Assembly (NCBI GenBank): GCA_945643635.1
Contig: CALZFC010000267.1
Coordinates: 930,001-994,000 of the forward strand
Reading direction: 5' to 3'
Origin: Allodiplogaster sudhausi
Taxonomy: Eukaryota; Nematoda; Chromadorea; Rhabditida; Diplogasteridae
DNA length: 64,000 nt
Both the position numbers and the translations under genes were made by a program. Below, in pieces: positions 1 to 64,000 of the stretch (positions are counted from its first letter, which is position 1; the number at the start of each line of letters is the position of its first letter). The notes beneath the pieces were generated by a model. That model was not told where the DNA came from. It did no database searches and saw only the letters and a list, made by a program, of their open reading frames with translations.

Positions 1-128
1 CTGTTAACCTGTAAAGATTCTGATAATGCTCTGATTATATCTGAATTAAAGAATGATAAAATCTAATCACTCTGCAAAAGAACACTCTGTTATAATCTTT
101 CAGGAATAACAAATCAAAAACAACAGGG

Positions 129-372
129 CTACATCTCAGTCGACACAGTGGACAAAGTTCCACTTGGCTGTGGCAGGGCAGGAGTGGTGAATGCTCCAGC
201 ATTCACTTGCTGTGCAGCATTCACTTGCTGTCCAGAAACACGCGCGAGAGTCTGCTCGACCAGTTCATTCGTGTTGCGGATGAGCACGGCCATGGCGGAG
301 AACACTTCCTCTTGCTTCTTCGTTGCGTTCATTTGCGCCTGCAATGCAATACCGTCTCTTTCTTTGGATTTT
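129..372 (-). CDS. 3'-terminal exon of an unrecognised protein
   Basis: An open minus-strand frame ends in a stop at 129 and runs back to an acceptor-like AG near 372. It would encode about 75 residues. The first part is rich in Q, K, E, M and L and is probably helical or coiled coil (motif NATKKQEEVFSAMAVL). The tail is low complexity with repeated QQVNA and then P, T and S. The composition resembles the last exon of the minus-strand gene at 4583-5496 (EIEAFAAMKSAMQTM), so the two may be related, but I could not align them convincingly. No domain recognised and no upstream exon identified. Confidence 0.35.
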
Positions 373-769
373 TATTTATTATATTTCTTACTTCCCTCTA
401 GTTTCTAAACGTTTCAGCTTCTGCTCTCTCTTCTCTCGTTCCAGCAATCCACGCAAATGCTAGACGCGCCGAGAGCCAGCGATGAGAGCAACTCGTTGCA
501 GAATTTACCCGATCTTCTGATTCACTCACTGCGCCGCTCATCAATCATCCGCACGTTCCTTTTCTTGCGGTTCCTTTCTCCTAATAGACAATGTTTCGCT
601 AATCTATTTATTTTTTTTTTTACAACGAGAAAGTTCATTATATCATTCCAAAGGCATTTTTTTCCGTCCTTCTCCCACCTTTTCTTGTATCTATTTTATA
701 CAGTTCAATTCTTTCTTGTTCTCCTTTCAAAAATCACATATCTCCCCGCCGCCTTCATTTTCTTTGCAG

Positions 770-1117
770 AATATGCGAACGTCCGCCATCTTGAAGAAAA
801 CACTCAGTCGGATTCAGGAAACCATGGATCCTCTCAATCTTTCTCCCACTTGCAACCCTGGTCGCGTTCCGACGACCTGGCGTAAATCAGTCTAATTTTC
901 TTCCTTTTCTACTTTAACATGACAACTTCATTTTCCTTCTCTCATCACCTCTCATTTTCAACATATATGAATTCTCATTTCCTTCTACCGTACCTTCTTT
1001 TTCAGCACTCCGGATTCGTTCCACTTCCACAGTTACAGTGAAGTCATCTCGAGCAACGATCGCCCCGACATGATAGTACAGAAGCCCTCCTCCTTGATGT
1101 GCTCTACTCACCCTTAG
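770..1117 (+). CDS. Two-exon 3' end of an unrecognised gene
   Basis: Exon 770-881 follows a pyrimidine tract ending TTTGCAG and ends at a GTAAAT donor. Exon 1006-1117 follows TTCTTTTTCAG and ends in TAG. The phases agree: the first exon starts with two spare bases and leaves two, and the second supplies one. The joined frame reads about 73 residues, polar and rich in S, H and D, with no domain I recognise. An ATG-containing frame at 457 may belong to a 5' exon, but I found no in-phase donor for it. The surrounding introns are extremely T/C-rich on this strand. Confidence 0.35.
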
Positions 1118-2290
1118 CTTTACCGTTTCTGGTTGACAGTATTCCTTTTCCTTCTCTTCTTCTTTTTCTCATTTTTCAAGAAAATATTACTTCTTCCTTT
1201 CAAATCACTTCGTCTTCTGATCAATAATATATCTCTCATCTCAGTTTCATCTCACCTTTCGAGTCTTTAAGTAGAACAATTCCTGCCACCTTTTTTTTAC
1301 TTGCAAACAAACCGAATGGCCATCAGTCAAAACCGACAAGTGCAAGGCTAGCAGGACGTTCACGGTATCCCCATGACTTTCTATCGACGAGACGAGCAAT
1401 TGGTTATTTTGTTTCCTCTCTTTCTTTCCTTTGTTATAACTCTTATCATCTCACCTTAACTTTCCTTCAATCGCTTTCCTTCTCGGTCTTTTTTTTTAGA
1501 ATTCCGCATCGCTTTTGGCAACGTCACCGCAGAACCGCCCCGAGCAAGGACAGCCTAGCCTCGAGTAAAGTAGAAGCCCGCTTCGCGCATACGAGCAACA
1601 ACCCAATCATTCTCGGTTATGCAGTCATTTTTCCCTTTCGTTTCCTTTTCCTTTTACGTCCTTTTTCATTTAAAGAGATAAAATCTTCTTTTTCCGCGTC
1701 TTTCGAATTGTTCAAAATCATTCTTCTTCATTCTGACTCCTTTTCTCCTTTGTTCACGTCAATACCGCATTCCCGCTGCCCAAGTTTCCTTTCAGTGAGC
1801 GACTACCGAGCCTCCATCTTGATGCTTGACTCCCCCGATGCCTTACTCTCGACCATCAACGCTCTTCGCATTCTGACGACGACGCGTTTAACAGGTTCAC
1901 GTATTTCTTCCGTTTTTATCTATCTCCTCTTTCCTAAACTTTATTCCTTTTCCGAACATTCTTGAGTAAATACTGAATACTTTCCTTCTCGCTTTCTTTT
2001 CTTTCCAGATATAATTTCGAACGTGAGTCAAGTGCAGACGCTTTTCTGAACCACAACGTCTTCAAGACAAACGGCGAGATCCTTTCTTTTCTCCGATCTT
2101 TCATTTTTATCCCTTTTTCTTACTTTTGTGAAAAATCATTCAGTTTCTTTTACTTCTCTTCTTCTCTCAGTTTGTTCATTCTTTTGAACGTATTTTAATC
2201 AACAGTTCGTTTATCCGATACCCGTTTCCTGCGTCCGGTTTTTGCAGATACAACGACGGCAACGATGCAGCCGCAGACACGATGTTGAGG
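1118..2290 (+). other. T-rich stretch with exon-like islands
   Basis: Several GC-richer islands each follow a strong pyrimidine-AG signal on the plus strand, at about 1500, 1796, 2008 and 2247. The island after 1796 stays open for about 33 codons (VSDYRASILMLDSPD). I could not join the islands in phase. They could be exons of a diverged or decayed gene, or an alternative continuation of the exons upstream. Confidence 0.25.
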
Positions 2291-2925
2291 ACGCAAAGCC
2301 CCATTGCCCACCCCTTCCCCTATTCCCAAAATCTATTCCCGTTCTGACCATTCATTTTCTCTTATTTTTCCATTTTTTGAATTGAACCGTTCTTCGTATC
2401 TCATTCCTTTGTTGGTCTCCATAGCCCGACATTCTTACTTTTATCAATAGTTTTCTGTTTTATTGATTTCTGAAATTTCAAAATTGCAATTTTTTAAATG
2501 CCATTCTTTAATTCTCTCTGCATCTCGAATCTCTACTTATGTGTCTACGAAATTCGCATATTTCCAATGTTCTCTTCCTTTCTCGATTTTACTAAGAACG
2601 ATTTAGGATTTGCTTGACTTATAACCTTTTCCAAAATTCGTCGCCAATTCCTAATCTTTTTTGTTGCGTTATTTCGTATTTTCACTTATTTACTTTACAT
2701 GATCACCTTCATTTACACAAATACTGTCATTCCATTTTCACTTTGGACGTTCTCCTCTATTCTCTCACATTTACTAATTGCGCTCACCAAAATTCTCTCT
2801 CCTTCATGGTCGCTTTCACACCAAATCTTTTTCTCTCTTTTGAGCATTCTCTTGCGTGTATGACGACATATTCTCACCGCGCAGTGTTTAAGGCGGCAAT
2901 TCACCATCTCTAGTTGATTACTTTT
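2291..2925. other. AT-rich, no feature seen
   Basis: Pyrimidine-rich plus strand with short open frames of low-complexity content. Nothing else supported. Confidence 0.4.
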
Positions 2926-2984
2926 GGCAACATGTGAGCGAGGGATATGCCCTAGGGCATCAGGTTCGAGGTCACAGCGTTGCC
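2926..2984 (+). repeat. Degenerate tRNA-like sequence
   Basis: GGCAAC at 2926 can pair with GTTGCC at 2979-2984. The interior has a perfect palindromic stem ATGCCCTAGGGCAT and a B-box-like GGTTCGAGGTC. At 59 nt it is too short for a normal nuclear tRNA. It may be a tRNA-derived repeat remnant or chance. Confidence 0.25.
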
Positions 2985-3480
2985 TGTGTTTACCATCTCA
3001 CTCGAGTTATTCCAACTGGACACTCGTGCTGCCGGTTCCTCGTTAAAAAGCCTGCGCACTAAGTGTGTTCCCATTCTATAAATCGCTTCACTCCTCTCTC
3101 TCTAAAAATTACTTATCAGCAAAGTATGGTGATGGCTGCTTTCCTCTGTTAGCTTGGGGATCTGTCCTTATGTCCGCAAGTGCATTCTCTTCTTCTCTCA
3201 TATCAGTGTGACATCGACCACTCTATTCCTCTCTTTTGAGCGCACTTAGTATTTATGGGACAATAATTTCTCTCTTTATTTTTGTCGGTCCGAGGACGGA
3301 CCTTTGGTAAAAGGGTGAGGTGTAAGTGTATGTGAGTAATGGTGTAATTCTAGTGTATATCTATTTCTAGTGTGTATGTATGTATGTCTCTATCTTCTAT
3401 GTATACTGTAGTTAGCTCGCTATCCTAGCTCCTCCCTTTCCGGTTGGTCCCCTCTCTCTCAAGTACTTAAGTATTCTATA

Positions 3481-4180
3481 TGACTCATCTAGAGGTCTGC
3501 CCCGGAGGCGGTCTGCCGACCGCCGCGTCTCCCCTATGGTCCCTCCTTAGGTCCCCCATCATCTCGTCCTCTCTTCTCAATTCTCCCCTTCCCATGGTGT
3601 CTCCCCCCCCCAACGGTCCACCACGCCTCGGGCCCTTCTACTCTTCCTCTGCTCCCCTCGACTCTCTCTCTCTCTCCTTTCCCATTCTCGACGTCGTCTC
3701 TATTTTTTCCTACTGTAAGCGATAAACCTGATCCTGCTGTACGTGTGAGGCACCAGCATTTACATATCTATTTCTAGTGTGCACATATGTATACTGTATG
3801 TATGTCTCTCTATTCTCTCTCTCTGTATAGTTCGTAGCTCGCTCCACTCGCTCCTCCCTCTCCCAGCTCCTCCCCTTTCTCTCGTGTACTTAAGTGATAG
3901 ATCTGACTCATCTAGAGGTCTCCCCGGAGGCGGTCTGCCGACCGCCGCGTCTCCCCTATGGTCCCTCCTTAGGTCCCCCATCATCTCGTCCTCTCTTCTC
4001 CCTTCTCCCCTTCCCATGGTGTCTCCCCCCCGACGGTCCACCACGCCTCGGGCCCTTCTACTCTTCCTCTGCTCCCCTCGACTCTCTCTCTCCTTTCCCA
4101 TTCTCGACGTCGTCTCTATTGTTTCCTACTGTAAGCGATAAACCTGATCCTGCTGTACGTGTGAGGCACCAGCATTTACT
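3481..4180. repeat. GC-rich direct duplication, ~420 bp period
   Basis: A segment starting GACTCATCTAGAGGTCT at 3482 recurs at 3904 (period 422) with small indels, through to a shared end TGTGAGGCACCAGCATTTAC. Each copy contains the palindrome GGCGGTCTGCCGACCGCC. Open frames here are pyrimidine-rich low complexity, so I call it a non-coding duplicated repeat. Confidence 0.7.
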
Positions 4181-4582
4181 GTACCATTCATGCTTGTTGT
4201 GTACTCCATAACATCCTGATTGATCGTGTTACCGGAGGCTTTCCGATCGGAAATGCCATTCTGGGAAGAATGCCCCACCCTCCTGTGGGAAGTGACCCTC
4301 GTCAGCATATGATTAACTACATTTAGATATATTTCTTTTGAGTTGTACACTAACAAACACTCCCAATGTTCTCCAACTTTGTTCCAACAATAAACAGTTC
4401 CAACAACAAACGGTTAACAAAAATTATATTCTCACAAACTGAATACAAATATTCTATTTTTATTCTCGTAAACTCTGAATAAATAATAGCCTATTATGCA
4501 TCTTTAGAAAGAATGACTATGCTAAAGAGCACCATTCTTATAAGTAAATTGATAAAAAGGGGGGAAATTGATCTAAAAATAC

Positions 4583-5496
4583 CTAGGTAAGGGTAGAGCC
4601 AGACACACTGGGTTCCAACGCTGGGTCCATTCCATCAGCGAATGTGGCGGGGACGTACTGCGTAGCATTCTCCTTCGCAGTATGCAGAAGGAAGTTCTCG
4701 TTGTGTGTGCGTGGAGACTGGGGAGCATCAACAAGTTCGTACGTCGTAGTGCGGTCGAAGAAGCTCGTCGCCCTCTCCATCATCTCGACCGCCTTCTGAC
4801 CAATAGCAGACATGGTCTGCATGGCAGACTTCATGGCGGCGAATGCCTCGATCTCCGTCTTAATGAAAATGTTGCATAAAGAATGTACTTAATGAAAAGG
4901 AAGTACTTAAGGAAAGAGTACTGTATGTACGAAAGTGTATCGCATAGTGTACCGTATAGTATATTAAATTCATTCACAAAAAGTGCCTTATTATTTGAAG
5001 TCAAGTCGCTTGTATTATAAAAACTGAGTTATAAAAGAAGGGCCACCAAAAATCGATTGTTGTAGACAAAACATGATCATATGGTAAGATAAAATAGGAA
5101 GTAATTCGGATAGCTCCTCTGAGAAGGATTACACAATAACCTGGACTAGTTCCAGCTGCTTGCGGCGGAGAAGAGCATCTGAAGCTGCGCGACTCGTGCC
5201 AGGATGAGGAGACTCTTCCTCAAATGAAAAGCATATTTTTTACAGTCAATAATAATAAAAGTCAATAAATTACAATCTAGAATATTTTAAAATTCGTGGT
5301 ATAAGTTTCAAAGAACCTGTCCGGCCAGGAATCTTTCGTTCCTTGTAAGGACTCGAGGAGGGTGGAAGCTCGATGCTGCCTCCTCCTCTCCAACATATGG
5401 CTTCCTAGCAGGGAGTCGCGGGGCGCGGACACTTGTTGTATCATCCGCGTGATTCTCCTCTAAGACGGATGGCGGAGACCGCTTCTTAAATTCGTA
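4583..5496 (-). CDS. Unrecognised nuclear-type or transposon-accessory protein, three 3' exons
   Basis: Three minus-strand exons join in phase 0: 5317-5496 (60 codons), 5141-5218 (26 codons) and 4583-4858 (92 codons with stop). The splice signals are GACAG/GTTCTT, TTTGAG/GAA, GTCCAG/GTTATT and CATTAAG/ACG. The visible product is 177 residues. The first exon is basic and acidic and probably disordered, the second is basic (ALLRRKQLELVQ), and the third starts with a Met-rich amphipathic helix (EIEAFAAMKSAMQTM) and ends in a polar tail. The upstream start was not found. A transposon end lies 5' of the gene at 6031, so the gene could be element-borne. No family named. Confidence 0.5.
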
Positions 5497-5789
5497 CTTC
5501 AAAGTGATATCATTTTAAACACATTTTAAACACTCGCCGGTTAAGTGGGCGGAACTCATCTATAAGAATAATGAAAAACACTTGATAATAATTCGCGGAA
5601 TTATAGTAAATGAAAATAAGTTTAAAAAATGCAGTAAAAGAAATATATTTTTTAATATCTCGCGCCAAAAGCGCTTGCTACAGTAAGCATAAACATAACG
5701 AAGGCGCGTTCGATAAGACAAAGTCATAACTTCTGTCTCGAAGACACAAAATGACATTCGGCGTGTTTGTTTCGCCTCTCTTCAAATTG

Positions 5790-6031
5790 CACACTCTCTC
5801 GCCTCCCGAGGATGTCCTGGACATTGTCCCGGACATTCTTGATGTCCTGGACAAAATATTTTTCCAAAAGTGTCTGAGACATTTCAAAGACACACGAGTG
5901 TCATTTAGGAGACCCGTGTATTAACATAGGACTTTTCCATAGTGTCCGGGACATTTGTCTGCCACCTCAGAAAATGTCTTGGACATGTCTTAGACATTTG
6001 TCTGTGTCCTCGAGGGAGTTTAATCGTGCGG
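5790..6031. mobile_element. Lone transposon end with GTCC..GGACAT subterminal repeats
   Basis: The sequence ends TTTAATCGTGCGG at 6031 and is followed by CAG. This matches the right end of the 4,966 bp element at 36191 (ATTAATCGCGCGG then CAG). Inside the end there are many palindromic or inverted copies of GTCC(N)GGACAT/ATGTC between about 5810 and 6005. No matching left end was found in the window, so the element is truncated, or its other end has diverged. Confidence 0.5.
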
Positions 6032-6049
6032 CAGCTGTTCTAAAGGGCA

Positions 6050-6630
6050 AGAATATGTATGTCACGGTGAATAGCTCCTATTCTGCTACTTCTAGATAAA
6101 GATTCCTCGATTGAGCTGATGGTCAGTGAGAAAGTGAGAAGTTTATCCCCAAAGTCTGAAATGTAGATTAATGAAAATGACTGCGATCAAGAACTTCCTA
6201 GATCCTCTGCCGTCTTTCTGAATGGAAGCTAAATGACAACAACAATACAACTGATTAGCTCACAATTTGAACTATGACGTCACATTCTTACTAACGGACA
6301 GCTATGAAAACTCTTTTATTTTCAACTTTTCAAGCAATTAGGCCAAGCAATTTTGCGACCGGGGAAAAAAATCACCAACTTCCGCGCTGCTAATTCGATA
6401 TAAAGGCATGTTCCGGCCTTTCATTAGCAGCAGCTTTCAAACCATGTGTAAGCAATGTTAGTAGAAAGGCGAACTTTTTTTGGCGTCAGAATATGTGACG
6501 GTGCTTAGCGCCCATTCCGCTACTTCAATATATATGAATCTATATTCCGTCGATTCAGCCGAGTGAGAAGGAGATCTATAGAAGTTTCGGATTTAGATGA
6601 ATGAAAGTGCCTGCGATTTGCCAATTCCGC
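6050..6630. repeat. Diverged direct duplication
   Basis: The stretch from about 6050 (AATATGTATGTCACGGTGAATAGC...) to 6200 resembles about 6489-6620 (AATATGTGACGGTGCTTAGC...), including CTACTTC, the ATTC/GATTGAGC region and the AATGAAAATGACTGCGAT versus AATGAAAGTGCCTGCGAT ends. The second copy overlaps the first coding exon of the chemoreceptor, so the upstream copy could be a relic of a duplicated 5' end. Confidence 0.45.
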
Positions 6631-7334
6631 CTTCATCCCTTGATGGGCCGCCTCCAATTCCCTTCTCAGAACTTCTCGGCAGGACAGAAGTGTTGAACAG
6701 CCTGACGGCCGCGCTGCTCTCTACCTTCTTCAATATTTACATATTTATTTCTCTCTGCGTTTCTGGAAGAGGTTATCTAATAATTTTGAACAGTTCACGT
6801 ATGTACATATGTTTGTAAGCACAGTTTGAAAAAATTTAAATATATTTTAATTTTAATTAAAGTAGATCAATTTATTTCCCAGGTCTGACCTAATGAATAT
6901 TCCTTTTTTCGCGTATGTATGTAAGCTCAGTTTGAACGAATTTAAAATTTATTATAATTTTAAATAAAGTAGATCAATTTAAGCCTCTCACAAGTCTGAC
7001 ATTATGAATATTCCTTGCTCAGCTCGAGTACTCGGCGTCTTCCGCTGGCTTCTCCTTCACTCTTCTCTTATAAATCTTCTCTATTCGGCAGTCCACATCT
7101 CTAGCATGCCGGTCTCCTGAAAATCCACCATGTCAAAGCTACTTTTTTTTTTACTTTTCAGAGCTTTTTCATAGACAAGAACTCAATCTTGATCGTGAAC
7201 ATGGGAATGGCGGAATTCAATAAATGTGCTCTCTGCATTTTTCTGACTCTGCTTGCCGAGACCGTCTTCTTACCAGCGGTTTGCTTCTGCTATCGATACG
7301 CTGCAATTTGCCAGTTCGCCATTCCCATCTGTTG

Positions 7335-7406
<72 letters not shown>

Positions 7407-10400
7407 TATGTATGCATATGAATGTATGCATGTACATACAGTACTGGCCAAAAGGTTATCATATTTTGGTTTTTCTTGCATATCTTTTTTCAAAGTAGAG
7501 GAAAGTTCATGAAACTAAACTTTCAGGGTTTCTTCCTTATAATGACAGACTTTAATTGGCATAATATTTCTTTAATTGATACACTATTGATTGAGAACAA
7601 AAATCAATAACTCAAATCACCTGATTGTGCATTTAGGCGTAATGGACGAAATAATTTATTTCTTTGAAAATCGGGCAGTTTTTATTGGAACTTTATGTTA
7701 GTTGCGTTGTCGAACATCCCGGCCATAACTTTTTGGTCTGATATCGAATTACTCAAATGCTTTTACATGCTAGCTGCCTCCAGTACGCGGTTAATGCACT
7801 AGGCCATTCAGAAGGTGCGAGTGAATAAAATCGACCATTTACCACTGTGCGTATAGTAATAATGACTTTTCTACATTCGCTGGTTATTATTGAACTAATT
7901 CAGATGGTTTGTTGAGCTGTGGAAATTAGATGCAATTTCTTTGATTGCATTTTGAACAGCGCGGGCAACTTTCGACCGCTGCGCATAAGTGCTCAAAGTG
8001 GTGTTGCGCTAGAGTACGCCTTCCAAAAACGCTTTTACCTCTATCTAATGATAGCTGATAGGCTTTTCCATATTCAGTAGCCTTATTTCATTCCTATCTT
8101 CATGAAACCACAAGGAACTGTAGATCGTTTGAAGGTACATAATAATATTGTAACCTACAAGGCAGGAAATTAAACCCGAATAAATAAAGATCGAGTCAAA
8201 AATAACTTTAGTCGGAGCAGAAGAGCGCTCAGCAATCGCCTAAATCCCAAAAAAATTTAATGTTGTCATTGATCTAGAACAGACAGCTTTCACATACACC
8301 GTTACACTATGACAGGGTTACATTAAAAAGATCTACAGCTCCTTGTGGTCTCATGAAGCCAGGAATAAAATAGGGCTGCTGAATATTGAAAAGCCTATCA
8401 GCTATGAATAGATAGAGGCAAAAGCGTTTTTGGAAGGCGGACTCCTGCACAACACCACTTTGAGCACTTATGCGCAGCGGTCGAAAGTTGCCCGCGCTGT
8501 TCAAAATGCAATCAAATAAATGGCATCTAATTTCCACAGCTCAACAAAGCATCTGAATTAGTTCAATAATAACCAGCGAATGTAGAAAAGTCATTATTAC
8601 TATACGCACAGTGGTAAATGATCGATTTTATTCACTTGCACCTTCTGAATCTCTGGCCTAGTGCATTAACCGCGTACTGGAGGCAGCTAGCATGTAAAAG
8701 CATTTGAATAATTCGATATCAGACCAAAACGTTATGGCCGGGATGTTCGACAACGCAACTAACATAAAGTTCCAATAAAAACTGCCCGATTTTCAAAGAA
8801 ATAAATTATTTCGTCCATTACGCCTAAATGCACAATCAGGTGATTTGAGTTATTGATTTTTGTTCTCAATCAATAGTGTATCAATTAAAGAAATATTATG
8901 CCAATTAAAGTCTGTCATTATAAGGAAGAAACCCTGAAAGTTTCATAAACTTTCCTCTACTTTGAAAAAAGATATGCAGGAAAAACCAAAATATGATAAC
9001 CTTTTGGCCAGTACTGTATGTATGTAGACACAAATGTACATATCTACGTGTAGCAGCTCACCCGCGATAACAATAAAGAATTCTCTAATATTTGAGAGCA
9101 TCTCAACTTAAACATCGCGACTTTCTGCTGCTTATCTTCCTAATCATCGCTGCCTTCATTTTGTCGATATTCTTCTCCGTCCCATTTTTCCTAAAGACGC
9201 GGCCAACCGCTGTCAGGCACCCTCTCGATGTATCTTTAAAATATCTAATGCACTCTCGAATTGCCAGAGGCAAATATGCAAATATGGAAAGGCGGTTCGT
9301 GAAACTGCCAGCCGACGAGTTCCTTTTCTCTGCGCTGAGTACACGGTTCGTCAAGTTTTGGACAACTAAAGAGAGAAGAATTCTGTATTCGTTTTGCCGT
9401 CAGTGTGAGCGTAACTAGCAACTGACTCTATTTGGGCTTCGATCTGGTCAGTGTGTACATAGTTTCCCTGGTTTACTAATATGTAAATCAAAACCAAGGC
9501 TGCCGTAACGTTTTTGCCCCGTGGACCCTATATTTTACGTTCTATGCATTAAGCTCGCCGAGCGTCGAGCCTATTCGTATGTGCTACAATATTTTGTTTA
9601 AAGGCTAATGCAAAAGGAAGGGTTTCCCTTCTTTCCGGGGGATCAGAAGAGATCCTTTACATGGCGATTATAAATGGGGCAAATGGCCAGGGATAATCAC
9701 AAGCAATATTACTAAGCATTCTCTAACAAAAGCGAAAAAAACCTCTTTCAATTAGTACTACATGTGACTTCTTTACTTTTTTCGATGCTTGGCCGGAAGC
9801 CAAATAGACGGCATTTACATACATATATATTACGCATAAATGTTATTTTTAAAGCATAAATGAATGCGTGATTTGTTGGAACAGACCGGCAATGCTGTTC
9901 TTCTGGCGACGACGTTCTACTTGATCATTGCTGTGCTCCTTACACTCCTCGTTGCTCTTCTCTCCTCTCTCGCCGTCTATCGCTTCCTTCATCGAAGCTT
10001 CCAATCCATGTCGAAGAAGGCGCAGAAGTTACAGAGTGAACACAATCTCATGATGCTTGTTCAGGTCACTTTTGCATTTCTTGGACAACTTTTTTTTAAA
10101 CAAAAACGTGTAATTGAACACAAATCATTGCAAATGGAAGGATTGATAAAGAGAGAGTGAGTGAGCAAGAAGATAGTGAGAGAAGGTAGGAAGATATATA
10201 TGTAGTATGGTAAGAAAAAAGGAAAAGGATAGAGAGAAAGAAGACAAATCAAGAGTGAAAGGCAAAAGGGAGTGAGAAAGAGATAAATAGGGAGAGATAG
10301 AGAGATTGAGAGAGTGAGAGAAAGATAGAGAGAGAGGGAGAATGATGATGAGAGGAGAGAAAGCAAGAGTGAGTAAGAAACTAGACTTGAGCCTCCAACG

Positions 10401-11340
10401 ACTTCATAGTCTGGCTTAAATCTCATGTAAAGTGGACCAAGGCCCAGTAAGTAGCGCGCTCGGTTGTAGTTTTGAGCGTCGCAGGTTCGAACCCCATGCA
10501 GTGCAAATGTTTTTTTAGAAAATGTTGTGTTAAACAGTTTTAGAACGACAAAAAACAAATGCAGCATCAAAGGAAAAAGAACCCGGGCCAACATTCGTTT
10601 TTCCACAGAAATTGGTAACTTTCGAAGAACTTAAAACACACAACACACATAATATATGGCAAGGCACCAAATTTGTCATTGTATGTCATGCAAATACAAG
10701 TTTCACAAACTTTCAACGATTTTCAAGATTTTTTAAATGCAATTTGTGAAGAAAAATTCCAGGATCCCATATTGATATGTGATTTGCCTGAAAACTCTTT
10801 CTGCAGCGAGATATTCCACTTGGCCCATTTGGCCGCGTCCGCTATAGCCGACACAGCATTGACCCCTCGCCGTTGAGCGGTACTGTACATAGGTATGTAA
10901 GTGGTTGTCTAGCTGCTGGCTCCGCTGCTGACTCTCCACCTTCCCGCCATCGTTGTGCTGGGCGCGCCGCTCCTCCAAGAAGACCTCGGCCACAATGTCG
11001 TGCAGACCCTGGCTCTCTTCTTGCCGTGGTTCCCTGTCATATATCCACTCACCGTCTTCTTTTTCGTTGGGGTCAGCCTCAGTACTACATACATATAATA
11101 TTTCCTCTTCTTAATTATCAGTCGGACATTCTTTGGAGGATGGAAGTGGTTGAATGAAAGAATTCATATGAAACTCAATGATATTCTTTAACCGCATGAC
11201 CAGGAATGAATTTCAACGAAAAAGATTATCAGACTACCGCCCGCCCCTTCTTGCAGGCTCTGCGAGAAACCTTGCCATGCTTCTTGCGTCTTCTCTTCAG
11301 GAGAAGAGTCGTCTCGAGTCTCTCTTCTATCATCTTTTGA
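6597..11340 (+). CDS. Nematode chemosensory 7TM receptor (Str-type serpentine GPCR)
   Basis: Seven exons join in consistent phase to 361 codons including stop: 6597-6771, 7023-7111, 7162-7333, 9099-9298, 9885-10064, 10913-11071 and 11233-11340. A length of 360 residues is usual for nematode Str/Srh/Srd-type receptors. Exon 1 gives a short N-terminus and TM1. Exon 2 gives TM2 ([10 protein letters not shown]). Exon 3 gives TM3 ending in the hallmark CFCYRYAAI. Exon 4 holds ICL2 and TM4. Exon 5 holds TM5 and the intracellular [10 protein letters not shown]...MLVQ motif. Exon 6 gives TM6 and TM7 with [10 protein letters not shown], and exon 7 a basic tail. These receptors sit in ciliary membranes of sensory neurons (family knowledge). 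The exon 4 donor at 9299 is the least certain; other donors lie further on. Intron 3 holds a (TA)n run and a foldback transposon. The subfamily was not assigned. Confidence 0.75.
6795..7018. repeat. Two-copy tandem repeat in receptor intron 1
   Basis: About 6798-6912 and 6914-7016 are direct copies: both have GTATGTA..TGTAAGC.CAGTTTGAA, AAAGTAGATCAATTTA, and then GTCTGAC.T.ATGAATATTCCTT. The period is about 116 bp with small indels. Confidence 0.7.
7337..7402. repeat. (TA)n microsatellite
   Basis: About 33 TA dinucleotides directly after the exon 3 donor of the receptor gene. Confidence 0.95.
7439..9016. mobile_element. Tc1/mariner-type foldback element, 1,578 bp
   Basis: The two ends are inverted copies starting CAGTACTGGCCAAAAGG and flanked by TA (7437-7438 and 9017-9018), the end type and target of Tc1-like elements. 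The inverted similarity runs through almost the whole element: the 7439-8150 arm mirrors 8290-9016 with small differences around a loop of about 140 bp. This is a foldback made of two head-to-head copies of the same part, not a full transposase gene. I saw no intact transposase frame. It sits in intron 3 of the chemoreceptor gene. Confidence 0.9.
9299..9884 (+). other. Receptor intron 4, no separate feature
   Basis: AT-rich. The exon 4 frame stays open to TAG at about 9416, so the exon could be longer than annotated. Confidence 0.4.
10437..10505 (+). repeat. tRNA-like sequence, probable SINE head, in receptor intron 5
   Basis: An A-box-like GTAGCGCGCTCGGTTG is followed about 25 bases later by a perfect B box, GGTTCGAACCCC. 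This is the layout of a Pol III internal promoter, but the acceptor arms do not pair. It looks like a tRNA-derived SINE fragment, not a working tRNA. The preceding 250 bp of intron is GA-rich low complexity. Confidence 0.45.
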
Positions 11341-11966
11341 GATTCATCAAGAACAACTCGTCTTTTGTCGTCCCAAATCTTTTCTTGCAGAAAACCTTGA
11401 CCAGTATCATCAACGCAATATGCAAATCTGACCTTGAGAATGCCTAACCGCAACTACAAATAAATATCGACTTGCCTGAAGAGGCGGTAAAATTGTATTG
11501 CACGCGAAATGGCTTTGTTATTCTATGTATCAAGAACAGGTTGGCGTAAAGTGCGAGCGCAGCCTGTAGCTAACGATATGTGGGTTTCACCCTGCGCACT
11601 TTGTACGAGGTTTCCTAGTTCTACTTTTATGCCATCCCCAGAATAATGTAATGTATGAGTGTGCAATGTTTAATCTTCTGCAAGCTTGATGCTGTCCAAA
11701 TCCGCCTCGGATCTGTTTGACCTCTGCCACATGCGCATCTTGATCTGGGTTTGTGATTTTATTACTTCCACGACGAAACAGCAAGATTAAAGTGTATTGG
11801 ACAAGCTGAAGAACCCGACGGTTCCCCAGCTGGAAGAGAGCAATCGGGTGTGGGGGGACAGCTACAGAAGGGGGGGGGGCTACAGTGAAAAGGAAAGTGG
11901 ATACAAGAAGAACAATCACAAAGAATGAACATCTGAGGCTGTACAACTCGGAAGAGGATAAGTCCG
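11341..11966. other. Intergenic, no feature supported
   Basis: The plus-strand frame ending at 11447 overlaps the receptor's last exon in another frame and is a shadow. A poly-G run lies near 11871. Nothing else supported. Confidence 0.3.
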
Positions 11967-12254
11967 TCATTTGGAAGGGAATGGAGTGGGGGAGAGGAAG
12001 GTGGAAGGGGTCAGGAGACAGCCGCAGGCTGTAGGCAACTGCACCAACTGCTCCTTCCAGCCGGTGCAGCCGTATTGTCCCATTGTCTTCCGCAGAACCC
12101 GAAGAGACATCGTCTGCTCTGAACAATGGCAATGGGCATGCGTCCTTGATTCACGAGAAAAGACCAGATTTCGTGGCAGGATGTAGATGCATCCATCAAT
12201 TCCCTTGCAGCGAACTGCATTCAAGATGGAAGGGAAGCAGTCGTCGCCAAGCAT
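11967..12254 (-). CDS. Cys-rich exon, unrecognised
   Basis: A minus-strand frame of 95 codons carries many cysteines, including HCHCSEQ and a terminal YGCTGWKEQLVQLPTACGCL. That pattern resembles the last strand of small secreted cystine-knot proteins, but the other minus frame over the same bases is also open and Cys-containing, so the frame is not certain. No signal peptide or start exon was found. Confidence 0.25.
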   Translation of the reverse strand: MLGDDCFPSILNAVRCKGIDGCIYILPRNLVFSRESRTHAHCHCSEQTMSLRVLRKTMGQYGCTGWKEQLVQLPTACGCLLTPSTFLSPTPFPSK

Positions 12255-12689
12255 GTAAACACCTAAAGAACTTCACTCTTTTCTGTGGACAATTTCACTT
12301 GATGGCGTAGATCTGTTACAGTAAGCTAAGTAAGATCCACATGGTAGAGTACAACTAGCCTCTACAATACGTGCAAAGCTGCAGATATCCCCAAGCTTCC
12401 TCGTCGCCTGCTTCAGTGCAATTGCCGACGAGTACGAAGCGCTCTGAAAGGGCAGGCGATTATCTACATATGTATGTATGTATGCATGTGAACAACTGTT
12501 ATGTCCAGCCTTCAGGAATCACGAGATGCAATGTATGGATGCTTTTGTGCAAGCTGCCAACCAGGAATTGTTGCCAATGTTGGGAATAGGAAATGCATTT
12601 GTATTCAGGATGAAAAAGCATATGAAATGGTGGAGAAGAAAGGCTTGAGTTTACATGTTTTTCTTCTCCTAATGACTTCTAATGTCGCC

Positions 12690-13297
12690 TCATTGCATGG
12701 AGCGCTCACCCAGCACGCAATCGCCGGAAGGCCCACTCGGATTCAGGTAGAAATTGTGGGAGGACCACTCTTGTCCTTGGGAATCTTCCAGTAGCCTCTG
12801 GCGTTTCTCCTCTTCCATCTCCGCCTTCGCCTTCCTCACTGCTTCCACGATTGCCGCGCATTTCTCGTCGCGGCTATCCGTCGTGTACATCGTCTGCTTT
12901 GTCAAGAGAGCGTTTTGAGAGAGATTAGAGTGAGAGAGAGAGAGAGGAAAGAGAGAGAGATAGATAAAGTGAGAGAGAGAAGAGAGATATAGTATCTCTG
13001 TTACTCCCTCTCTCATTCTTCTCCCTCTCTCATTCTTCACTCTCATTCTCTCTGTTTCACTCTCTCCCTCCATTTCTCTCGCCTTCTCACTAACCTTAAA
13101 TGTCATATCTCCAAGCATGTCGTGATCTCGTATGAAAGAGAATGCAAAGTTGCGGCCGGCCTCCTCTGGTGAGTTGGCCATGAGCTGAATGGCATGGTTT
13201 GTGAGGGATGAACTGGCAATGAATGAGTGAGTGACCTCTGCTTCCGTCTGACTTGACCCATTCTGACCTGCTGATTGAGTGCTCCACTCTTCTCGAG
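12690..13297 (-). CDS. Unrecognised conserved-looking protein, two 3' exons
   Basis: Exon 13095-13297 (two spare bases then 67 codons) ends TTTAAG/GTTAGT and joins in phase 0 to exon 12690-12893 (68 codons with stop), which follows a CAG acceptor. The join reads ..GDMTFK-TMYTTDSRDE... The first exon holds SSSLTNHAIQLMANSPEEAG and FIRDHDMLGDM. The second starts with a charged helix (AVRKAKAEMEEEKRQRLLED) and ends with WSSHNFYLNPSG. The intron (12894-13094) is GA/TC-rich. The 5' end is missing; another minus frame just upstream of 13297 (SNKYAKLEKSGAL) may be part of it. I do not recognise the family. Confidence 0.55.
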
Positions 13298-13814
13298 CTT
13301 TGCATACTTATTCGAGTCGGTGAACGGTCGACACTCACTTCCACTGCTCCGTATTGAGCGTGAGCGAGAGAGTGCGAAAGAGAAAGAGAGAGAGAGAGAG
13401 AGAGTGTGTTAGAGAAATCGGAAGGGTTCTGACAGGGATGGTAAAATGTGAATGAATTAAAAAGGAGAATTCTAACTCATCTGTTGAAAAAAAAAATTTT
13501 TTTTTTTAAATTGACAAATATGTTATGTAGAATTCTTTTTAGACTAACTTCGATTACCGTCTTGAGCTTGACAATGAGAAGAATCGGGCAGAACGAGAAG
13601 AAACCAAATTGAAAAAAAAGGAAACTGTGATTTGCCATCAACGGAACTGAAGAACTGAAGAGGAGGACTGAGAGGGACGGAGAGGGAAGCAATGATTTGA
13701 GACTGTGAAGGAAGAAGAGGGGGGAAAGATGAGAGGCAGCAGCTTAGAAGTAGAGAGAAAGAGAGAGAAAGACATCAAGAGAGACAAATAAACGAATTCG
13801 CGCGTGCTGACATA

Positions 13815-15733
13815 TGACGCGATTTGCGAGAGAATCAAAATGAAGCTTAGCGTCCGGGGACCCGGCCAAAATCGACCAGCTTGGATTTTCTTGCTTGAAA
13901 TATGGAGCTCGCCGCGCAGGGGGCGAGTTGGGTGCACTTCAAGGGTCATTGCGTCGCACTTTGTGGAGATATATAGACGAAAATTTACAGCTCAATAGCC
14001 AAGATATTGCTCTAAACAATAAAAAAAATAAAAATTTGAAAATTTAAAAGTCGAATGTTTTTATAGACGTTGAAGTTTGAGAGAGCGTAGACAACTTATT
14101 TCTCATTTTACCAGAACCAAACCTTTACAGTTGTATAGAGCATCAAAATAGCTTTCGAATGCACTATATGATTTAGAAAAATTAAGAAGTCTTTGATGTT
14201 TCCCGCTCGATTATTCCGGTGCGGCAGTGCTAATCAGCCATTCAATACCATCTCCGCAAGTCCAAACATAAACCATAAGAAAGAGCGTGAAATTTGCTAC
14301 AAGCTGAAATCCTTTCAATAAAGTTTCAGTGGTGCTATTAATCTAGGAAGGAAGAAAGCTGAGCTCGACTTTTTTGTCTGGAATTTTTTTCAGCGTTGAG
14401 TTCAACTCTCAATACAATCTCGTCGAGTTTTCTTATAGAATTCCAATGCATACCTCAAACCTGGGTAATTAAACCGGCTCAGTGCAGCAAGCATCCCAAA
14501 GGTTCGGCAGCAACCGATGTCGGGCGGGTTTTTCATAGCATGCTCATAGGCCGAGGTGTGAAGCTGGGACTAATAGACGAAAACGGAGGCATCGAGACGC
14601 AATGTCTCATTTTCACTGGCATTTTGAGGTCAACCTTTTTTCTCGGCGAGAGAGTACACAAAAATGAGAGACCAAACGGAGCAATGATTTATAGCTTCCT
14701 TTTCCCTCTCTCGTCTTCCACACTCTTGCTGTTAGAAAAAGAGTTGACCATTATGTTGACCACTTTTTGGCTGAGCACGCTTTTTAAAGTTGGGATCTTT
14801 TTGGAATAAGTTGGGCCCACCTTTCTTCTTTTCCATACTAATCCGCCCTTTTCAGAGTTCACCCTCAATCTTTTTTGTTAAAAAGTTGAGCTCAACTTTC
14901 GCCCCGTTTTCTTCCTAGATTAATAGCACCACAGATCTACGATGATTTGTTATCAGCCATAAAATTAGGGCCGGTAGTGCCAACAGCATTCCGCCCAATA
15001 ATTAATTTTTTTAGGTTATTCGAATTGGAATATTCCAATTTTTTCGGCGCCTTTTCCTGCATAATTGTTACATGCAGATGCCTTATTCTTTTGACTTTTA
15101 ACAAAAAAAAATAGCTGACTTTGAATTCTATTGATAGAGGTCAACGTATAGCAAATTTCACGCTCTTTCTTCTAGTTTATGTTTGGACGTGTGAAAAGAT
15201 TTTTAAGCACCTGTTTTAATCCGCGGACGTTCTGATTTGTACTGCCTCACCGGAATAATCGAGAAGGAAACATCAAAGACTTCCTAAGTTTTCAATTTCC
15301 TATAGTGCGTTCGAAAGCTATTTTCAAGCTCTATAATATTGTGTAGGTTTGGTTCTGGTAAAATGAGAAATAAGTTGTCTGCGCAATCTCAAACTTCAAC
15401 GTCTACAAATACTTTAAAGTTGGAAAATTTCAAATTTTTCTTTTTTTATTGTATAGAGCAATATCTTGGCTATTGAGATGTAAATTTTCGTTTATATATT
15501 TCAACAAAGTGCGGCGCAATGACCCCAGACGTGCATCCAACTCGCCCCCCTGCGCGGCGAGCTCCATATTTCAAGCCTTCAAAGCAAACGAAAACGGCAT
15601 TTTCCGATCCTTAGACCACTTCCAATCGATTCCTCATATCAGAGAGCACCTATAAGGAACTTTTGAAGCAAATCCAAGTTGGTCGATTTTGGCCGGGTCC
15701 CCGGCCATTTTGATTCTCTCGCAAATCGCGTCA
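13815..15733. mobile_element. TA-flanked foldback DNA transposon, 1,919 bp
   Basis: Inverted ends start TGACGCGATTTGCGAGAG and continue into ATCAAAATG and GACCCGGCCAAAATCGACCA. They are flanked by TA (13813-13814 and 15734-15735). The inverted similarity extends about 500 bp inward on each side and is broken only by a younger nested insertion at 14331-14931. No transposase frame seen. The TA target suggests a Tc1/mariner-like mechanism, but these ends are not typical Tc1 ends. Confidence 0.85.
14331..14931. mobile_element. Nested 601 bp non-autonomous transposon with CAG duplication
   Basis: Ends TGGTGCTATTAATCTAGGAA are inverted and flanked by CAG on both sides (14328-14330 and 14932-14934). 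An inner inverted repeat with GTTGAGCTCAAC-type palindromes lies next to the ends. It interrupts the arm of the TA-flanked foldback element, so it came later. It has no coding content I can support. Confidence 0.75.
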
Positions 15734-15947
15734 TATGTATGTATGTATAAAAAATAAGCAGGGCAAATTTGGGGAAGGGAGCTTCATTTTTTCGAACTCT
15801 AACGAAATCTGTACAGCGCGGTATATTTACAGGGTTTTAACAATTAATATTATCCCACGCCGTACACAGCTAAACATTTCGATAATAAGCGCGTGGGAAA
15901 GAACGAGACTTAGATTTCCCACGCTTTATGGCTATGATAATACGTAA

Positions 15948-15974
15948 TCTTCTTCTTCTTCTTCTTCTTCTTCT
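15948..15974. repeat. (CTT)n microsatellite
   Basis: About nine TCT/CTT triplets in a row. Confidence 0.95.
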
Positions 15975-16002
15975 GGATAAAGTGATTCTTCTAATTTTTT
16001 AA

Positions 16003-16038
16003 GATTCGAATATGAAGGAACACCTTCATATTCGAATC
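16003..16038. repeat. Perfect 16-bp hairpin
   Basis: GATTCGAATATGAAGG is followed by a four-base loop AACA and its exact reverse complement. A possible end-to-end relic of a small inverted element, or a structured site. It is not next to a gene I can name. Confidence 0.8.
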
Positions 16039-16424
16039 ACCTTTTTTACTCCTCGCAAATTACTAATATTTACAGATTATATTTTTCTGCGGACATTCAT
16101 TATAACGAAATTCCCGCGTTCGAGTATATGGCCAAAAAAATAGAATTTCAGTAAGAAAGCGTGTGATTCACTCAAATATTGGAGGCATTTTAATAAAGAT
16201 TAATTTCACAGTTTCCTCACAGACGAGATTCCAATTAGCTGATCCACAACTTCACATGCCTGGAATATTCTTGGCTTTCATTTTTTTTTATTCATGCTCA
16301 TTCTAACACCAATATTAATGATATTTCGCAGAAATATCGTTTTAAGTCTTCACAGCACGCATTTTGTCAATTAATATTTTGTTGTAATCCTCAAAAATGA
16401 CTTTTATTTCTGTACAACATAATT

Positions 16425-16573
16425 CAAGCCTTCATAGCAGACTAAACAGACATTTTCCGTTTCCTAGATCACGTCCAATTAATTGGCTCAAATCAGAAAA
16501 GTACCTATTAAAGCTGGTCGATTTTGGGGCTATGTATTCATTTTGATTTGATTCATTTTGATTCTCGCGTCAT
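16425..16573. mobile_element. Decayed half copy of the TA-flanked foldback family
   Basis: The order CAAGCCTTCA.AGCA, CATTTTCCG, AGAAAAGTACCTAT, TGGTCGATTTTGG, CATTTTGATT and CTCGCGTCAT repeats the right arm of the element at 13815-15733 with many changes and a short internal duplication of ATTCATTTTGATT. Confidence 0.65.
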
Positions 16574-17397
16574 GTGCATGAAGCTTATTATCAGTACTGA
16601 CGCCGGGAAAAAGCGCGAAAAATATGGCCAGTCGAATGATTGCTGCTGCCTGCGGAGCTGTGCCATTGCTGTCGCTCGCTCAGCAATGCCTTAGTAGGAA
16701 TTCTCGGATGAATGACTTTCCACTAGCAACGCAATACAAAGCTTTAAACTGCTTATCCAAACACAACTAGCAATCGCTCCGTTTCGTTGTTGAGCAGAGT
16801 ACATTTAACTATAGCGAGAGAGAGAGCAGAAACGGAAAGGGAAAGATGAAAACTTAACGTTGAATGAGATGTCAGCCTCTTTTCCGTTCGCGCGTTCACT
16901 TCTCCCATTCCAAGCTCCTCATTTTTGAATGAGAAGACCATTAGTATTCCCTTAAACTGAGCACATTCTAACAACAATGTGATGCACCCAGAGAGAACCA
17001 GACTATAGACAACGTTGGAATTGCCGAGCACGCAGTCAGCCACAGGAGGAACAATTTGCATATCGGTTTCGTGGTCGAGTGTCTCTTCTTCGTCTTCACT
17101 TTAACGTCGGTTTCTCTCGTCTGAACATGAACACACACACACATCACTGATTATTCAAATTCAAGGTATCTTCCGCGTTGGCAGTCCTCATTGTCAGTGC
17201 GTTGTATATCAAATGACGTGCATTCGAACGGATTGCATTTAAAAGGCCACCATACAATTGTGTTCCATCAATTGTGGAGTACTGGCACTACTGGAGGAAC
17301 AGCTTCTGGTTTGTCTTGCAATTTTCTCAGATATTTAGTTTGAACTTATATCAATTTTAATTATATTAACTATGCGACAATTCAGATAGCCGCTTAA
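16574..17397. other. Intergenic upstream of the secreted-protein gene
   Basis: Contains a minus-strand frame (16753-17061, with one hydrophobic stretch) that I cannot support as a gene, and an AC run near 17131. It should hold the promoter of the gene starting at 17398; no clear TATA box or trans-splice site seen. Confidence 0.3.
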
Positions 17398-20300
17398 ATG
17401 ACGATGGTTCGGCGGAAGTTGTCGTCGACGGCCCTCGCTGCGGTGCTCTTATTTACTTTCTTCACTTCCGCGGCAAATGCATTCTTTGGTCAGTTCTACT
17501 TTCAATTCAAGACATGCCGACTTTTCTCATCTTGGCGCCCGGCCAACTTCGTCAGTCGTCCTGGGCTGAGTATTGATTTATGTAATTGCCCTTGAACTAT
17601 GTACATATATGCCCAATGTCAACAACAACTCGAACATTTCTTGTACGGTAGAATGACATGCAGTTCGACCTCATTCTGGTTGCAATTAGAGCCAACCCCA
17701 CTCTGATACCAATGAATCTTAACCATGGAACTTGAAAGTCTTATCGAAAAATGAAATGCAAGAAAAGAAACATAAAATACCTTCTAATATTCCTCAAAGT
17801 GTCATGCGACGCTTCCCTTTCCTGTGCTGCCATGTCCACCAGCCACACATTCGCAGATTCCTGCTCCTCGTGCAAGCCCCTTTCGGCGGCGAATGGCACG
17901 ACGGGCAGCGCAAACTGCCAGACGGGCGCGACTTGCGATCCGAGCAGGCTGCGAGAGGACGACACCTGCACCGTCTCGTGTACTCAGCCATTCGCGCAGC
18001 CACTTGTCAGTCGCCTCAATGAAAACTTGAGTGCGCACCCTCTCCCTCTCTCACCCTCGTTCTCTCTCTCTCTCTCACTCTCTCCCTCTGTCTCCCTCTT
18101 CCTCTCCCTCTAGTTTCTGTGAACGCTGACTGGAACGCATGCATGCAAATGAAAACGGCAATAATTTAGGAATAATTTGCGCCATATCTTCTGCGTGAAA
18201 AGAACGCAAGCCTATCATTACTATTTTCGGCTATGGTCGTGGAATTGTGTCTGAAATCCAGTTTAGAAGAAGTGTAGAAGATAGAGCCTGCACACATACA
18301 TACAAAAGAATGATGTTGGGTGATGGACGTTGCAGTACAAGTCCGGGCTTTCGTGGTTGGCGGCGGACAAGATCAACTGTACGAATGGCGTCTTCTATGC
18401 GAACAACAAGGTCATCTATCCGACAGCGCTCAACTGCAAAATACTTCCACGTAAGCAGAAGTTCCATGGAATTCTCAAATATCAAGGAATTGTATTTGTT
18501 TTCCCGAATATTCCGATTGTTGGCGTTTTTGATGACGCAACAAATTGGTATATTCTGAATAACGATTCAGGCTGCGACCAGTGCACGTACACCATGTCAT
18601 CCTCGTGTCCGGCCGGCTACTCGTGCTCGAGCTCACCGCTGCTCGAGAAGAACCCGTACACCAACTGCACGACGCTGCGCTGCCCGAACGGCTACACCGC
18701 ATCGGTCGGCATTGTCTCGTTGTGGCATGTAAAAAGGAGTGTCGGAAAACCAGTCCACCTGAAAAAAGGGGTCGAGAAAGCGTATGTTTACATTCAATTT
18801 CTGTTACGATTCTGTGATTTTTTAAACGTGTAGTAGCTTCACATCGCAAAGAAAATTGTGTGCTGCAATTTTTGCTGAATGCAGCTGTAATAACGAGTTT
18901 CTACATCTTTAGGCGACACGCTCCGACGGAACGGTCATTCGAATCGACTCGATCCTCACATGTACTTCAGTGAACTATCAGTGGAAGGACTACGCGGGGA
19001 CGTTCTATGCGAATCTGCAGCTGACATGCGCTGTCTTTGGTTGGTGCCATCAAGATTGAGCAATAACATTGAACTATTTGAATGTGTCTTATCAATAAAT
19101 GCTTGAAAATGGGGGCGGCAGAATAGATGAATCGGATTGTGAATATCACGAATTACCTTATACTATCTTCCCATATGGGCAAATCGCAAAGTCACCGATT
19201 GGCAATATACTTCTAACATATCCTCTAATTAGGCACCCACCCACCGACTACATCAACGAGCACGACAACGACGACTCCAGGTAAAACTGTCATTGCAAAT
19301 TGTCGGAGTAAGCTATGTCAATTTTGTTGGGCACACCTTCCTGCAAGAAAGCTGAGGCTATCCTCTCAAATCGACCGCACAAGCAATTGTCACAATGAGT
19401 GTCTGTTTGACTGATCGCAAAACAATACGTTTACATGAAATGTACGCAGTGAGAAGTCCAATTAAGAAACTAACAAATAGCTACAGTTCATATTTTTTCT
19501 AGCCACAACGACCACGACGACGTCGACAACAACAACTCCACCGACTACAACCACGAGCACGACAACGACGACTCCAGGTAAAATTGGCATTGCAGACTCT
19601 GACAGCCAGTTTTGTTGGCACACCTTCCTGCAGGAAAGTGGAGTCTATTCTCGCACAATTGACTGCACAATCAATTGTCACAATGAGCGTCTGCTTGATT
19701 GTTGAGAAAATAATGTTTTGATGACATCTCCGCAGTTAGCAATCGAAACATGAGAAGCAGCTAATAGTTAGTTCTTTCTAGCCACCACCACAACAACCAT
19801 GACATCGACAACAACAAACACGGGTATATGTTTTCTATGCAAAATCTGTGTAATATTTATTGGACATTGACTGCCAACCTGAAGACTCGTGCCACAGAAA
19901 CAGCGCAATTCATTAGAATTAAATGTTCATCGTTGACTGAACCAATCGCTGCAATCTTCCTAGCTCCAGCAACCGAAATCACTTCAACAGCCTCCGAGAC
20001 CACCTCCGTGACAGAGGCAACGACGACTCCAGGTAAAGCTTGCATTTCCTAGTCCTTCCCGACAACGTTGGAACACATTCGACTGGCAAAATTGTCAAAA
20101 GGAATTACTTGATTTGTCATCAAACAATACTTTTATATATGATTTCATCAAACCGCAGTGAGCAATCAAACGAAGAATCAGAGGAGCCAAACGATGATGA
20201 TGAACGTGAATATTGTAGCAAAATGCAGTCAGTGCGCACCCATGACTGGTGTGCATTCTGACGACGGCGCGACAGCGAAGCCAGGCTACCCATTCGACAC

Positions 20301-22968
20301 GACGGCAACTCTCGTTTTCGACGAGGGCGAGAGCGAGTGCAAGTGGTCGTGCGCTGCTGGAAGCGGTGCGACGCGCTTCGTCGCTGTGGTACGCGCACCA
20401 ATTCGCTTGAACTATTAGTTGTGCCCCCGAAAATCTTGAGGACATTTTAGTAGATTTCAGCGATTATTTCTGAAAAAAAGGCTATCTTCTAACCATCAGC
20501 AAAAAAAAACAAGTACTCTAGACTAATCAAACCTTCTACGTTGGCGCATATGTCGAATGCTTCGCCGGCCAAAGCTACTGGTATATCACCTCCGGCCCGG
20601 CTTCTAGCGAAGATCGTTTTGATGCGACATCCAGGGTGTACTGTGCTGTTGATGAAGGCATGAGATTACTATCATATACATATGTCTAAATTACTTGCAA
20701 CTTCTTTGGGCGTCAAAATCAGCTTTAAAAAATTATGCAGTAAGCAATCGAAGTAAGAGAGAAACAGCTAATAGTACATTCTTTCCAGACATCAGCACAA
20801 CACCGATGACGCCGACATCAACAACCACAAGTATATCTATTTGTTGCTAAACATTTGTAGCTTTGGGGGAACTGGTTATAGTATCTTCGTCCATTCTTTC
20901 ACTTGGAGTCTTTTCTATGTTCGAGCATTTTAATCTTTGCATTGAGACGAATATGAAAGCGCGCAAAAGGGTTTGCACGCGCGCGACTCCGAACCTGCGT
21001 CGGTAGAAAATCTGCGTGCACGGAAAATGGGCCAAAAGTGGACAAAATAATTCATTTCTCTTATATTCCTGGGTCAAATCCAAAGATTGACCTACCGTTC
21101 GGTAGATTATTTTAGGTTCTCTTCGAATAAAAATATTCCCCAAAAAGTGTCAGTTATAGGTATGGTCGAAATAGTGGCCTAAACATTCTAACCCCAAAGC
21201 TCAATGCACTAGAATTAAATGTTCATCGTGGGCGCAAGTGGCATCAGAGGAGCCAAACGATGATGATGAACGTGAATATTGTAGCAAAATGCAGTCAGTG
21301 CGCACCCATGACTGGTGTGCATTCTGACGACGGCGCGACAGCGAAGCCAGGCTACCCATTCGACACGACGGCAACTCTCGTTTTCGACGAGGGCGAGAGC
21401 GAGTGCAAGTGGTCGTGCGCTGCTGGAAGCGGTGCGACGCGCCTCGTCGCTGTGGTACGCGCACCAATTCGCTTGAACTATTAGTTGTGCCCCCGAAAAT
21501 CTTGAGGACATTTTAGTAGATTTCAGCGATTATTTCTGAAAAGAAGGCTATCTTCTAACCATCAGCAAAAAAAACAAGTACTTTCTCCTAGACTAATCAA
21601 ACCTTCTACGTTGGCGCATATGTCGAATGCTTCGCCGGCCAAAGCTACTGGTATATCACCTCCGGCCCGGCTTCTAGCGAAGATCGTTTTGATGCGACAT
21701 CCAGGGTGTACTGTGCTGTTGATGAAGGCATGAGATTACTATCATATACATATGTCTAAATTACTTGCAACTTCTTTGGGCGTCAAAATCAGCTTTAAAA
21801 AATTATGCAGTAAGCAATCGAAGTAAGAGAGAAACAGCTAATAGTACATTCTTTCCAGACATCAGCACAACACCGATGACGCCGACATCAACAACCACAA
21901 GTATATCTATTTGTTGCTAAACATTTGTAGCTTTGGGGGAACTGGTTATAGTATCTTCGTCCATTCTTTCACTTGGAGTCTTTTCTATGTTCGAGCATTT
22001 TAATCTTTGCATTGAGACGAATATGAAAGCGCGCAAAAGGGTTTGCACGCGCGCGACTCCGAACCTGCGTCGGTAGAAAATCTGCGTGCACGGAAAATGG
22101 GCCAAAAGTGGACAAAATAATTCATTTCTCTTATATTCCTGGGTCAAATCCAAAGATTGACCTACCGTTCGATAGATTATTTTAGGTTCTCTTCGAATAA
22201 AAATATTCCCCAAAAAGTGTCAGTTATAGGTATGGTCGAAATAGTGGCCTAAACATTCTAACCCCAAAGCTCAATGCACTAGAATTAAATGTTCATCGTG
22301 GGCGCAAGTGGCATCAGAGGAGCCAAACGATGATGATGAACGTGAATATTGTAGCAAAATGCAGTCAGTGCGCACCCATGACTGGTGTGCATTCTGACGA
22401 CGGCGCGACAGCGAAGCCAGGCTACCCATTCGACACGACGGCAACTCTCGTTTTCGACGAGGGCGAGAGCGAGTGCAAGTGGTCGTGCGCTGCGGTGCGA
22501 CGCGCCTCGTCGCTGTGGTACGCGCACCAATTCACTTGAACTATTAGTTGTGCCCCCGAAAATCTTGAGGACATTTTAGTAGATTTCAGCGATTATTTCT
22601 GAAAAGAAGGCTATCTTCTAACCATAAGCAAAAAAAAACAGGTACTTTCTCCTAGACTAATCAAACCTTCTACGTTGGCGCATATGTCGAATGCTTCGCC
22701 GGCCAAAGCTACTGGTATATCACCTCCGGCCCGGCTTCTAGCGAAGATCGTTTTGATGCGACATCCAGGGTGTACTGTGCTGTTGATGAAGGCATGAGAT
22801 TACTATCATATACATATGTCTAAATTACTTGCAACTTCTTTGGGCGTCAAAATCAGTTTTAAAAAATTCCGCAGTAAGCAATCGAAATAAGAGACACAAA
22901 TCGATGCAATCTTTACAGCTGCTGCAATGGAAACCACTTCAGCTTCACCATTCCCCGATTATGGATAG
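17398..22968 (+). CDS. Secreted Cys-rich, Thr-rich mucin-like protein
   Basis: Exons in agreeing phase: 17398-17488 (signal peptide, LAAVLLFTFFTSAANA), 17800-18005, 18336-18450, 18571-18728, 18913-19039, five short Thr-rich exons at 19233-19280, 19503-19577, 19782-19823, 19964-20032 and 20789-20830, and module exons 20159-20388 and 20522-20657. A terminal exon 22919-22968 ends in TAG. Exons 2-5 carry many cysteines (CSSCKPLS, CDQCTYTMSSSCPAGYSC). The Thr/Ser exons are probable O-glycosylated linkers, and the later module has CSQCAPMTG and CKWSC. Extracellular, secreted role inferred. Modules in the second and third tandem copies (21247 on) may add exons, but the second lacks an in-phase acceptor and the third has a 7-base deletion. 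The intron after 20657 would be GC-AG. Similar Cys/Thr modular proteins are common in nematodes; the Pfam family was not assigned. Confidence 0.65.
20181..22880 (+). repeat. Three-copy tandem repeat, ~1.07 kb period
   Basis: The string beginning GAGGAGCCAAACGATGATG occurs at 20181, 21247 and 22317 (periods 1066 and 1070). The copies are nearly identical over the module exon, the next exon, the Thr-rich exon and a unique intron with GCGCGCAAAAGGGTTTGCACGCGCGC. The third copy stops near 22880, before its Thr-rich exon. It lacks seven bases (TGGAAGC in the other copies) near 22494, which shifts the frame. Confidence 0.9.
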
Positions 22969-23056
22969 ACCATTTCCTTGTAAGACCACGCCCAGCTGCT
23001 CAACCAGTCTCTACAGATGCCAAAAAATTTAATGACAAGTCTAGCCAATTCTGATG

Positions 23057-23062
23057 AATAAA
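23057..23062 (+). terminator. Candidate polyadenylation signal
   Basis: AATAAA about 90 bases after the stop of the secreted-protein gene, in an AT-rich stretch. Confidence 0.4.
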
Positions 23063-23881
23063 TTGTAGATTAGCCCAAAGTCAAACATGTCTTCAGGAGA
23101 CTCACAGCAAATGTAAACTAACTGACGAATAAACTGTTTTAATTTAAAGAAACACGAATTTAAGTACTCATTCATTTAACGAATCATGAATTTATGATCG
23201 CTATTACACATGCTTCCCTCTGGAAGTGGCTCGGCGCGAGCGAAGCCTTCAATAATAATTACTTTTTTTGTGCTGACTAGAATCCCGAATAATAAAAAGT
23301 AGGTAATTAATATGATTTTCTTAAAACATTTTAAAAGATAAAAGAAGGAGAAAGAGAGTGAGAAAGAAGAGAGCGAGAGTGAAAAAGTGAGAAAGTGAGA
23401 GTGCCTTCTTTAGCCTTACTGAGAGTTACTGTTAAAAGAAGCACGAAAATCAATCGTTAGCGATTTGAATTTTCCTGACTATTGTCGTTACGTCTCTCTG
23501 ACAAGTCATATGTGTTCTCTCGCCCTTGTGTTAGTCAAAATGGCGTGCAATGAAGATGGATTTTTTTTACTCTTTAAACAGAATATTACTTATTAAAAAG
23601 TCGCTATCTTAACAATTATCGTCCCATGAATGCTTAATGCTCACTGTGAGTGCCAAAAACTATCATTTAGTCAATACGGCGTTTCCCAGCGACATCACTT
23701 CGGGTCAGACAAGGTTATCGGCCGCGTTACTCGACCAAGACAAGAGAGAGAGAGAGAGAGAGAGAGAAAACAAGGAAGGACTTGTGGTCATTGAGAGAGG
23801 AACAGGGACAGGAAGCTCGGGAAGGATTACGACGCAGACAAATGCAAGTCGTTCTGATACTCACTTTTTATCGGTGATTAT
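23063..23881. other. Intergenic with GA-rich tracts
   Basis: AT-rich with GA-rich low complexity at 23341-23402 and a (GA)n run at about 23744-23768. No gene supported. Confidence 0.4.
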
Positions 23882-24078
23882 AAAAAGAATGAAAAAATTC
23901 TTGAAATCCTTGAAAATGTAAAAAGTCGTTTAAAATAAAGCAAAATTCTAGAAATCTGTTTAAGAAAGAAAACGTTGAGCTAGAGCTTGCCACAGAGAGA
24001 GTGGATTCTGAAATGTGAAAGCGTTTACAAAAAAAAAGAAAATAGAATTCTTGAATTCCTTCAAAATGGAAAAGGTTC

Positions 24079-24150
24079 AGGTCCCGGGGAGATTTGAACT
24101 CCCGTCGCAGGATTCAGAGTCCTGAGTGCTAACCGCAACACCACGGGACC
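24079..24150 (-). tRNA. tRNA-Gln (CTG), unit 1
   Basis: Acceptor GGTCCCG pairs with CGGGACC. The anticodon arm CAGGA-CTCTGAA-TCCTG gives anticodon CTG, the T arm is GGGAG-TTCAAAT-CTCCC, and the discriminator is T. These 72 bases without intron define the array consensus. This copy has T for the conserved A of the D arm (GTTGCGG), which may weaken it. Confidence 0.85.
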
Positions 24151-24216
24151 GATGTTTGACAATGAGTGAAGGGAGTAAATAGAACAAAATTTCTAATTGA
24201 ACATGAAAAAGATTTC

Positions 24217-24298
24217 TGACGAGAGTGGGATCCGAACCCACGCCTCCGAAGAGACTGGTGCCTTAAACCAGCGCCTTGGACCGCTCCGCCATCTCGCC
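24217..24298 (-). tRNA. tRNA-Leu (AAG), unit 1
   Basis: Class II tRNA of 82 bases: acceptor GGCGAGA with TCTCGTC, anticodon arm CTGGT-TTAAGGC-ACCAG giving AAG, long variable arm TCTCTTCGGA, B box GGTTCGAATCC in the consensus. This copy has two changes, GGTTCGGATCC in the T loop and GGCGGAGCGG in the D arm. Confidence 0.85.
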
Positions 24299-24543
24299 AC
24301 GGATGAAAGAGAGAAAGGAGGATTCTGTAATGTGAAGTTGTTCGTACAAAAAGAATGAAAAATTCTTGAAATCCTTGAAAATGTAAAAAGTCGTTTAAAA
24401 TAAAGTAAAATTCTATAAATCTGTTTAAGAAAGAAAACGTTGAGCCAGAGCTTGTCACAGAGAGAGTGGATTCTGAAATGTGAAAGAGTTTACAAAAAAA
24501 AAGAAAATAAAATTCTTGAATTCCTTCAAAATGGAAAAGGTTC

Positions 24544-24615
24544 AGGTCCCGGGGAGATTTGAACTCCCGTCGCAGGATTCAGAGTCCTGAGTGCTAACCG
24601 CTACACCACGGGACC
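24544..24615 (-). tRNA. tRNA-Gln (CTG), unit 2
   Basis: Consensus. Confidence 0.95.
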
Positions 24616-24681
24616 GATGTTTGACAATGGGTGAATGGAGTAAATAGAACAAAATTTCTAATTGAACATGAAAAAGATTTC

Positions 24682-24763
24682 TGACGAGAGTGGGATTCGA
24701 ACCCACGCCTCCGAAGAGACTGGTGCCTTAAACCAGCGCCTTGGACCGCTCGGCCATCTCGCC
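24682..24763 (-). tRNA. tRNA-Leu (AAG), unit 2
   Basis: Consensus. Confidence 0.95.
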
Positions 24764-24922
24764 ACGGAAAGTCGTTTAAAATAAAGTAAAATTCTATAAT
24801 TCTGTTTAAGAAAGAAAACGTTGAGACAGAGCTTGCCACAGAGAGAGTGGATTCTGAAATGTTAAAGCGTTCACAAAAAAAAAGAAAATAAAATTCTTGA
24901 ATTCCTTCAAAATAAAAGGTTC

Positions 24923-24994
24923 AGGTCCCGGGGAGATTTGAACTCCCGTCGCAGGATTCAGAGTCTTGAGTGCTAACCGCTACACCACGGGACC
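24923..24994 (-). tRNA. tRNA-Gln (CTG), unit 3
   Basis: One anticodon-stem mismatch (CAAGA opposite TCCTG). Confidence 0.85.
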
Positions 24995-25060
24995 GATGTT
25001 TGACAATGAGTGAAGGGAGTAAATAGAACAAAATTTCTAATTGAACATGAAAAAGATTTC

Positions 25061-25142
25061 TGACGAGAGTGGGATTCGAACCCACGCCTCCGAAGAGACT
25101 GGTGCCTTAAACCAGCGCCTTGGACCGCTCGGCCATCTCGCC
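25061..25142 (-). tRNA. tRNA-Leu (AAG), unit 3
   Basis: Consensus. Confidence 0.95.
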
Positions 25143-25384
25143 ACGGATGATAGAGAGAAGGGGGATTCTGTAATGTGAAGTTGTTCGTACAAAAAGAATG
25201 AAAAATTCTTGAAATCCTTGAAAATGTAAAAAGTCGTTTAAAATAAAGAAAAATTCTAGAAATCTGTTTAAGAAAGAAAAGTTGAGCCAGAGCTTGCCAC
25301 AGAGAGAGTGGATTCTGAAATGTGAAAGCGTTTACAAAAAAAAGAAAATAAAATTTTTGAATTCCTTCAAAATGGAAAAGGTTC

Positions 25385-25456
25385 AGGTCCCGGGGAGATT
25401 TGAACTCCCGCCGCAGGATTCAGAGTCCTGAGTGCTAACCACTACAGCACGGGACC
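25385..25456 (-). tRNA. tRNA-Gln (CTG), unit 4
   Basis: Changes in the D arm (TGCTGTAGTGG) and the variable loop. Confidence 0.85.
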
Positions 25457-25522
25457 GATGTTTGACAATGAGTGAAAGGAGTAAATAGAACAAAATTTCT
25501 AATTGAACATGAAAAAGATTTC

Positions 25523-25604
25523 TGACGAGTGTGGGATTCGAACCCACGCCTCCGAAGGGACTGGTGCCTTAAACCAGCGCCTTGGACCGCTCGGCCATCT
25601 CGCC
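25523..25604 (-). tRNA. tRNA-Leu (AAG), unit 4
   Basis: Acceptor mismatch (CACTCGTC) and one variable-arm change. Confidence 0.85.
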
Positions 25605-25846
25605 ACGGATGAAAGAGAGAAAGGGGGATTCTGTAATGTGAAGTTGTTCGTACAAAAAGAATGAAAAATTCTTGAAATCCTTGAAAATGTAAAAAGTCGT
25701 TTAAAATAAAGAAAAATTCTATAAATCTGTTTAAGAAAGAAAACGTTGAGCCAGAGCTTGCCACAGCGAGAGTGGATTCTGAAATATGAAAGCGTTTACA
25801 AAAAAAAGAAAATAAAATTCTTGAATTCCTTCAAAATAAAAGGTTC

Positions 25847-25918
25847 AGGTCCCGGGGAGATTTGAACTCCCGTCGCAGGATTCAGAGTCCTGAGTGCTAA
25901 CCGCTACACCACGGGACC
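25847..25918 (-). tRNA. tRNA-Gln (CTG), unit 5
   Basis: Consensus. Confidence 0.95.
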
Positions 25919-25984
25919 GATGTTTGACAATCAGTGAGAGGAGTAAATTGAACAAAATTTCTAATTGAACATGAAAAAGATTTC

Positions 25985-26034
25985 TGACGAGAGTGGGATT
26001 CGAACCCACGCCTCCGAAGAGACTGGTGCCTTAA
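25985..26034 (-). pseudogene. tRNA-Leu (AAG), unit 5, 3' part of split gene
   Basis: Cut at the anticodon loop by the TTAA-flanked element; the other part is 28322-28357. Confidence 0.95.
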
Positions 26035-28321
<2,287 letters not shown>

Positions 28322-28357
28322 TTAAACCAGCGCCTTGGACCGCTCGGCCATCTCGCC
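28322..28357 (-). pseudogene. tRNA-Leu (AAG), unit 5, 5' part of split gene
   Basis: Starts with the duplicated TTAA, then the normal D arm and acceptor strand. Confidence 0.95.
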
Positions 28358-28600
28358 ACGGATGATAGAGAGAAAGGGGATTCAGTAATGTGAAGTTGTT
28401 CATACAAAAAGAATGAAAAATTCTGGAAATCCTTGAAAATGTAAAAAGTCGTTTAAAATAAAGTAAAATTCTAGAAATCTGTTTAAGAAAGAAAAGTTGA
28501 GCCAGAGCTTGCCACAGAGAGAGTGGATTCTGAAATGTGAAAGCGTTTACAAAAAAAAAGAAAACAAAATTTTTGAATTTCTTCAAAATGGAAAAGGTTC

Positions 28601-28672
28601 AGGTCCCGGGGAGATTTGAACTCCCGTCGCAGGATTCAGAGTCCTGAGTGCTAACCACTACAACACGGGACC
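28601..28672 (-). tRNA. tRNA-Gln (CTG), unit 6
   Basis: D-arm changes (TGTTGTAGTGG). Confidence 0.85.
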
Positions 28673-28738
28673 GATGTTTGACAATGAGTGAAAGGAGTAA
28701 ATAGAACAAAATTTCTAATTGAACATGAAAAAGATTTC

Positions 28739-28820
28739 TGACGAGTGTGGGATTCGAACCCACGCCTCCGAAGAGACTGCTGCCTTAAACCAGCGCCTTG
28801 GACCGCTCGGCCATCTCGCC
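28739..28820 (-). tRNA. tRNA-Leu (AAG), unit 6
   Basis: Acceptor mismatch as in unit 4 and GCAGCAGTC instead of GCACCAGTC, an anticodon-stem change. Confidence 0.8.
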
Positions 28821-29065
28821 ACGGATGAAAGAGAGAAAGGGGGATTCTGTAATGTGAAGTTGTTCGTACAAAAAGAATGAAAAATTCTTGAATTCCTTGA
28901 AAATGTAAAAAGTCGTTTAAAATAAAATAAAATTCAATAAATCTGTTTAAGAAAGAAAACGTTGAGCCAGAGCTTGCCACAGAGAGAGTGGATTCTGAAA
29001 TGTGAAAGCGTTTACAAAAAAAAAGAAAATAAAATTCTTGAATTCCTTCAAAATGGATAAGGTTC

Positions 29066-29137
29066 AGGTCCCGGGGAGATTTGAACTCCCGTTGCAGGAT
29101 TCAGAGTCCTGAGTGCTAACCGCTACACCACGGTACC
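29066..29137 (-). tRNA. tRNA-Gln (CTG), unit 7
   Basis: 5' acceptor reads GGTACCG, one mismatch; variable-loop change. Confidence 0.85.
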
Positions 29138-29203
29138 GATGTTTGACAATGAGTGAAGGGAGTAAATAGAACAAAATTTCTAATTGAACATGAAAAAGAT
29201 TTC

Positions 29204-29285
29204 TGACGAGAGTGGGATCCGAACCCACGCCTCCGAAGAGACTGGTGCCTTAAACCAGCGCCTTGGACCGCTCCGCCATCTCGCC
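29204..29285 (-). tRNA. tRNA-Leu (AAG), unit 7
   Basis: Same T-loop and D-arm changes as unit 1. Confidence 0.85.
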
Positions 29286-29530
29286 ACGGATGAAAGAGAG
29301 AAAGGGGGATTCTGTAATGTGAAGTTGTTCGTACAAAAAGAATGAAAAATTCTTGAAATCCTTGAAAATGTAAAAAGTCGTTTAAAATAAAGTAAAATTC
29401 TATAAATCTGTTTAAGAAAGAAAACGTTGAGCCAGAGCTTGCCACAAAGAGAGTGGATTCTGAAATGTGAAAGCGTTTACAAAAAAAAAGAAAATAAAAT
29501 TCTTGAATTCCTTCAAAATGGATAAGGTTC

Positions 29531-29602
29531 AGGTCCCGGGGAGATTTGAACTCCCGTTGCAGGATTCAGAGTCCTGAGTGCTAACAGCTACACCACGGTA
29601 CC
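29531..29602 (-). tRNA. tRNA-Gln (CTG), unit 8
   Basis: GGTACCG acceptor mismatch plus a D-loop change. Confidence 0.82.
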
Positions 29603-29668
29603 GATGTTTGACAATGAGTGAAGGGAGTAAATAGAACAAAATTTCTAATTGAACATGAAAAAGATTTC

Positions 29669-29750
29669 TGACGAGAGTGGGATCCGAACCCACGCCTCCG
29701 AAGAGACTGGTGCCTTAAACCAGCGCCTTGGACCGCTCCGCCATCTCGCC
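29669..29750 (-). tRNA. tRNA-Leu (AAG), unit 8
   Basis: Same changes as unit 1. Confidence 0.85.
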
Positions 29751-29908
29751 ACGGAAAGTCGTTTAAAATAAAGTAAAATTCTATAATTCTGTTTAAGAAA
29801 GAAAACGTTGAGACAGAGCTTGCCACAGAGAGAGTGGATTCTGAAATGTGAAAGCGTTTACAAAAAAAAGAAAATAAAATTCTTGAATTCCTTCAAAATA
29901 AAAGGTTC

Positions 29909-29980
29909 AGGTCCCGGGGAGATTTGAACTCCCGTCGCAGGATTCAGGGTCCAGAGTGCTAACCGCTACACCACGGGACC
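29909..29980 (-). tRNA. tRNA-Gln (CTG), unit 9
   Basis: Anticodon arm reads CTGGA-CCCTGAA, so the invariant T before the anticodon is C and one stem pair is lost. Confidence 0.75.
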
Positions 29981-30046
29981 GATGTTTGACAATGAGTGAA
30001 GGGAGTAAATAGAACAAAATTTCTAATTGAACATGAAAAAGATTTC

Positions 30047-30128
30047 TGACGAGAGTGGGATTCGAACCCACGCCTCCGAAGAGACTGGTGCCTTAAACCA
30101 GCGCCTTGGACCGCTCGGCCATCTCACC
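30047..30128 (-). tRNA. tRNA-Leu (AAG), unit 9
   Basis: 5' acceptor GGTGAGA, one changed pair. Confidence 0.88.
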
Positions 30129-30287
30129 ACGGAAAGTCGTTTAAAATAAAGTAAAATTCTATAAATCTGTTTAAGAAAGAAAACGTCGAGCCAGAGCTTG
30201 AAACAGAGAGAGTGGATTCTGAAATATGAAAGCGTTTAGAAAAAAAAAGAAAATAAAATTCTTGAATTCCTTCAAAATAAAATGTTC

Positions 30288-30359
30288 AGGTCCCGGGGAG
30301 ATTTGAACTCCCGTCGCAGGATTCAGAGTCCTGAGTGCTAACCGCTACACCACGGGACC
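30288..30359 (-). tRNA. tRNA-Gln (CTG), unit 10
   Basis: Consensus. Confidence 0.95.
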
Positions 30360-30425
30360 GATGTTTGACAATCAGTGAGGGGAGTAAATTGAACACAATT
30401 TCTAATTGAACATGAAAAAGATTTC

Positions 30426-30507
30426 TGACGAGAGTGGGATTCGAACCCACGCCTCCGAAGAGACTGGTGCCTTAAACCTGCGCCTTGGACCGCTCGGCCA
30501 TCTCGCC
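30426..30507 (-). tRNA. tRNA-Leu (AAG), unit 10
   Basis: One anticodon-stem change (GCAGGTTTAAGG). Confidence 0.88.
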
Positions 30508-30750
30508 ACGGATGATAGAGAGAAAGGGGATTCAGTAATGTGAAGTTGTTCATACAAAAAGAATGAAAAATTCTGGAAATCCTTGAAAATGTAAAAAGTC
30601 GTTTAAAATAAAGCAAAATTCTAGAAATCTGTTTAAGAAAGAAAAGTTGAGCCAGAGCTTGCCACAGAGAGAGTGGATTCTGAAATGTGAAAGCGTTTAC
30701 AAAAAAAAAGAAAATACAATTTTTGAATTCCTTCAAAATGGAAAAGGTTC

Positions 30751-30828
30751 AGGTCCCGGGGAGATTTGAACTCCCGTCGCAGGATTCAGAGTCCTGACAA
30801 TGAGTGCTAACCGCTACACCACGGGACC
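30751..30828 (-). tRNA. tRNA-Gln (CTG) insertion variant, unit 11
   Basis: 78 bases: CATTGT inserted between the D stem and the anticodon stem. Probably not functional. Confidence 0.6.
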
Positions 30829-30894
30829 GATGTTTGACAATGAGTGAAGGGACTAAATAAAACAAAATTTCTAATTGAACATGAAAAAGATTTC

Positions 30895-30976
30895 TGACGA
30901 GAGTGGGATCCGAACCCACGCCTCCGAAGAGACTGGTGCCTTAAACCAGCGCCTTGGACCGCTCGGCCATCTCGCC
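30895..30976 (-). tRNA. tRNA-Leu (AAG), unit 11
   Basis: T loop GGTTCGGATCC; otherwise consensus. Confidence 0.9.
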
Positions 30977-31255
30977 ACGGATGAAAGAGAGAAAGGGAGG
31001 GGGATTCTGTAATGTGAAGTTGTTCATACAAAAAGAATGAAAAATTCTTGAAATCCTTGAAAATGTAAAAAGTCGTTTAAAATAAAGCAAAATTCTAGAA
31101 ATCTGTTTGAGAAAGAAAAGTTGAGCCAGAGCTTGCCACAGAGAGAGTGGATTCTGAAATGTGAAAGCGTTTCAAAAAATAAGAAAATAAAATTATTGAA
31201 TTCCTTCAAAATGGAAAAGGTTCAGCCGCGCGATTAATCTTACATTGTGTCAATG

Positions 31256-31520
31256 ACACGTCGTCGACACACAGTCATGACCAATTTGTATGTCATTGAC
31301 ACCGGTCAATGACAGAAAACAAAACCGCCTATCTTAATACACATGGGTCGCGACCAAACCAAATTGTGTCACTGAAACGGTCATGACCGCAGAATAATAA
31401 TTTGGTGGTCATGTCCACTCGGCCGCCACCCATGGTCATGACCAAAGCGAGATAGTACACATTTGTGAGAGATGCAGAGCGACACGCTCATGGATATCAC
31501 CGTGGGTCATGACCAAATTC
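31256..31520. repeat. Left subterminal palindrome array
   Basis: Repeated GTCATGACC, GTCAATGACA and variants, which mirror those at 36060-36175. Possible transposase-binding sites by analogy with other transposons. Confidence 0.7.
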
Positions 31521-31686
31521 ATGATTTCAACTGAATGTGTGACCCAACGTTCACTTTATACCGTAATTTTTAAAAGCGCTTTGCGCGGGATGAATTTCAT
31601 TTGTCAGCCAGCTAGCAGTCTTAAATCTTCTTGAGTGTTGTTGTTTTGCAGCTTAATTTTTGTTATTTTTACTTCATTTTAACAGG

Positions 31687-32935
31687 ATGTCGTCGCCCGC
31701 ACTCTCAGGCGACCAACAATCACCATTGCTCCGCGAAAGTCTGAATGGCGCCCGCTGCCGCCGCCAAAAAATTCTGGTTATCTGCGCTTACGCTTATAGG
31801 TTGTTGTGGCACCATGATTTTCTCAAACGCAAAGCTTGACTTGTTCGTATTCTACTCGATTCATTTCTGATCCACGGCATAAGCATATTTTTTTTATTCC
31901 TACCGCCTTCCTTCCTATATGAATGATGAATTATTTCCAATGCATGATGAAATTAGCTTTCGTCTTAAGCAGGGCAAGCCGCTCGCTGTCCGTGTACCGC
32001 TCGACGCAGATCTTCCGCCAGATCAAGAGCTCCGGACGCTAACTAAGCATTCGGGGCGAAGAGCGCATTGTTCAGGTATGCACTATGCTATTAGATTTAC
32101 TTTCGTTAAAGCCACAATTCAGTGCTAAACTTAGGTACTTATTTGGTTTTGCATTATGGCGGAATAGTTTATGCTCCATGAAAATTGTAGCTTTTTATGC
32201 TTCATGATTATCAAAAGAAATGTTTGCAATATTTCAACATGCTGTATTCATATGTCTGTTCAGCTTGTTATTGGAGTGGCCGACTCGACATTCACGAGGA
32301 GTCAAGGTGAACTGCTTCGATGGCGCGGCAAGATGCTTGGCGCCAGCGCCAGGAAGAGCAGGGGCTGCTGTCGCGCCCGCAGGATAATAAGGTGCACTTT
32401 ACAATGTGCCCAGGTTACTTGTAATTAAAAAATACTACATGGCTTATTTTTTTGTTCTCTTTTTTTAAACCAAAATATCGGAGGGTTACCAAAGTATGTA
32501 AGGAATATTTAACCCTCTATTTTCTTCCTTACCACTTTTGTCAATGTAGAAGATCTCTTTTTAAGGTCCGCTGTTTCTGAGCTTCGAGCCCGCGCGAGAT
32601 GGACACGTTTATGTGGCCAGCAAGACAGCGAAGGGGGGCGAGATGGTCAATGTCAGTTTACACGGTTATATTTAATTACACTTCTTTATTATCAATTTGT
32701 GCTCTAGATATGATTTAAAAATTAGTTTCCTCATTACCTTAGTAATGCTTCGACATCCATCAACGTTACGGTGCACAGTGTCCTCTCCCATTCGATACAG
32801 TAACCGAGATTCTCTGCTCAGGACTGTTCGACCGTGAAGCGTGCTCAAGAACAGGGCTATCTGCATGAGGCGTTGCTGGAAAGGCGGAAGACGATGAAGA
32901 ACCGATCACATCGATTGAACCGATCACATCGATAA
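31687..32935 (+). CDS. Exon-like fragments inside the CAG-flanked transposon, unresolved
   Basis: An ATG frame at 31687-31839 (50 codons) starts MSSPALSGDQ. Later GC-rich islands follow pyrimidine-AG sites: one at about 31981-32074 ending TTCAG/GTATGC, one from 32263 after TGTTCAG, one from 32566 after TTTTTAAG, and one from 32820 after CTGCTCAG ending at a TAA near 32935. Candidate pieces include PLFLSFEPARDGHVYV and EQGYLHEALLERRKTM. I could not make all phases agree. This may be the element's own gene, possibly decayed. No transposase motif recognised. Confidence 0.35.
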
Positions 32936-33314
32936 TGTTTGTGATAACTGACTAGAGATGGGTACTGTAGCTTTGATCGTAAAGCTTCTCTTGTTACCTA
33001 ATGGTTGTTATTACTAGTTGGTTAATCTCATGTTTGTTAATTGAATAAATGCCTTGTTCCTTAATGACTTGCTTCCAAAACGAGAACGCTTGGCCGAAGT
33101 CGATGCAGCACCGACGTAATTCCGGTGACTAGAAAGTGGGAAGCAGACGTGATCATCCCGGAGAGACTGCATTCCTTCTAGGTGTCCGGAATGTTTGCAA
33201 CACAGTAGATTGGCAGCAGCCAAGCAAGCCAGCTATTAAGACTGCGGTGCATTCGTGAAGACTGTTTGGATGGAGCATGATTAGAAACGTGCAGGGCGTT
33301 ATGTCTTCATCATT

Positions 33315-33427
33315 CTCTCTCTTTCTCTCTCGCCCTCTCTCTCTCTCTATCTGTCTCTCTATCTGTCTCTCTCTCTCTCTCTCTCTATCGCTGTCTCTTC
33401 CTCTCTATCTCTCTGTCTCCGTCTCTT

Positions 33428-33476
<49 letters not shown>

Positions 33477-33479
33477 CTC
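33315..33479. repeat. (TC)n microsatellite
   Basis: Long CT-rich run with minor interruptions. Confidence 0.95.
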
Positions 33480-33613
33480 CTAGCGGTATCAATAAGTTGT
33501 TGTTCATGGATTACAAAACCGAAAAATTGTAGTCCAACAAATAGCACATGAAAAAAGCTGCTCCGAAGACTCCCTTGTTAAAAGAAAAAGAATGAAAAGT
33601 TGTATCATCTTTC

Positions 33614-35862
33614 GGGACCGTGTCAGAATAGCAACGACATTCGCACAACGGACAATTGAGCAACGGAGCCGAATCGCAACGGAAGGGCGGCCATTTGAGC
33701 AGCAAGTCAAAATAGCAACAGGGAAATAGAGCAAAGGTGACAAACGAGCAATCAGGAAACAGAGCAACGCGACAAATGAGCAACCGGTCAACATTTGTGG
33801 TAGGGGGGCCTATGAGACCTCACGGGTCCCGACCGCGATATTTGAGCAACGGGACAATTGAGCAACGGGCTAGATCTTCTTCCCTGGTATAGGGGTCGAT
33901 GAGACCCAATGGGTCTCGACTGCGACATTTGAGCAACGGGACAATTGAGCAACGGGCTAGATCTTCTTCCCTGGTATAGGGGTCTATGAGACCCAATGGG
34001 TCTCAACTGCGACATTTGAGCAACGGGACAATTGAGCAACGGGGAAAATCCTTTTCGCTGGTATAGGGGTCAATGAGATCCCTTGGGTCCCGACTGCGAC
34101 ATTTGAGCAACGAGACATTTGAGCAACGGGCTGAAACTCTTTCTCGGGTATATTGGGTGGGGCTATGAGACCCATTGGGTCCTGACTGCGACATTTGAGC
34201 AACGGGACAATTGAGCAACGGGCATAATCCTTTTCGCTGGTATACAGGGGGCCTATGAGGCCCAATTGGTCCTGTTGCCTTCACCTGAGACAATTGAGCA
34301 ATGGGCTATTTATACATATAATTGAGTATTCATTTTGTCTGGTATTAGGGGGATAAGAAGACATAATGTTGCTTGCAATGGGATATATGTACATATCTTA
34401 CAATTAGCAATATGGTTCTTATGCGAGATACTCACACTCAAAGTCTAGTCACAGGACTGGTCGTAGCGCCTTATGAAAAAGTAGCTTATTCTTAGTTTGG
34501 ACCCTTCCGCCATTCCAAATAACTAATCAGGGACCCAATTTGCGGGCCTACTGGGACCTTTCCATAATAGTTGGTGCTAAAGTCACTTGATTTGCATACA
34601 TTTGCATATTTTCACTCTTATTTTTATTCAAAGAACAGATCACTTTAGAAAGTTTCAATATTAAAAAAATTAAAGCAATTAATAATTTGTGACTCCTACT
34701 ATGATAGAAAATTTGAGTTTATACAAATCAAGTCTTCTAGTTTTTTTGTAGTTTCCAAGGCCTAATCCGTCATGTTTGAAATTTTTTTGATTGCAACGAT
34801 TGAAAAGCAGAAAGGGGCCCAATAATTTTTTGAAAGAAAGTCATAGTTACCTTTCTTATGCGCATTATAATTAACAATCGATGTAACTGTTCATAATTTA
34901 GTTTGCTCAACAAATAAAATCTTATGGTCATTGAATATTTTCGGTATGTCGCCGCCTACTGTGGATGGCAGAAAAATAATTTTTGGAAAAATGTTTTTGA
35001 GAAGGCCTTAGGATGCCACACAAACCCTGTGAATAAAGTTGATTAGAAAATAATTTTGCTCCCTGCACCCCGTGTTCGAGTCTCCCAGATTGACTCTATT
35101 AACTGCAAGTACTGCCTATAACTGCATGAGTGTCACACATAACAACCGTATTGCTAATCGTAAGATACATACATAAATACATACATACATATATCCCATT
35201 GCAAAATTTTGGCTGGTGCAAGCAACATTGGGTCTACTTATCCCCCTAATACTAGACAAAATGAATACTCAATTATATGTATAAATAGCCCATTGCTCAA
35301 TTGTCTCAGGTGAAGGCAACAGGACCAATTGGGCCTCATAGGCCCCCTGTATACCAGCGAAAAGGATTATGCCCGTTGCTCAATTGTCCCGTTGCTCAAA
35401 TGTCGCAGTCAGGACCCAATGGGTCTCATAGCCCCACCCAATATACCCGAGAAAGAGTTTCAGCCCGTTGCTCAAATGTCGTTGCTCAATTGTCCCGTTG
35501 CTCAAATGTCGCAGTCGAGACCCATTGGGTCTCATAGACCCCTATACCAGGGAAGAAGATCTAGCCCGTTGCTCAATTGTCCCGTTGCTCAAATGTCGCG
35601 GTGGGGACCCGTGAGGTCTCATAGGCCCCCCTACCACAAATGTTGACCGGTTGCTCATTTGTCGCGTTGCTCTGTTTCCTGATTGCTCGTTTGTCACCTT
35701 TGCTCTATTTCCCTGTTGCTATTTTGACTTGCTGCTCAAATGGCCGCCCTTCCGTTGCGATTCGGCTCCGTTGCTCAATTGCCCATTGCAGTAAATACGT
35801 TTCTCAAATGTCCATTTTAACACGTATGGCTATAATGGTCGTTGCTCATCTGACACGGTCCC
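33614..35862. mobile_element. Nested 2,249 bp foldback element with 8-bp duplication (hAT-like)
   Basis: The ends start GGGACCGTGTCAGA on both strands, and CATCTTTC is duplicated at 33606-33613 and 35863-35870. An 8-bp duplication fits hAT elements, though foldback MULEs can also give 8-10 bp. The arms (about 33614-34440 and 35110-35862) are inverted copies full of GTTGCTCAATTG/CAATTGAGCAAC motifs. Each arm contains a tandem repeat of about 87 bp with an inner near-palindrome GAGACCCAATGGGTCTC. The central 650 bp is AT-rich and unrelated to the arms. No transposase. Confidence 0.9.
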
Positions 35863-36059
35863 CATCTTTCACTCCAAAACCTAAAGCAACTTTTGCTGAA
35901 ACGTTCATCTTTTTTTTTATGAAACTGGCACCACTTTAATCAAGATTAAAAGCACGGCTGACTCCTTAATGGGAATGTGCGTGCAAGAAAGAAAAATTAA
36001 TCCATTAGGCATTAATCCAGATGGCATTCGCGCCATTCTAACATTGGGAAATGCAAAGA

Positions 36060-36175
36060 ATGGTCATGACCGTGTTCATGACCATGGTCATGACCTGGTC
36101 ACGACCTGTCCTCGACGTGGTCATGACCAAAAACGGTCGTGACTGTCTGTCGACGACATGTCATTGACAGAACGT
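36060..36175. repeat. Right subterminal palindrome array
   Basis: ATGGTCATGACC, TTCATGACC, GGTCACGACC and GGTCGTGAC in close succession; mirror of the left array. Confidence 0.75.
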
Positions 36176-36192
36176 AAGATTAATCGCGCGGC

Positions 36193-36264
36193 AGGTCCCG
36201 GGGAGATTTGAACTCCCGTCGCAGGATTCAGAGTCCTGAGTGCTAACCGCTACACCACGGGACC
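36193..36264 (-). tRNA. tRNA-Gln (CTG), unit 12
   Basis: Consensus; its 3' flank is the CAG-flanked transposon, so its usual T-run terminator is displaced. Confidence 0.95.
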
Positions 36265-36330
36265 GATGTTTGACAATGAGTGAAGGGAGTAAATAGAACA
36301 AAATTTCTAATTGAACATGAAAAAGATTTC

Positions 36331-36412
36331 TGACGAGAGTGGGATTCGAACCCACGCCTCCGAAGAGACTGGTGCCTTAAACCAGCGCCTTGGACCGCTC
36401 GGCCATCTCGCC
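36331..36412 (-). tRNA. tRNA-Leu (AAG), unit 12
   Basis: Consensus. Confidence 0.95.
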
Positions 36413-36533
36413 ACGGATGAAAGAGAGAAAGGGGATTCTGTAATGTGAAGTTAGAGTGGATTCTGAAATGTGAAAGCGTTTACAAAAAAAAAGAAAAAAA
36501 AATTCTTGTATTCCTTCAAAATGGAAAAGGTTC

Positions 36534-36605
36534 AGGTCCCGGGGAGATTTGAACTCCCGTCGCAGGATTCAGAGTCCTGAGTGCTAACCGCTACACCACG
36601 GGACT
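36534..36605 (-). tRNA. tRNA-Gln (CTG), unit 13
   Basis: First base A instead of G. Confidence 0.88.
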
Positions 36606-36671
36606 GATGTTTGACAATGAGTGAAGGGAGTAAATAGAACCAAATTTCTAATTGAACATGAAAAAGATTTC

Positions 36672-36753
36672 TGACGAGAGTGGGATTCGAACCCACGCCT
36701 CCGAAGAGACTGGTGCCTTAAACCAGCGCCTTGGACCGCTCGGCCATCTCGCC
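36672..36753 (-). tRNA. tRNA-Leu (AAG), unit 13
   Basis: Consensus. Confidence 0.95.
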
Positions 36754-36989
36754 ACGGTTGAAAGAGAGAAAGGGGATTCTGTAATGTGAAGTTATTCATA
36801 CAAAAAGAATGAAAAATTTTGAAATCCTTGAAAATGTAAAAAGTCGTTTAAAATAAAGCAAAATTCTAGAAATCTGTTTAAGAAAGAAAAGTTGAGCCAG
36901 AGCTTGCCTCAGAGAGAGTGGATTCTGAAATGTGAAAGCGTTTACAAAAAAAAAAAAATTCTTGTATTCCTTCAAAATGGAAAAGGTTC

Positions 36990-37061
36990 AGGTCCCGGGG
37001 AGATTTGAACTCCCGTCGCAGGATTCAGAGTCCTGAGTGCTAACCGCTACACCACGGGACC
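36990..37061 (-). tRNA. tRNA-Gln (CTG), unit 14
   Basis: Consensus. Confidence 0.95.
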
Positions 37062-37127
37062 GATGTTTGACAATGAGTGAAGGGAGTAAATAGAACCAAA
37101 TTTCTAATTGAACATGAAAAAGATTTC

Positions 37128-37209
37128 TGACGAGAGTGGGATTCGAACCCACGCCTCCGAAGAGACTGGTGCCTTAAACCAGCGCCTTGGACCGCTCGGC
37201 CATCTCGCC
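37128..37209 (-). tRNA. tRNA-Leu (AAG), unit 14
   Basis: Consensus. Confidence 0.95.
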
Positions 37210-37446
37210 ACGGATGAAGGAGAGAAAGGGGATTCTGTAATGTGAAGTTGTTCATACAAAAAGAATGAAAAATTCTTGAAATCCTTGAAAATGTAAAAAG
37301 TCGTTTAAAATAAAGCAAAATTCTATAAATCTGTTTAAGAAAGAAAAGTTGAGCCAGAGCTTGCCTCAGAGAGAGTGGATTCTGAAATGTGAAAGCGTTT
37401 ACAAAAAAAAAAAAATTCTTGTATTCCTTCAAAATGGAAAAGGTTC

Positions 37447-37518
37447 AGGTCCCGGGGAGATTTGAACTCCCGTCGCAGGATTCAGAGTCCTGAGTGCTAA
37501 CCGCTACACCACGGGACC
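37447..37518 (-). tRNA. tRNA-Gln (CTG), unit 15
   Basis: Consensus. Confidence 0.95.
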
Positions 37519-37584
37519 GATGTTTGACAATGAGTGAAGGGAGTAAATAGAACCAAATTTCTAATTGAACATGAAAAAGATTTC

Positions 37585-37665
37585 TGACGAGAGTGGGATT
37601 CGAACCCACGCCTCCGAAGAGACCGGTGCCTTAAACCAGCGCCTTGGACCGCTCGGCCATCCGCC
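37585..37665 (-). tRNA. tRNA-Leu (AAG), unit 15, acceptor deletion
   Basis: 81 bases: one base lost in the 5' acceptor strand (GGCGGATGG), and a change next to the anticodon stem. Probably impaired. Confidence 0.7.
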
Positions 37666-37901
37666 ACGGATGAAGGAGAGAAAGGGGATTCTGTAATGTG
37701 AAGTTGTTCATACAAAAAGAATGAAAAATTCTTGAAATCCTTGAAAATGTAAAAAGTCGTTTAAAATAAAGCAAAATTCTATAAATCTGTTTAAGAAAGA
37801 AAAGTTGAGCCAGAGCTTGCCTCAGAGAGAGTGGATTCTGAAATGTGAAAGCGTTTACAAAAAAAAAAAATTCTTGTATTCCTTCAAAATGGAAAAGGTT
37901 C

Positions 37902-37973
37902 AGGTCCCGGGGAGATTTGAACTCCCGTCGCAGGATTCAGAGTCCTGAGTGCTAACCGCTACACCACGGGACC
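37902..37973 (-). tRNA. tRNA-Gln (CTG), unit 16
   Basis: Consensus. Confidence 0.95.
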
Positions 37974-38039
37974 GATGTTTGACAATGAGTGAAGGGAGTA
38001 AATAGAACCAAATTTCTAATTGAACATGAAAAAGATTTC

Positions 38040-38120
38040 TGACGAGAGTGGGATTCGAACCCACGCCTCCGAAGAGACCGGTGCCTTAAACCAGCGCCTT
38101 GGACCGCTCGGCCATCCGCC
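38040..38120 (-). tRNA. tRNA-Leu (AAG), unit 16, acceptor deletion
   Basis: Same two changes as unit 15. Confidence 0.7.
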
Positions 38121-38358
38121 ACGGATGAAGGAGAGAAAGGGGATTCTGTAATGTGAAGTTGTTCATACAAAAAGAATGAAAAATTCTTGAAATCCTTGAA
38201 AATGTAAAAAGTCGTTTAAAATAAAGCAAAATTCTAGAAATCTGTTTAAGAAAGAAAAGTTGAGCCAGAGCTTGCCTCAGAGAGAGTGGATTCTGAAATG
38301 TGAAAGCGTTTACAAAAAAAAAAAAAATTCTTGTATTCCTTCAAAATGGAAAAGGTTC

Positions 38359-38430
38359 AGGTCCCGGGGAGATTTGAACTCCCGTCGCAGGATTCAGAGT
38401 CCTGAGTGCTAACCGCTACACCACGGGACC
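38359..38430 (-). tRNA. tRNA-Gln (CTG), unit 17
   Basis: Consensus. Confidence 0.95.
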
Positions 38431-38497
38431 GATGTTTGACAATGAGTGAAGGGAGTAAATAGAACAAAATTTCTAATTGAACATAAAAAAAGATTTC

Positions 38498-38579
38498 TGC
38501 CGAGAGTATGATTCGAACCCACGCCTCCGAAGAGACTGGTGCCTTAAACCAGCGCCTTGGACCGCTCGGCCATCTCGCC
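38498..38579 (-). tRNA. tRNA-Leu (AAG), unit 17
   Basis: 3' acceptor TCTCGGC (G-G mismatch) and T stem broken by two changes (AATCATAC). Confidence 0.7.
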
Positions 38580-38823
38580 ACGGTTGAAAGAGAGAAAGGG
38601 GATTCTGTAATGTGAAGTTATTCATACAAAAAGAATGAAAAATTCTTGAAATCCTTGAAAATGTAAAAAGTCGTTTAAAATAAAGCAAAATTCTAGAAAT
38701 CTGTTTAAGAAATAAAACGTTGAGCCAGAGCTTGCCACAGAGAGAGTGGATTCTGAAATGTGAACGCGTTTACAAAAAAAAAGAAAAGAAAATTCTTGAA
38801 TTCCTTCAAAATGGAAAAGGTTC

Positions 38824-38895
38824 AGGTCCCGGGGAGATTTGAACTCCCGTCGCAGGATTCAGAGTCCTGAGTGCTAACCGCTACACCACGGGACC
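38824..38895 (-). tRNA. tRNA-Gln (CTG), unit 18
   Basis: Consensus. Confidence 0.95.
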
Positions 38896-38962
38896 GATGT
38901 TTGACAATGAGTGAAGGGAGTAAATAGAACAAAATTTCTAATTGAACATAAAAAAAGATTTC

Positions 38963-39044
38963 TGCCGAGAGTGGGATTCGAACCCACGCCTCCGAAGAGA
39001 CTGGTGCCTTAAACCAGCGCCTTGGACCGCTCGGCCATCTCGCC
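38963..39044 (-). tRNA. tRNA-Leu (AAG), unit 18
   Basis: Acceptor TCTCGGC variant. Confidence 0.88.
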
Positions 39045-39288
39045 ACGGTTGAAAGAGAGAAAGGGGATTCTGTAATGTGAAGTTATTCATACAAAAAGAA
39101 TGAAAAATTCTTGAAATCCTTGAAAATGTAAAAAGTCGTTTAAAATAAAGCAAAATTCTAGAAATCTGTTTAAGAAATAAAACGTTGAGCCAGAGCTTGC
39201 CACAGAGAGAGTGGATTCTGAAATGTGAACGCGTTTACAAAAAAAAAGAAAATAAAATTCTTGAATTCCTTCAAAATGGAAAAGGTTC

Positions 39289-39360
39289 AGGTCCCGGGGA
39301 GATTTGAACTCCCGTCGCAGGATTCAGAGTCCTGAGTGCTAACTGCTACACCACGGGACC
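39289..39360 (-). tRNA. tRNA-Gln (CTG), unit 19
   Basis: One D-loop change (GCAGTTAG). Confidence 0.9.
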
Positions 39361-39426
39361 GATGTTTGACAATGAGTGAAGGGAGTAAATAGAACAAAAT
39401 TTCTAATTGAACATGAAAAAGATTTC

Positions 39427-39508
39427 TGACGAGAGTGGGATTCGAACCCACGCCTCCGAAGAGACTGGTGCCTTAAACCAGCGCCTTGGACCGCTCGGCC
39501 ATCTCGCC
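39427..39508 (-). tRNA. tRNA-Leu (AAG), unit 19
   Basis: Consensus. Confidence 0.95.
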
Positions 39509-39629
39509 ACGGATGAAAGAGAGAAAGGGGATTCTGTAATGTGAAGTTAGAGTGGATTCTGAAATGTGAAAGCGTTTACAAAAAAAAAGAAAATAAAATT
39601 CTTGTATTCCTTCAAAATGGAAAAGGTTC

Positions 39630-39701
39630 AGGTCCCGGGGAGATTTGAACTCCCGTCGCAGGATTCAGAGTCCTGAGTGCTAACCGCTACACCACGGGAC
39701 C
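39630..39701 (-). tRNA. tRNA-Gln (CTG), unit 20
   Basis: Consensus. Confidence 0.95.
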
Positions 39702-39767
39702 GATGTTTGACAATGAGTGAAGGGAGTAAATAGAACCAAATTTCTAATTGAACATGAAAAAGATTTC

Positions 39768-39849
39768 TGACGAGAGTGGGATTCGAACCCACGCCTCCGA
39801 AGAGACTGGTGCCTTAAACCAGCGCCTTGGACCGCTCGGCCATCTCGCC
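39768..39849 (-). tRNA. tRNA-Leu (AAG), unit 20
   Basis: Consensus. Confidence 0.95.
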
Positions 39850-40084
39850 ACGGATGAAGGAGAGAAAGGGGATTCTGTAATGTGAAGTTGTTCAAACAAA
39901 AAGAATGAAAAATTCTTGAAATCCTTGAAAATGTAAAAAGTCGTTTAAAATAAAGCAAAATTCTAGAAATCTGTTTAAGAAAGAAAAGTTGAGCCAGAGC
40001 TTGCCTCAGAGAGAGTGGATTCTGAAATGTGAAAGCGTTTACAAAAAAAAAAATTCTTGTATTCCTTCAAAATGGAAAAGGTTC

Positions 40085-40156
40085 AGGTCCCGGGGAGATT
40101 TGAACTCCCGTCGCAGGATTCAGAGTCCTGAGTGCTAACCGCTACACCACGGGACC
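40085..40156 (-). tRNA. tRNA-Gln (CTG), unit 21
   Basis: Consensus. Confidence 0.95.
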
Positions 40157-40222
40157 GATGTTTGACAATGAGTGAAGGGAGTAAATAGAACCAAATTTCT
40201 AATTGAACATGAAAAAGATTTC

Positions 40223-40304
40223 TGACGAGAGTGGGATTCGAACCCACGCCTCCGAAGAGACTGGTGCCTTAAACCAGCGCCTTGGACCGCTCGGCCATCT
40301 CGCC
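40223..40304 (-). tRNA. tRNA-Leu (AAG), unit 21
   Basis: Consensus. Confidence 0.95.
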
Positions 40305-40541
40305 ACGGATGAAGGAGAGAAAGGGGATTCTGTAATGTGAAGTTGTTCATACAAAAAGAATGAAAAATTCTTGAAATCCTTGAAAATGTAAAAAGTCGTT
40401 TAAAATAAAGCAAAATTCTAGAAATCTGTTTAAGAAAGAAAAGTTGAGCCAGAGCTTGCCTCAGAGAGAGTGGATTCTGAAATGTGAAAGCGTTTACAAA
40501 AAAAAAAAAATTCTTGTATTCCTTCAAAATGGAAAAGGTTC

Positions 40542-40613
40542 AGGTCCCGGGGAGATTTGAACTCCCGTCGCAGGATTCAGAGTCCTGAGTGCTAACCGCT
40601 ACACCACGGGACC
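40542..40613 (-). tRNA. tRNA-Gln (CTG), unit 22
   Basis: Consensus. Confidence 0.95.
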
Positions 40614-40679
40614 GATGTTTGACAATGAGTGAAGGGAGTAAATAGAACCAAATTTCTAATTGAACATGAAAAAGATTTC

Positions 40680-40761
40680 TGACGAGAGTTTGATTCGAAC
40701 CCACGCCTCCGAAGAGACTGGTGCCTTAAACCAGCGCCTTGGACCGCTCGGCCATCTCGCC
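40680..40761 (-). tRNA. tRNA-Leu (AAG), unit 22
   Basis: T stem changed (AATCAAAC). Confidence 0.82.
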
Positions 40762-40998
40762 ACGGATGAAGGAGAGAAAGGGGATTCTGTAATGTGAAGT
40801 TGTTCATACAAAAAGAATGAAAAATTCTTGAAATCCTTGAAAATGTAAAAAGTCGTTTAAAATAAAGCAAAATTCTAGAAATCTGTTTAAGAAAGAAAAG
40901 TTGAGCCAGAGCTTGCCTCAGAGAGAGTGGATTCTGAAATGTGAAAGCGTTTACAAAAAAAAAAAAATTCTTGTATTCCTTCAAAATGGAAAAGGTTC

Positions 40999-41070
40999 AG
41001 GTCCCGGGGAGATTTGAACTCCCGTCGCAGGATTCAGAGTCCTGAGTGCTAACCGCTACACCACGGGACC
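40999..41070 (-). tRNA. tRNA-Gln (CTG), unit 23
   Basis: Consensus. Confidence 0.95.
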
Positions 41071-41136
41071 GATGTTTGACAATGAGTGAAGGGAGTAAAT
41101 AGAACCAAATTTCTAATTGAACATGAAAAAGATTTC

Positions 41137-41218
41137 TGCCGAGAGTATGATTCGAACCCACGCCTCCGAAGAGACTGGTGCCTTAAACCAGCGCCTTGGA
41201 CCGCTCGGCCATCTCGCC
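41137..41218 (-). tRNA. tRNA-Leu (AAG), unit 23
   Basis: Same acceptor and T-stem changes as unit 17. Confidence 0.7.
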
Positions 41219-41453
41219 ACGGTTGAAAGAGAGAAAGGGGATTCTGTAATGTGAAGTTGTTCATACAAAAAGAATGAAAAATTCTTGAAATCCTTGAAAA
41301 TGTAAAAAGTCGTTTAAAATAAAGCAAAATTCTAGAAATCTGTTTAAGAAAGAAAAGTTGAGCCAGAGCTTGCCTCAGAGAGAGTGGATTCTGAAATGTG
41401 AAAGCGTTTACAAAAAAAAAAATTCTTGTATTCCTTCAAAATGGAAAAGGTTC

Positions 41454-41525
41454 AGGTCCCGGGGAGATTTGAACTCCCGTCGCAGGATTCAGAGTCCTGA
41501 GTGCTAACCGCTACACCACGGGACC
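41454..41525 (-). tRNA. tRNA-Gln (CTG), unit 24
   Basis: Consensus. Confidence 0.95.
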
Positions 41526-41591
41526 GATGTTTGACAATGAGTGAAGGGAGTAAATAGAACCAAATTTCTAATTGAACATGAAAAAGATTTC

Positions 41592-41672
41592 TGACGAGAG
41601 TGGGATTCGAACCCACGCCTCCGAAGAGACTGGTGCCTTAAACCAGCGCCTTGGACCGCTCGGCCATCCGCC
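41592..41672 (-). tRNA. tRNA-Leu (AAG), unit 24, acceptor deletion
   Basis: One base lost in the 5' acceptor, as in unit 15. Confidence 0.7.
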
Positions 41673-41908
41673 ACGGATGAAGGAGAGAAAGGGGATTCTG
41701 TAATGTGAAGTTGTTCATACAAAAAGAATGAAAAATTCTTGAAATCCTTGAAAATGTAAAAAGTCGTTTAAAATAAAGCAAAATTCTAGAAATCTGTTTA
41801 AGAAAGAAAAGTTGAGCCAGAGCTTGCCTCAGAGAGAGTGGATTCTGAAATGTGAAAGCGTTTACAAAAAAAAAAAATTCTTGTATTCCTTCAAAATGGA
41901 AAAGGTTC

Positions 41909-41980
41909 AGGTCCCGGGGAGATTTGAACTCCCGTCGCAGGATTCAGAGTCCTGAGGGCTAACCGCTACACCACGGGACC
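41909..41980 (-). tRNA. tRNA-Gln (CTG), unit 25
   Basis: One D-stem change (AGCCCTCAGG). Confidence 0.88.
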
Positions 41981-42047
41981 GATGTTTGACAATGAGTGAA
42001 GGGAGTAAATAGAACAAAATTTCTAATTGAACATAAAAAAAGATTTC

Positions 42048-42129
42048 TGCCGAGAGTATGATTCGAACCCACGCCTCCGAAGAGACTGGTGCCTTAAACC
42101 AGCGCCTTGGACCGCTCGGCCATCTCGCC
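42048..42129 (-). tRNA. tRNA-Leu (AAG), unit 25
   Basis: Same changes as unit 17. Confidence 0.7.
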
Positions 42130-42250
42130 ACGGTTGAAAGAGAGAAAGGGGATTCTGTAATGTGAAGTTAGAGTGGATTCTGAAATGTGAAAGCGTTTAC
42201 AAAAAAAAAGAAAATAAAATTCTTGTATTCCTTCAAAATGGAAAAGGTTC

Positions 42251-42322
42251 AGGTCCCGGGGAGATTTGAACTCCCGTCGCAGGATTCAGAGTCCTGAGTG
42301 CTAACCGCTACACCACGGGACC
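42251..42322 (-). tRNA. tRNA-Gln (CTG), unit 26
   Basis: Consensus. Confidence 0.95.
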
Positions 42323-42388
42323 GATGTTTGACAATGAGTGAAGGGAGTAAATAGAACCAAATTTCTAATTGAACATGAAAAAGATTTC

Positions 42389-42470
42389 TGACGAGAGTGG
42401 GATTCGAACCCACGCCTCCGAAGAGACTGGTGCCTTAAACCAGCGCCTTGGACCGCTCGGCCATCTCGCC
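42389..42470 (-). tRNA. tRNA-Leu (AAG), unit 26
   Basis: Consensus. Confidence 0.95.
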
Positions 42471-42708
42471 ACGGTTGAAAGAGAGAAAGGGGATTCTGTA
42501 ATGTGAAGTTATTCATACAAAAAGAATGAAAAATTCTTGAAATCCTTGAAAATGTAAAAAGTCGTTTAAAATAAAGCAAAATTCTAGAAATCTGTTTAAG
42601 AAAGAAAAGTTGAGCCAGAGCTTGCCTCAGAGAGAGTGGATTCTGAAATGTGAAAGCGTTTACAAAAAAAAAAAAAATTCTTGTATTCCTTCAAAATGGA
42701 AAAGGTTC

Positions 42709-42780
42709 AGGTCCCGGGGAGATTTGAACTCCCGTCGCAGGATTCAGAGTCCTGAGTGCTAACCGCTACACCACGGGACC
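42709..42780 (-). tRNA. tRNA-Gln (CTG), unit 27
   Basis: Consensus. Confidence 0.95.
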
Positions 42781-42847
42781 GATGTTTGACAATGAGTGAA
42801 GGGAGTAAATAGAACAAAATTTCTAATTGAACATAAAAAAAGATTTC

Positions 42848-42929
42848 TGCCGAGAGTGGGATTCGAACCCACGCCTCCGAAGAGACTGGTGCCTTAAACC
42901 AGCGCCTTGGACCGCTCGGCCATCTCGCC
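42848..42929 (-). tRNA. tRNA-Leu (AAG), unit 27
   Basis: Acceptor TCTCGGC variant. Confidence 0.88.
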
Positions 42930-43166
42930 ACGGTTGAAAGAGAGAAAGGGGATTCTGTAATGTGAAGTTATTCATACAAAAAGAATGAAAAATTCTTGAA
43001 ATCCTTGAAAATGTAAAAAGTCGTTTAAAATAAAGCAAAATTCTAGAAATCTGTTTAAGAAAGAAAAGTTGAGCCAGAGCTTGCCTCAGAGAGAGTGGAT
43101 TCTGAAATGTGAAAGCGTTTACAAAAAAAAAAAATTTCTTGTATTCCTTCAAAATGGAAAAGGTTC

Positions 43167-43238
43167 AGGTCCCGGGGAGATTTGAACTCCCGTCGCAGGA
43201 TTCAGAGTCCTGAGTGCTAACCGCTACACCACGGGACC
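43167..43238 (-). tRNA. tRNA-Gln (CTG), unit 28
   Basis: Consensus. Confidence 0.95.
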
Positions 43239-43304
43239 GATGTTTGACAATGAGTGAAGGGAGTAAATAGAACCAAATTTCTAATTGAACATGAAAAAGA
43301 TTTC

Positions 43305-43386
43305 TGACGAGAGTGGGATTCGAACCCACGCCTCCGAAGAGACTGGTGCCTTAAACCAGCGCCTTGGACCGCTCGGCCATCTCGCC
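43305..43386 (-). tRNA. tRNA-Leu (AAG), unit 28
   Basis: Consensus. Confidence 0.95.
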
Positions 43387-43624
43387 ACGGTTGAAAGAGA
43401 GAAAGGGGATTCTGTAATGTGAAGTTATTCATACAAAAAGAATGAAAAATTCTTGAAATCCTTGAAAATGTAAAAAGTCGTTTAAAATAAAGCAAAATTC
43501 TAGAAATCTGTTTAAGAAAGAAAAGTTGAGCCAGAGCTTGCCTCAGAGAGAGTGGATTCTGAAATGTGAAAGCGTTTACAAAAAAAAAAAAAATTCTTGT
43601 ATTCCTTCAAAATGGAAAAGGTTC

Positions 43625-43696
43625 AGGTCCCGGGGAGATTTGAACTCCCGTCGCAGGATTCAGAGTCCTGAGTGCTAACCGCTACACCACGGGAGC
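43625..43696 (-). tRNA. tRNA-Gln (CTG), unit 29
   Basis: 5' acceptor reads GCTCCCG, one mismatch. Confidence 0.85.
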
Positions 43697-43762
43697 GATG
43701 TTTGACAATGAGTGAAGGGAGTAAATAGAACAAAATTTCTAATTGAACATAAAAAAGATTTC

Positions 43763-43844
43763 TGCCGAGAGTGGGATTCGAACCCACGCCTCCGAAGAGA
43801 CTGGTGCCTTAAACCAGCGCCTTGGACCGCTCGGCCATCTCGCC
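43763..43844 (-). tRNA. tRNA-Leu (AAG), unit 29
   Basis: Acceptor TCTCGGC variant. Confidence 0.88.
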
Positions 43845-44088
43845 ACGGTTGAAAGAGAGAAAGGGGATTCTGTAATGTGAAGTTATTCATACAAAAAGAA
43901 TGAAAAATTCTTGAAATCCTTGAAAATGTAAAAAGTCGTTTAAAATAAAGCAAAATTCTAGAAATCTGTTTAAGAAATAAAACGTTGAGCCAGAGCTTGC
44001 CACAGAGAGAGTGGATTCTGAAATGTGAACGCGTTTACAAAAAAAAAGAAAATAAAATTCTTGAATTCCTTCAAAATGGAAAAGGTTC

Positions 44089-44160
44089 AGGTCCCGGGGA
44101 GATTTGAACTCCCGTCGCAGGATTCAGAGTCCCGAGTGCTAACCGCTACACCACGGGACC
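44089..44160 (-). tRNA. tRNA-Gln (CTG), unit 30
   Basis: Anticodon stem CGGGA, one changed pair. Confidence 0.88.
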
Positions 44161-44226
44161 GATGTTTGACAATGAGTGAAGGGAGTAAATAGAACCAAAT
44201 TTCTAATTGAACATGAAAAAGATTTC

Positions 44227-44308
44227 TGACGAGAGTGGGATTCGAACCCACGCCTCCGAAGAGACTGGTGCCTTAAACCAGCGCCTTGGACCGCTCGGCC
44301 ATCTCGCC
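44227..44308 (-). tRNA. tRNA-Leu (AAG), unit 30
   Basis: Consensus. Confidence 0.95.
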
Positions 44309-44545
44309 ACGGATGAAGGAGAGAAAGGGGATTCTGTAATGTGAAGTTGTTCATACAAAAAGAATGAAAAATTCTTGAAATCCTTGAAAATGTAAAAAGT
44401 CGTTTAAAATAAAGCAATATTCTAGAAATCTGTTTAAGAAAGAAAAGTTGAGCCAGAGCTTGCCTCAGAGAGAGTGGATTCTGAAATGTGAAAGCGTTTA
44501 CAAAAAAAAAAAAATTCTTGTATTCCTTCAAAATGGAAAAGGTTC

Positions 44546-44617
44546 AGGTCCCGGGGAGATTTGAACTCCCGTCGCAGGATTCAGAGTCCTGAGTGCTAAC
44601 CGCTACACCACGGGACC
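44546..44617 (-). tRNA. tRNA-Gln (CTG), unit 31
   Basis: Consensus. Confidence 0.95.
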
Positions 44618-44683
44618 GATGTTTGACAATGAGTGAAGGGAGTAAATAGAACCAAATTTCTAATTGAACATAAAAAAGATTTC

Positions 44684-44765
44684 TGCCGAGAGTGGGATTC
44701 GAACCCACGCCTCCGAAGAGACTGGTGCCTTAAACCAGCGCCTTGGACCGCTCGGCCATCTCGCC
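44684..44765 (-). tRNA. tRNA-Leu (AAG), unit 31
   Basis: Acceptor TCTCGGC variant. Confidence 0.88.
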
Positions 44766-45001
44766 ACGGTTGAAAGAGAGAAAGGGGATTCTGTAATGTG
44801 AAGTTATTCATACAAAAAGAATGAAAAATTCTTGAAATCCTTGAAAATGTAAAAAGTCGTTTAAAATAAAGCAAAATTCTAGAAATCTGTTTAAGAAAGA
44901 AAAGTTGAGCCAGAGCTTGCCTCAGAGAGAGTGGATTCTGAAATGTGAAAGCGTTTACAAAAAAAAAAAATTCTTGTATTCCTTCAAAATGGAAAAGGTT
45001 C

Positions 45002-45073
45002 AGGTCCCGGGGAGATTTCAACTCCCGTCGCAGGATTCAGAGTCCTGAGTGCTAACCGCTACACCACGGGACC
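45002..45073 (-). tRNA. tRNA-Gln (CTG), unit 32
   Basis: B box altered: the T loop reads TTGAAAT instead of TTCAAAT. Confidence 0.8.
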
Positions 45074-45139
45074 GATGTTTGACAATGAGTGAAGGGAGTA
45101 AATAGAACCAAATTTCTAATTGAACATGAAAAAGATTTC

Positions 45140-45221
45140 TGACGAGAGTGGGATTCGAACCCACGCCTCCGAAGAGACTGGTGCCTTAAACCAGCGCCTT
45201 GGACCGCTCGGCCATCTCGCC
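45140..45221 (-). tRNA. tRNA-Leu (AAG), unit 32
   Basis: Consensus. Confidence 0.95.
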
Positions 45222-45464
45222 ACGGATGAAGGAGAGAAAGGGGATTCTGTAATGTGAAGTTGTTCATACAAAAAGAATGAAAAATTCTTGAAATCCTTGA
45301 AAATGTAAAAAGTCGTTTAAAATAAAGCAAAATTCTAGAAATCTGTTTAAGAAATAAAACGTTGAGCCAGAGCTTGCCACAGAGAGAGTGGATTCTGAAA
45401 TGTGAACGCGTTTGCAAAAAAAAGAAAATAAAATTCTTGAATTCCTTCAAAATGGAAAAGGTTC

Positions 45465-45536
45465 AGGTCCCGGGGAGATTTGAACTCCCGTCGCAGGATT
45501 CAGAGTCCTGAGTGCTAACCGCTACACCACGGGACC
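45465..45536 (-). tRNA. tRNA-Gln (CTG), unit 33
   Basis: Consensus. Confidence 0.95.
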
Positions 45537-45602
45537 GATGTTTGACAATGAGTGAAGGGAGTAAATAGAACCAAATTTCTAATTGAACATGAAAAAGATT
45601 TC

Positions 45603-45684
45603 TGACGAGAGTGGGATTCGAACCCACGCCTCCGAAGAGACTGGTGCCTTAAACCAGCGCCTTGGACCGCTCGGCCATCTCGCC
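45603..45684 (-). tRNA. tRNA-Leu (AAG), unit 33
   Basis: Consensus. Confidence 0.95.
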
Positions 45685-45922
45685 ACGGATGAAGGAGAGA
45701 AAGGGGATTCTGTAATGTGAAGTTGTTCATACAAAAAGAATGAAAAATTCTTGAAATCCTTGAAAATGTAAAAAGTCGTTTAAAATAAAGCAATATTCTA
45801 GAAATCTGTTTAAGAAAGAAAAGTTGAGCCAGAGCTTGCCTCAGAGAGAGTGGATTCTGAAATGTGAAAGCGTTTACAAAAAAAAAAAAAATTCTTGTAT
45901 TCCTTCAAAATGGAAAAGGTTC

Positions 45923-45994
45923 AGGTCCCGGGGAGATTTGAACTCCCGTCGCAGGATTCAGAGTCCTGAGTGCTAACCGCTACACCACGGGACC
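45923..45994 (-). tRNA. tRNA-Gln (CTG), unit 34
   Basis: Consensus. Confidence 0.95.
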
Positions 45995-46060
45995 GATGTT
46001 TGACAATGAGTGAAGGGAGTAAATAGAACCAAATTTCTAATTGAACATGAAAAAGATTTC

Positions 46061-46142
46061 TGACGAGAGTGGGATTCGAACCCACGCCTCCGAAGAGACT
46101 GGTGCCTTAAACCAGCGCCTTGGACCGCTCGGCCATCTCGCC
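46061..46142 (-). tRNA. tRNA-Leu (AAG), unit 34
   Basis: Consensus. Confidence 0.95.
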
Positions 46143-46386
46143 ACGGATGAAGGAGAGAAAGGGGATTCTCTAATGTGAAGTTGTTCATAGAAAAAGAATG
46201 AAAAATTCTTGAAATCCTTGAAAATGTAAAAAGTCGTTTAAAATAAAGCAAAATTCTAGAAATCTGTTTAAGAAATAAAACGTTGAGCCAGAGCTTGCCA
46301 CAGAGAGAGTGGATTCTGAAATGTGAACGCGTTTACAAAAAAAAAGAAAATAAAATTCTTGAATTCCTTCAAAATGGAAAAGGTTC

Positions 46387-46458
46387 AGGTCCCGGGGAGA
46401 TTTGAACTCCCGTCGCAGGATTCAGAGTCCTGAGTGCTAACCGCTACACCACGGGACC
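46387..46458 (-). tRNA. tRNA-Gln (CTG), unit 35
   Basis: Consensus. Confidence 0.95.
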
Positions 46459-46524
46459 GATGTTTGACAATGAGTGAAGGGAGTAAATAGAACCAAATTT
46501 CTAATTGAACATGAAAAAGATTTC

Positions 46525-46606
46525 TGACGAGAGTGGGATTCGAACCCACGCCTCCGAAGAGACTGGTGCCTTAAACCAGCGCCTTGGACCGCTCGGCCAT
46601 CTCGCC
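46525..46606 (-). tRNA. tRNA-Leu (AAG), unit 35
   Basis: Consensus. Confidence 0.95.
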
Positions 46607-46844
46607 ACGGATGAAGGAGAGAAAGGGGATTCTGTAATGTGAAGTTGTTCATACAAAAAGAATGAAAAATTCTTGAAATCCTTGAAAATGTAAAAAGTCG
46701 TTTAAAATAAAGCAATATTCTAGAAATCTGTTTAAGAAAGAAAAGTTGAGCCAGAGCTTGCCTCAGAGAGAGTGGATTCTGAAATGTGAAAGCGTTTACA
46801 AAAAAAAAAAAAATTCTTGTATTCCTTCAAAATGGAAAAGGTTC

Positions 46845-46916
46845 AGGTCCCGGGGAGATTTGAACTCCCGTCGCAGGATTCAGAGTCCTGAGTGCTAACC
46901 GCTACACCACGGGACC
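46845..46916 (-). tRNA. tRNA-Gln (CTG), unit 36
   Basis: Consensus. Confidence 0.95.
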
Positions 46917-46983
46917 GATGTTTGACAATGAGTGAAGGGAGTAAATAGAACAAAATTTCTAATTGAACATAAAAAAAGATTTC

Positions 46984-47065
46984 TGCCGAGAGTGGGATTC
47001 GAACCCACGCCTCCGAAGAGACTGGTGCCTTAAACCAGCGCCTTGGACCGCTCGGCCATCTCGCC
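46984..47065 (-). tRNA. tRNA-Leu (AAG), unit 36
   Basis: Acceptor TCTCGGC variant. Confidence 0.88.
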
Positions 47066-47304
47066 ACGGTTGAAAGAGAGAAAGGGGATTCTGTAATGTG
47101 AAGTTATTCATACAAAAAGAATGAAAAATTCTTGAAATCCTTGAAAATGTAAAAAGTCGTTTAAAATAAAGTAAAATTCTATAAATCTGTTTAAGAAAGA
47201 AAACGTTGAGCCAGAGCTTGTCACAGAGAGAGTGGATTCTGAAATGTGAAAGCGTTTACAAAAAAAAAAAAAATTCTTGTATTCCTTCAAAATGGAAAAG
47301 GTTC

Positions 47305-47376
47305 AGGTCCCGGGGAGATTTGAACTCCCGTCGCAGGATTCAGAGTCCTGAGTGCTAACCGCTACACCACGGGACC
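47305..47376 (-). tRNA. tRNA-Gln (CTG), unit 37
   Basis: Consensus. Confidence 0.95.
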
Positions 47377-47442
47377 GATGTTTGACAATGAGTGAAGGGA
47401 GTAAATAGAACAAAATTTCTAATTGAACATAAAAAAGATTTC

Positions 47443-47524
47443 TGCCGAGAGTGGGATTCGAACCCACGCCTCCGAAGAGACTGGTGCCTTAAACCAGCGC
47501 CTTGGACCGCTCGGCCATCTCGCC
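47443..47524 (-). tRNA. tRNA-Leu (AAG), unit 37
   Basis: Acceptor TCTCGGC variant. Confidence 0.88.
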
Positions 47525-47751
47525 ACGGTTGAAAGAGAGAAAGGGGATTCTGTAATGTGAAGTTATTCATACAAAAAGAATGAAAAATTCTTGAAATCCT
47601 TAAAAAGTCGTTTAAAATAAAGCAAAATTCTAGAAATCTGTTTAAGAAAGAAAAGTTGAGCCAGAGCTTGCCTCAGAGAGAGTGGATTCTGAAATGTGAA
47701 AGCGTTTACAAAAAAAAAAATTCTTGTATTCCTTCAAAATGGAAAAGGTTC

Positions 47752-47823
47752 AGGTCCCGGGGAGATTTGAACTCCCGTCGCAGGATTCAGAGTCCTGAGT
47801 GCTAACCGCTACACCACGGGACC
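47752..47823 (-). tRNA. tRNA-Gln (CTG), unit 38
   Basis: Consensus. Confidence 0.95.
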
Positions 47824-47889
47824 GATGTTTGACAATGAGTGAAGGGAGTAAATAGAACCAAATTTCTAATTGAACATGAAAAAGATTTC

Positions 47890-47971
47890 TGACGAGAGTG
47901 GGATTCGAACCCACGCCTCCGAAGAGACTGGTGCCTTAAACCAGCGCCTTGGACCGCTCGGCCATCTCGCC
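47890..47971 (-). tRNA. tRNA-Leu (AAG), unit 38
   Basis: Consensus. Confidence 0.95.
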
Positions 47972-48211
47972 ACGGATGAAGGAGAGAAAGGGGATTCTGT
48001 AATGTGAAGTTGTTCAAACAAAAAGAATGAAAAATTCTTGAAATCCTTGAAAATGTAAAAAGTCGTTTAAAATAAAGCAAAATTCTAGAAATCTGTTTAA
48101 GAAAGAAAACGTTGAGCCAGAGCTTGTTACAGAGAGAGTGGATTCTGAAATGTGAAAGCGTTTACAAAAAAAAAAAAAAATTCTTGTATTCCTTCAAAAT
48201 GGAAAAGGTTC

Positions 48212-48283
48212 AGGTCCCGGGGAGATTTGAACTCCCGTCGCAGGATTCAGAGTCCTGAGTGCTAACCGCTACACCACGGGACC
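48212..48283 (-). tRNA. tRNA-Gln (CTG), unit 39
   Basis: Consensus. Confidence 0.95.
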
Positions 48284-48349
48284 GATGTTTGACAATGAGT
48301 GAAGGGAGTAAATAGAACCAAATTTCTAATTGAACATGAAAAAGATTTC

Positions 48350-48431
48350 TGACGAGAGTGGGATTCGAACCCACGCCTCCGAAGAGACTGGTGCCTTAAA
48401 CCAGCGCCTTGGACCGCTCGGCCATCTCGCC
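48350..48431 (-). tRNA. tRNA-Leu (AAG), unit 39
   Basis: Consensus. Confidence 0.95.
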
Positions 48432-48670
48432 ACGGATGAAGGAGAGAAAGGGGATTCTGTAATGTGAAGTTGTTCATACAAAAAGAATGAAAAATTCTTG
48501 AAATCCTTGAAAATGTAAAAAGTCGTTTAAAATAAAGCAATATTCTAGAAATCTGTTTAAGAAAGAAAAGTTGAGCCAGAGCTTGCCTCAGAGAGAGTGG
48601 ATTCTGAAATGTGAAAGCGTTTACAAAAAAAAAAAAAAATTCTTGTATTCCTTCAAAATGGAAAAGGTTC

Positions 48671-48742
48671 AGGTCCCGGGGAGATTTGAACTCCCGTCGC
48701 AGGATTCAGAGTCCTGAGTGCTAACCGCTACACCACGGGACC
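48671..48742 (-). tRNA. tRNA-Gln (CTG), unit 40
   Basis: Consensus. Confidence 0.95.
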
Positions 48743-48809
48743 GATGTTTGACAATGAGTGAAGGGAGTAAATAGAACAAAATTTCTAATTGAACATAAAA
48801 AAAGATTTC

Positions 48810-48891
48810 TGCCGAGAGTGGGATTCGAACCCACGCCTCCGAAGAGACTGGTGCCTTAAACCAGCGCCTTGGACCGCTCGGCCATCTCGCC
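48810..48891 (-). tRNA. tRNA-Leu (AAG), unit 40
   Basis: Acceptor TCTCGGC variant. Confidence 0.88.
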
Positions 48892-49129
48892 ACGGTTGAA
48901 AGAGAGAAAGGGGATTCTGTAATGTGAAGTTATTCATACAAAAAGAATGAAAAATTCTTGAAATCCTTGAAAATGTAAAAAGTCGTTTAAAATAAAGCAA
49001 AATTCTAGAAATCTGTTTAAGAAAGAAAACGTTGAGCCAGAGCTTGTCACAGAGAGAGTGGATTCTGAAATGTGAAAGCGTTTACAAAAAAAAAAAAATT
49101 CTTGTATTCCTTCAAAATGGAAAAGGTTC

Positions 49130-49201
49130 AGGTCCCGGGGAGATTTGAACTCCCGTCGCAGGATTCAGAGTCCTGAGTGCTAACCGCTACACCACGGGAC
49201 C
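49130..49201 (-). tRNA. tRNA-Gln (CTG), unit 41
   Basis: Consensus. Confidence 0.95.
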
Positions 49202-49267
49202 GATGTTTGACAATGAGTGAAGGGAGTAAATAGAACAAAATTTCTAATTGAACATAAAAAAGATTTC

Positions 49268-49349
49268 TGCCGAGAGTGGGATTCGAACCCACGCCTCCGA
49301 AGAGACTGGTGCCTTAAACCAGCGCCTTGGACCGCTCGGCCATCTCGCC
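49268..49349 (-). tRNA. tRNA-Leu (AAG), unit 41
   Basis: Acceptor TCTCGGC variant. Confidence 0.88.
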
Positions 49350-49576
49350 ACGGTTGAAAGAGAGAAAGGGGATTCTGTAATGTGAAGTTATTCATACAAA
49401 AAGAATGAAAAATTCTTGAAATCCTTAAAAAGTCGTTTAAAATAAAGCAAAATTCTAGAAATCTGTTTAAGAAAGAAAAGTTGAGCCAGAGCTTGCCTCA
49501 GAGAGAGTGGATTCTGAAATGTGAAAGCGTTTACAAAAAAAAAAATTCTTGTATTCCTTCAAAATGGAAAAGGTTC

Positions 49577-49648
49577 AGGTCCCGGGGAGATTTGAACTCC
49601 CGTCGCAGGATTCAGAGTCCTGAGTGCTAACCGCTACACCACGGGACC
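49577..49648 (-). tRNA. tRNA-Gln (CTG), unit 42
   Basis: Consensus. Confidence 0.95.
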
Positions 49649-49714
49649 GATGTTTGACAATGAGTGAAGGGAGTAAATAGAACCAAATTTCTAATTGAAC
49701 ATGAAAAAGATTTC

Positions 49715-49796
49715 TGACGAGAGTGGGATTCGAACCCACGCCTCCGAAGAGACTGGTGCCTTAAACCAGCGCCTTGGACCGCTCGGCCATCTCGCC
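49715..49796 (-). tRNA. tRNA-Leu (AAG), unit 42
   Basis: Consensus. Confidence 0.95.
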
Positions 49797-50035
49797 ACGG
49801 ATGAAGGAGAGAAAGGGGATTCTGTAATGTGAAGTTGTTCAAACAAAAAGAATGAAAAATTCTTGAAATCCTTGAAAATGTAAAAAGTCGTTTAAAATAA
49901 AGCAAAATTCTAGAAATCTGTTTAAGAAAGAAAACGTTGAGCCAGAGCTTGTTACAGAGAGAGTGGATTCTGAAATGTGAAAGCGTTTACAAAAAAAAAA
50001 AAAATTCTTGTATTCCTTCAAAATGGAAAAGGTTC

Positions 50036-50107
50036 AGGTCCCGGGGAGATTTGAACTCCCGTCGCAGGATTCAGAGTCCTGAGTGCTAACCGCTACACCA
50101 CGGGACC
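50036..50107 (-). tRNA. tRNA-Gln (CTG), unit 43
   Basis: Consensus. Confidence 0.95.
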
Positions 50108-50173
50108 GATGTTTGACAATGAGTGAAGGGAGTAAATAGAACAAAATTTCTAATTGAACATAAAAAAGATTTC

Positions 50174-50255
50174 TGACGAGAGTGGGATTCGAACCCACGC
50201 CTCCGAAGAGACTGGTGCCTTAAACCAGCGCCTTGGACCGCTCGGCCATCTCGCC
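50174..50255 (-). tRNA. tRNA-Leu (AAG), unit 43
   Basis: Consensus. Confidence 0.95.
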
Positions 50256-50493
50256 ACGGTTGAAAGAGAGAAAGGGGATTCTGTAATGTGAAGTTATTCA
50301 TACAAAAAGAATGAAAAATTCTTGAAATCCTTGAAAATGTAAAAAGTCGTTTAAAATAAAGCAAAATTCTATAAATCTGTTTAAGAAAGAAAACGTTGAG
50401 CCAGAGCTTGTCACAGAGAGAGTGGATTCTGAAATGTGAAAGCGTTTACAAAAAAAAAAAAATTCTTGTATTCCTTCAAAATGGAAAAGGTTC

Positions 50494-50565
50494 AGGTCCC
50501 GGGGAGATTTGAACTCCCGTCGCAGGATTCAGAGTCCTGAGTGCTAACCGCTACACCACGGGACC
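50494..50565 (-). tRNA. tRNA-Gln (CTG), unit 44
   Basis: Consensus. Confidence 0.95.
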
Positions 50566-50631
50566 GATGTTTGACAATGAGTGAAGGGAGTAAATAGAAC
50601 AAAATTTCTAATTGAACATAAAAAAGATTTC

Positions 50632-50713
50632 TGCCGAGAGTGGGATTCGAACCCACGCCTCCGAAGAGACTGGTGCCTTAAACCAGCGCCTTGGACCGCT
50701 CGGCCATCTCGCC
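50632..50713 (-). tRNA. tRNA-Leu (AAG), unit 44
   Basis: Acceptor TCTCGGC variant. Confidence 0.88.
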
Positions 50714-50943
50714 ACGGTTGAAAGAGAGAAAGGGGATTCTGTAATGTGAAGTTATTCATACAAAAAGAATGAAAAATTCTTGAAATCCTTAAAAAGTCGT
50801 TTAAAATAAAGCAAAATTCTAGAAATCTGTTTAAGAAAGAAAAGTTGAGCCAGAGCTTGCCTCAGAGAGAGTGGATTCTGAAATGTGAAAGCGTTTACAA
50901 AAAAAAAAAAAATTCTTGTATTCCTTCAAAATGGAAAAGGTTC

Positions 50944-51015
50944 AGGTCCCGGGGAGATTTGAACTCCCGTCGCAGGATTCAGAGTCCTGAGTGCTAACCG
51001 CTACACCACGGCACC
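50944..51015 (-). tRNA. tRNA-Gln (CTG), unit 45
   Basis: 5' acceptor GGTGCCG, one mismatch. Confidence 0.85.
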
Positions 51016-51081
51016 GATGTTTGACAATGAGTGAAGGGAGTAAATAGAACAAAATTTCTAATTGAACATAAAAAAGATTTC

Positions 51082-51162
51082 TGCGAGAGTGGGATTCGAA
51101 CCCACGCCTCCGAAGAGACTGGTGCCTTAAACCAGCGCCTTGGACCGCTCGGCCATCTCGCC
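51082..51162 (-). tRNA. tRNA-Leu (AAG), unit 45, 3' acceptor deletion
   Basis: 81 bases: one base lost from the 3' acceptor strand (TCTCGC). Confidence 0.72.
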
Positions 51163-51398
51163 ACGGTTGAAAGAGAGAAAGGGGATTCTGTAATGTGAAG
51201 TTATTCATACAAAAAGAATGAAAAATTCTTGAAATCCTTGAAAATGTAAAAAGTCGTTTAAAATAAAGCAAATTCTAGAAATCTGTTTAAGAAAGAAAAG
51301 TTGAGCCAGAGCTTGCCTCAGAGAGAGTGGATTCTGAAATGTGAAAGCGTTTACAAAAAAAATAAAATGCTTGAATTCCTTCAAAATGGAAAAGGTTC

Positions 51399-51470
51399 AG
51401 GTCCCGGGGAGATTTGAACTCCCGTCGCAGGATTCAGAGTCCTGAGTGCTAACCGCTACACCACGGGACC
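51399..51470 (-). tRNA. tRNA-Gln (CTG), unit 46
   Basis: Consensus. Confidence 0.95.
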
Positions 51471-51536
51471 GATGTTTGACAATGAGTGAAGGGAGTAAAT
51501 AGAACAAAATTTCTAATTGAACATGAAAAAGATTTC

Positions 51537-51618
51537 TGACGAGAGTGGGATTCGAACCCACGCCTCCGAAGAGACTGGTGCCTTAAACCAGCGCCTTGGA
51601 CCGCTCGGCCATCTCGCC
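51537..51618 (-). tRNA. tRNA-Leu (AAG), unit 46
   Basis: Consensus. Confidence 0.95.
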
Positions 51619-51865
51619 ACGGATGAAAGAGAGAAAGGGGATTCTGTAATGTGAAGTTGTTCATACAAAAAGAATGAAAAATTCTTGAAATCCTTGAAAA
51701 TGTAAAAAGTCGTTTAAAATAAAGCAAAATTCTAGAAATCTGTTTAAGAAATAAAACGTTGAGCCAGAGCTTGCCACAGAGAGAGAGAGTGGATTCTGAA
51801 ATGTGAAAGCGTTTCAAAAAATAAGAAAATAAAATAATTGAATTCCTTCAAAATGGAAAAGGTTC

Positions 51866-51943
51866 AGGTCCCGGGGAGATTTGAACTCCCGCCGCAGGAT
51901 TCAGAGTCCTGACAATGAGTGCTAACCGCTACACCACGGGACC
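51866..51943 (-). tRNA. tRNA-Gln (CTG) insertion variant, unit 47
   Basis: CATTGT insertion plus variable-loop A to G. Confidence 0.6.
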
Positions 51944-52009
51944 GATGTTTGACAATGAGTGAAAGGAGTAAATAGAACAAAATTTCTAATTGAACATGAA
52001 AAAGATTTC

Positions 52010-52091
52010 TGACGAGAGTGGGATTCGAACCCACGCCTCCGAAGAGACTGGTGCCTTAAACCAGCGCCTTGGACCGCTCGGCCATCTCGCC
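52010..52091 (-). tRNA. tRNA-Leu (AAG), unit 47
   Basis: Consensus. Confidence 0.95.
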
Positions 52092-52334
52092 ACGGATGAA
52101 AGAGAGAAAGGGGATTCTGTAATGTGAAGTTGTTCATACAAAAAGAATGAAAAATTCTTGAAATCCTTGAAAATGTAAAAAGTCGTTTAAAATAAAGCAA
52201 AATTCTAGAAATCTGTTTAAGAAATAAAACGTTGAGCCAGAGCTTGCCACAGAGAGAGTGGATTCTGAAATGTGAAAGCGTTTACAAAAAAAAAAAAATA
52301 AAATTCTTGAATTCCTTCAAAATGGAAAAGGTTC

Positions 52335-52406
52335 AGGTCCCGGGGAGATTTGAACTCCCGTCGCAGGATTCAGAGTCCTGAGTGCTAACCGCTACACCAC
52401 GGGACC
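52335..52406 (-). tRNA. tRNA-Gln (CTG), unit 48
   Basis: Consensus. Confidence 0.95.
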
Positions 52407-52471
52407 GATGTTTGACTATGAGTGAAGGGAGTAAATAGAACAAAATTTCTAATTGAACATGAAAAGATTTC

Positions 52472-52553
52472 TGACGAGAGTGGGATTCGAACCCACGCCT
52501 CCGAAGAGACTGGTGCCTTAAACCAGCGCCTTGGACCGCTCGGCCATCTCGCC
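52472..52553 (-). tRNA. tRNA-Leu (AAG), unit 48
   Basis: Consensus; its T-run terminator is TTTT, one base shorter than usual. Confidence 0.95.
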
Positions 52554-52800
52554 ACGGATGAAAGAGAGAAAGGGGATTCTGTAATGTGAAGTTGTTCATA
52601 CAAAAAGAATGAAAAATTCTTGAAATCCTTGAAAATGTAAAAAGTCGTTTAAAATAAAGCAAAATTCTAGAAATCTGTTTAAGAAATAAAACGTTGAGCC
52701 AGAGCTTGCCACAGAGAGAGAGAGTGGATTCTGAAATGTGAAAGCGTTTCAAAAAATAAGAAAATAAAATAATTGAATTCCTTCAAAATGGAAAAGGTTC

Positions 52801-52878
52801 AGGTCCCGGGGAGATTTGAACTCCCGCCGCAGGATTCAGAGTCCTGACAATGAGTGCTAACCGCTACACCACGGGACC
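52801..52878 (-). tRNA. tRNA-Gln (CTG) insertion variant, unit 49
   Basis: As unit 47. Confidence 0.6.
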
Positions 52879-52944
52879 GATGTTTGACAATGAGTGAAAG
52901 GAGTAAATAGAACAAAATTTCTAATTGAACATGAAAAAGATTTC

Positions 52945-53026
52945 TGACGAGAGTGGGATTCGAACCCACGCCTCCGAAGAGACTGGTGCCTTAAACCAGC
53001 GCCTTGGACCGCTCGGCCATCTCGCC
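52945..53026 (-). tRNA. tRNA-Leu (AAG), unit 49
   Basis: Consensus. Confidence 0.95.
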
Positions 53027-53270
53027 ACGGATGAAAGAGAGAAAGGGGATTCTGTAATGTGAAGTTGTTCATACAAAAAGAATGAAAAATTCTTGAAATC
53101 CTTGAAAATGTAAAAAGTCGTTTAAAATAAAGCAAAATTCTAGAAATCTGTTTAAGAAATAAAACGTTGAGCCAGAGCTTGCCACAGAGAGAGTGGATTC
53201 TGAAATGTGAAAGCGTTTACAAAAAAAAAGAAAATAAAATTCTTGAATTCCTTCAAAATGGAAAAGGTTC

Positions 53271-53342
53271 AGGTCCCGGGGAGATTTGAACTCCCGTCGC
53301 AGGATTCAGAGTCCTGAGTGCTAACCGCTACACCACGGGACC
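53271..53342 (-). tRNA. tRNA-Gln (CTG), unit 50
   Basis: Consensus. Confidence 0.95.
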
Positions 53343-53407
53343 GATGTTTGACTATGAGTGAAGGGAGTAAATAGAACAAAATTTCTAATTGAACATGAAA
53401 AGATTTC

Positions 53408-53489
53408 TGACGAGAGTGGGATTCGAACCCACGCCTCCGAAGAGACTGGTGCCTTAAACCAGCGCCTTGGACCGCTCGGCCATCTCGCC
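53408..53489 (-). tRNA. tRNA-Leu (AAG), unit 50
   Basis: Consensus; TTTT terminator. Confidence 0.95.
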
Positions 53490-53736
53490 ACGGATGAAAG
53501 AGAGAAAGGGGATTCTGTAATGTGAAGTTGTTCATACAAAAAGAATGAAAAATTCTTGAAATCCTTGAAAATGTAAAAAGTCGTTTAAAATAAAGCAAAA
53601 TTCTAGAAATCTGTTTAAGAAATAAAACGTTGAGCCAGAGCTTGCCACAGAGAGAGAGAGTGGATTCTGAAATGTGAAAGCGTTTCAAAAAATAAGAAAA
53701 TAAAATAATTGAATTCCTTCAAAATGGAAAAGGTTC

Positions 53737-53814
53737 AGGTCCCGGGGAGATTTGAACTCCCGCCGCAGGATTCAGAGTCCTGACAATGAGTGCTAACCGC
53801 TACACCACGGGACC
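53737..53814 (-). tRNA. tRNA-Gln (CTG) insertion variant, unit 51
   Basis: As unit 47. Confidence 0.6.
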
Positions 53815-53880
53815 GATGTTTGACAATGAGTGAAAGGAGTAAATAGAACAAAATTTCTAATTGAACATGAAAAAGATTTC

Positions 53881-53962
53881 TGACGAGAGTGGGATTCGAA
53901 CCCACGCCTCCGAAGAGACTGGTGCCTTAAACCAGCGCCTTGGACCGCTCGGCCATCTCGCC
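53881..53962 (-). tRNA. tRNA-Leu (AAG), unit 51
   Basis: Consensus. Confidence 0.95.
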
Positions 53963-54190
53963 ACGGATGAAAGAGAGAAAGGGGATTCTGTAATGTGAAG
54001 TTGTTCATACAAAAAGAATGAAAAATTCTTGAAATCCTTAAAAAGTCGTTTAAAATAAAGCAAAATTCTAGAAATCTGTTTAAGAAAGAAAAGTTGAGCC
54101 AGAGCTTGCCTCAGAGAGAGTGGATTCTGAAATGTGAAAGCGTTTACAAAAAAAAAAAATTCTTGTATTCCTTCAAAATGGAAAAGGTTC

Positions 54191-54262
54191 AGGTCCCGGG
54201 GAGATTTGAACTCCCGTCGCAGGATTCAGAGTCCTGAGTGCTAACCGCTACACCACGGGACC
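54191..54262 (-). tRNA. tRNA-Gln (CTG), unit 52
   Basis: Consensus. Confidence 0.95.
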
Positions 54263-54329
54263 GATGTTTGACAATGAGTGAAGGGAGTAAATAGAACAAA
54301 ATTTCTAATTGAACATAAAAAAAGATTTC

Positions 54330-54411
54330 TGACGAGAGTGGGATTCGAACCCACGCCTCCGAAGAGACTGGTGCCTTAAACCAGCGCCTTGGACCGCTCG
54401 GCCATCTCGCC
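54330..54411 (-). tRNA. tRNA-Leu (AAG), unit 52
   Basis: Consensus. Confidence 0.95.
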
Positions 54412-54647
54412 ACGGTTGAAAGAGAGAAAGGGGATTCTGTAATGTGAAGTTGTTCATACAAAAAGAATGAAAAATTCTTGAAATCCTTGAAAATGTAAAA
54501 AGTCGTTTAAAATAAAGCAAATTCTAGAAATCTGTTTAAGAAAGAAAAGTTGAGCCAGAGCTTGCCTCAGAGAGAGTGGATTCTGAAATGTGAAAGCGTT
54601 TACAAAAAAAATAAAATGCTTGAATTCCTTCAAAATGGAAAAGGTTC

Positions 54648-54719
54648 AGGTCCCGGGGAGATTTGAACTCCCGTCGCAGGATTCAGAGTCCTGAGTGCTA
54701 ACCGCTACACCACGGGACC
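54648..54719 (-). tRNA. tRNA-Gln (CTG), unit 53
   Basis: Consensus. Confidence 0.95.
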
Positions 54720-54785
54720 GATGTTTGACAATGAGTGAAGGGAGTAAATAGAACAAAATTTCTAATTGAACATGAAAAAGATTTC

Positions 54786-54867
54786 TGACGAGAGTGGGAT
54801 TCGAACCCACGCCTCCGAAGAGACTGGTGCCTTAAACCAGCGCCTTGGACCGCTCGGCCATCTCGCC
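54786..54867 (-). tRNA. tRNA-Leu (AAG), unit 53
   Basis: Consensus. Confidence 0.95.
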
Positions 54868-55113
54868 ACGGATGAAAGAGAGAAAGGGGATTCTGTAATG
54901 TGAAGTTGTTCATACAAAAAGAATGAAAAATTCTTGAAATCCTTGAAAATGTAAAAAGTCGTTTAAAATAAAGCAAAATTCTAGAAATCTGTTTAAGAAA
55001 TAAAACGTTGAGCCAGAGCTTGCCACAGAGAGAGAGAGTGGATTCTGAAATGTGAAAGCGTTTCAAAAAAAAGAAAATAAAATAATTGAATTCCTTCAAA
55101 ATGGAAAAGGTTC

Positions 55114-55191
55114 AGGTCCCGGGGAGATTTGAACTCCCGTCGCAGGATTCAGAGTCCTGACAATGAGTGCTAACCGCTACACCACGGGACC
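55114..55191 (-). tRNA. tRNA-Gln (CTG) insertion variant, unit 54
   Basis: CATTGT insertion with the normal variable loop. Confidence 0.6.
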
Positions 55192-55257
55192 GATGTTTGA
55201 CAATGAGTGAAAGGAGTAAATAGAACAAAATTTCTAATTGAACATGAAAAAGATTTC

Positions 55258-55339
55258 TGACGAGAGTGGGATTCGAACCCACGCCTCCGAAGAGACTGGT
55301 GCCTTAAACCAGCGCCTTGGACCGCTCGGCCATCTCGCC
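55258..55339 (-). tRNA. tRNA-Leu (AAG), unit 54
   Basis: Consensus. Confidence 0.95.
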
Positions 55340-55583
55340 ACGGATGAAAGAGAGAAAGGGGATTCTGTAATGTGAAGTTGTTCATACAAAAAGAATGAAA
55401 AATTCTTGAAATCCTTGAAAATGTAAAAAGTCGTTTAAAATAAAGCAAAATTCTAGAAATCTGTTTAAGAAATAAAACGTTGAGCCAGAGCTTGCCACAG
55501 AGAGAGTGGATTCTGAAATGTGAAAGCGTTTACAAAAAAAAAGAAAATAAAATTCTTGAATTCCTTCAAAATGGAAAAGGTTC

Positions 55584-55655
55584 AGGTCCCGGGGAGATTT
55601 GAACTCCCGTCGCAGGATTCAGAGTCCTGAGTGCTAACCGCTACACCACGGGACC
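55584..55655 (-). tRNA. tRNA-Gln (CTG), unit 55
   Basis: Consensus. Confidence 0.95.
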
Positions 55656-55720
55656 GATGTTTGACAATGAGTGAAGGGAGTAAATAGAACAAAATTTCTA
55701 ATTGAACATGAAAAGATTTC

Positions 55721-55802
55721 TGACGAGAGTGGGATTCGAACCCACGCCTCCGAAGAGACTGGTGCCTTAAACCAGCGCCTTGGACCGCTCGGCCATCTCG
55801 CC
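55721..55802 (-). tRNA. tRNA-Leu (AAG), unit 55
   Basis: Consensus; TTTT terminator. Confidence 0.95.
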
Positions 55803-56048
55803 ACGGATGAAAGAGAGAAAGGGGATTCTGTAATGTGAAGTTGTTCATACAAAAAGAATGAAAAATTCTTGAAATCCTTGAAAATGTAAAAAGTCGTTTA
55901 AAATAAAGCAAAATTCTAGAAATCTGTTTAAGAAATAAAACGTTGAGCCAGAGCTTGCCACAGAGAGAGAGAGTGGATTCTGAAATGTGAAAGCGTTTCA
56001 AAAAAAAGAAAATAAAATAATTGAATTCCTTCAAAATGGAAAAGGTTC

Positions 56049-56126
56049 AGGTCCCGGGGAGATTTGAACTCCCGCCGCAGGATTCAGAGTCCTGACAATG
56101 AGTGCTAACCGCTACACCACGGGACC
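56049..56126 (-). tRNA. tRNA-Gln (CTG) insertion variant, unit 56
   Basis: As unit 47. Confidence 0.6.
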
Positions 56127-56192
56127 GATGTTTGACAATGAGTGAAAGGAGTAAATAGAATAAAATTTCTAATTGAACATGAAAAAGATTTC

Positions 56193-56274
56193 TGACGAGA
56201 GTGGGATTCGAACCCACGCCTCCGAAGAGACTGGTGCCTTAAACCAGCGCCTTGGACCGCTCGGCCATCTCGCC
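56193..56274 (-). tRNA. tRNA-Leu (AAG), unit 56
   Basis: Consensus. Confidence 0.95.
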
Positions 56275-56517
56275 ACGGATGAAAGAGAGAAAGGGGATTC
56301 TGTAATGTGAAGTTGTTCATACAAAAAGAATGAAAAATTCTTGAAATCCTTGAAAATGTAAAAAGTCGTTTAAAATAAAGCAAAATTCTAGAAATCTTTT
56401 TAAGAAATAAAACGTTGAGCCAGAGCTTGCCACAGAGAGAGTGGATTCTGAAATGTGAAAGCGTTTACAAAAAAAAGAAAATAAAATTCTTGAATTCCTT
56501 CAAAATGGAAAAGGTTC

Positions 56518-56589
56518 AGGTCCCGGGGAGATTTGAACTCCCGTCGCAGGATTCAGAGTCCTGAGTGCTAACCGCTACACCACGGGACC
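56518..56589 (-). tRNA. tRNA-Gln (CTG), unit 57
   Basis: Consensus. Confidence 0.95.
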
Positions 56590-56654
56590 GATGTTTGACT
56601 ATGAGTGAAGGGAGTAAATAGAACAAAATTTCTAATTGAACATGAAAAGATTTC

Positions 56655-56736
56655 TGACGAGAGTGGGATTCGAACCCACGCCTCCGAAGAGACTGGTGCC
56701 TTAAACCAGCGCCTTGGACCGCTCGGCCATCTCGCC
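56655..56736 (-). tRNA. tRNA-Leu (AAG), unit 57
   Basis: Consensus; TTTT terminator. Confidence 0.95.
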
Positions 56737-56983
56737 ACGGATGAAAGAGAGAAAGGGGATTCTGTAATGTGAAGTTGTTCATACAAAAAGAATGAAAAAT
56801 TCTTGAAATCCTTGAAAATGTAAAAAGTCGTTTAAAATAAAGCAAAATTCTAGAAATCTGTTTAAGAAATAAAACGTTGAGCCAGAGCTTGCCACAGAGA
56901 GAGAGAGTGGATTCTGAAATGTGAAAGCGTTTCAAAAAATAAGAAAATAAAATAATTGAATTCCTTCAAAATGGAAAAGGTTC

Positions 56984-57061
56984 AGGTCCCGGGGAGATTT
57001 GAACTCCCGTCGCAGGATTCAGAGTCCTGACAATGAGTGCTAACCGCTACACCACGGGACC
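56984..57061 (-). tRNA. tRNA-Gln (CTG) insertion variant, unit 58
   Basis: As unit 54. Confidence 0.6.
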
Positions 57062-57127
57062 GATGTTTGACAATGAGTGAAAGGAGTAAATAGAACAAAA
57101 TTTCTAATTGAACATGAAAAAGATTTC

Positions 57128-57209
57128 TGACGAGAGTGGGATTCGAACCCACGCCTCCGAAGAGACTGGTGCCTTAAACCAGCGCCTTGGACCGCTCGGC
57201 CATCTCGCC
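57128..57209 (-). tRNA. tRNA-Leu (AAG), unit 58
   Basis: Consensus. Confidence 0.95.
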
Positions 57210-57453
57210 ACGGATGAAAGAGAGAAAGGGGATTCTGTAATGTGAAGTTGTTCATACAAAAAGAATGAAAAATTCTTGAAATCCTTGAAAATGTAAAAAG
57301 TCGTTTAAAATAAAGCAAAATTCTAGAAATCTGTTTAAGAAATAAAACGTTGAGCCAGAGCTTGCCACAGAGAGAGTGGATTCTGAAATGTGAAAGCGTT
57401 TACAAAAAAAAAGAAAATAAAATTCTTGAATTCCTTCAAAATGGAAAAGGTTC

Positions 57454-57525
57454 AGGTCCCGGGGAGATTTGAACTCCCGTCGCAGGATTCAGAGTCCTGA
57501 GTGCTAACCGCTACACCACGGGACC
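57454..57525 (-). tRNA. tRNA-Gln (CTG), unit 59
   Basis: Consensus. Confidence 0.95.
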
Positions 57526-57590
57526 GATGTTTGACAATGAGTGAAGGGAGTAAATAGAACAAAATTTCTAATTGAACATGAAAAGATTTC

Positions 57591-57672
57591 TGACGAGAGT
57601 GGGATTCGAACCCACGCCTCCGAAGAGACTGGTGCCTTAAACCAGCGCCTTGGACCGCTCGGCCATCTCGCC
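57591..57672 (-). tRNA. tRNA-Leu (AAG), unit 59
   Basis: Consensus; TTTT terminator. Confidence 0.95.
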
Positions 57673-57919
57673 ACGGATGAAAGAGAGAAAGGGGATTCTG
57701 TAATGTGAAGTTGTTCATACAAAAAGAATGAAAAATTCTTGAAATCCTTGAAAATGTAAAAAGTCGTTTAAAATAAAGCAAAATTCTAGAAATCTGTTTA
57801 AGAAATAAAACGTTGAGCCAGAGCTTGCCACAGAGAGAGAGAGTGGATTCTGAAATGTGAAAGCGTTTCAAAAAATAAGAAAATAAAATAATTGAATTCC
57901 TTCAAAATGGAAAAGGTTC

Positions 57920-57997
57920 AGGTCCCGGGGAGATTTGAACTCCCGCCGCAGGATTCAGAGTCCTGACAATGAGTGCTAACCGCTACACCACGGGACC
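57920..57997 (-). tRNA. tRNA-Gln (CTG) insertion variant, unit 60
   Basis: As unit 47. Confidence 0.6.
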
Positions 57998-58063
57998 GAT
58001 GTTTGACAATGAGTGAAAGGAGTAAATAGAACAAAATTTCTAATTGAACATGAAAAAGATTTC

Positions 58064-58145
58064 TGACGAGAGTGGGATTCGAACCCACGCCTCCGAAGAG
58101 ACTGGTGCCTTAAACCAGCGCCTTGGACCGCTCGGCCATCTCGCC
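58064..58145 (-). tRNA. tRNA-Leu (AAG), unit 60
   Basis: Consensus. Confidence 0.95.
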
Positions 58146-58389
58146 ACGGATGAAAGAGAGAAAGGGGATTCTGTAATGTGAAGTTGTTCATACAAAAAGA
58201 ATGAAAAATTCTTGAAATCCTTGAAAATGTAAAAAGTCGTTTAAAATAAAGCAAAATTCTAGAAATCTGTTTAAGAAATAAAACGTTGAGCCAGAGCTTG
58301 CCACAGAGAGAGTGGATTCTGAAATGTGAAAGCGTTTACAAAAAAAAAGAAAATAAAATTCTTGAATTCCTTCAAAATGGAAAAGGTTC

Positions 58390-58461
58390 AGGTCCCGGGG
58401 AGATTTGAACTCCCGTCGCAGGATTCAGAGTCCTGAGTGCTAACCGCTACACCACGGGACC
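58390..58461 (-). tRNA. tRNA-Gln (CTG), unit 61
   Basis: Consensus. Confidence 0.95.
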
Positions 58462-58526
58462 GATGTTTGACTATGAGTGAAGGGAGTAAATAGAACAAAA
58501 TTTCTAATTGAACATGAAAAGATTTC

Positions 58527-58608
58527 TGACGAGAGTGGGATTCGAACCCACGCCTCCGAAGAGACTGGTGCCTTAAACCAGCGCCTTGGACCGCTCGGCC
58601 ATCTCGCC
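58527..58608 (-). tRNA. tRNA-Leu (AAG), unit 61
   Basis: Consensus; TTTT terminator. Confidence 0.95.
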
Positions 58609-58855
58609 ACGGATGAAAGAGAGAAAGGGGATTCTGTAATGTGAAGTTGTTCATACAAAAAGAATGAAAAATTCTTGAAATCCTTGAAAATGTAAAAAGT
58701 CGTTTAAAATAAAGCAAAATTCTAGAAATCTGTTTAAGAAATAAAACGTTGAGCCAGAGCTTGCCACAGAGAGAGAGAGTGGATTCTGAAATGGGAAAGC
58801 GTTTCAAAAAATAAGAAAATAAAATAATTGAATTCCTTCAAAATGGAAAAGGTTC

Positions 58856-58932
58856 AGGTCCCGGGGAGATTTGAACTCCCGCGCAGGATTCAGAGTCCTG
58901 ACAATGAGTGCTAACCGCTACACCACGGGACC
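58856..58932 (-). tRNA. tRNA-Gln (CTG) insertion variant, unit 62
   Basis: CATTGT insertion plus a one-base variable-loop deletion (77 bases). Confidence 0.55.
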
Positions 58933-58998
58933 GATGTTTGACAATGAGTGAAAGGAGTAAATAGAACAAAATTTCTAATTGAACATGAAAAAGATTTC

Positions 58999-59080
58999 TG
59001 ACGAGAGTGGGATTCGAACCCACGCCTCCGAAGAGACTGGTGCCTTAAACCAGCGCCTTGGACCGCTCGGCCATCTCGCC
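58999..59080 (-). tRNA. tRNA-Leu (AAG), unit 62
   Basis: Consensus. Confidence 0.95.
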
Positions 59081-59324
59081 ACGGATGAAAGAGAGAAAGG
59101 GGATTCTGTAATGTGAAGTTGTTCATACAAAAAGAATGAAAAATTCTTGAAATCCTTGAAAATGTAAAAAGTCGTTTAAAATAAAGCAAAATTCTAGAAA
59201 TCTGTTTAAGAAATAAAACGTTGAGCCAGAGCTTGCCACAGAGAGAGTGGATTCTGAAATGTGAAAGCGTTTACAAAAAAAAAGAAAATAAAATTCTTGA
59301 ATTCCTTCAAAATGGAAAAGGTTC

Positions 59325-59396
59325 AGGTCCCGGGGAGATTTGAACTCCCGTCGCAGGATTCAGAGTCCTGAGTGCTAACCGCTACACCACGGGACC
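59325..59396 (-). tRNA. tRNA-Gln (CTG), unit 63
   Basis: Consensus. Confidence 0.95.
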
Positions 59397-59461
59397 GATG
59401 TTTGACTATGAGTGAAGGGAGTAAATAGAACAAAATTTCTAATTGAACATGAAAAGATTTC

Positions 59462-59543
59462 TGACGAGAGTGGGATTCGAACCCACGCCTCCGAAGAGAC
59501 TGGTGCCTTAAACCAGCGCCTTGGACCGCTCGGCCATCTCGCC
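59462..59543 (-). tRNA. tRNA-Leu (AAG), unit 63
   Basis: Consensus; TTTT terminator. Confidence 0.95.
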
Positions 59544-59790
59544 ACGGATGAAAGAGAGAAAGGGGATTCTGTAATGTGAAGTTGTTCATACAAAAAGAAT
59601 GAAAAATTCTTGAAATCCTTGAAAATGTAAAAAGTCGTTTAAAATAAAGCAAAATTCTAGAAATCTGTTTAAGAAATAAAACGTTGAGCCAGAGCTTGCC
59701 ACAGAGAGAGAGAGTGGATTCTGAAATGTGAAAGCGTTTCAAAAAATAAGAAAATAAAATAATTGAATTCCTTCAAAATGGAAAAGGTTC

Positions 59791-59868
59791 AGGTCCCGGG
59801 GAGATTTGAACTCCCGCCGCAGGATTCAGAGTCCTGACAATGAGTGCTAACCGCTACACCACGGGACC
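59791..59868 (-). tRNA. tRNA-Gln (CTG) insertion variant, unit 64
   Basis: As unit 47. Confidence 0.6.
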
Positions 59869-59934
59869 GATGTTTGACAATGAGTGAAAGGAGTAAATAG
59901 AACAAAATTTCTAATTGAACATGAAAAAGATTTC

Positions 59935-60016
59935 TGACGAGAGTGGGATTCGAACCCACGCCTCCGAAGAGACTGGTGCCTTAAACCAGCGCCTTGGACC
60001 GCTCGGCCATCTCGCC
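59935..60016 (-). tRNA. tRNA-Leu (AAG), unit 64
   Basis: Consensus. Confidence 0.95.
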
Positions 60017-60254
60017 ACGGATGAAAGAGAGAAAGGGGATTCTGTAATGTGAAGTTGTTCATACAAAAAGAATGAAAAATTCTTGAAATCCTTGAAAATG
60101 TAAAAAGTCGTTTAAAATAAAGCAAAATTCTAGAAATCTGTTTAAGAAATAAAACGTTGAGCCAGAGCTTGCCACAGAGAGAGTGGATTCTGAAATGTGA
60201 AAGCGTTTACAAAAAAAAAGAAAATAAAATTCTTGAATTCCTTCAAAATGGAAA

Positions 60255-60326
60255 AGGTCCCGGGGAGATTTGAACTCCCGTCGCAGGATTCAGAGTCCTG
60301 AGTGCTAACCGCTACACCACGGGACC
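60255..60326 (-). tRNA. tRNA-Gln (CTG), unit 65
   Basis: Consensus body; five or six bases of the 3' flank are deleted, so the T-run now abuts the tRNA end. Confidence 0.92.
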
Positions 60327-60391
60327 GATGTTTGACTATGAGTGAAGGGAGTAAATAGAACAAAATTTCTAATTGAACATGAAAAGATTTC

Positions 60392-60473
60392 TGACGAGAG
60401 TGGGATTCGAACCCACGCCTCCGAAGAGACTGGTGCCTTAAACCAGCGCCTTGGACCGCTCGGCCATCTCGCC
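60392..60473 (-). tRNA. tRNA-Leu (AAG), unit 65
   Basis: Consensus; TTTT terminator. Confidence 0.95.
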
Positions 60474-60720
60474 ACGGATGAAAGAGAGAAAGGGGATTCT
60501 GTAATGTGAAGTTGTTCATACAAAAAGAATGAAAAATTCTTGAAATCCTTGAAAATGTAAAAAGTCGTTTAAAATAAAGCAAAATTCTAGAAATCTGTTT
60601 AAGAAATAAAACGTTGAGCCAGAGCTTGCCACAGAGAGAGAGAGTGGATTCTGAAATGTGAAAGCGTTTCAAAAAATAAGAAAATAAAATAATTGAATTC
60701 CTTCAAAATGGAAAAGGTTC

Positions 60721-60798
60721 AGGTCCCGGGGAGATTTGAACTCCCGTCGCAGGATTCAGAGTCCTGACAATGAGTGCTAACCGCTACACCACGGGACC
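60721..60798 (-). tRNA. tRNA-Gln (CTG) insertion variant, unit 66
   Basis: As unit 54. Confidence 0.6.
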
Positions 60799-60864
60799 GA
60801 TGTTTGACAATGAGTGAAAGGAGTAAATAGAACAAAATTTCTAATTGAACATGAAAAAGATTTC

Positions 60865-60946
60865 TGACGAGAGTGGGATTCGAACCCACGCCTCCGAAGA
60901 GACTGGTGCCTTAAACCAGCGCCTTGGACCGCTCGGCCATCTCGCC
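60865..60946 (-). tRNA. tRNA-Leu (AAG), unit 66
   Basis: Consensus. Confidence 0.95.
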
Positions 60947-61193
60947 ACGGATGAAAGAGAGAAAGGGGATTCTGTAATGTGAAGTTGTTCATACAAAAAG
61001 AATGAAAAATTCTTGAAATCCTTGAAAATGTAAAAAGTCGTTTAAAATAAAGCAAAATTCTAGAAATCTGTTTAAGAAATAAAACGTTGAGCCAGAGCTT
61101 GCCACAGAGAGAGAGAGTGGATTCTGAAATGGGAAAGCGTTTCAAAAAATAAGAAAATAAAATAATTGAATTCCTTCAAAATGGAAAAGGTTC

Positions 61194-61271
61194 AGGTCCC
61201 GGGGAGATTTGAACTCCCGCCGCAGGATTCAGAGTCCTGACAATGAGTGCTAACCGCTACACCACGGGACC
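61194..61271 (-). tRNA. tRNA-Gln (CTG) insertion variant, unit 67
   Basis: As unit 47; two insertion units in a row here break the alternation. Confidence 0.6.
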
Positions 61272-61337
61272 GATGTTTGACAATGAGTGAAAGGAGTAAA
61301 TAGAACAAAATTTCTAATTGAACATGAAAAAGATTTC

Positions 61338-61419
61338 TGACGAGAGTGGGATTCGAACCCACGCCTCCGAAGAGACTGGTGCCTTAAACCAGCGCCTTGG
61401 ACCGCTCGGCCATCTCGCC
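61338..61419 (-). tRNA. tRNA-Leu (AAG), unit 67
   Basis: Consensus. Confidence 0.95.
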
Positions 61420-61663
61420 ACGGATGAAAGAGAGAAAGGGGATTCTGTAATGTGAAGTTGTTCATACAAAAAGAATGAAAAATTCTTGAAATCCTTGAAA
61501 ATGTAAAAAGTCGTTTAAAATAAAGCAAAATTCTAGAAATCTGTTTAAGAAATAAAACGTTGAGCCAGAGCTTGCCACAGAGAGAGTGGATTCTGAAATG
61601 TGAAAGCGTTTACAAAAAAAAAGAAAATAAAATTCTTGAATTCCTTCAAAATGGAAAAGTTTC

Positions 61664-61735
61664 AGGTCCCGGGGAGATTTGAACTCCCGTCGCAGGATTC
61701 AGAGTCCTGAGTGCTAACCGCTACACCACGGGACC
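61664..61735 (-). tRNA. tRNA-Gln (CTG), unit 68
   Basis: Consensus. Confidence 0.95.
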
Positions 61736-61800
61736 GATGTTTGACTATGAGTGAAGGGAGTAAATAGAACAAAATTTCTAATTGAACATGAAAAGATTTC

Positions 61801-61882
61801 TGACGAGAGTGGGATTCGAACCCACGCCTCCGAAGAGACTGGTGCCTTAAACCAGCACCTTGGACCGCTCGGCCATCTCGCC
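61801..61882 (-). tRNA. tRNA-Leu (AAG), unit 68
   Basis: One change after the D arm (AAGGTGCTGG); TTTT terminator. Confidence 0.9.
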
Positions 61883-62126
61883 ACGGATGAAAGAGAGAAA
61901 GGGGATTCTGTAATGTGAAGTTGTTCATACAAAAAGAATGAAAAATTCTTGAAATCCTTGAAAATGTAAAAAGTCGTTAAAAATAAAGCAAAATTCTAGA
62001 AATCTGTTTAAGAAATAAAACGTTGAGCCAGAGCTTGCCACAGAGAGAGTGGATTCTGAAATGTGAAAGCGTTTACAAAAAAAAAGAAAATAAAATTCTT
62101 GAATTCCTTCAAAATGGAAAAGGTTC

Positions 62127-62198
62127 AGGTCCCGGGGAGATTTGAACTCCCGTCGCAGGATTCAGAGTCCTGAGTGCTAACCGCTACACCACGGGACC
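62127..62198 (-). tRNA. tRNA-Gln (CTG), unit 69
   Basis: Consensus. Confidence 0.95.
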
Positions 62199-62263
62199 GA
62201 TGTTTGACAATGAGTGAAGGGAGTAAATAGAACAAAATTTCTAATTGAACATGAAAAGATTTC

Positions 62264-62345
62264 TGACGAGAGTGGGATTCGAACCCACGCCTCCGAAGAG
62301 ACTGGTGCCTTAAACCAGCGCCTTGGACCGCTCGGCCATCTCGCC
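62264..62345 (-). tRNA. tRNA-Leu (AAG), unit 69
   Basis: Consensus; TTTT terminator. Confidence 0.95.
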
Positions 62346-62590
62346 ACGGATGAAAGAGAGAAAGGGGATTCTGTAATGTGAAGTTGTTCATACAAAAAGA
62401 ATGAAAAATTCTTGAAATCCTTGAAAATGTAAAAAGTCGTTTAAAATAAAGCAAAATTCTAGAAATCTGTTTAAGAAATAAAACGTTGAGCCAGAGCTTG
62501 CCACAGAGAGAGTGGATTCTGAAATGTGAAAGCGTTTACAAAAAAAAAAGAAAATAAAATTCTTGAATTCCTTCAAAATGGAAAAGGTTC

Positions 62591-62662
62591 AGGTCCCGGG
62601 GAGATTTGAACTCCCGTCGCAGGATTCAGAGTCCTGAGTGCTAACCGCTACACCACGGGACC
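62591..62662 (-). tRNA. tRNA-Gln (CTG), unit 70
   Basis: Consensus. Confidence 0.95.
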
Positions 62663-62728
62663 GATGTTTGACAATGAGTGAAGGGAGTAAATAGAACAAA
62701 ATTTCTAATTGAACATGAAAAAGATTTC

Positions 62729-62810
62729 TGACGAGAGTGGGATTCGAACCCACGCCTCCGAAGAGACTGGTGCCTTAAACCAGCGCCTTGGAACGCTCGG
62801 CCATCTCGCC
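62729..62810 (-). tRNA. tRNA-Leu (AAG), unit 70
   Basis: One D-loop change (GAGCGTTCCAAGG). Confidence 0.9.
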
Positions 62811-63053
62811 ACGGATGAAAGAGAGAAAGGGGATTCTGTAATGTGAAGTTGTTCATACAAAAAGAATGAAAAATTCTTGAAATCCTTGAAAATGTAAAAA
62901 GTCGTTTAAAATAAAGCAAAATTCTAGAAATCTGTTTAAGAAATAAAACGTTGAGCCAGAGCTTGCCACAGAGAGAGTGGATTCTGAAATGTGAAAGAGT
63001 TTACAAAAAAAAGAAAATAAAATGCTTGAATTCCTTCAAAATGGAAAAGGTTC

Positions 63054-63125
63054 AGGTCCCGGGGAGATTTGAACTCCCGTCGCAGGATTCAGAGTCCTGA
63101 GTGCTAACCGCTACACCACGGGACC
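63054..63125 (-). tRNA. tRNA-Gln (CTG), unit 71
   Basis: Consensus. Confidence 0.95.
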
Positions 63126-63191
63126 GATGTTTGACAATGAGTGAAGGGAGTAAATAGAACAAAATTTCTAATTGAACATGAAAAAGATTTC

Positions 63192-63273
63192 TGACGAGAG
63201 TGGGATTCGAACCCACGCCTCCGAAGAGACTGGTGCCTTAAACCAGCGCCTTGGACCGCTCGGCCATCTCGCC
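63192..63273 (-). tRNA. tRNA-Leu (AAG), unit 71
   Basis: Consensus. Confidence 0.95.
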
Positions 63274-63522
63274 ACGGATGAAAGAGAGAAAGGGGATTCT
63301 GTAATGTGAAGTTGTTCATACAAAAAGAATGAAAAATTCTTGAAATCCTTGAAAATGTAAAAAGTCGTTTAAAATAAAGCAAAATTCTAGAAATCTGTTT
63401 AAGAAATAAAACGTTGAGCCAGAGCTTGCCACAGAGAGAGAGAGAGTGGATTCTGAAATGTGAAAGCGTTTCAAAAAATAAGAAAATAAAATTATTGAAT
63501 TCCTTCAAAATGGAAAAGGTTC

Positions 63523-63600
63523 AGGTCCCGGGGAGATTTGAACTCCCGCCGCAGGATTCAGAGTCCTGACAATGAGTGCTAACCGCTACACCACGGGACC
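63523..63600 (-). tRNA. tRNA-Gln (CTG) insertion variant, unit 72
   Basis: As unit 47. Confidence 0.6.
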
Positions 63601-63666
63601 GATGTTTGACAATGAGTGAAGGGAGTAAATAGAACAAAATTTCTAATTGAACATGAAAAAGATTTC

Positions 63667-63748
63667 TGACGAGAGTGGGATTCGAACCCACGCCTCCGAA
63701 GAGACTGGTGCCTTAAACCAGCGCCTTGGAACGCTCGGCCATCTCGAA
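63667..63748 (-). tRNA. tRNA-Leu (AAG), unit 72, 5' acceptor mutated
   Basis: The 5' end reads TTCGAGA instead of GGCGAGA, which loses the first two pairs; D-loop change as in unit 70. Confidence 0.7.
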
Positions 63749-63985
63749 ACGGTTGGAAGATAGAAAATGGATTCTGTAATGTGAAGTTGTTCACACAAAA
63801 AGAATGAAAAAATTCTGGAAATCCTTGAAAATGTAAAAAGTCGTTTAAAATAAAGCAAAATTCTAGAAATCTGTTTAAGAAATAAAACGTTGAGCCAGAG
63901 CTTGCCACAGAGAGAGTGGATTCTGAAATGAGAAAGAGTTAAAAAAAAATAAAATTCTTGAATTCCTTCAAAATGGAAAAGGTTC

Positions 63986-64000
63986 AGGTCCCGGGGAGAT
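63986..64000 (-). tRNA. tRNA-Gln, unit 73, cut by window end
   Basis: Only the 3' 15 bases (acceptor and part of the T arm) are inside the window. Confidence 0.85.

Follow-up and report, generated by a model that had tools for sequence, protein, structure and literature searches.

Large arrays of tRNA genes are already known in other organisms, and the one described here, built from a leucine and a glutamine tRNA gene, is a further and informative example. The preliminary description of this DNA had named Entamoeba, Xenopus and zebrafish as having such arrays; these do exist elsewhere, but the list was too short, as Arabidopsis and human must be added to it. In the sections of PMC2652664 consulted, the Entamoeba arrays are like ours in that their units, each holding several tRNA genes, follow one another head to tail and evolve in concert, and their copies exceed the apparent need of translation. 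They differ in that nearly all tRNA genes are arrayed and the arrays occupy more than 10% of the genome, where the present array is of a single pair, and in having short tandem repeats between the genes, where our spacers carry an 82-bp internal duplication; the same sections describe no clear evidence of pseudogene copies, whereas defective copies are visible here. The Arabidopsis Ser-Tyr-Tyr (SYY) cluster, as presented in the parts of PMC12308677 drawn on here, also has tandem units with two tRNA kinds and a homogeneous core with variable flanks richer in minor and pseudogene copies, and tRNA-like RNAs come from 13 of its 54 clustered Tyr copies. It differs in its tRNAs, lineage and scale, and its silencing and tissue-specific expression have been measured. 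The human 1q23.3 tRNA VNTR (PMC4041453, in part) is likewise a large and variable animal tRNA tandem repeat (9–43 units), but with 7.3-kb GC-rich, CTCF-binding units instead of units of about 460 bp. Finally, fish and Nematostella have clusters of at least 50 genes which, as here, include mixed parallel pairs such as Arg/Thr (PMC2888827). In the sections of that survey consulted, nematodes are represented in the synteny part by the genomes of five species of Caenorhabditis, and an array of a Leu/Gln pair is not reported; nor did we find one for nematodes in the literature searched, in keeping with what the preliminary description had supposed.

The window we analysed is a stretch of 64,000 nucleotides of Allodiplogaster sudhausi DNA, and the features referred to below are as follows (units are numbered from the left).

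23882..64000, minus strand: tandem array of tRNA-Leu(AAG)/tRNA-Gln(CTG) units, which extends past the right end of the window
24079..31225, minus strand: left edge (units 1–11), the most diverged part of the array, where three units of 378–379 bp lie
24544..24615, minus strand: example of the consensus tRNA-Gln(CTG), 66.6 bits
24682..24763, minus strand: example of the consensus tRNA-Leu(AAG), 56.9 bits
26035..28321, no strand assigned: insert 1, transposon-like, 2287 bp, with imperfect terminal inverted repeats AGGAGCCG.../...CGGTTCCT and TTAA on either side
31226..36191, no strand assigned: insert 2, transposon-like, 4966 bp, with terminal inverted repeats CCGCGCGATTAATCTTAC and CAG on either side
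36193..44088, minus strand: units 12–29, with a 6/7-unit periodicity and one short unit of 341–342 bp per repeat (units 12, 19 and 25)
47305..50943, minus strand: units 37–44, with a 4-unit periodicity (period series 447, 460, 459, 459, then 447, 459, 458, 450)
51399..61663, minus strand: units 46–67, with a 2-unit periodicity, a 6-nt insertion in 11/22 Gln genes and the Leu consensus in 22/22
51866..51943, minus strand: example of the 78-nt Gln variant, with ATTGTC inserted between the D arm and the anticodon arm

ARAGORN identified 143 complete tRNA genes in the window, 72 of the Gln(CTG) type and 71 Leu(AAG), and no other kind of tRNA. All of them lie within 24079–63749 on the minus strand, and their Rfam tRNA scores run from 39.0 to 66.6 bits, so that every one reaches the gathering score of 29. 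The array of this pair proposed earlier is therefore real. It consists of head-to-tail direct repeats, each with complete tRNA genes in the transcription order Leu then Gln, and the earlier figure of at least 73 repeats is right when partial units are counted (a 73rd Gln gene begins at 63986 and is truncated by the end of the window, and one Leu gene is split by insert 1). Likewise, the unit length of about 460 bp agrees with 63 of the 69 uninterrupted unit-to-unit intervals (447–473 bp; three others are 378–379 bp and three 341–342 bp), the array stretch is resolved by Tandem Repeats Finder into arrays of period 341–465, and removal of the two inserts leaves 32,866 bp, as against the nearly 33 kb first estimated. 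Letter-identical copies make up 45/72 of the Gln and 43/71 of the Leu genes, so that chance is not an issue, and both genes are at consensus in only 27 of 71 pairs. The long spacer certainly contains an 82-bp internal duplication (A/A'), which scores 46 against a best of 16 in 500 shuffles; local matches between the A/A' blocks and the Leu–Gln spacer are within the shuffle range. We do not claim the 67 bp between A and A' as the relic of a lost Leu–Gln pair, which is weakly supported (the score was reached by 31/1000 and 15/1000 shuffles, or by 69/1000 and 44/1000 when Gln was included).

Tandem tRNA arrays are expected to evolve in concert and satellites to show higher-order repeats and diverged edges, and both patterns are seen here, the first as similarity within the array and local blocks, and the second with the diverged edge at the left side only as the right edge lies beyond the window. 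In an alignment of 70 of the 72 units (the insert-bearing units 5 and 11 were left out), the difference from consensus is 2.56% of sites at the left edge (nine aligned units), 1.44% in the middle and 1.13% at the right. The mean distance in units 46–67 is 8.4 at lag 2 compared with 20.6 at lag 1, and the 6-nt insertion is found mostly in alternate Gln genes with the alternation broken twice (units 52–53 and 66–67). In units 35–46 it is 8.6 at lag 4 compared with 15.5, and in units 12–36 about 30 at lags 6–7 and 21.2 at lag 13 compared with 35.7. Periods of two, four and six or seven units together with a diverged, insert-bearing left edge make up the pattern that unequal exchange or conversion usually leaves.

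Most copies retain tRNA structure, promoter boxes and terminators, with 13/72 Gln and part of the Leu genes impaired, and the outcome that would have made nearly all of them pseudogenes is not seen. No broken pair was found among the scored pairs in 49/72 Gln and 50/71 Leu genes (it should be noted that this check assigns 12 broken pairs to the three Leu copies of 83 nt, a count that does not represent 12 genuine breaks as a 1-nt deletion shifts the frame). By the box patterns used, the A box is present in 69/72 Gln and 69/71 Leu genes and the B box in 71/72 and 67/71, respectively. A run of at least four T within 30 nt of the 3' end follows 71/72 Gln and 71/71 Leu genes, which bears out the separate Pol III stops reported earlier; the exception is the Gln gene at 36193, where insert 2 sits at the 3' end and has pushed the terminator away by displacing the gene's own downstream flank. 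Among the variant copies, 12/71 Leu genes have a G2–G71 mismatch, and 13/72 Gln genes carry the 6-nt insertion, which matches their own leader and is the reason why ARAGORN labelled them 'tRNA-???' (cagg). These 13 are probably defective. The 78-nt Gln is predicted to fold as a cloverleaf in which the anticodon arm is lengthened.

We consider it on balance probable that this is a multicopy Pol III gene array in which a Leu–Gln pair was duplicated head to tail, grew and was homogenised, and from which at least part of the copies still supply tRNAs. An ancestral gene pair would have been duplicated first, with subsequent growth and homogenisation by unequal exchange and/or gene conversion (a mechanism deduced from the sequence pattern) producing the local higher-order blocks and the decayed edge. 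As internal promoters, terminators and the cloverleaf are preserved in most copies, tRNA-Gln(CUG) and tRNA-Leu(IAG) are most likely still being made from the array, at least from part of its copies, and defective copies would be tolerated, and sometimes co-amplified, because it is redundant.

A mostly silent and effectively neutral satellite, spread by recombination, heterochromatic and holding tRNA genes by chance while the cell's tRNAs are made elsewhere, is also possible, if only tentatively so. Silence has been proposed for many Entamoeba copies (PMC2652664, in the sections consulted) and applies to the Arabidopsis SYY cluster in most tissues (PMC12308677, in part), and the satellite-like higher-order structure, the decayed edge, the two transposon-like inserts within tRNA genes and the co-amplification of a defective Gln to 13/72 copies are all consistent with it. 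So too is an equal input of mutations, as singletons are as frequent in genes (22/154) as in spacers (30/240; p=0.65) and single copies are thus not visibly protected. Against neutrality stand the retention of structure, promoter boxes and terminators in most copies and, weakly, a scarcity of common variants in the genes. Nucleotide diversity is 0.011–0.0125 in genes and 0.023–0.032 in spacers, and variants present in at least five units number two in 154 gene sites compared with 15 in 240 masked spacer sites (p=0.02–0.03). This is a hint that selection acts on the genes, but a threshold-dependent one, as five copies was chosen after the data had been inspected and the comparison of singleton with shared variants is not significant (p=0.10 unmasked, 0.14 masked). 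Alignment columns that unit 70 lacks or that contain fewer than 50 letters are omitted from the frequency tests, which therefore leave the 6-nt insertion uncounted; scored as a common gene variant, it gives p=0.10 masked, with significance lost, and 0.027 unmasked.

The other explanations are less probable. The common orientation of every gene would suit a structural element of Pol III genes, such as a chromatin boundary, a replication-fork barrier or a chromosome-end structure, and the human repeat with its CTCF-binding units has been described as a candidate boundary (PMC4041453, in part), but we regard this as improbable here since gene-like stretches reach the left side of the array and the chromosome-end idea for Entamoeba is itself stated to be untested in the sections of PMC2652664 consulted. 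Several units are identical by alignment distance (e.g. units 48, 50, 57, 63 and 65), as would be expected if mis-assembly had multiplied a few real units or haplotypes were uncollapsed. Such an artefact is nonetheless very unlikely, if by an indirect argument, because no exact repeat is longer than 1257 bp, which is below common long-read length, and the unit variants, two different inserts and varied higher-order blocks are unlike the copying of a few units. It is hardly credible, finally, that the 2-unit blocks might preserve another Pol III product, one that does not decode, beside normal tRNA-Gln; in this reading the 78-nt Gln would have arisen when six nucleotides of its leader were copied into position 26, and it would act as a decoy or as a regulatory RNA derived from a tRNA.

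Returning to the multicopy gene array, along 40 kb it shows a tRNA gene pair turning satellite-like, with local blocks that vary in size, an edge that has decayed and contains inserts, and a co-amplified defect of templated origin. The 78-nt Gln and G71 Leu variants carry sequence tags by which tRNA sequencing could read out whether the cell uses arrayed genes, which for Entamoeba has stayed an open question.

Searches outside the array gave little. One array unit had no convincing match by blast to positions 1–23881 (best E 0.081), exact 37- and 46-base tRNA patterns retrieved nothing from viral_contigs, and a hand-spliced model of a flanking gene (225 aa), compared with 214 candidate proteins at E≤0.001 and with Pfam families at E≤0.1, had no match in either set. 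We note that insert 1, which interrupts its tRNA-Leu within the anticodon loop, holds an exon-like stretch of rps23 (uS12), that insert 2 has internal inverted arms near 33.65–34.38 kb and 35.22–35.79 kb, and that two exon-like stretches lend weak support to a nematode origin through below-cutoff matches to nematode chemoreceptor families.

Across the 64 kb of the window ARAGORN identifies 143 complete tRNA genes, 72 of the Gln(CTG) type and 71 of the Leu(AAG) type, all on the minus strand, and no tRNA of another kind, which bears out the large one-strand array of such pairs proposed in the preliminary description. These counts are a lower bound for the array because a 73rd Gln gene, which contains the window's final base, is cut by the window end and the array continues beyond it. 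Each of the 143 genes scores above Rfam's gathering threshold for tRNA, the Gln consensus reaching 66.6 bits, the Leu consensus 56.9 and the weakest copy 39.0, and the commonest form is shared letter for letter by 45/72 Gln and 43/71 Leu genes. In transcription order each unit consists of a long spacer, Leu, 64–66 bp, and Gln, and the 69 uninterrupted unit intervals measure 447–473 bp in 63 cases, 378–379 bp in three and 341–342 bp in three. We conclude that this is a real, large array of tRNA gene pairs showing satellite dynamics.

Features of the array and its left flank
17398–19577, hand-built model of a secreted Cys/Thr-rich gene
23882–64000, minus strand, tandem tRNA array (ARAGORN and Rfam tRNA score)
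26035–28321, insert 1, a transposon-like element with TTAA on both sides and imperfect inverted ends
27429–27767 (in 26868–28078 of insert 1), minus strand, rps23 (uS12)-like stretch matching PF00164
31226–36191, insert 2, a transposon-like element with CAG on both sides, long inverted repeats at its ends and a pair of inverted arms inside
63523–63990, last complete unit (unit 72, counting from the left), 3.3% from consensus and differing at 36 positions from its nearest unit

The satellite behaviour is seen in distances between units, calculated from an alignment of 70 of the 72. For units 46–67 the mean distance is 8.4 at lag 2 compared with 20.6 at lag 1, for units 35–46 it is 8.6 at lag 4 compared with 15.5, and for units 12–36 it is 30.5, 30.1 and 21.2 at lags 6, 7 and 13 compared with 35.7. 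Substitutions from consensus fall from 2.56% at the left edge (9 aligned units) to 1.44% in the middle (35) and 1.13% at the right (26), and the longest exact repeat within the array is 1257 bp. Such blocks and divergence would be expected of unequal exchange or conversion acting most strongly in the interior. The divergence of unit 72 could place the right edge of the array near the window end.

We consider it somewhat probable, judging from the sequence, that the array still provides tRNAs, and the chief rival, a silent neutral satellite, to be possible but less probable. Using consensus patterns, an A box was found in 69/72 Gln and 69/71 Leu genes and a B box in 71/72 and 67/71, respectively. 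A run of at least four Ts lies within 30 nt after 71/72 Gln and all 71 Leu genes, in agreement with the separate Pol III stops described earlier. A pairing check (21 pairs per Gln, 20 per Leu) found no broken pair in 49/72 Gln and 50/71 Leu genes, and 27/71 Leu–Gln pairs have the consensus at both genes. The chief Leu defect is a G2–G71 mismatch (12/71 copies), and the chief Gln defect is a 6-nt insertion, ATTGTC (13/72 copies, one of which also lacks one base).

Nucleotide diversity is 0.0111 in Gln and 0.0125 in Leu compared with 0.0230 in the short and 0.0317 in the long spacer. Singletons occur in genes at the same density as in spacers (22/154 versus 30/240 masked sites, p = 0.65). Variants found in five or more units occupy 2/154 gene versus 15/240 spacer masked sites (p = 0.021; p = 0.028 for one to four versus five or more units, masked), with the threshold picked after inspecting the data and array units not independent of one another. 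Weighing against this difference, singletons compared with all shared variants gave p = 0.10 unmasked and 0.14 masked, and when the 6-nt insertion was included among the common variants of the genes, p was 0.10 masked and 0.027 unmasked. This gives a hint only that single copies may be free to decay while decayed forms of the genes spread through the array less often than variants of the spacers do.

Published work describes tandem tRNA arrays in Entamoeba (PMC2652664) and human (PMC4041453), clusters of fifty or more tRNA genes in Nematostella and teleost fishes (PMC2888827), and an Arabidopsis Ser-Tyr-Tyr (SYY) cluster silenced in most tissues (PMC12308677). No array of the Leu/Gln pair, in nematodes or generally, was found in the literature searched (titles and abstract starts, subscription journals mostly outside), in keeping with the earlier statement that none was known from nematodes. 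Set against the totals of 254 tRNA genes listed for Heterorhabditis bacteriophora and 659 for C. elegans in PMC3715494, the 143 or more arrayed genes would make up a large part of a tRNA gene set of that kind.

The insertion in the 78-nt Gln variant lies directly after CACTC, and the matching CACTCATTGTCA is present in the 5' leader of 62/72 Gln genes, so copying from the gene's own leader by template switch or conversion would be the natural inference. Insertion-bearing copies score 41.3–47.1 bits with Rfam, and their predicted fold keeps the cloverleaf with a lengthened and bulged anticodon arm; these copies presumably do not function normally in decoding. In the 2-unit block (units 46–67) the insertion is found in 11/22 Gln genes, mostly alternate ones (the alternation is broken at units 52–53 and 66–67), and Leu is consensus in 22/22.

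Insert 1 breaks a Leu gene within the anticodon loop and carries an S23/uS12-like stretch (PF00164, E = 1.3e-14; best E among PDB S23 chains 4.1e-17); the arrangement has the appearance of transposon capture of a ribosomal protein gene. By eye, 26960–27110 on the minus strand reads as a continuing part of S23; the frames submitted from it gave no match. Insert 2 is located at the end of a Gln gene. Its two inverted arms (33646–35788) are ~89–92% alike, consist of 87-bp and 16-bp tandem repeats and flank a spacer, so that the element could form a large hairpin.

The long spacer contains an 82-bp internal direct duplication (score 46 versus ≤16 in 500 shuffles) with one copy 3' of Gln and the other 5' of Leu, and the stretch between them may be a lost tRNA pair. 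The 378–379 bp units lack the copy ahead of Leu. No protein in the collection searched was related to the Cys/Thr-rich gene model to the left of the array. Two exon-like stretches in the window gave below-cutoff matches to the nematode chemoreceptor families Srh (E = 0.0089) and Str (E = 0.012), and we regard a nematode host as likely. A ~1.07-kb block occurs three times at 20143–22570 (~20.2, 21.2 and 22.3 kb), just left of the array, and these blocks hold near-identical reading frames and adjoin the gene model, which includes a signal peptide.
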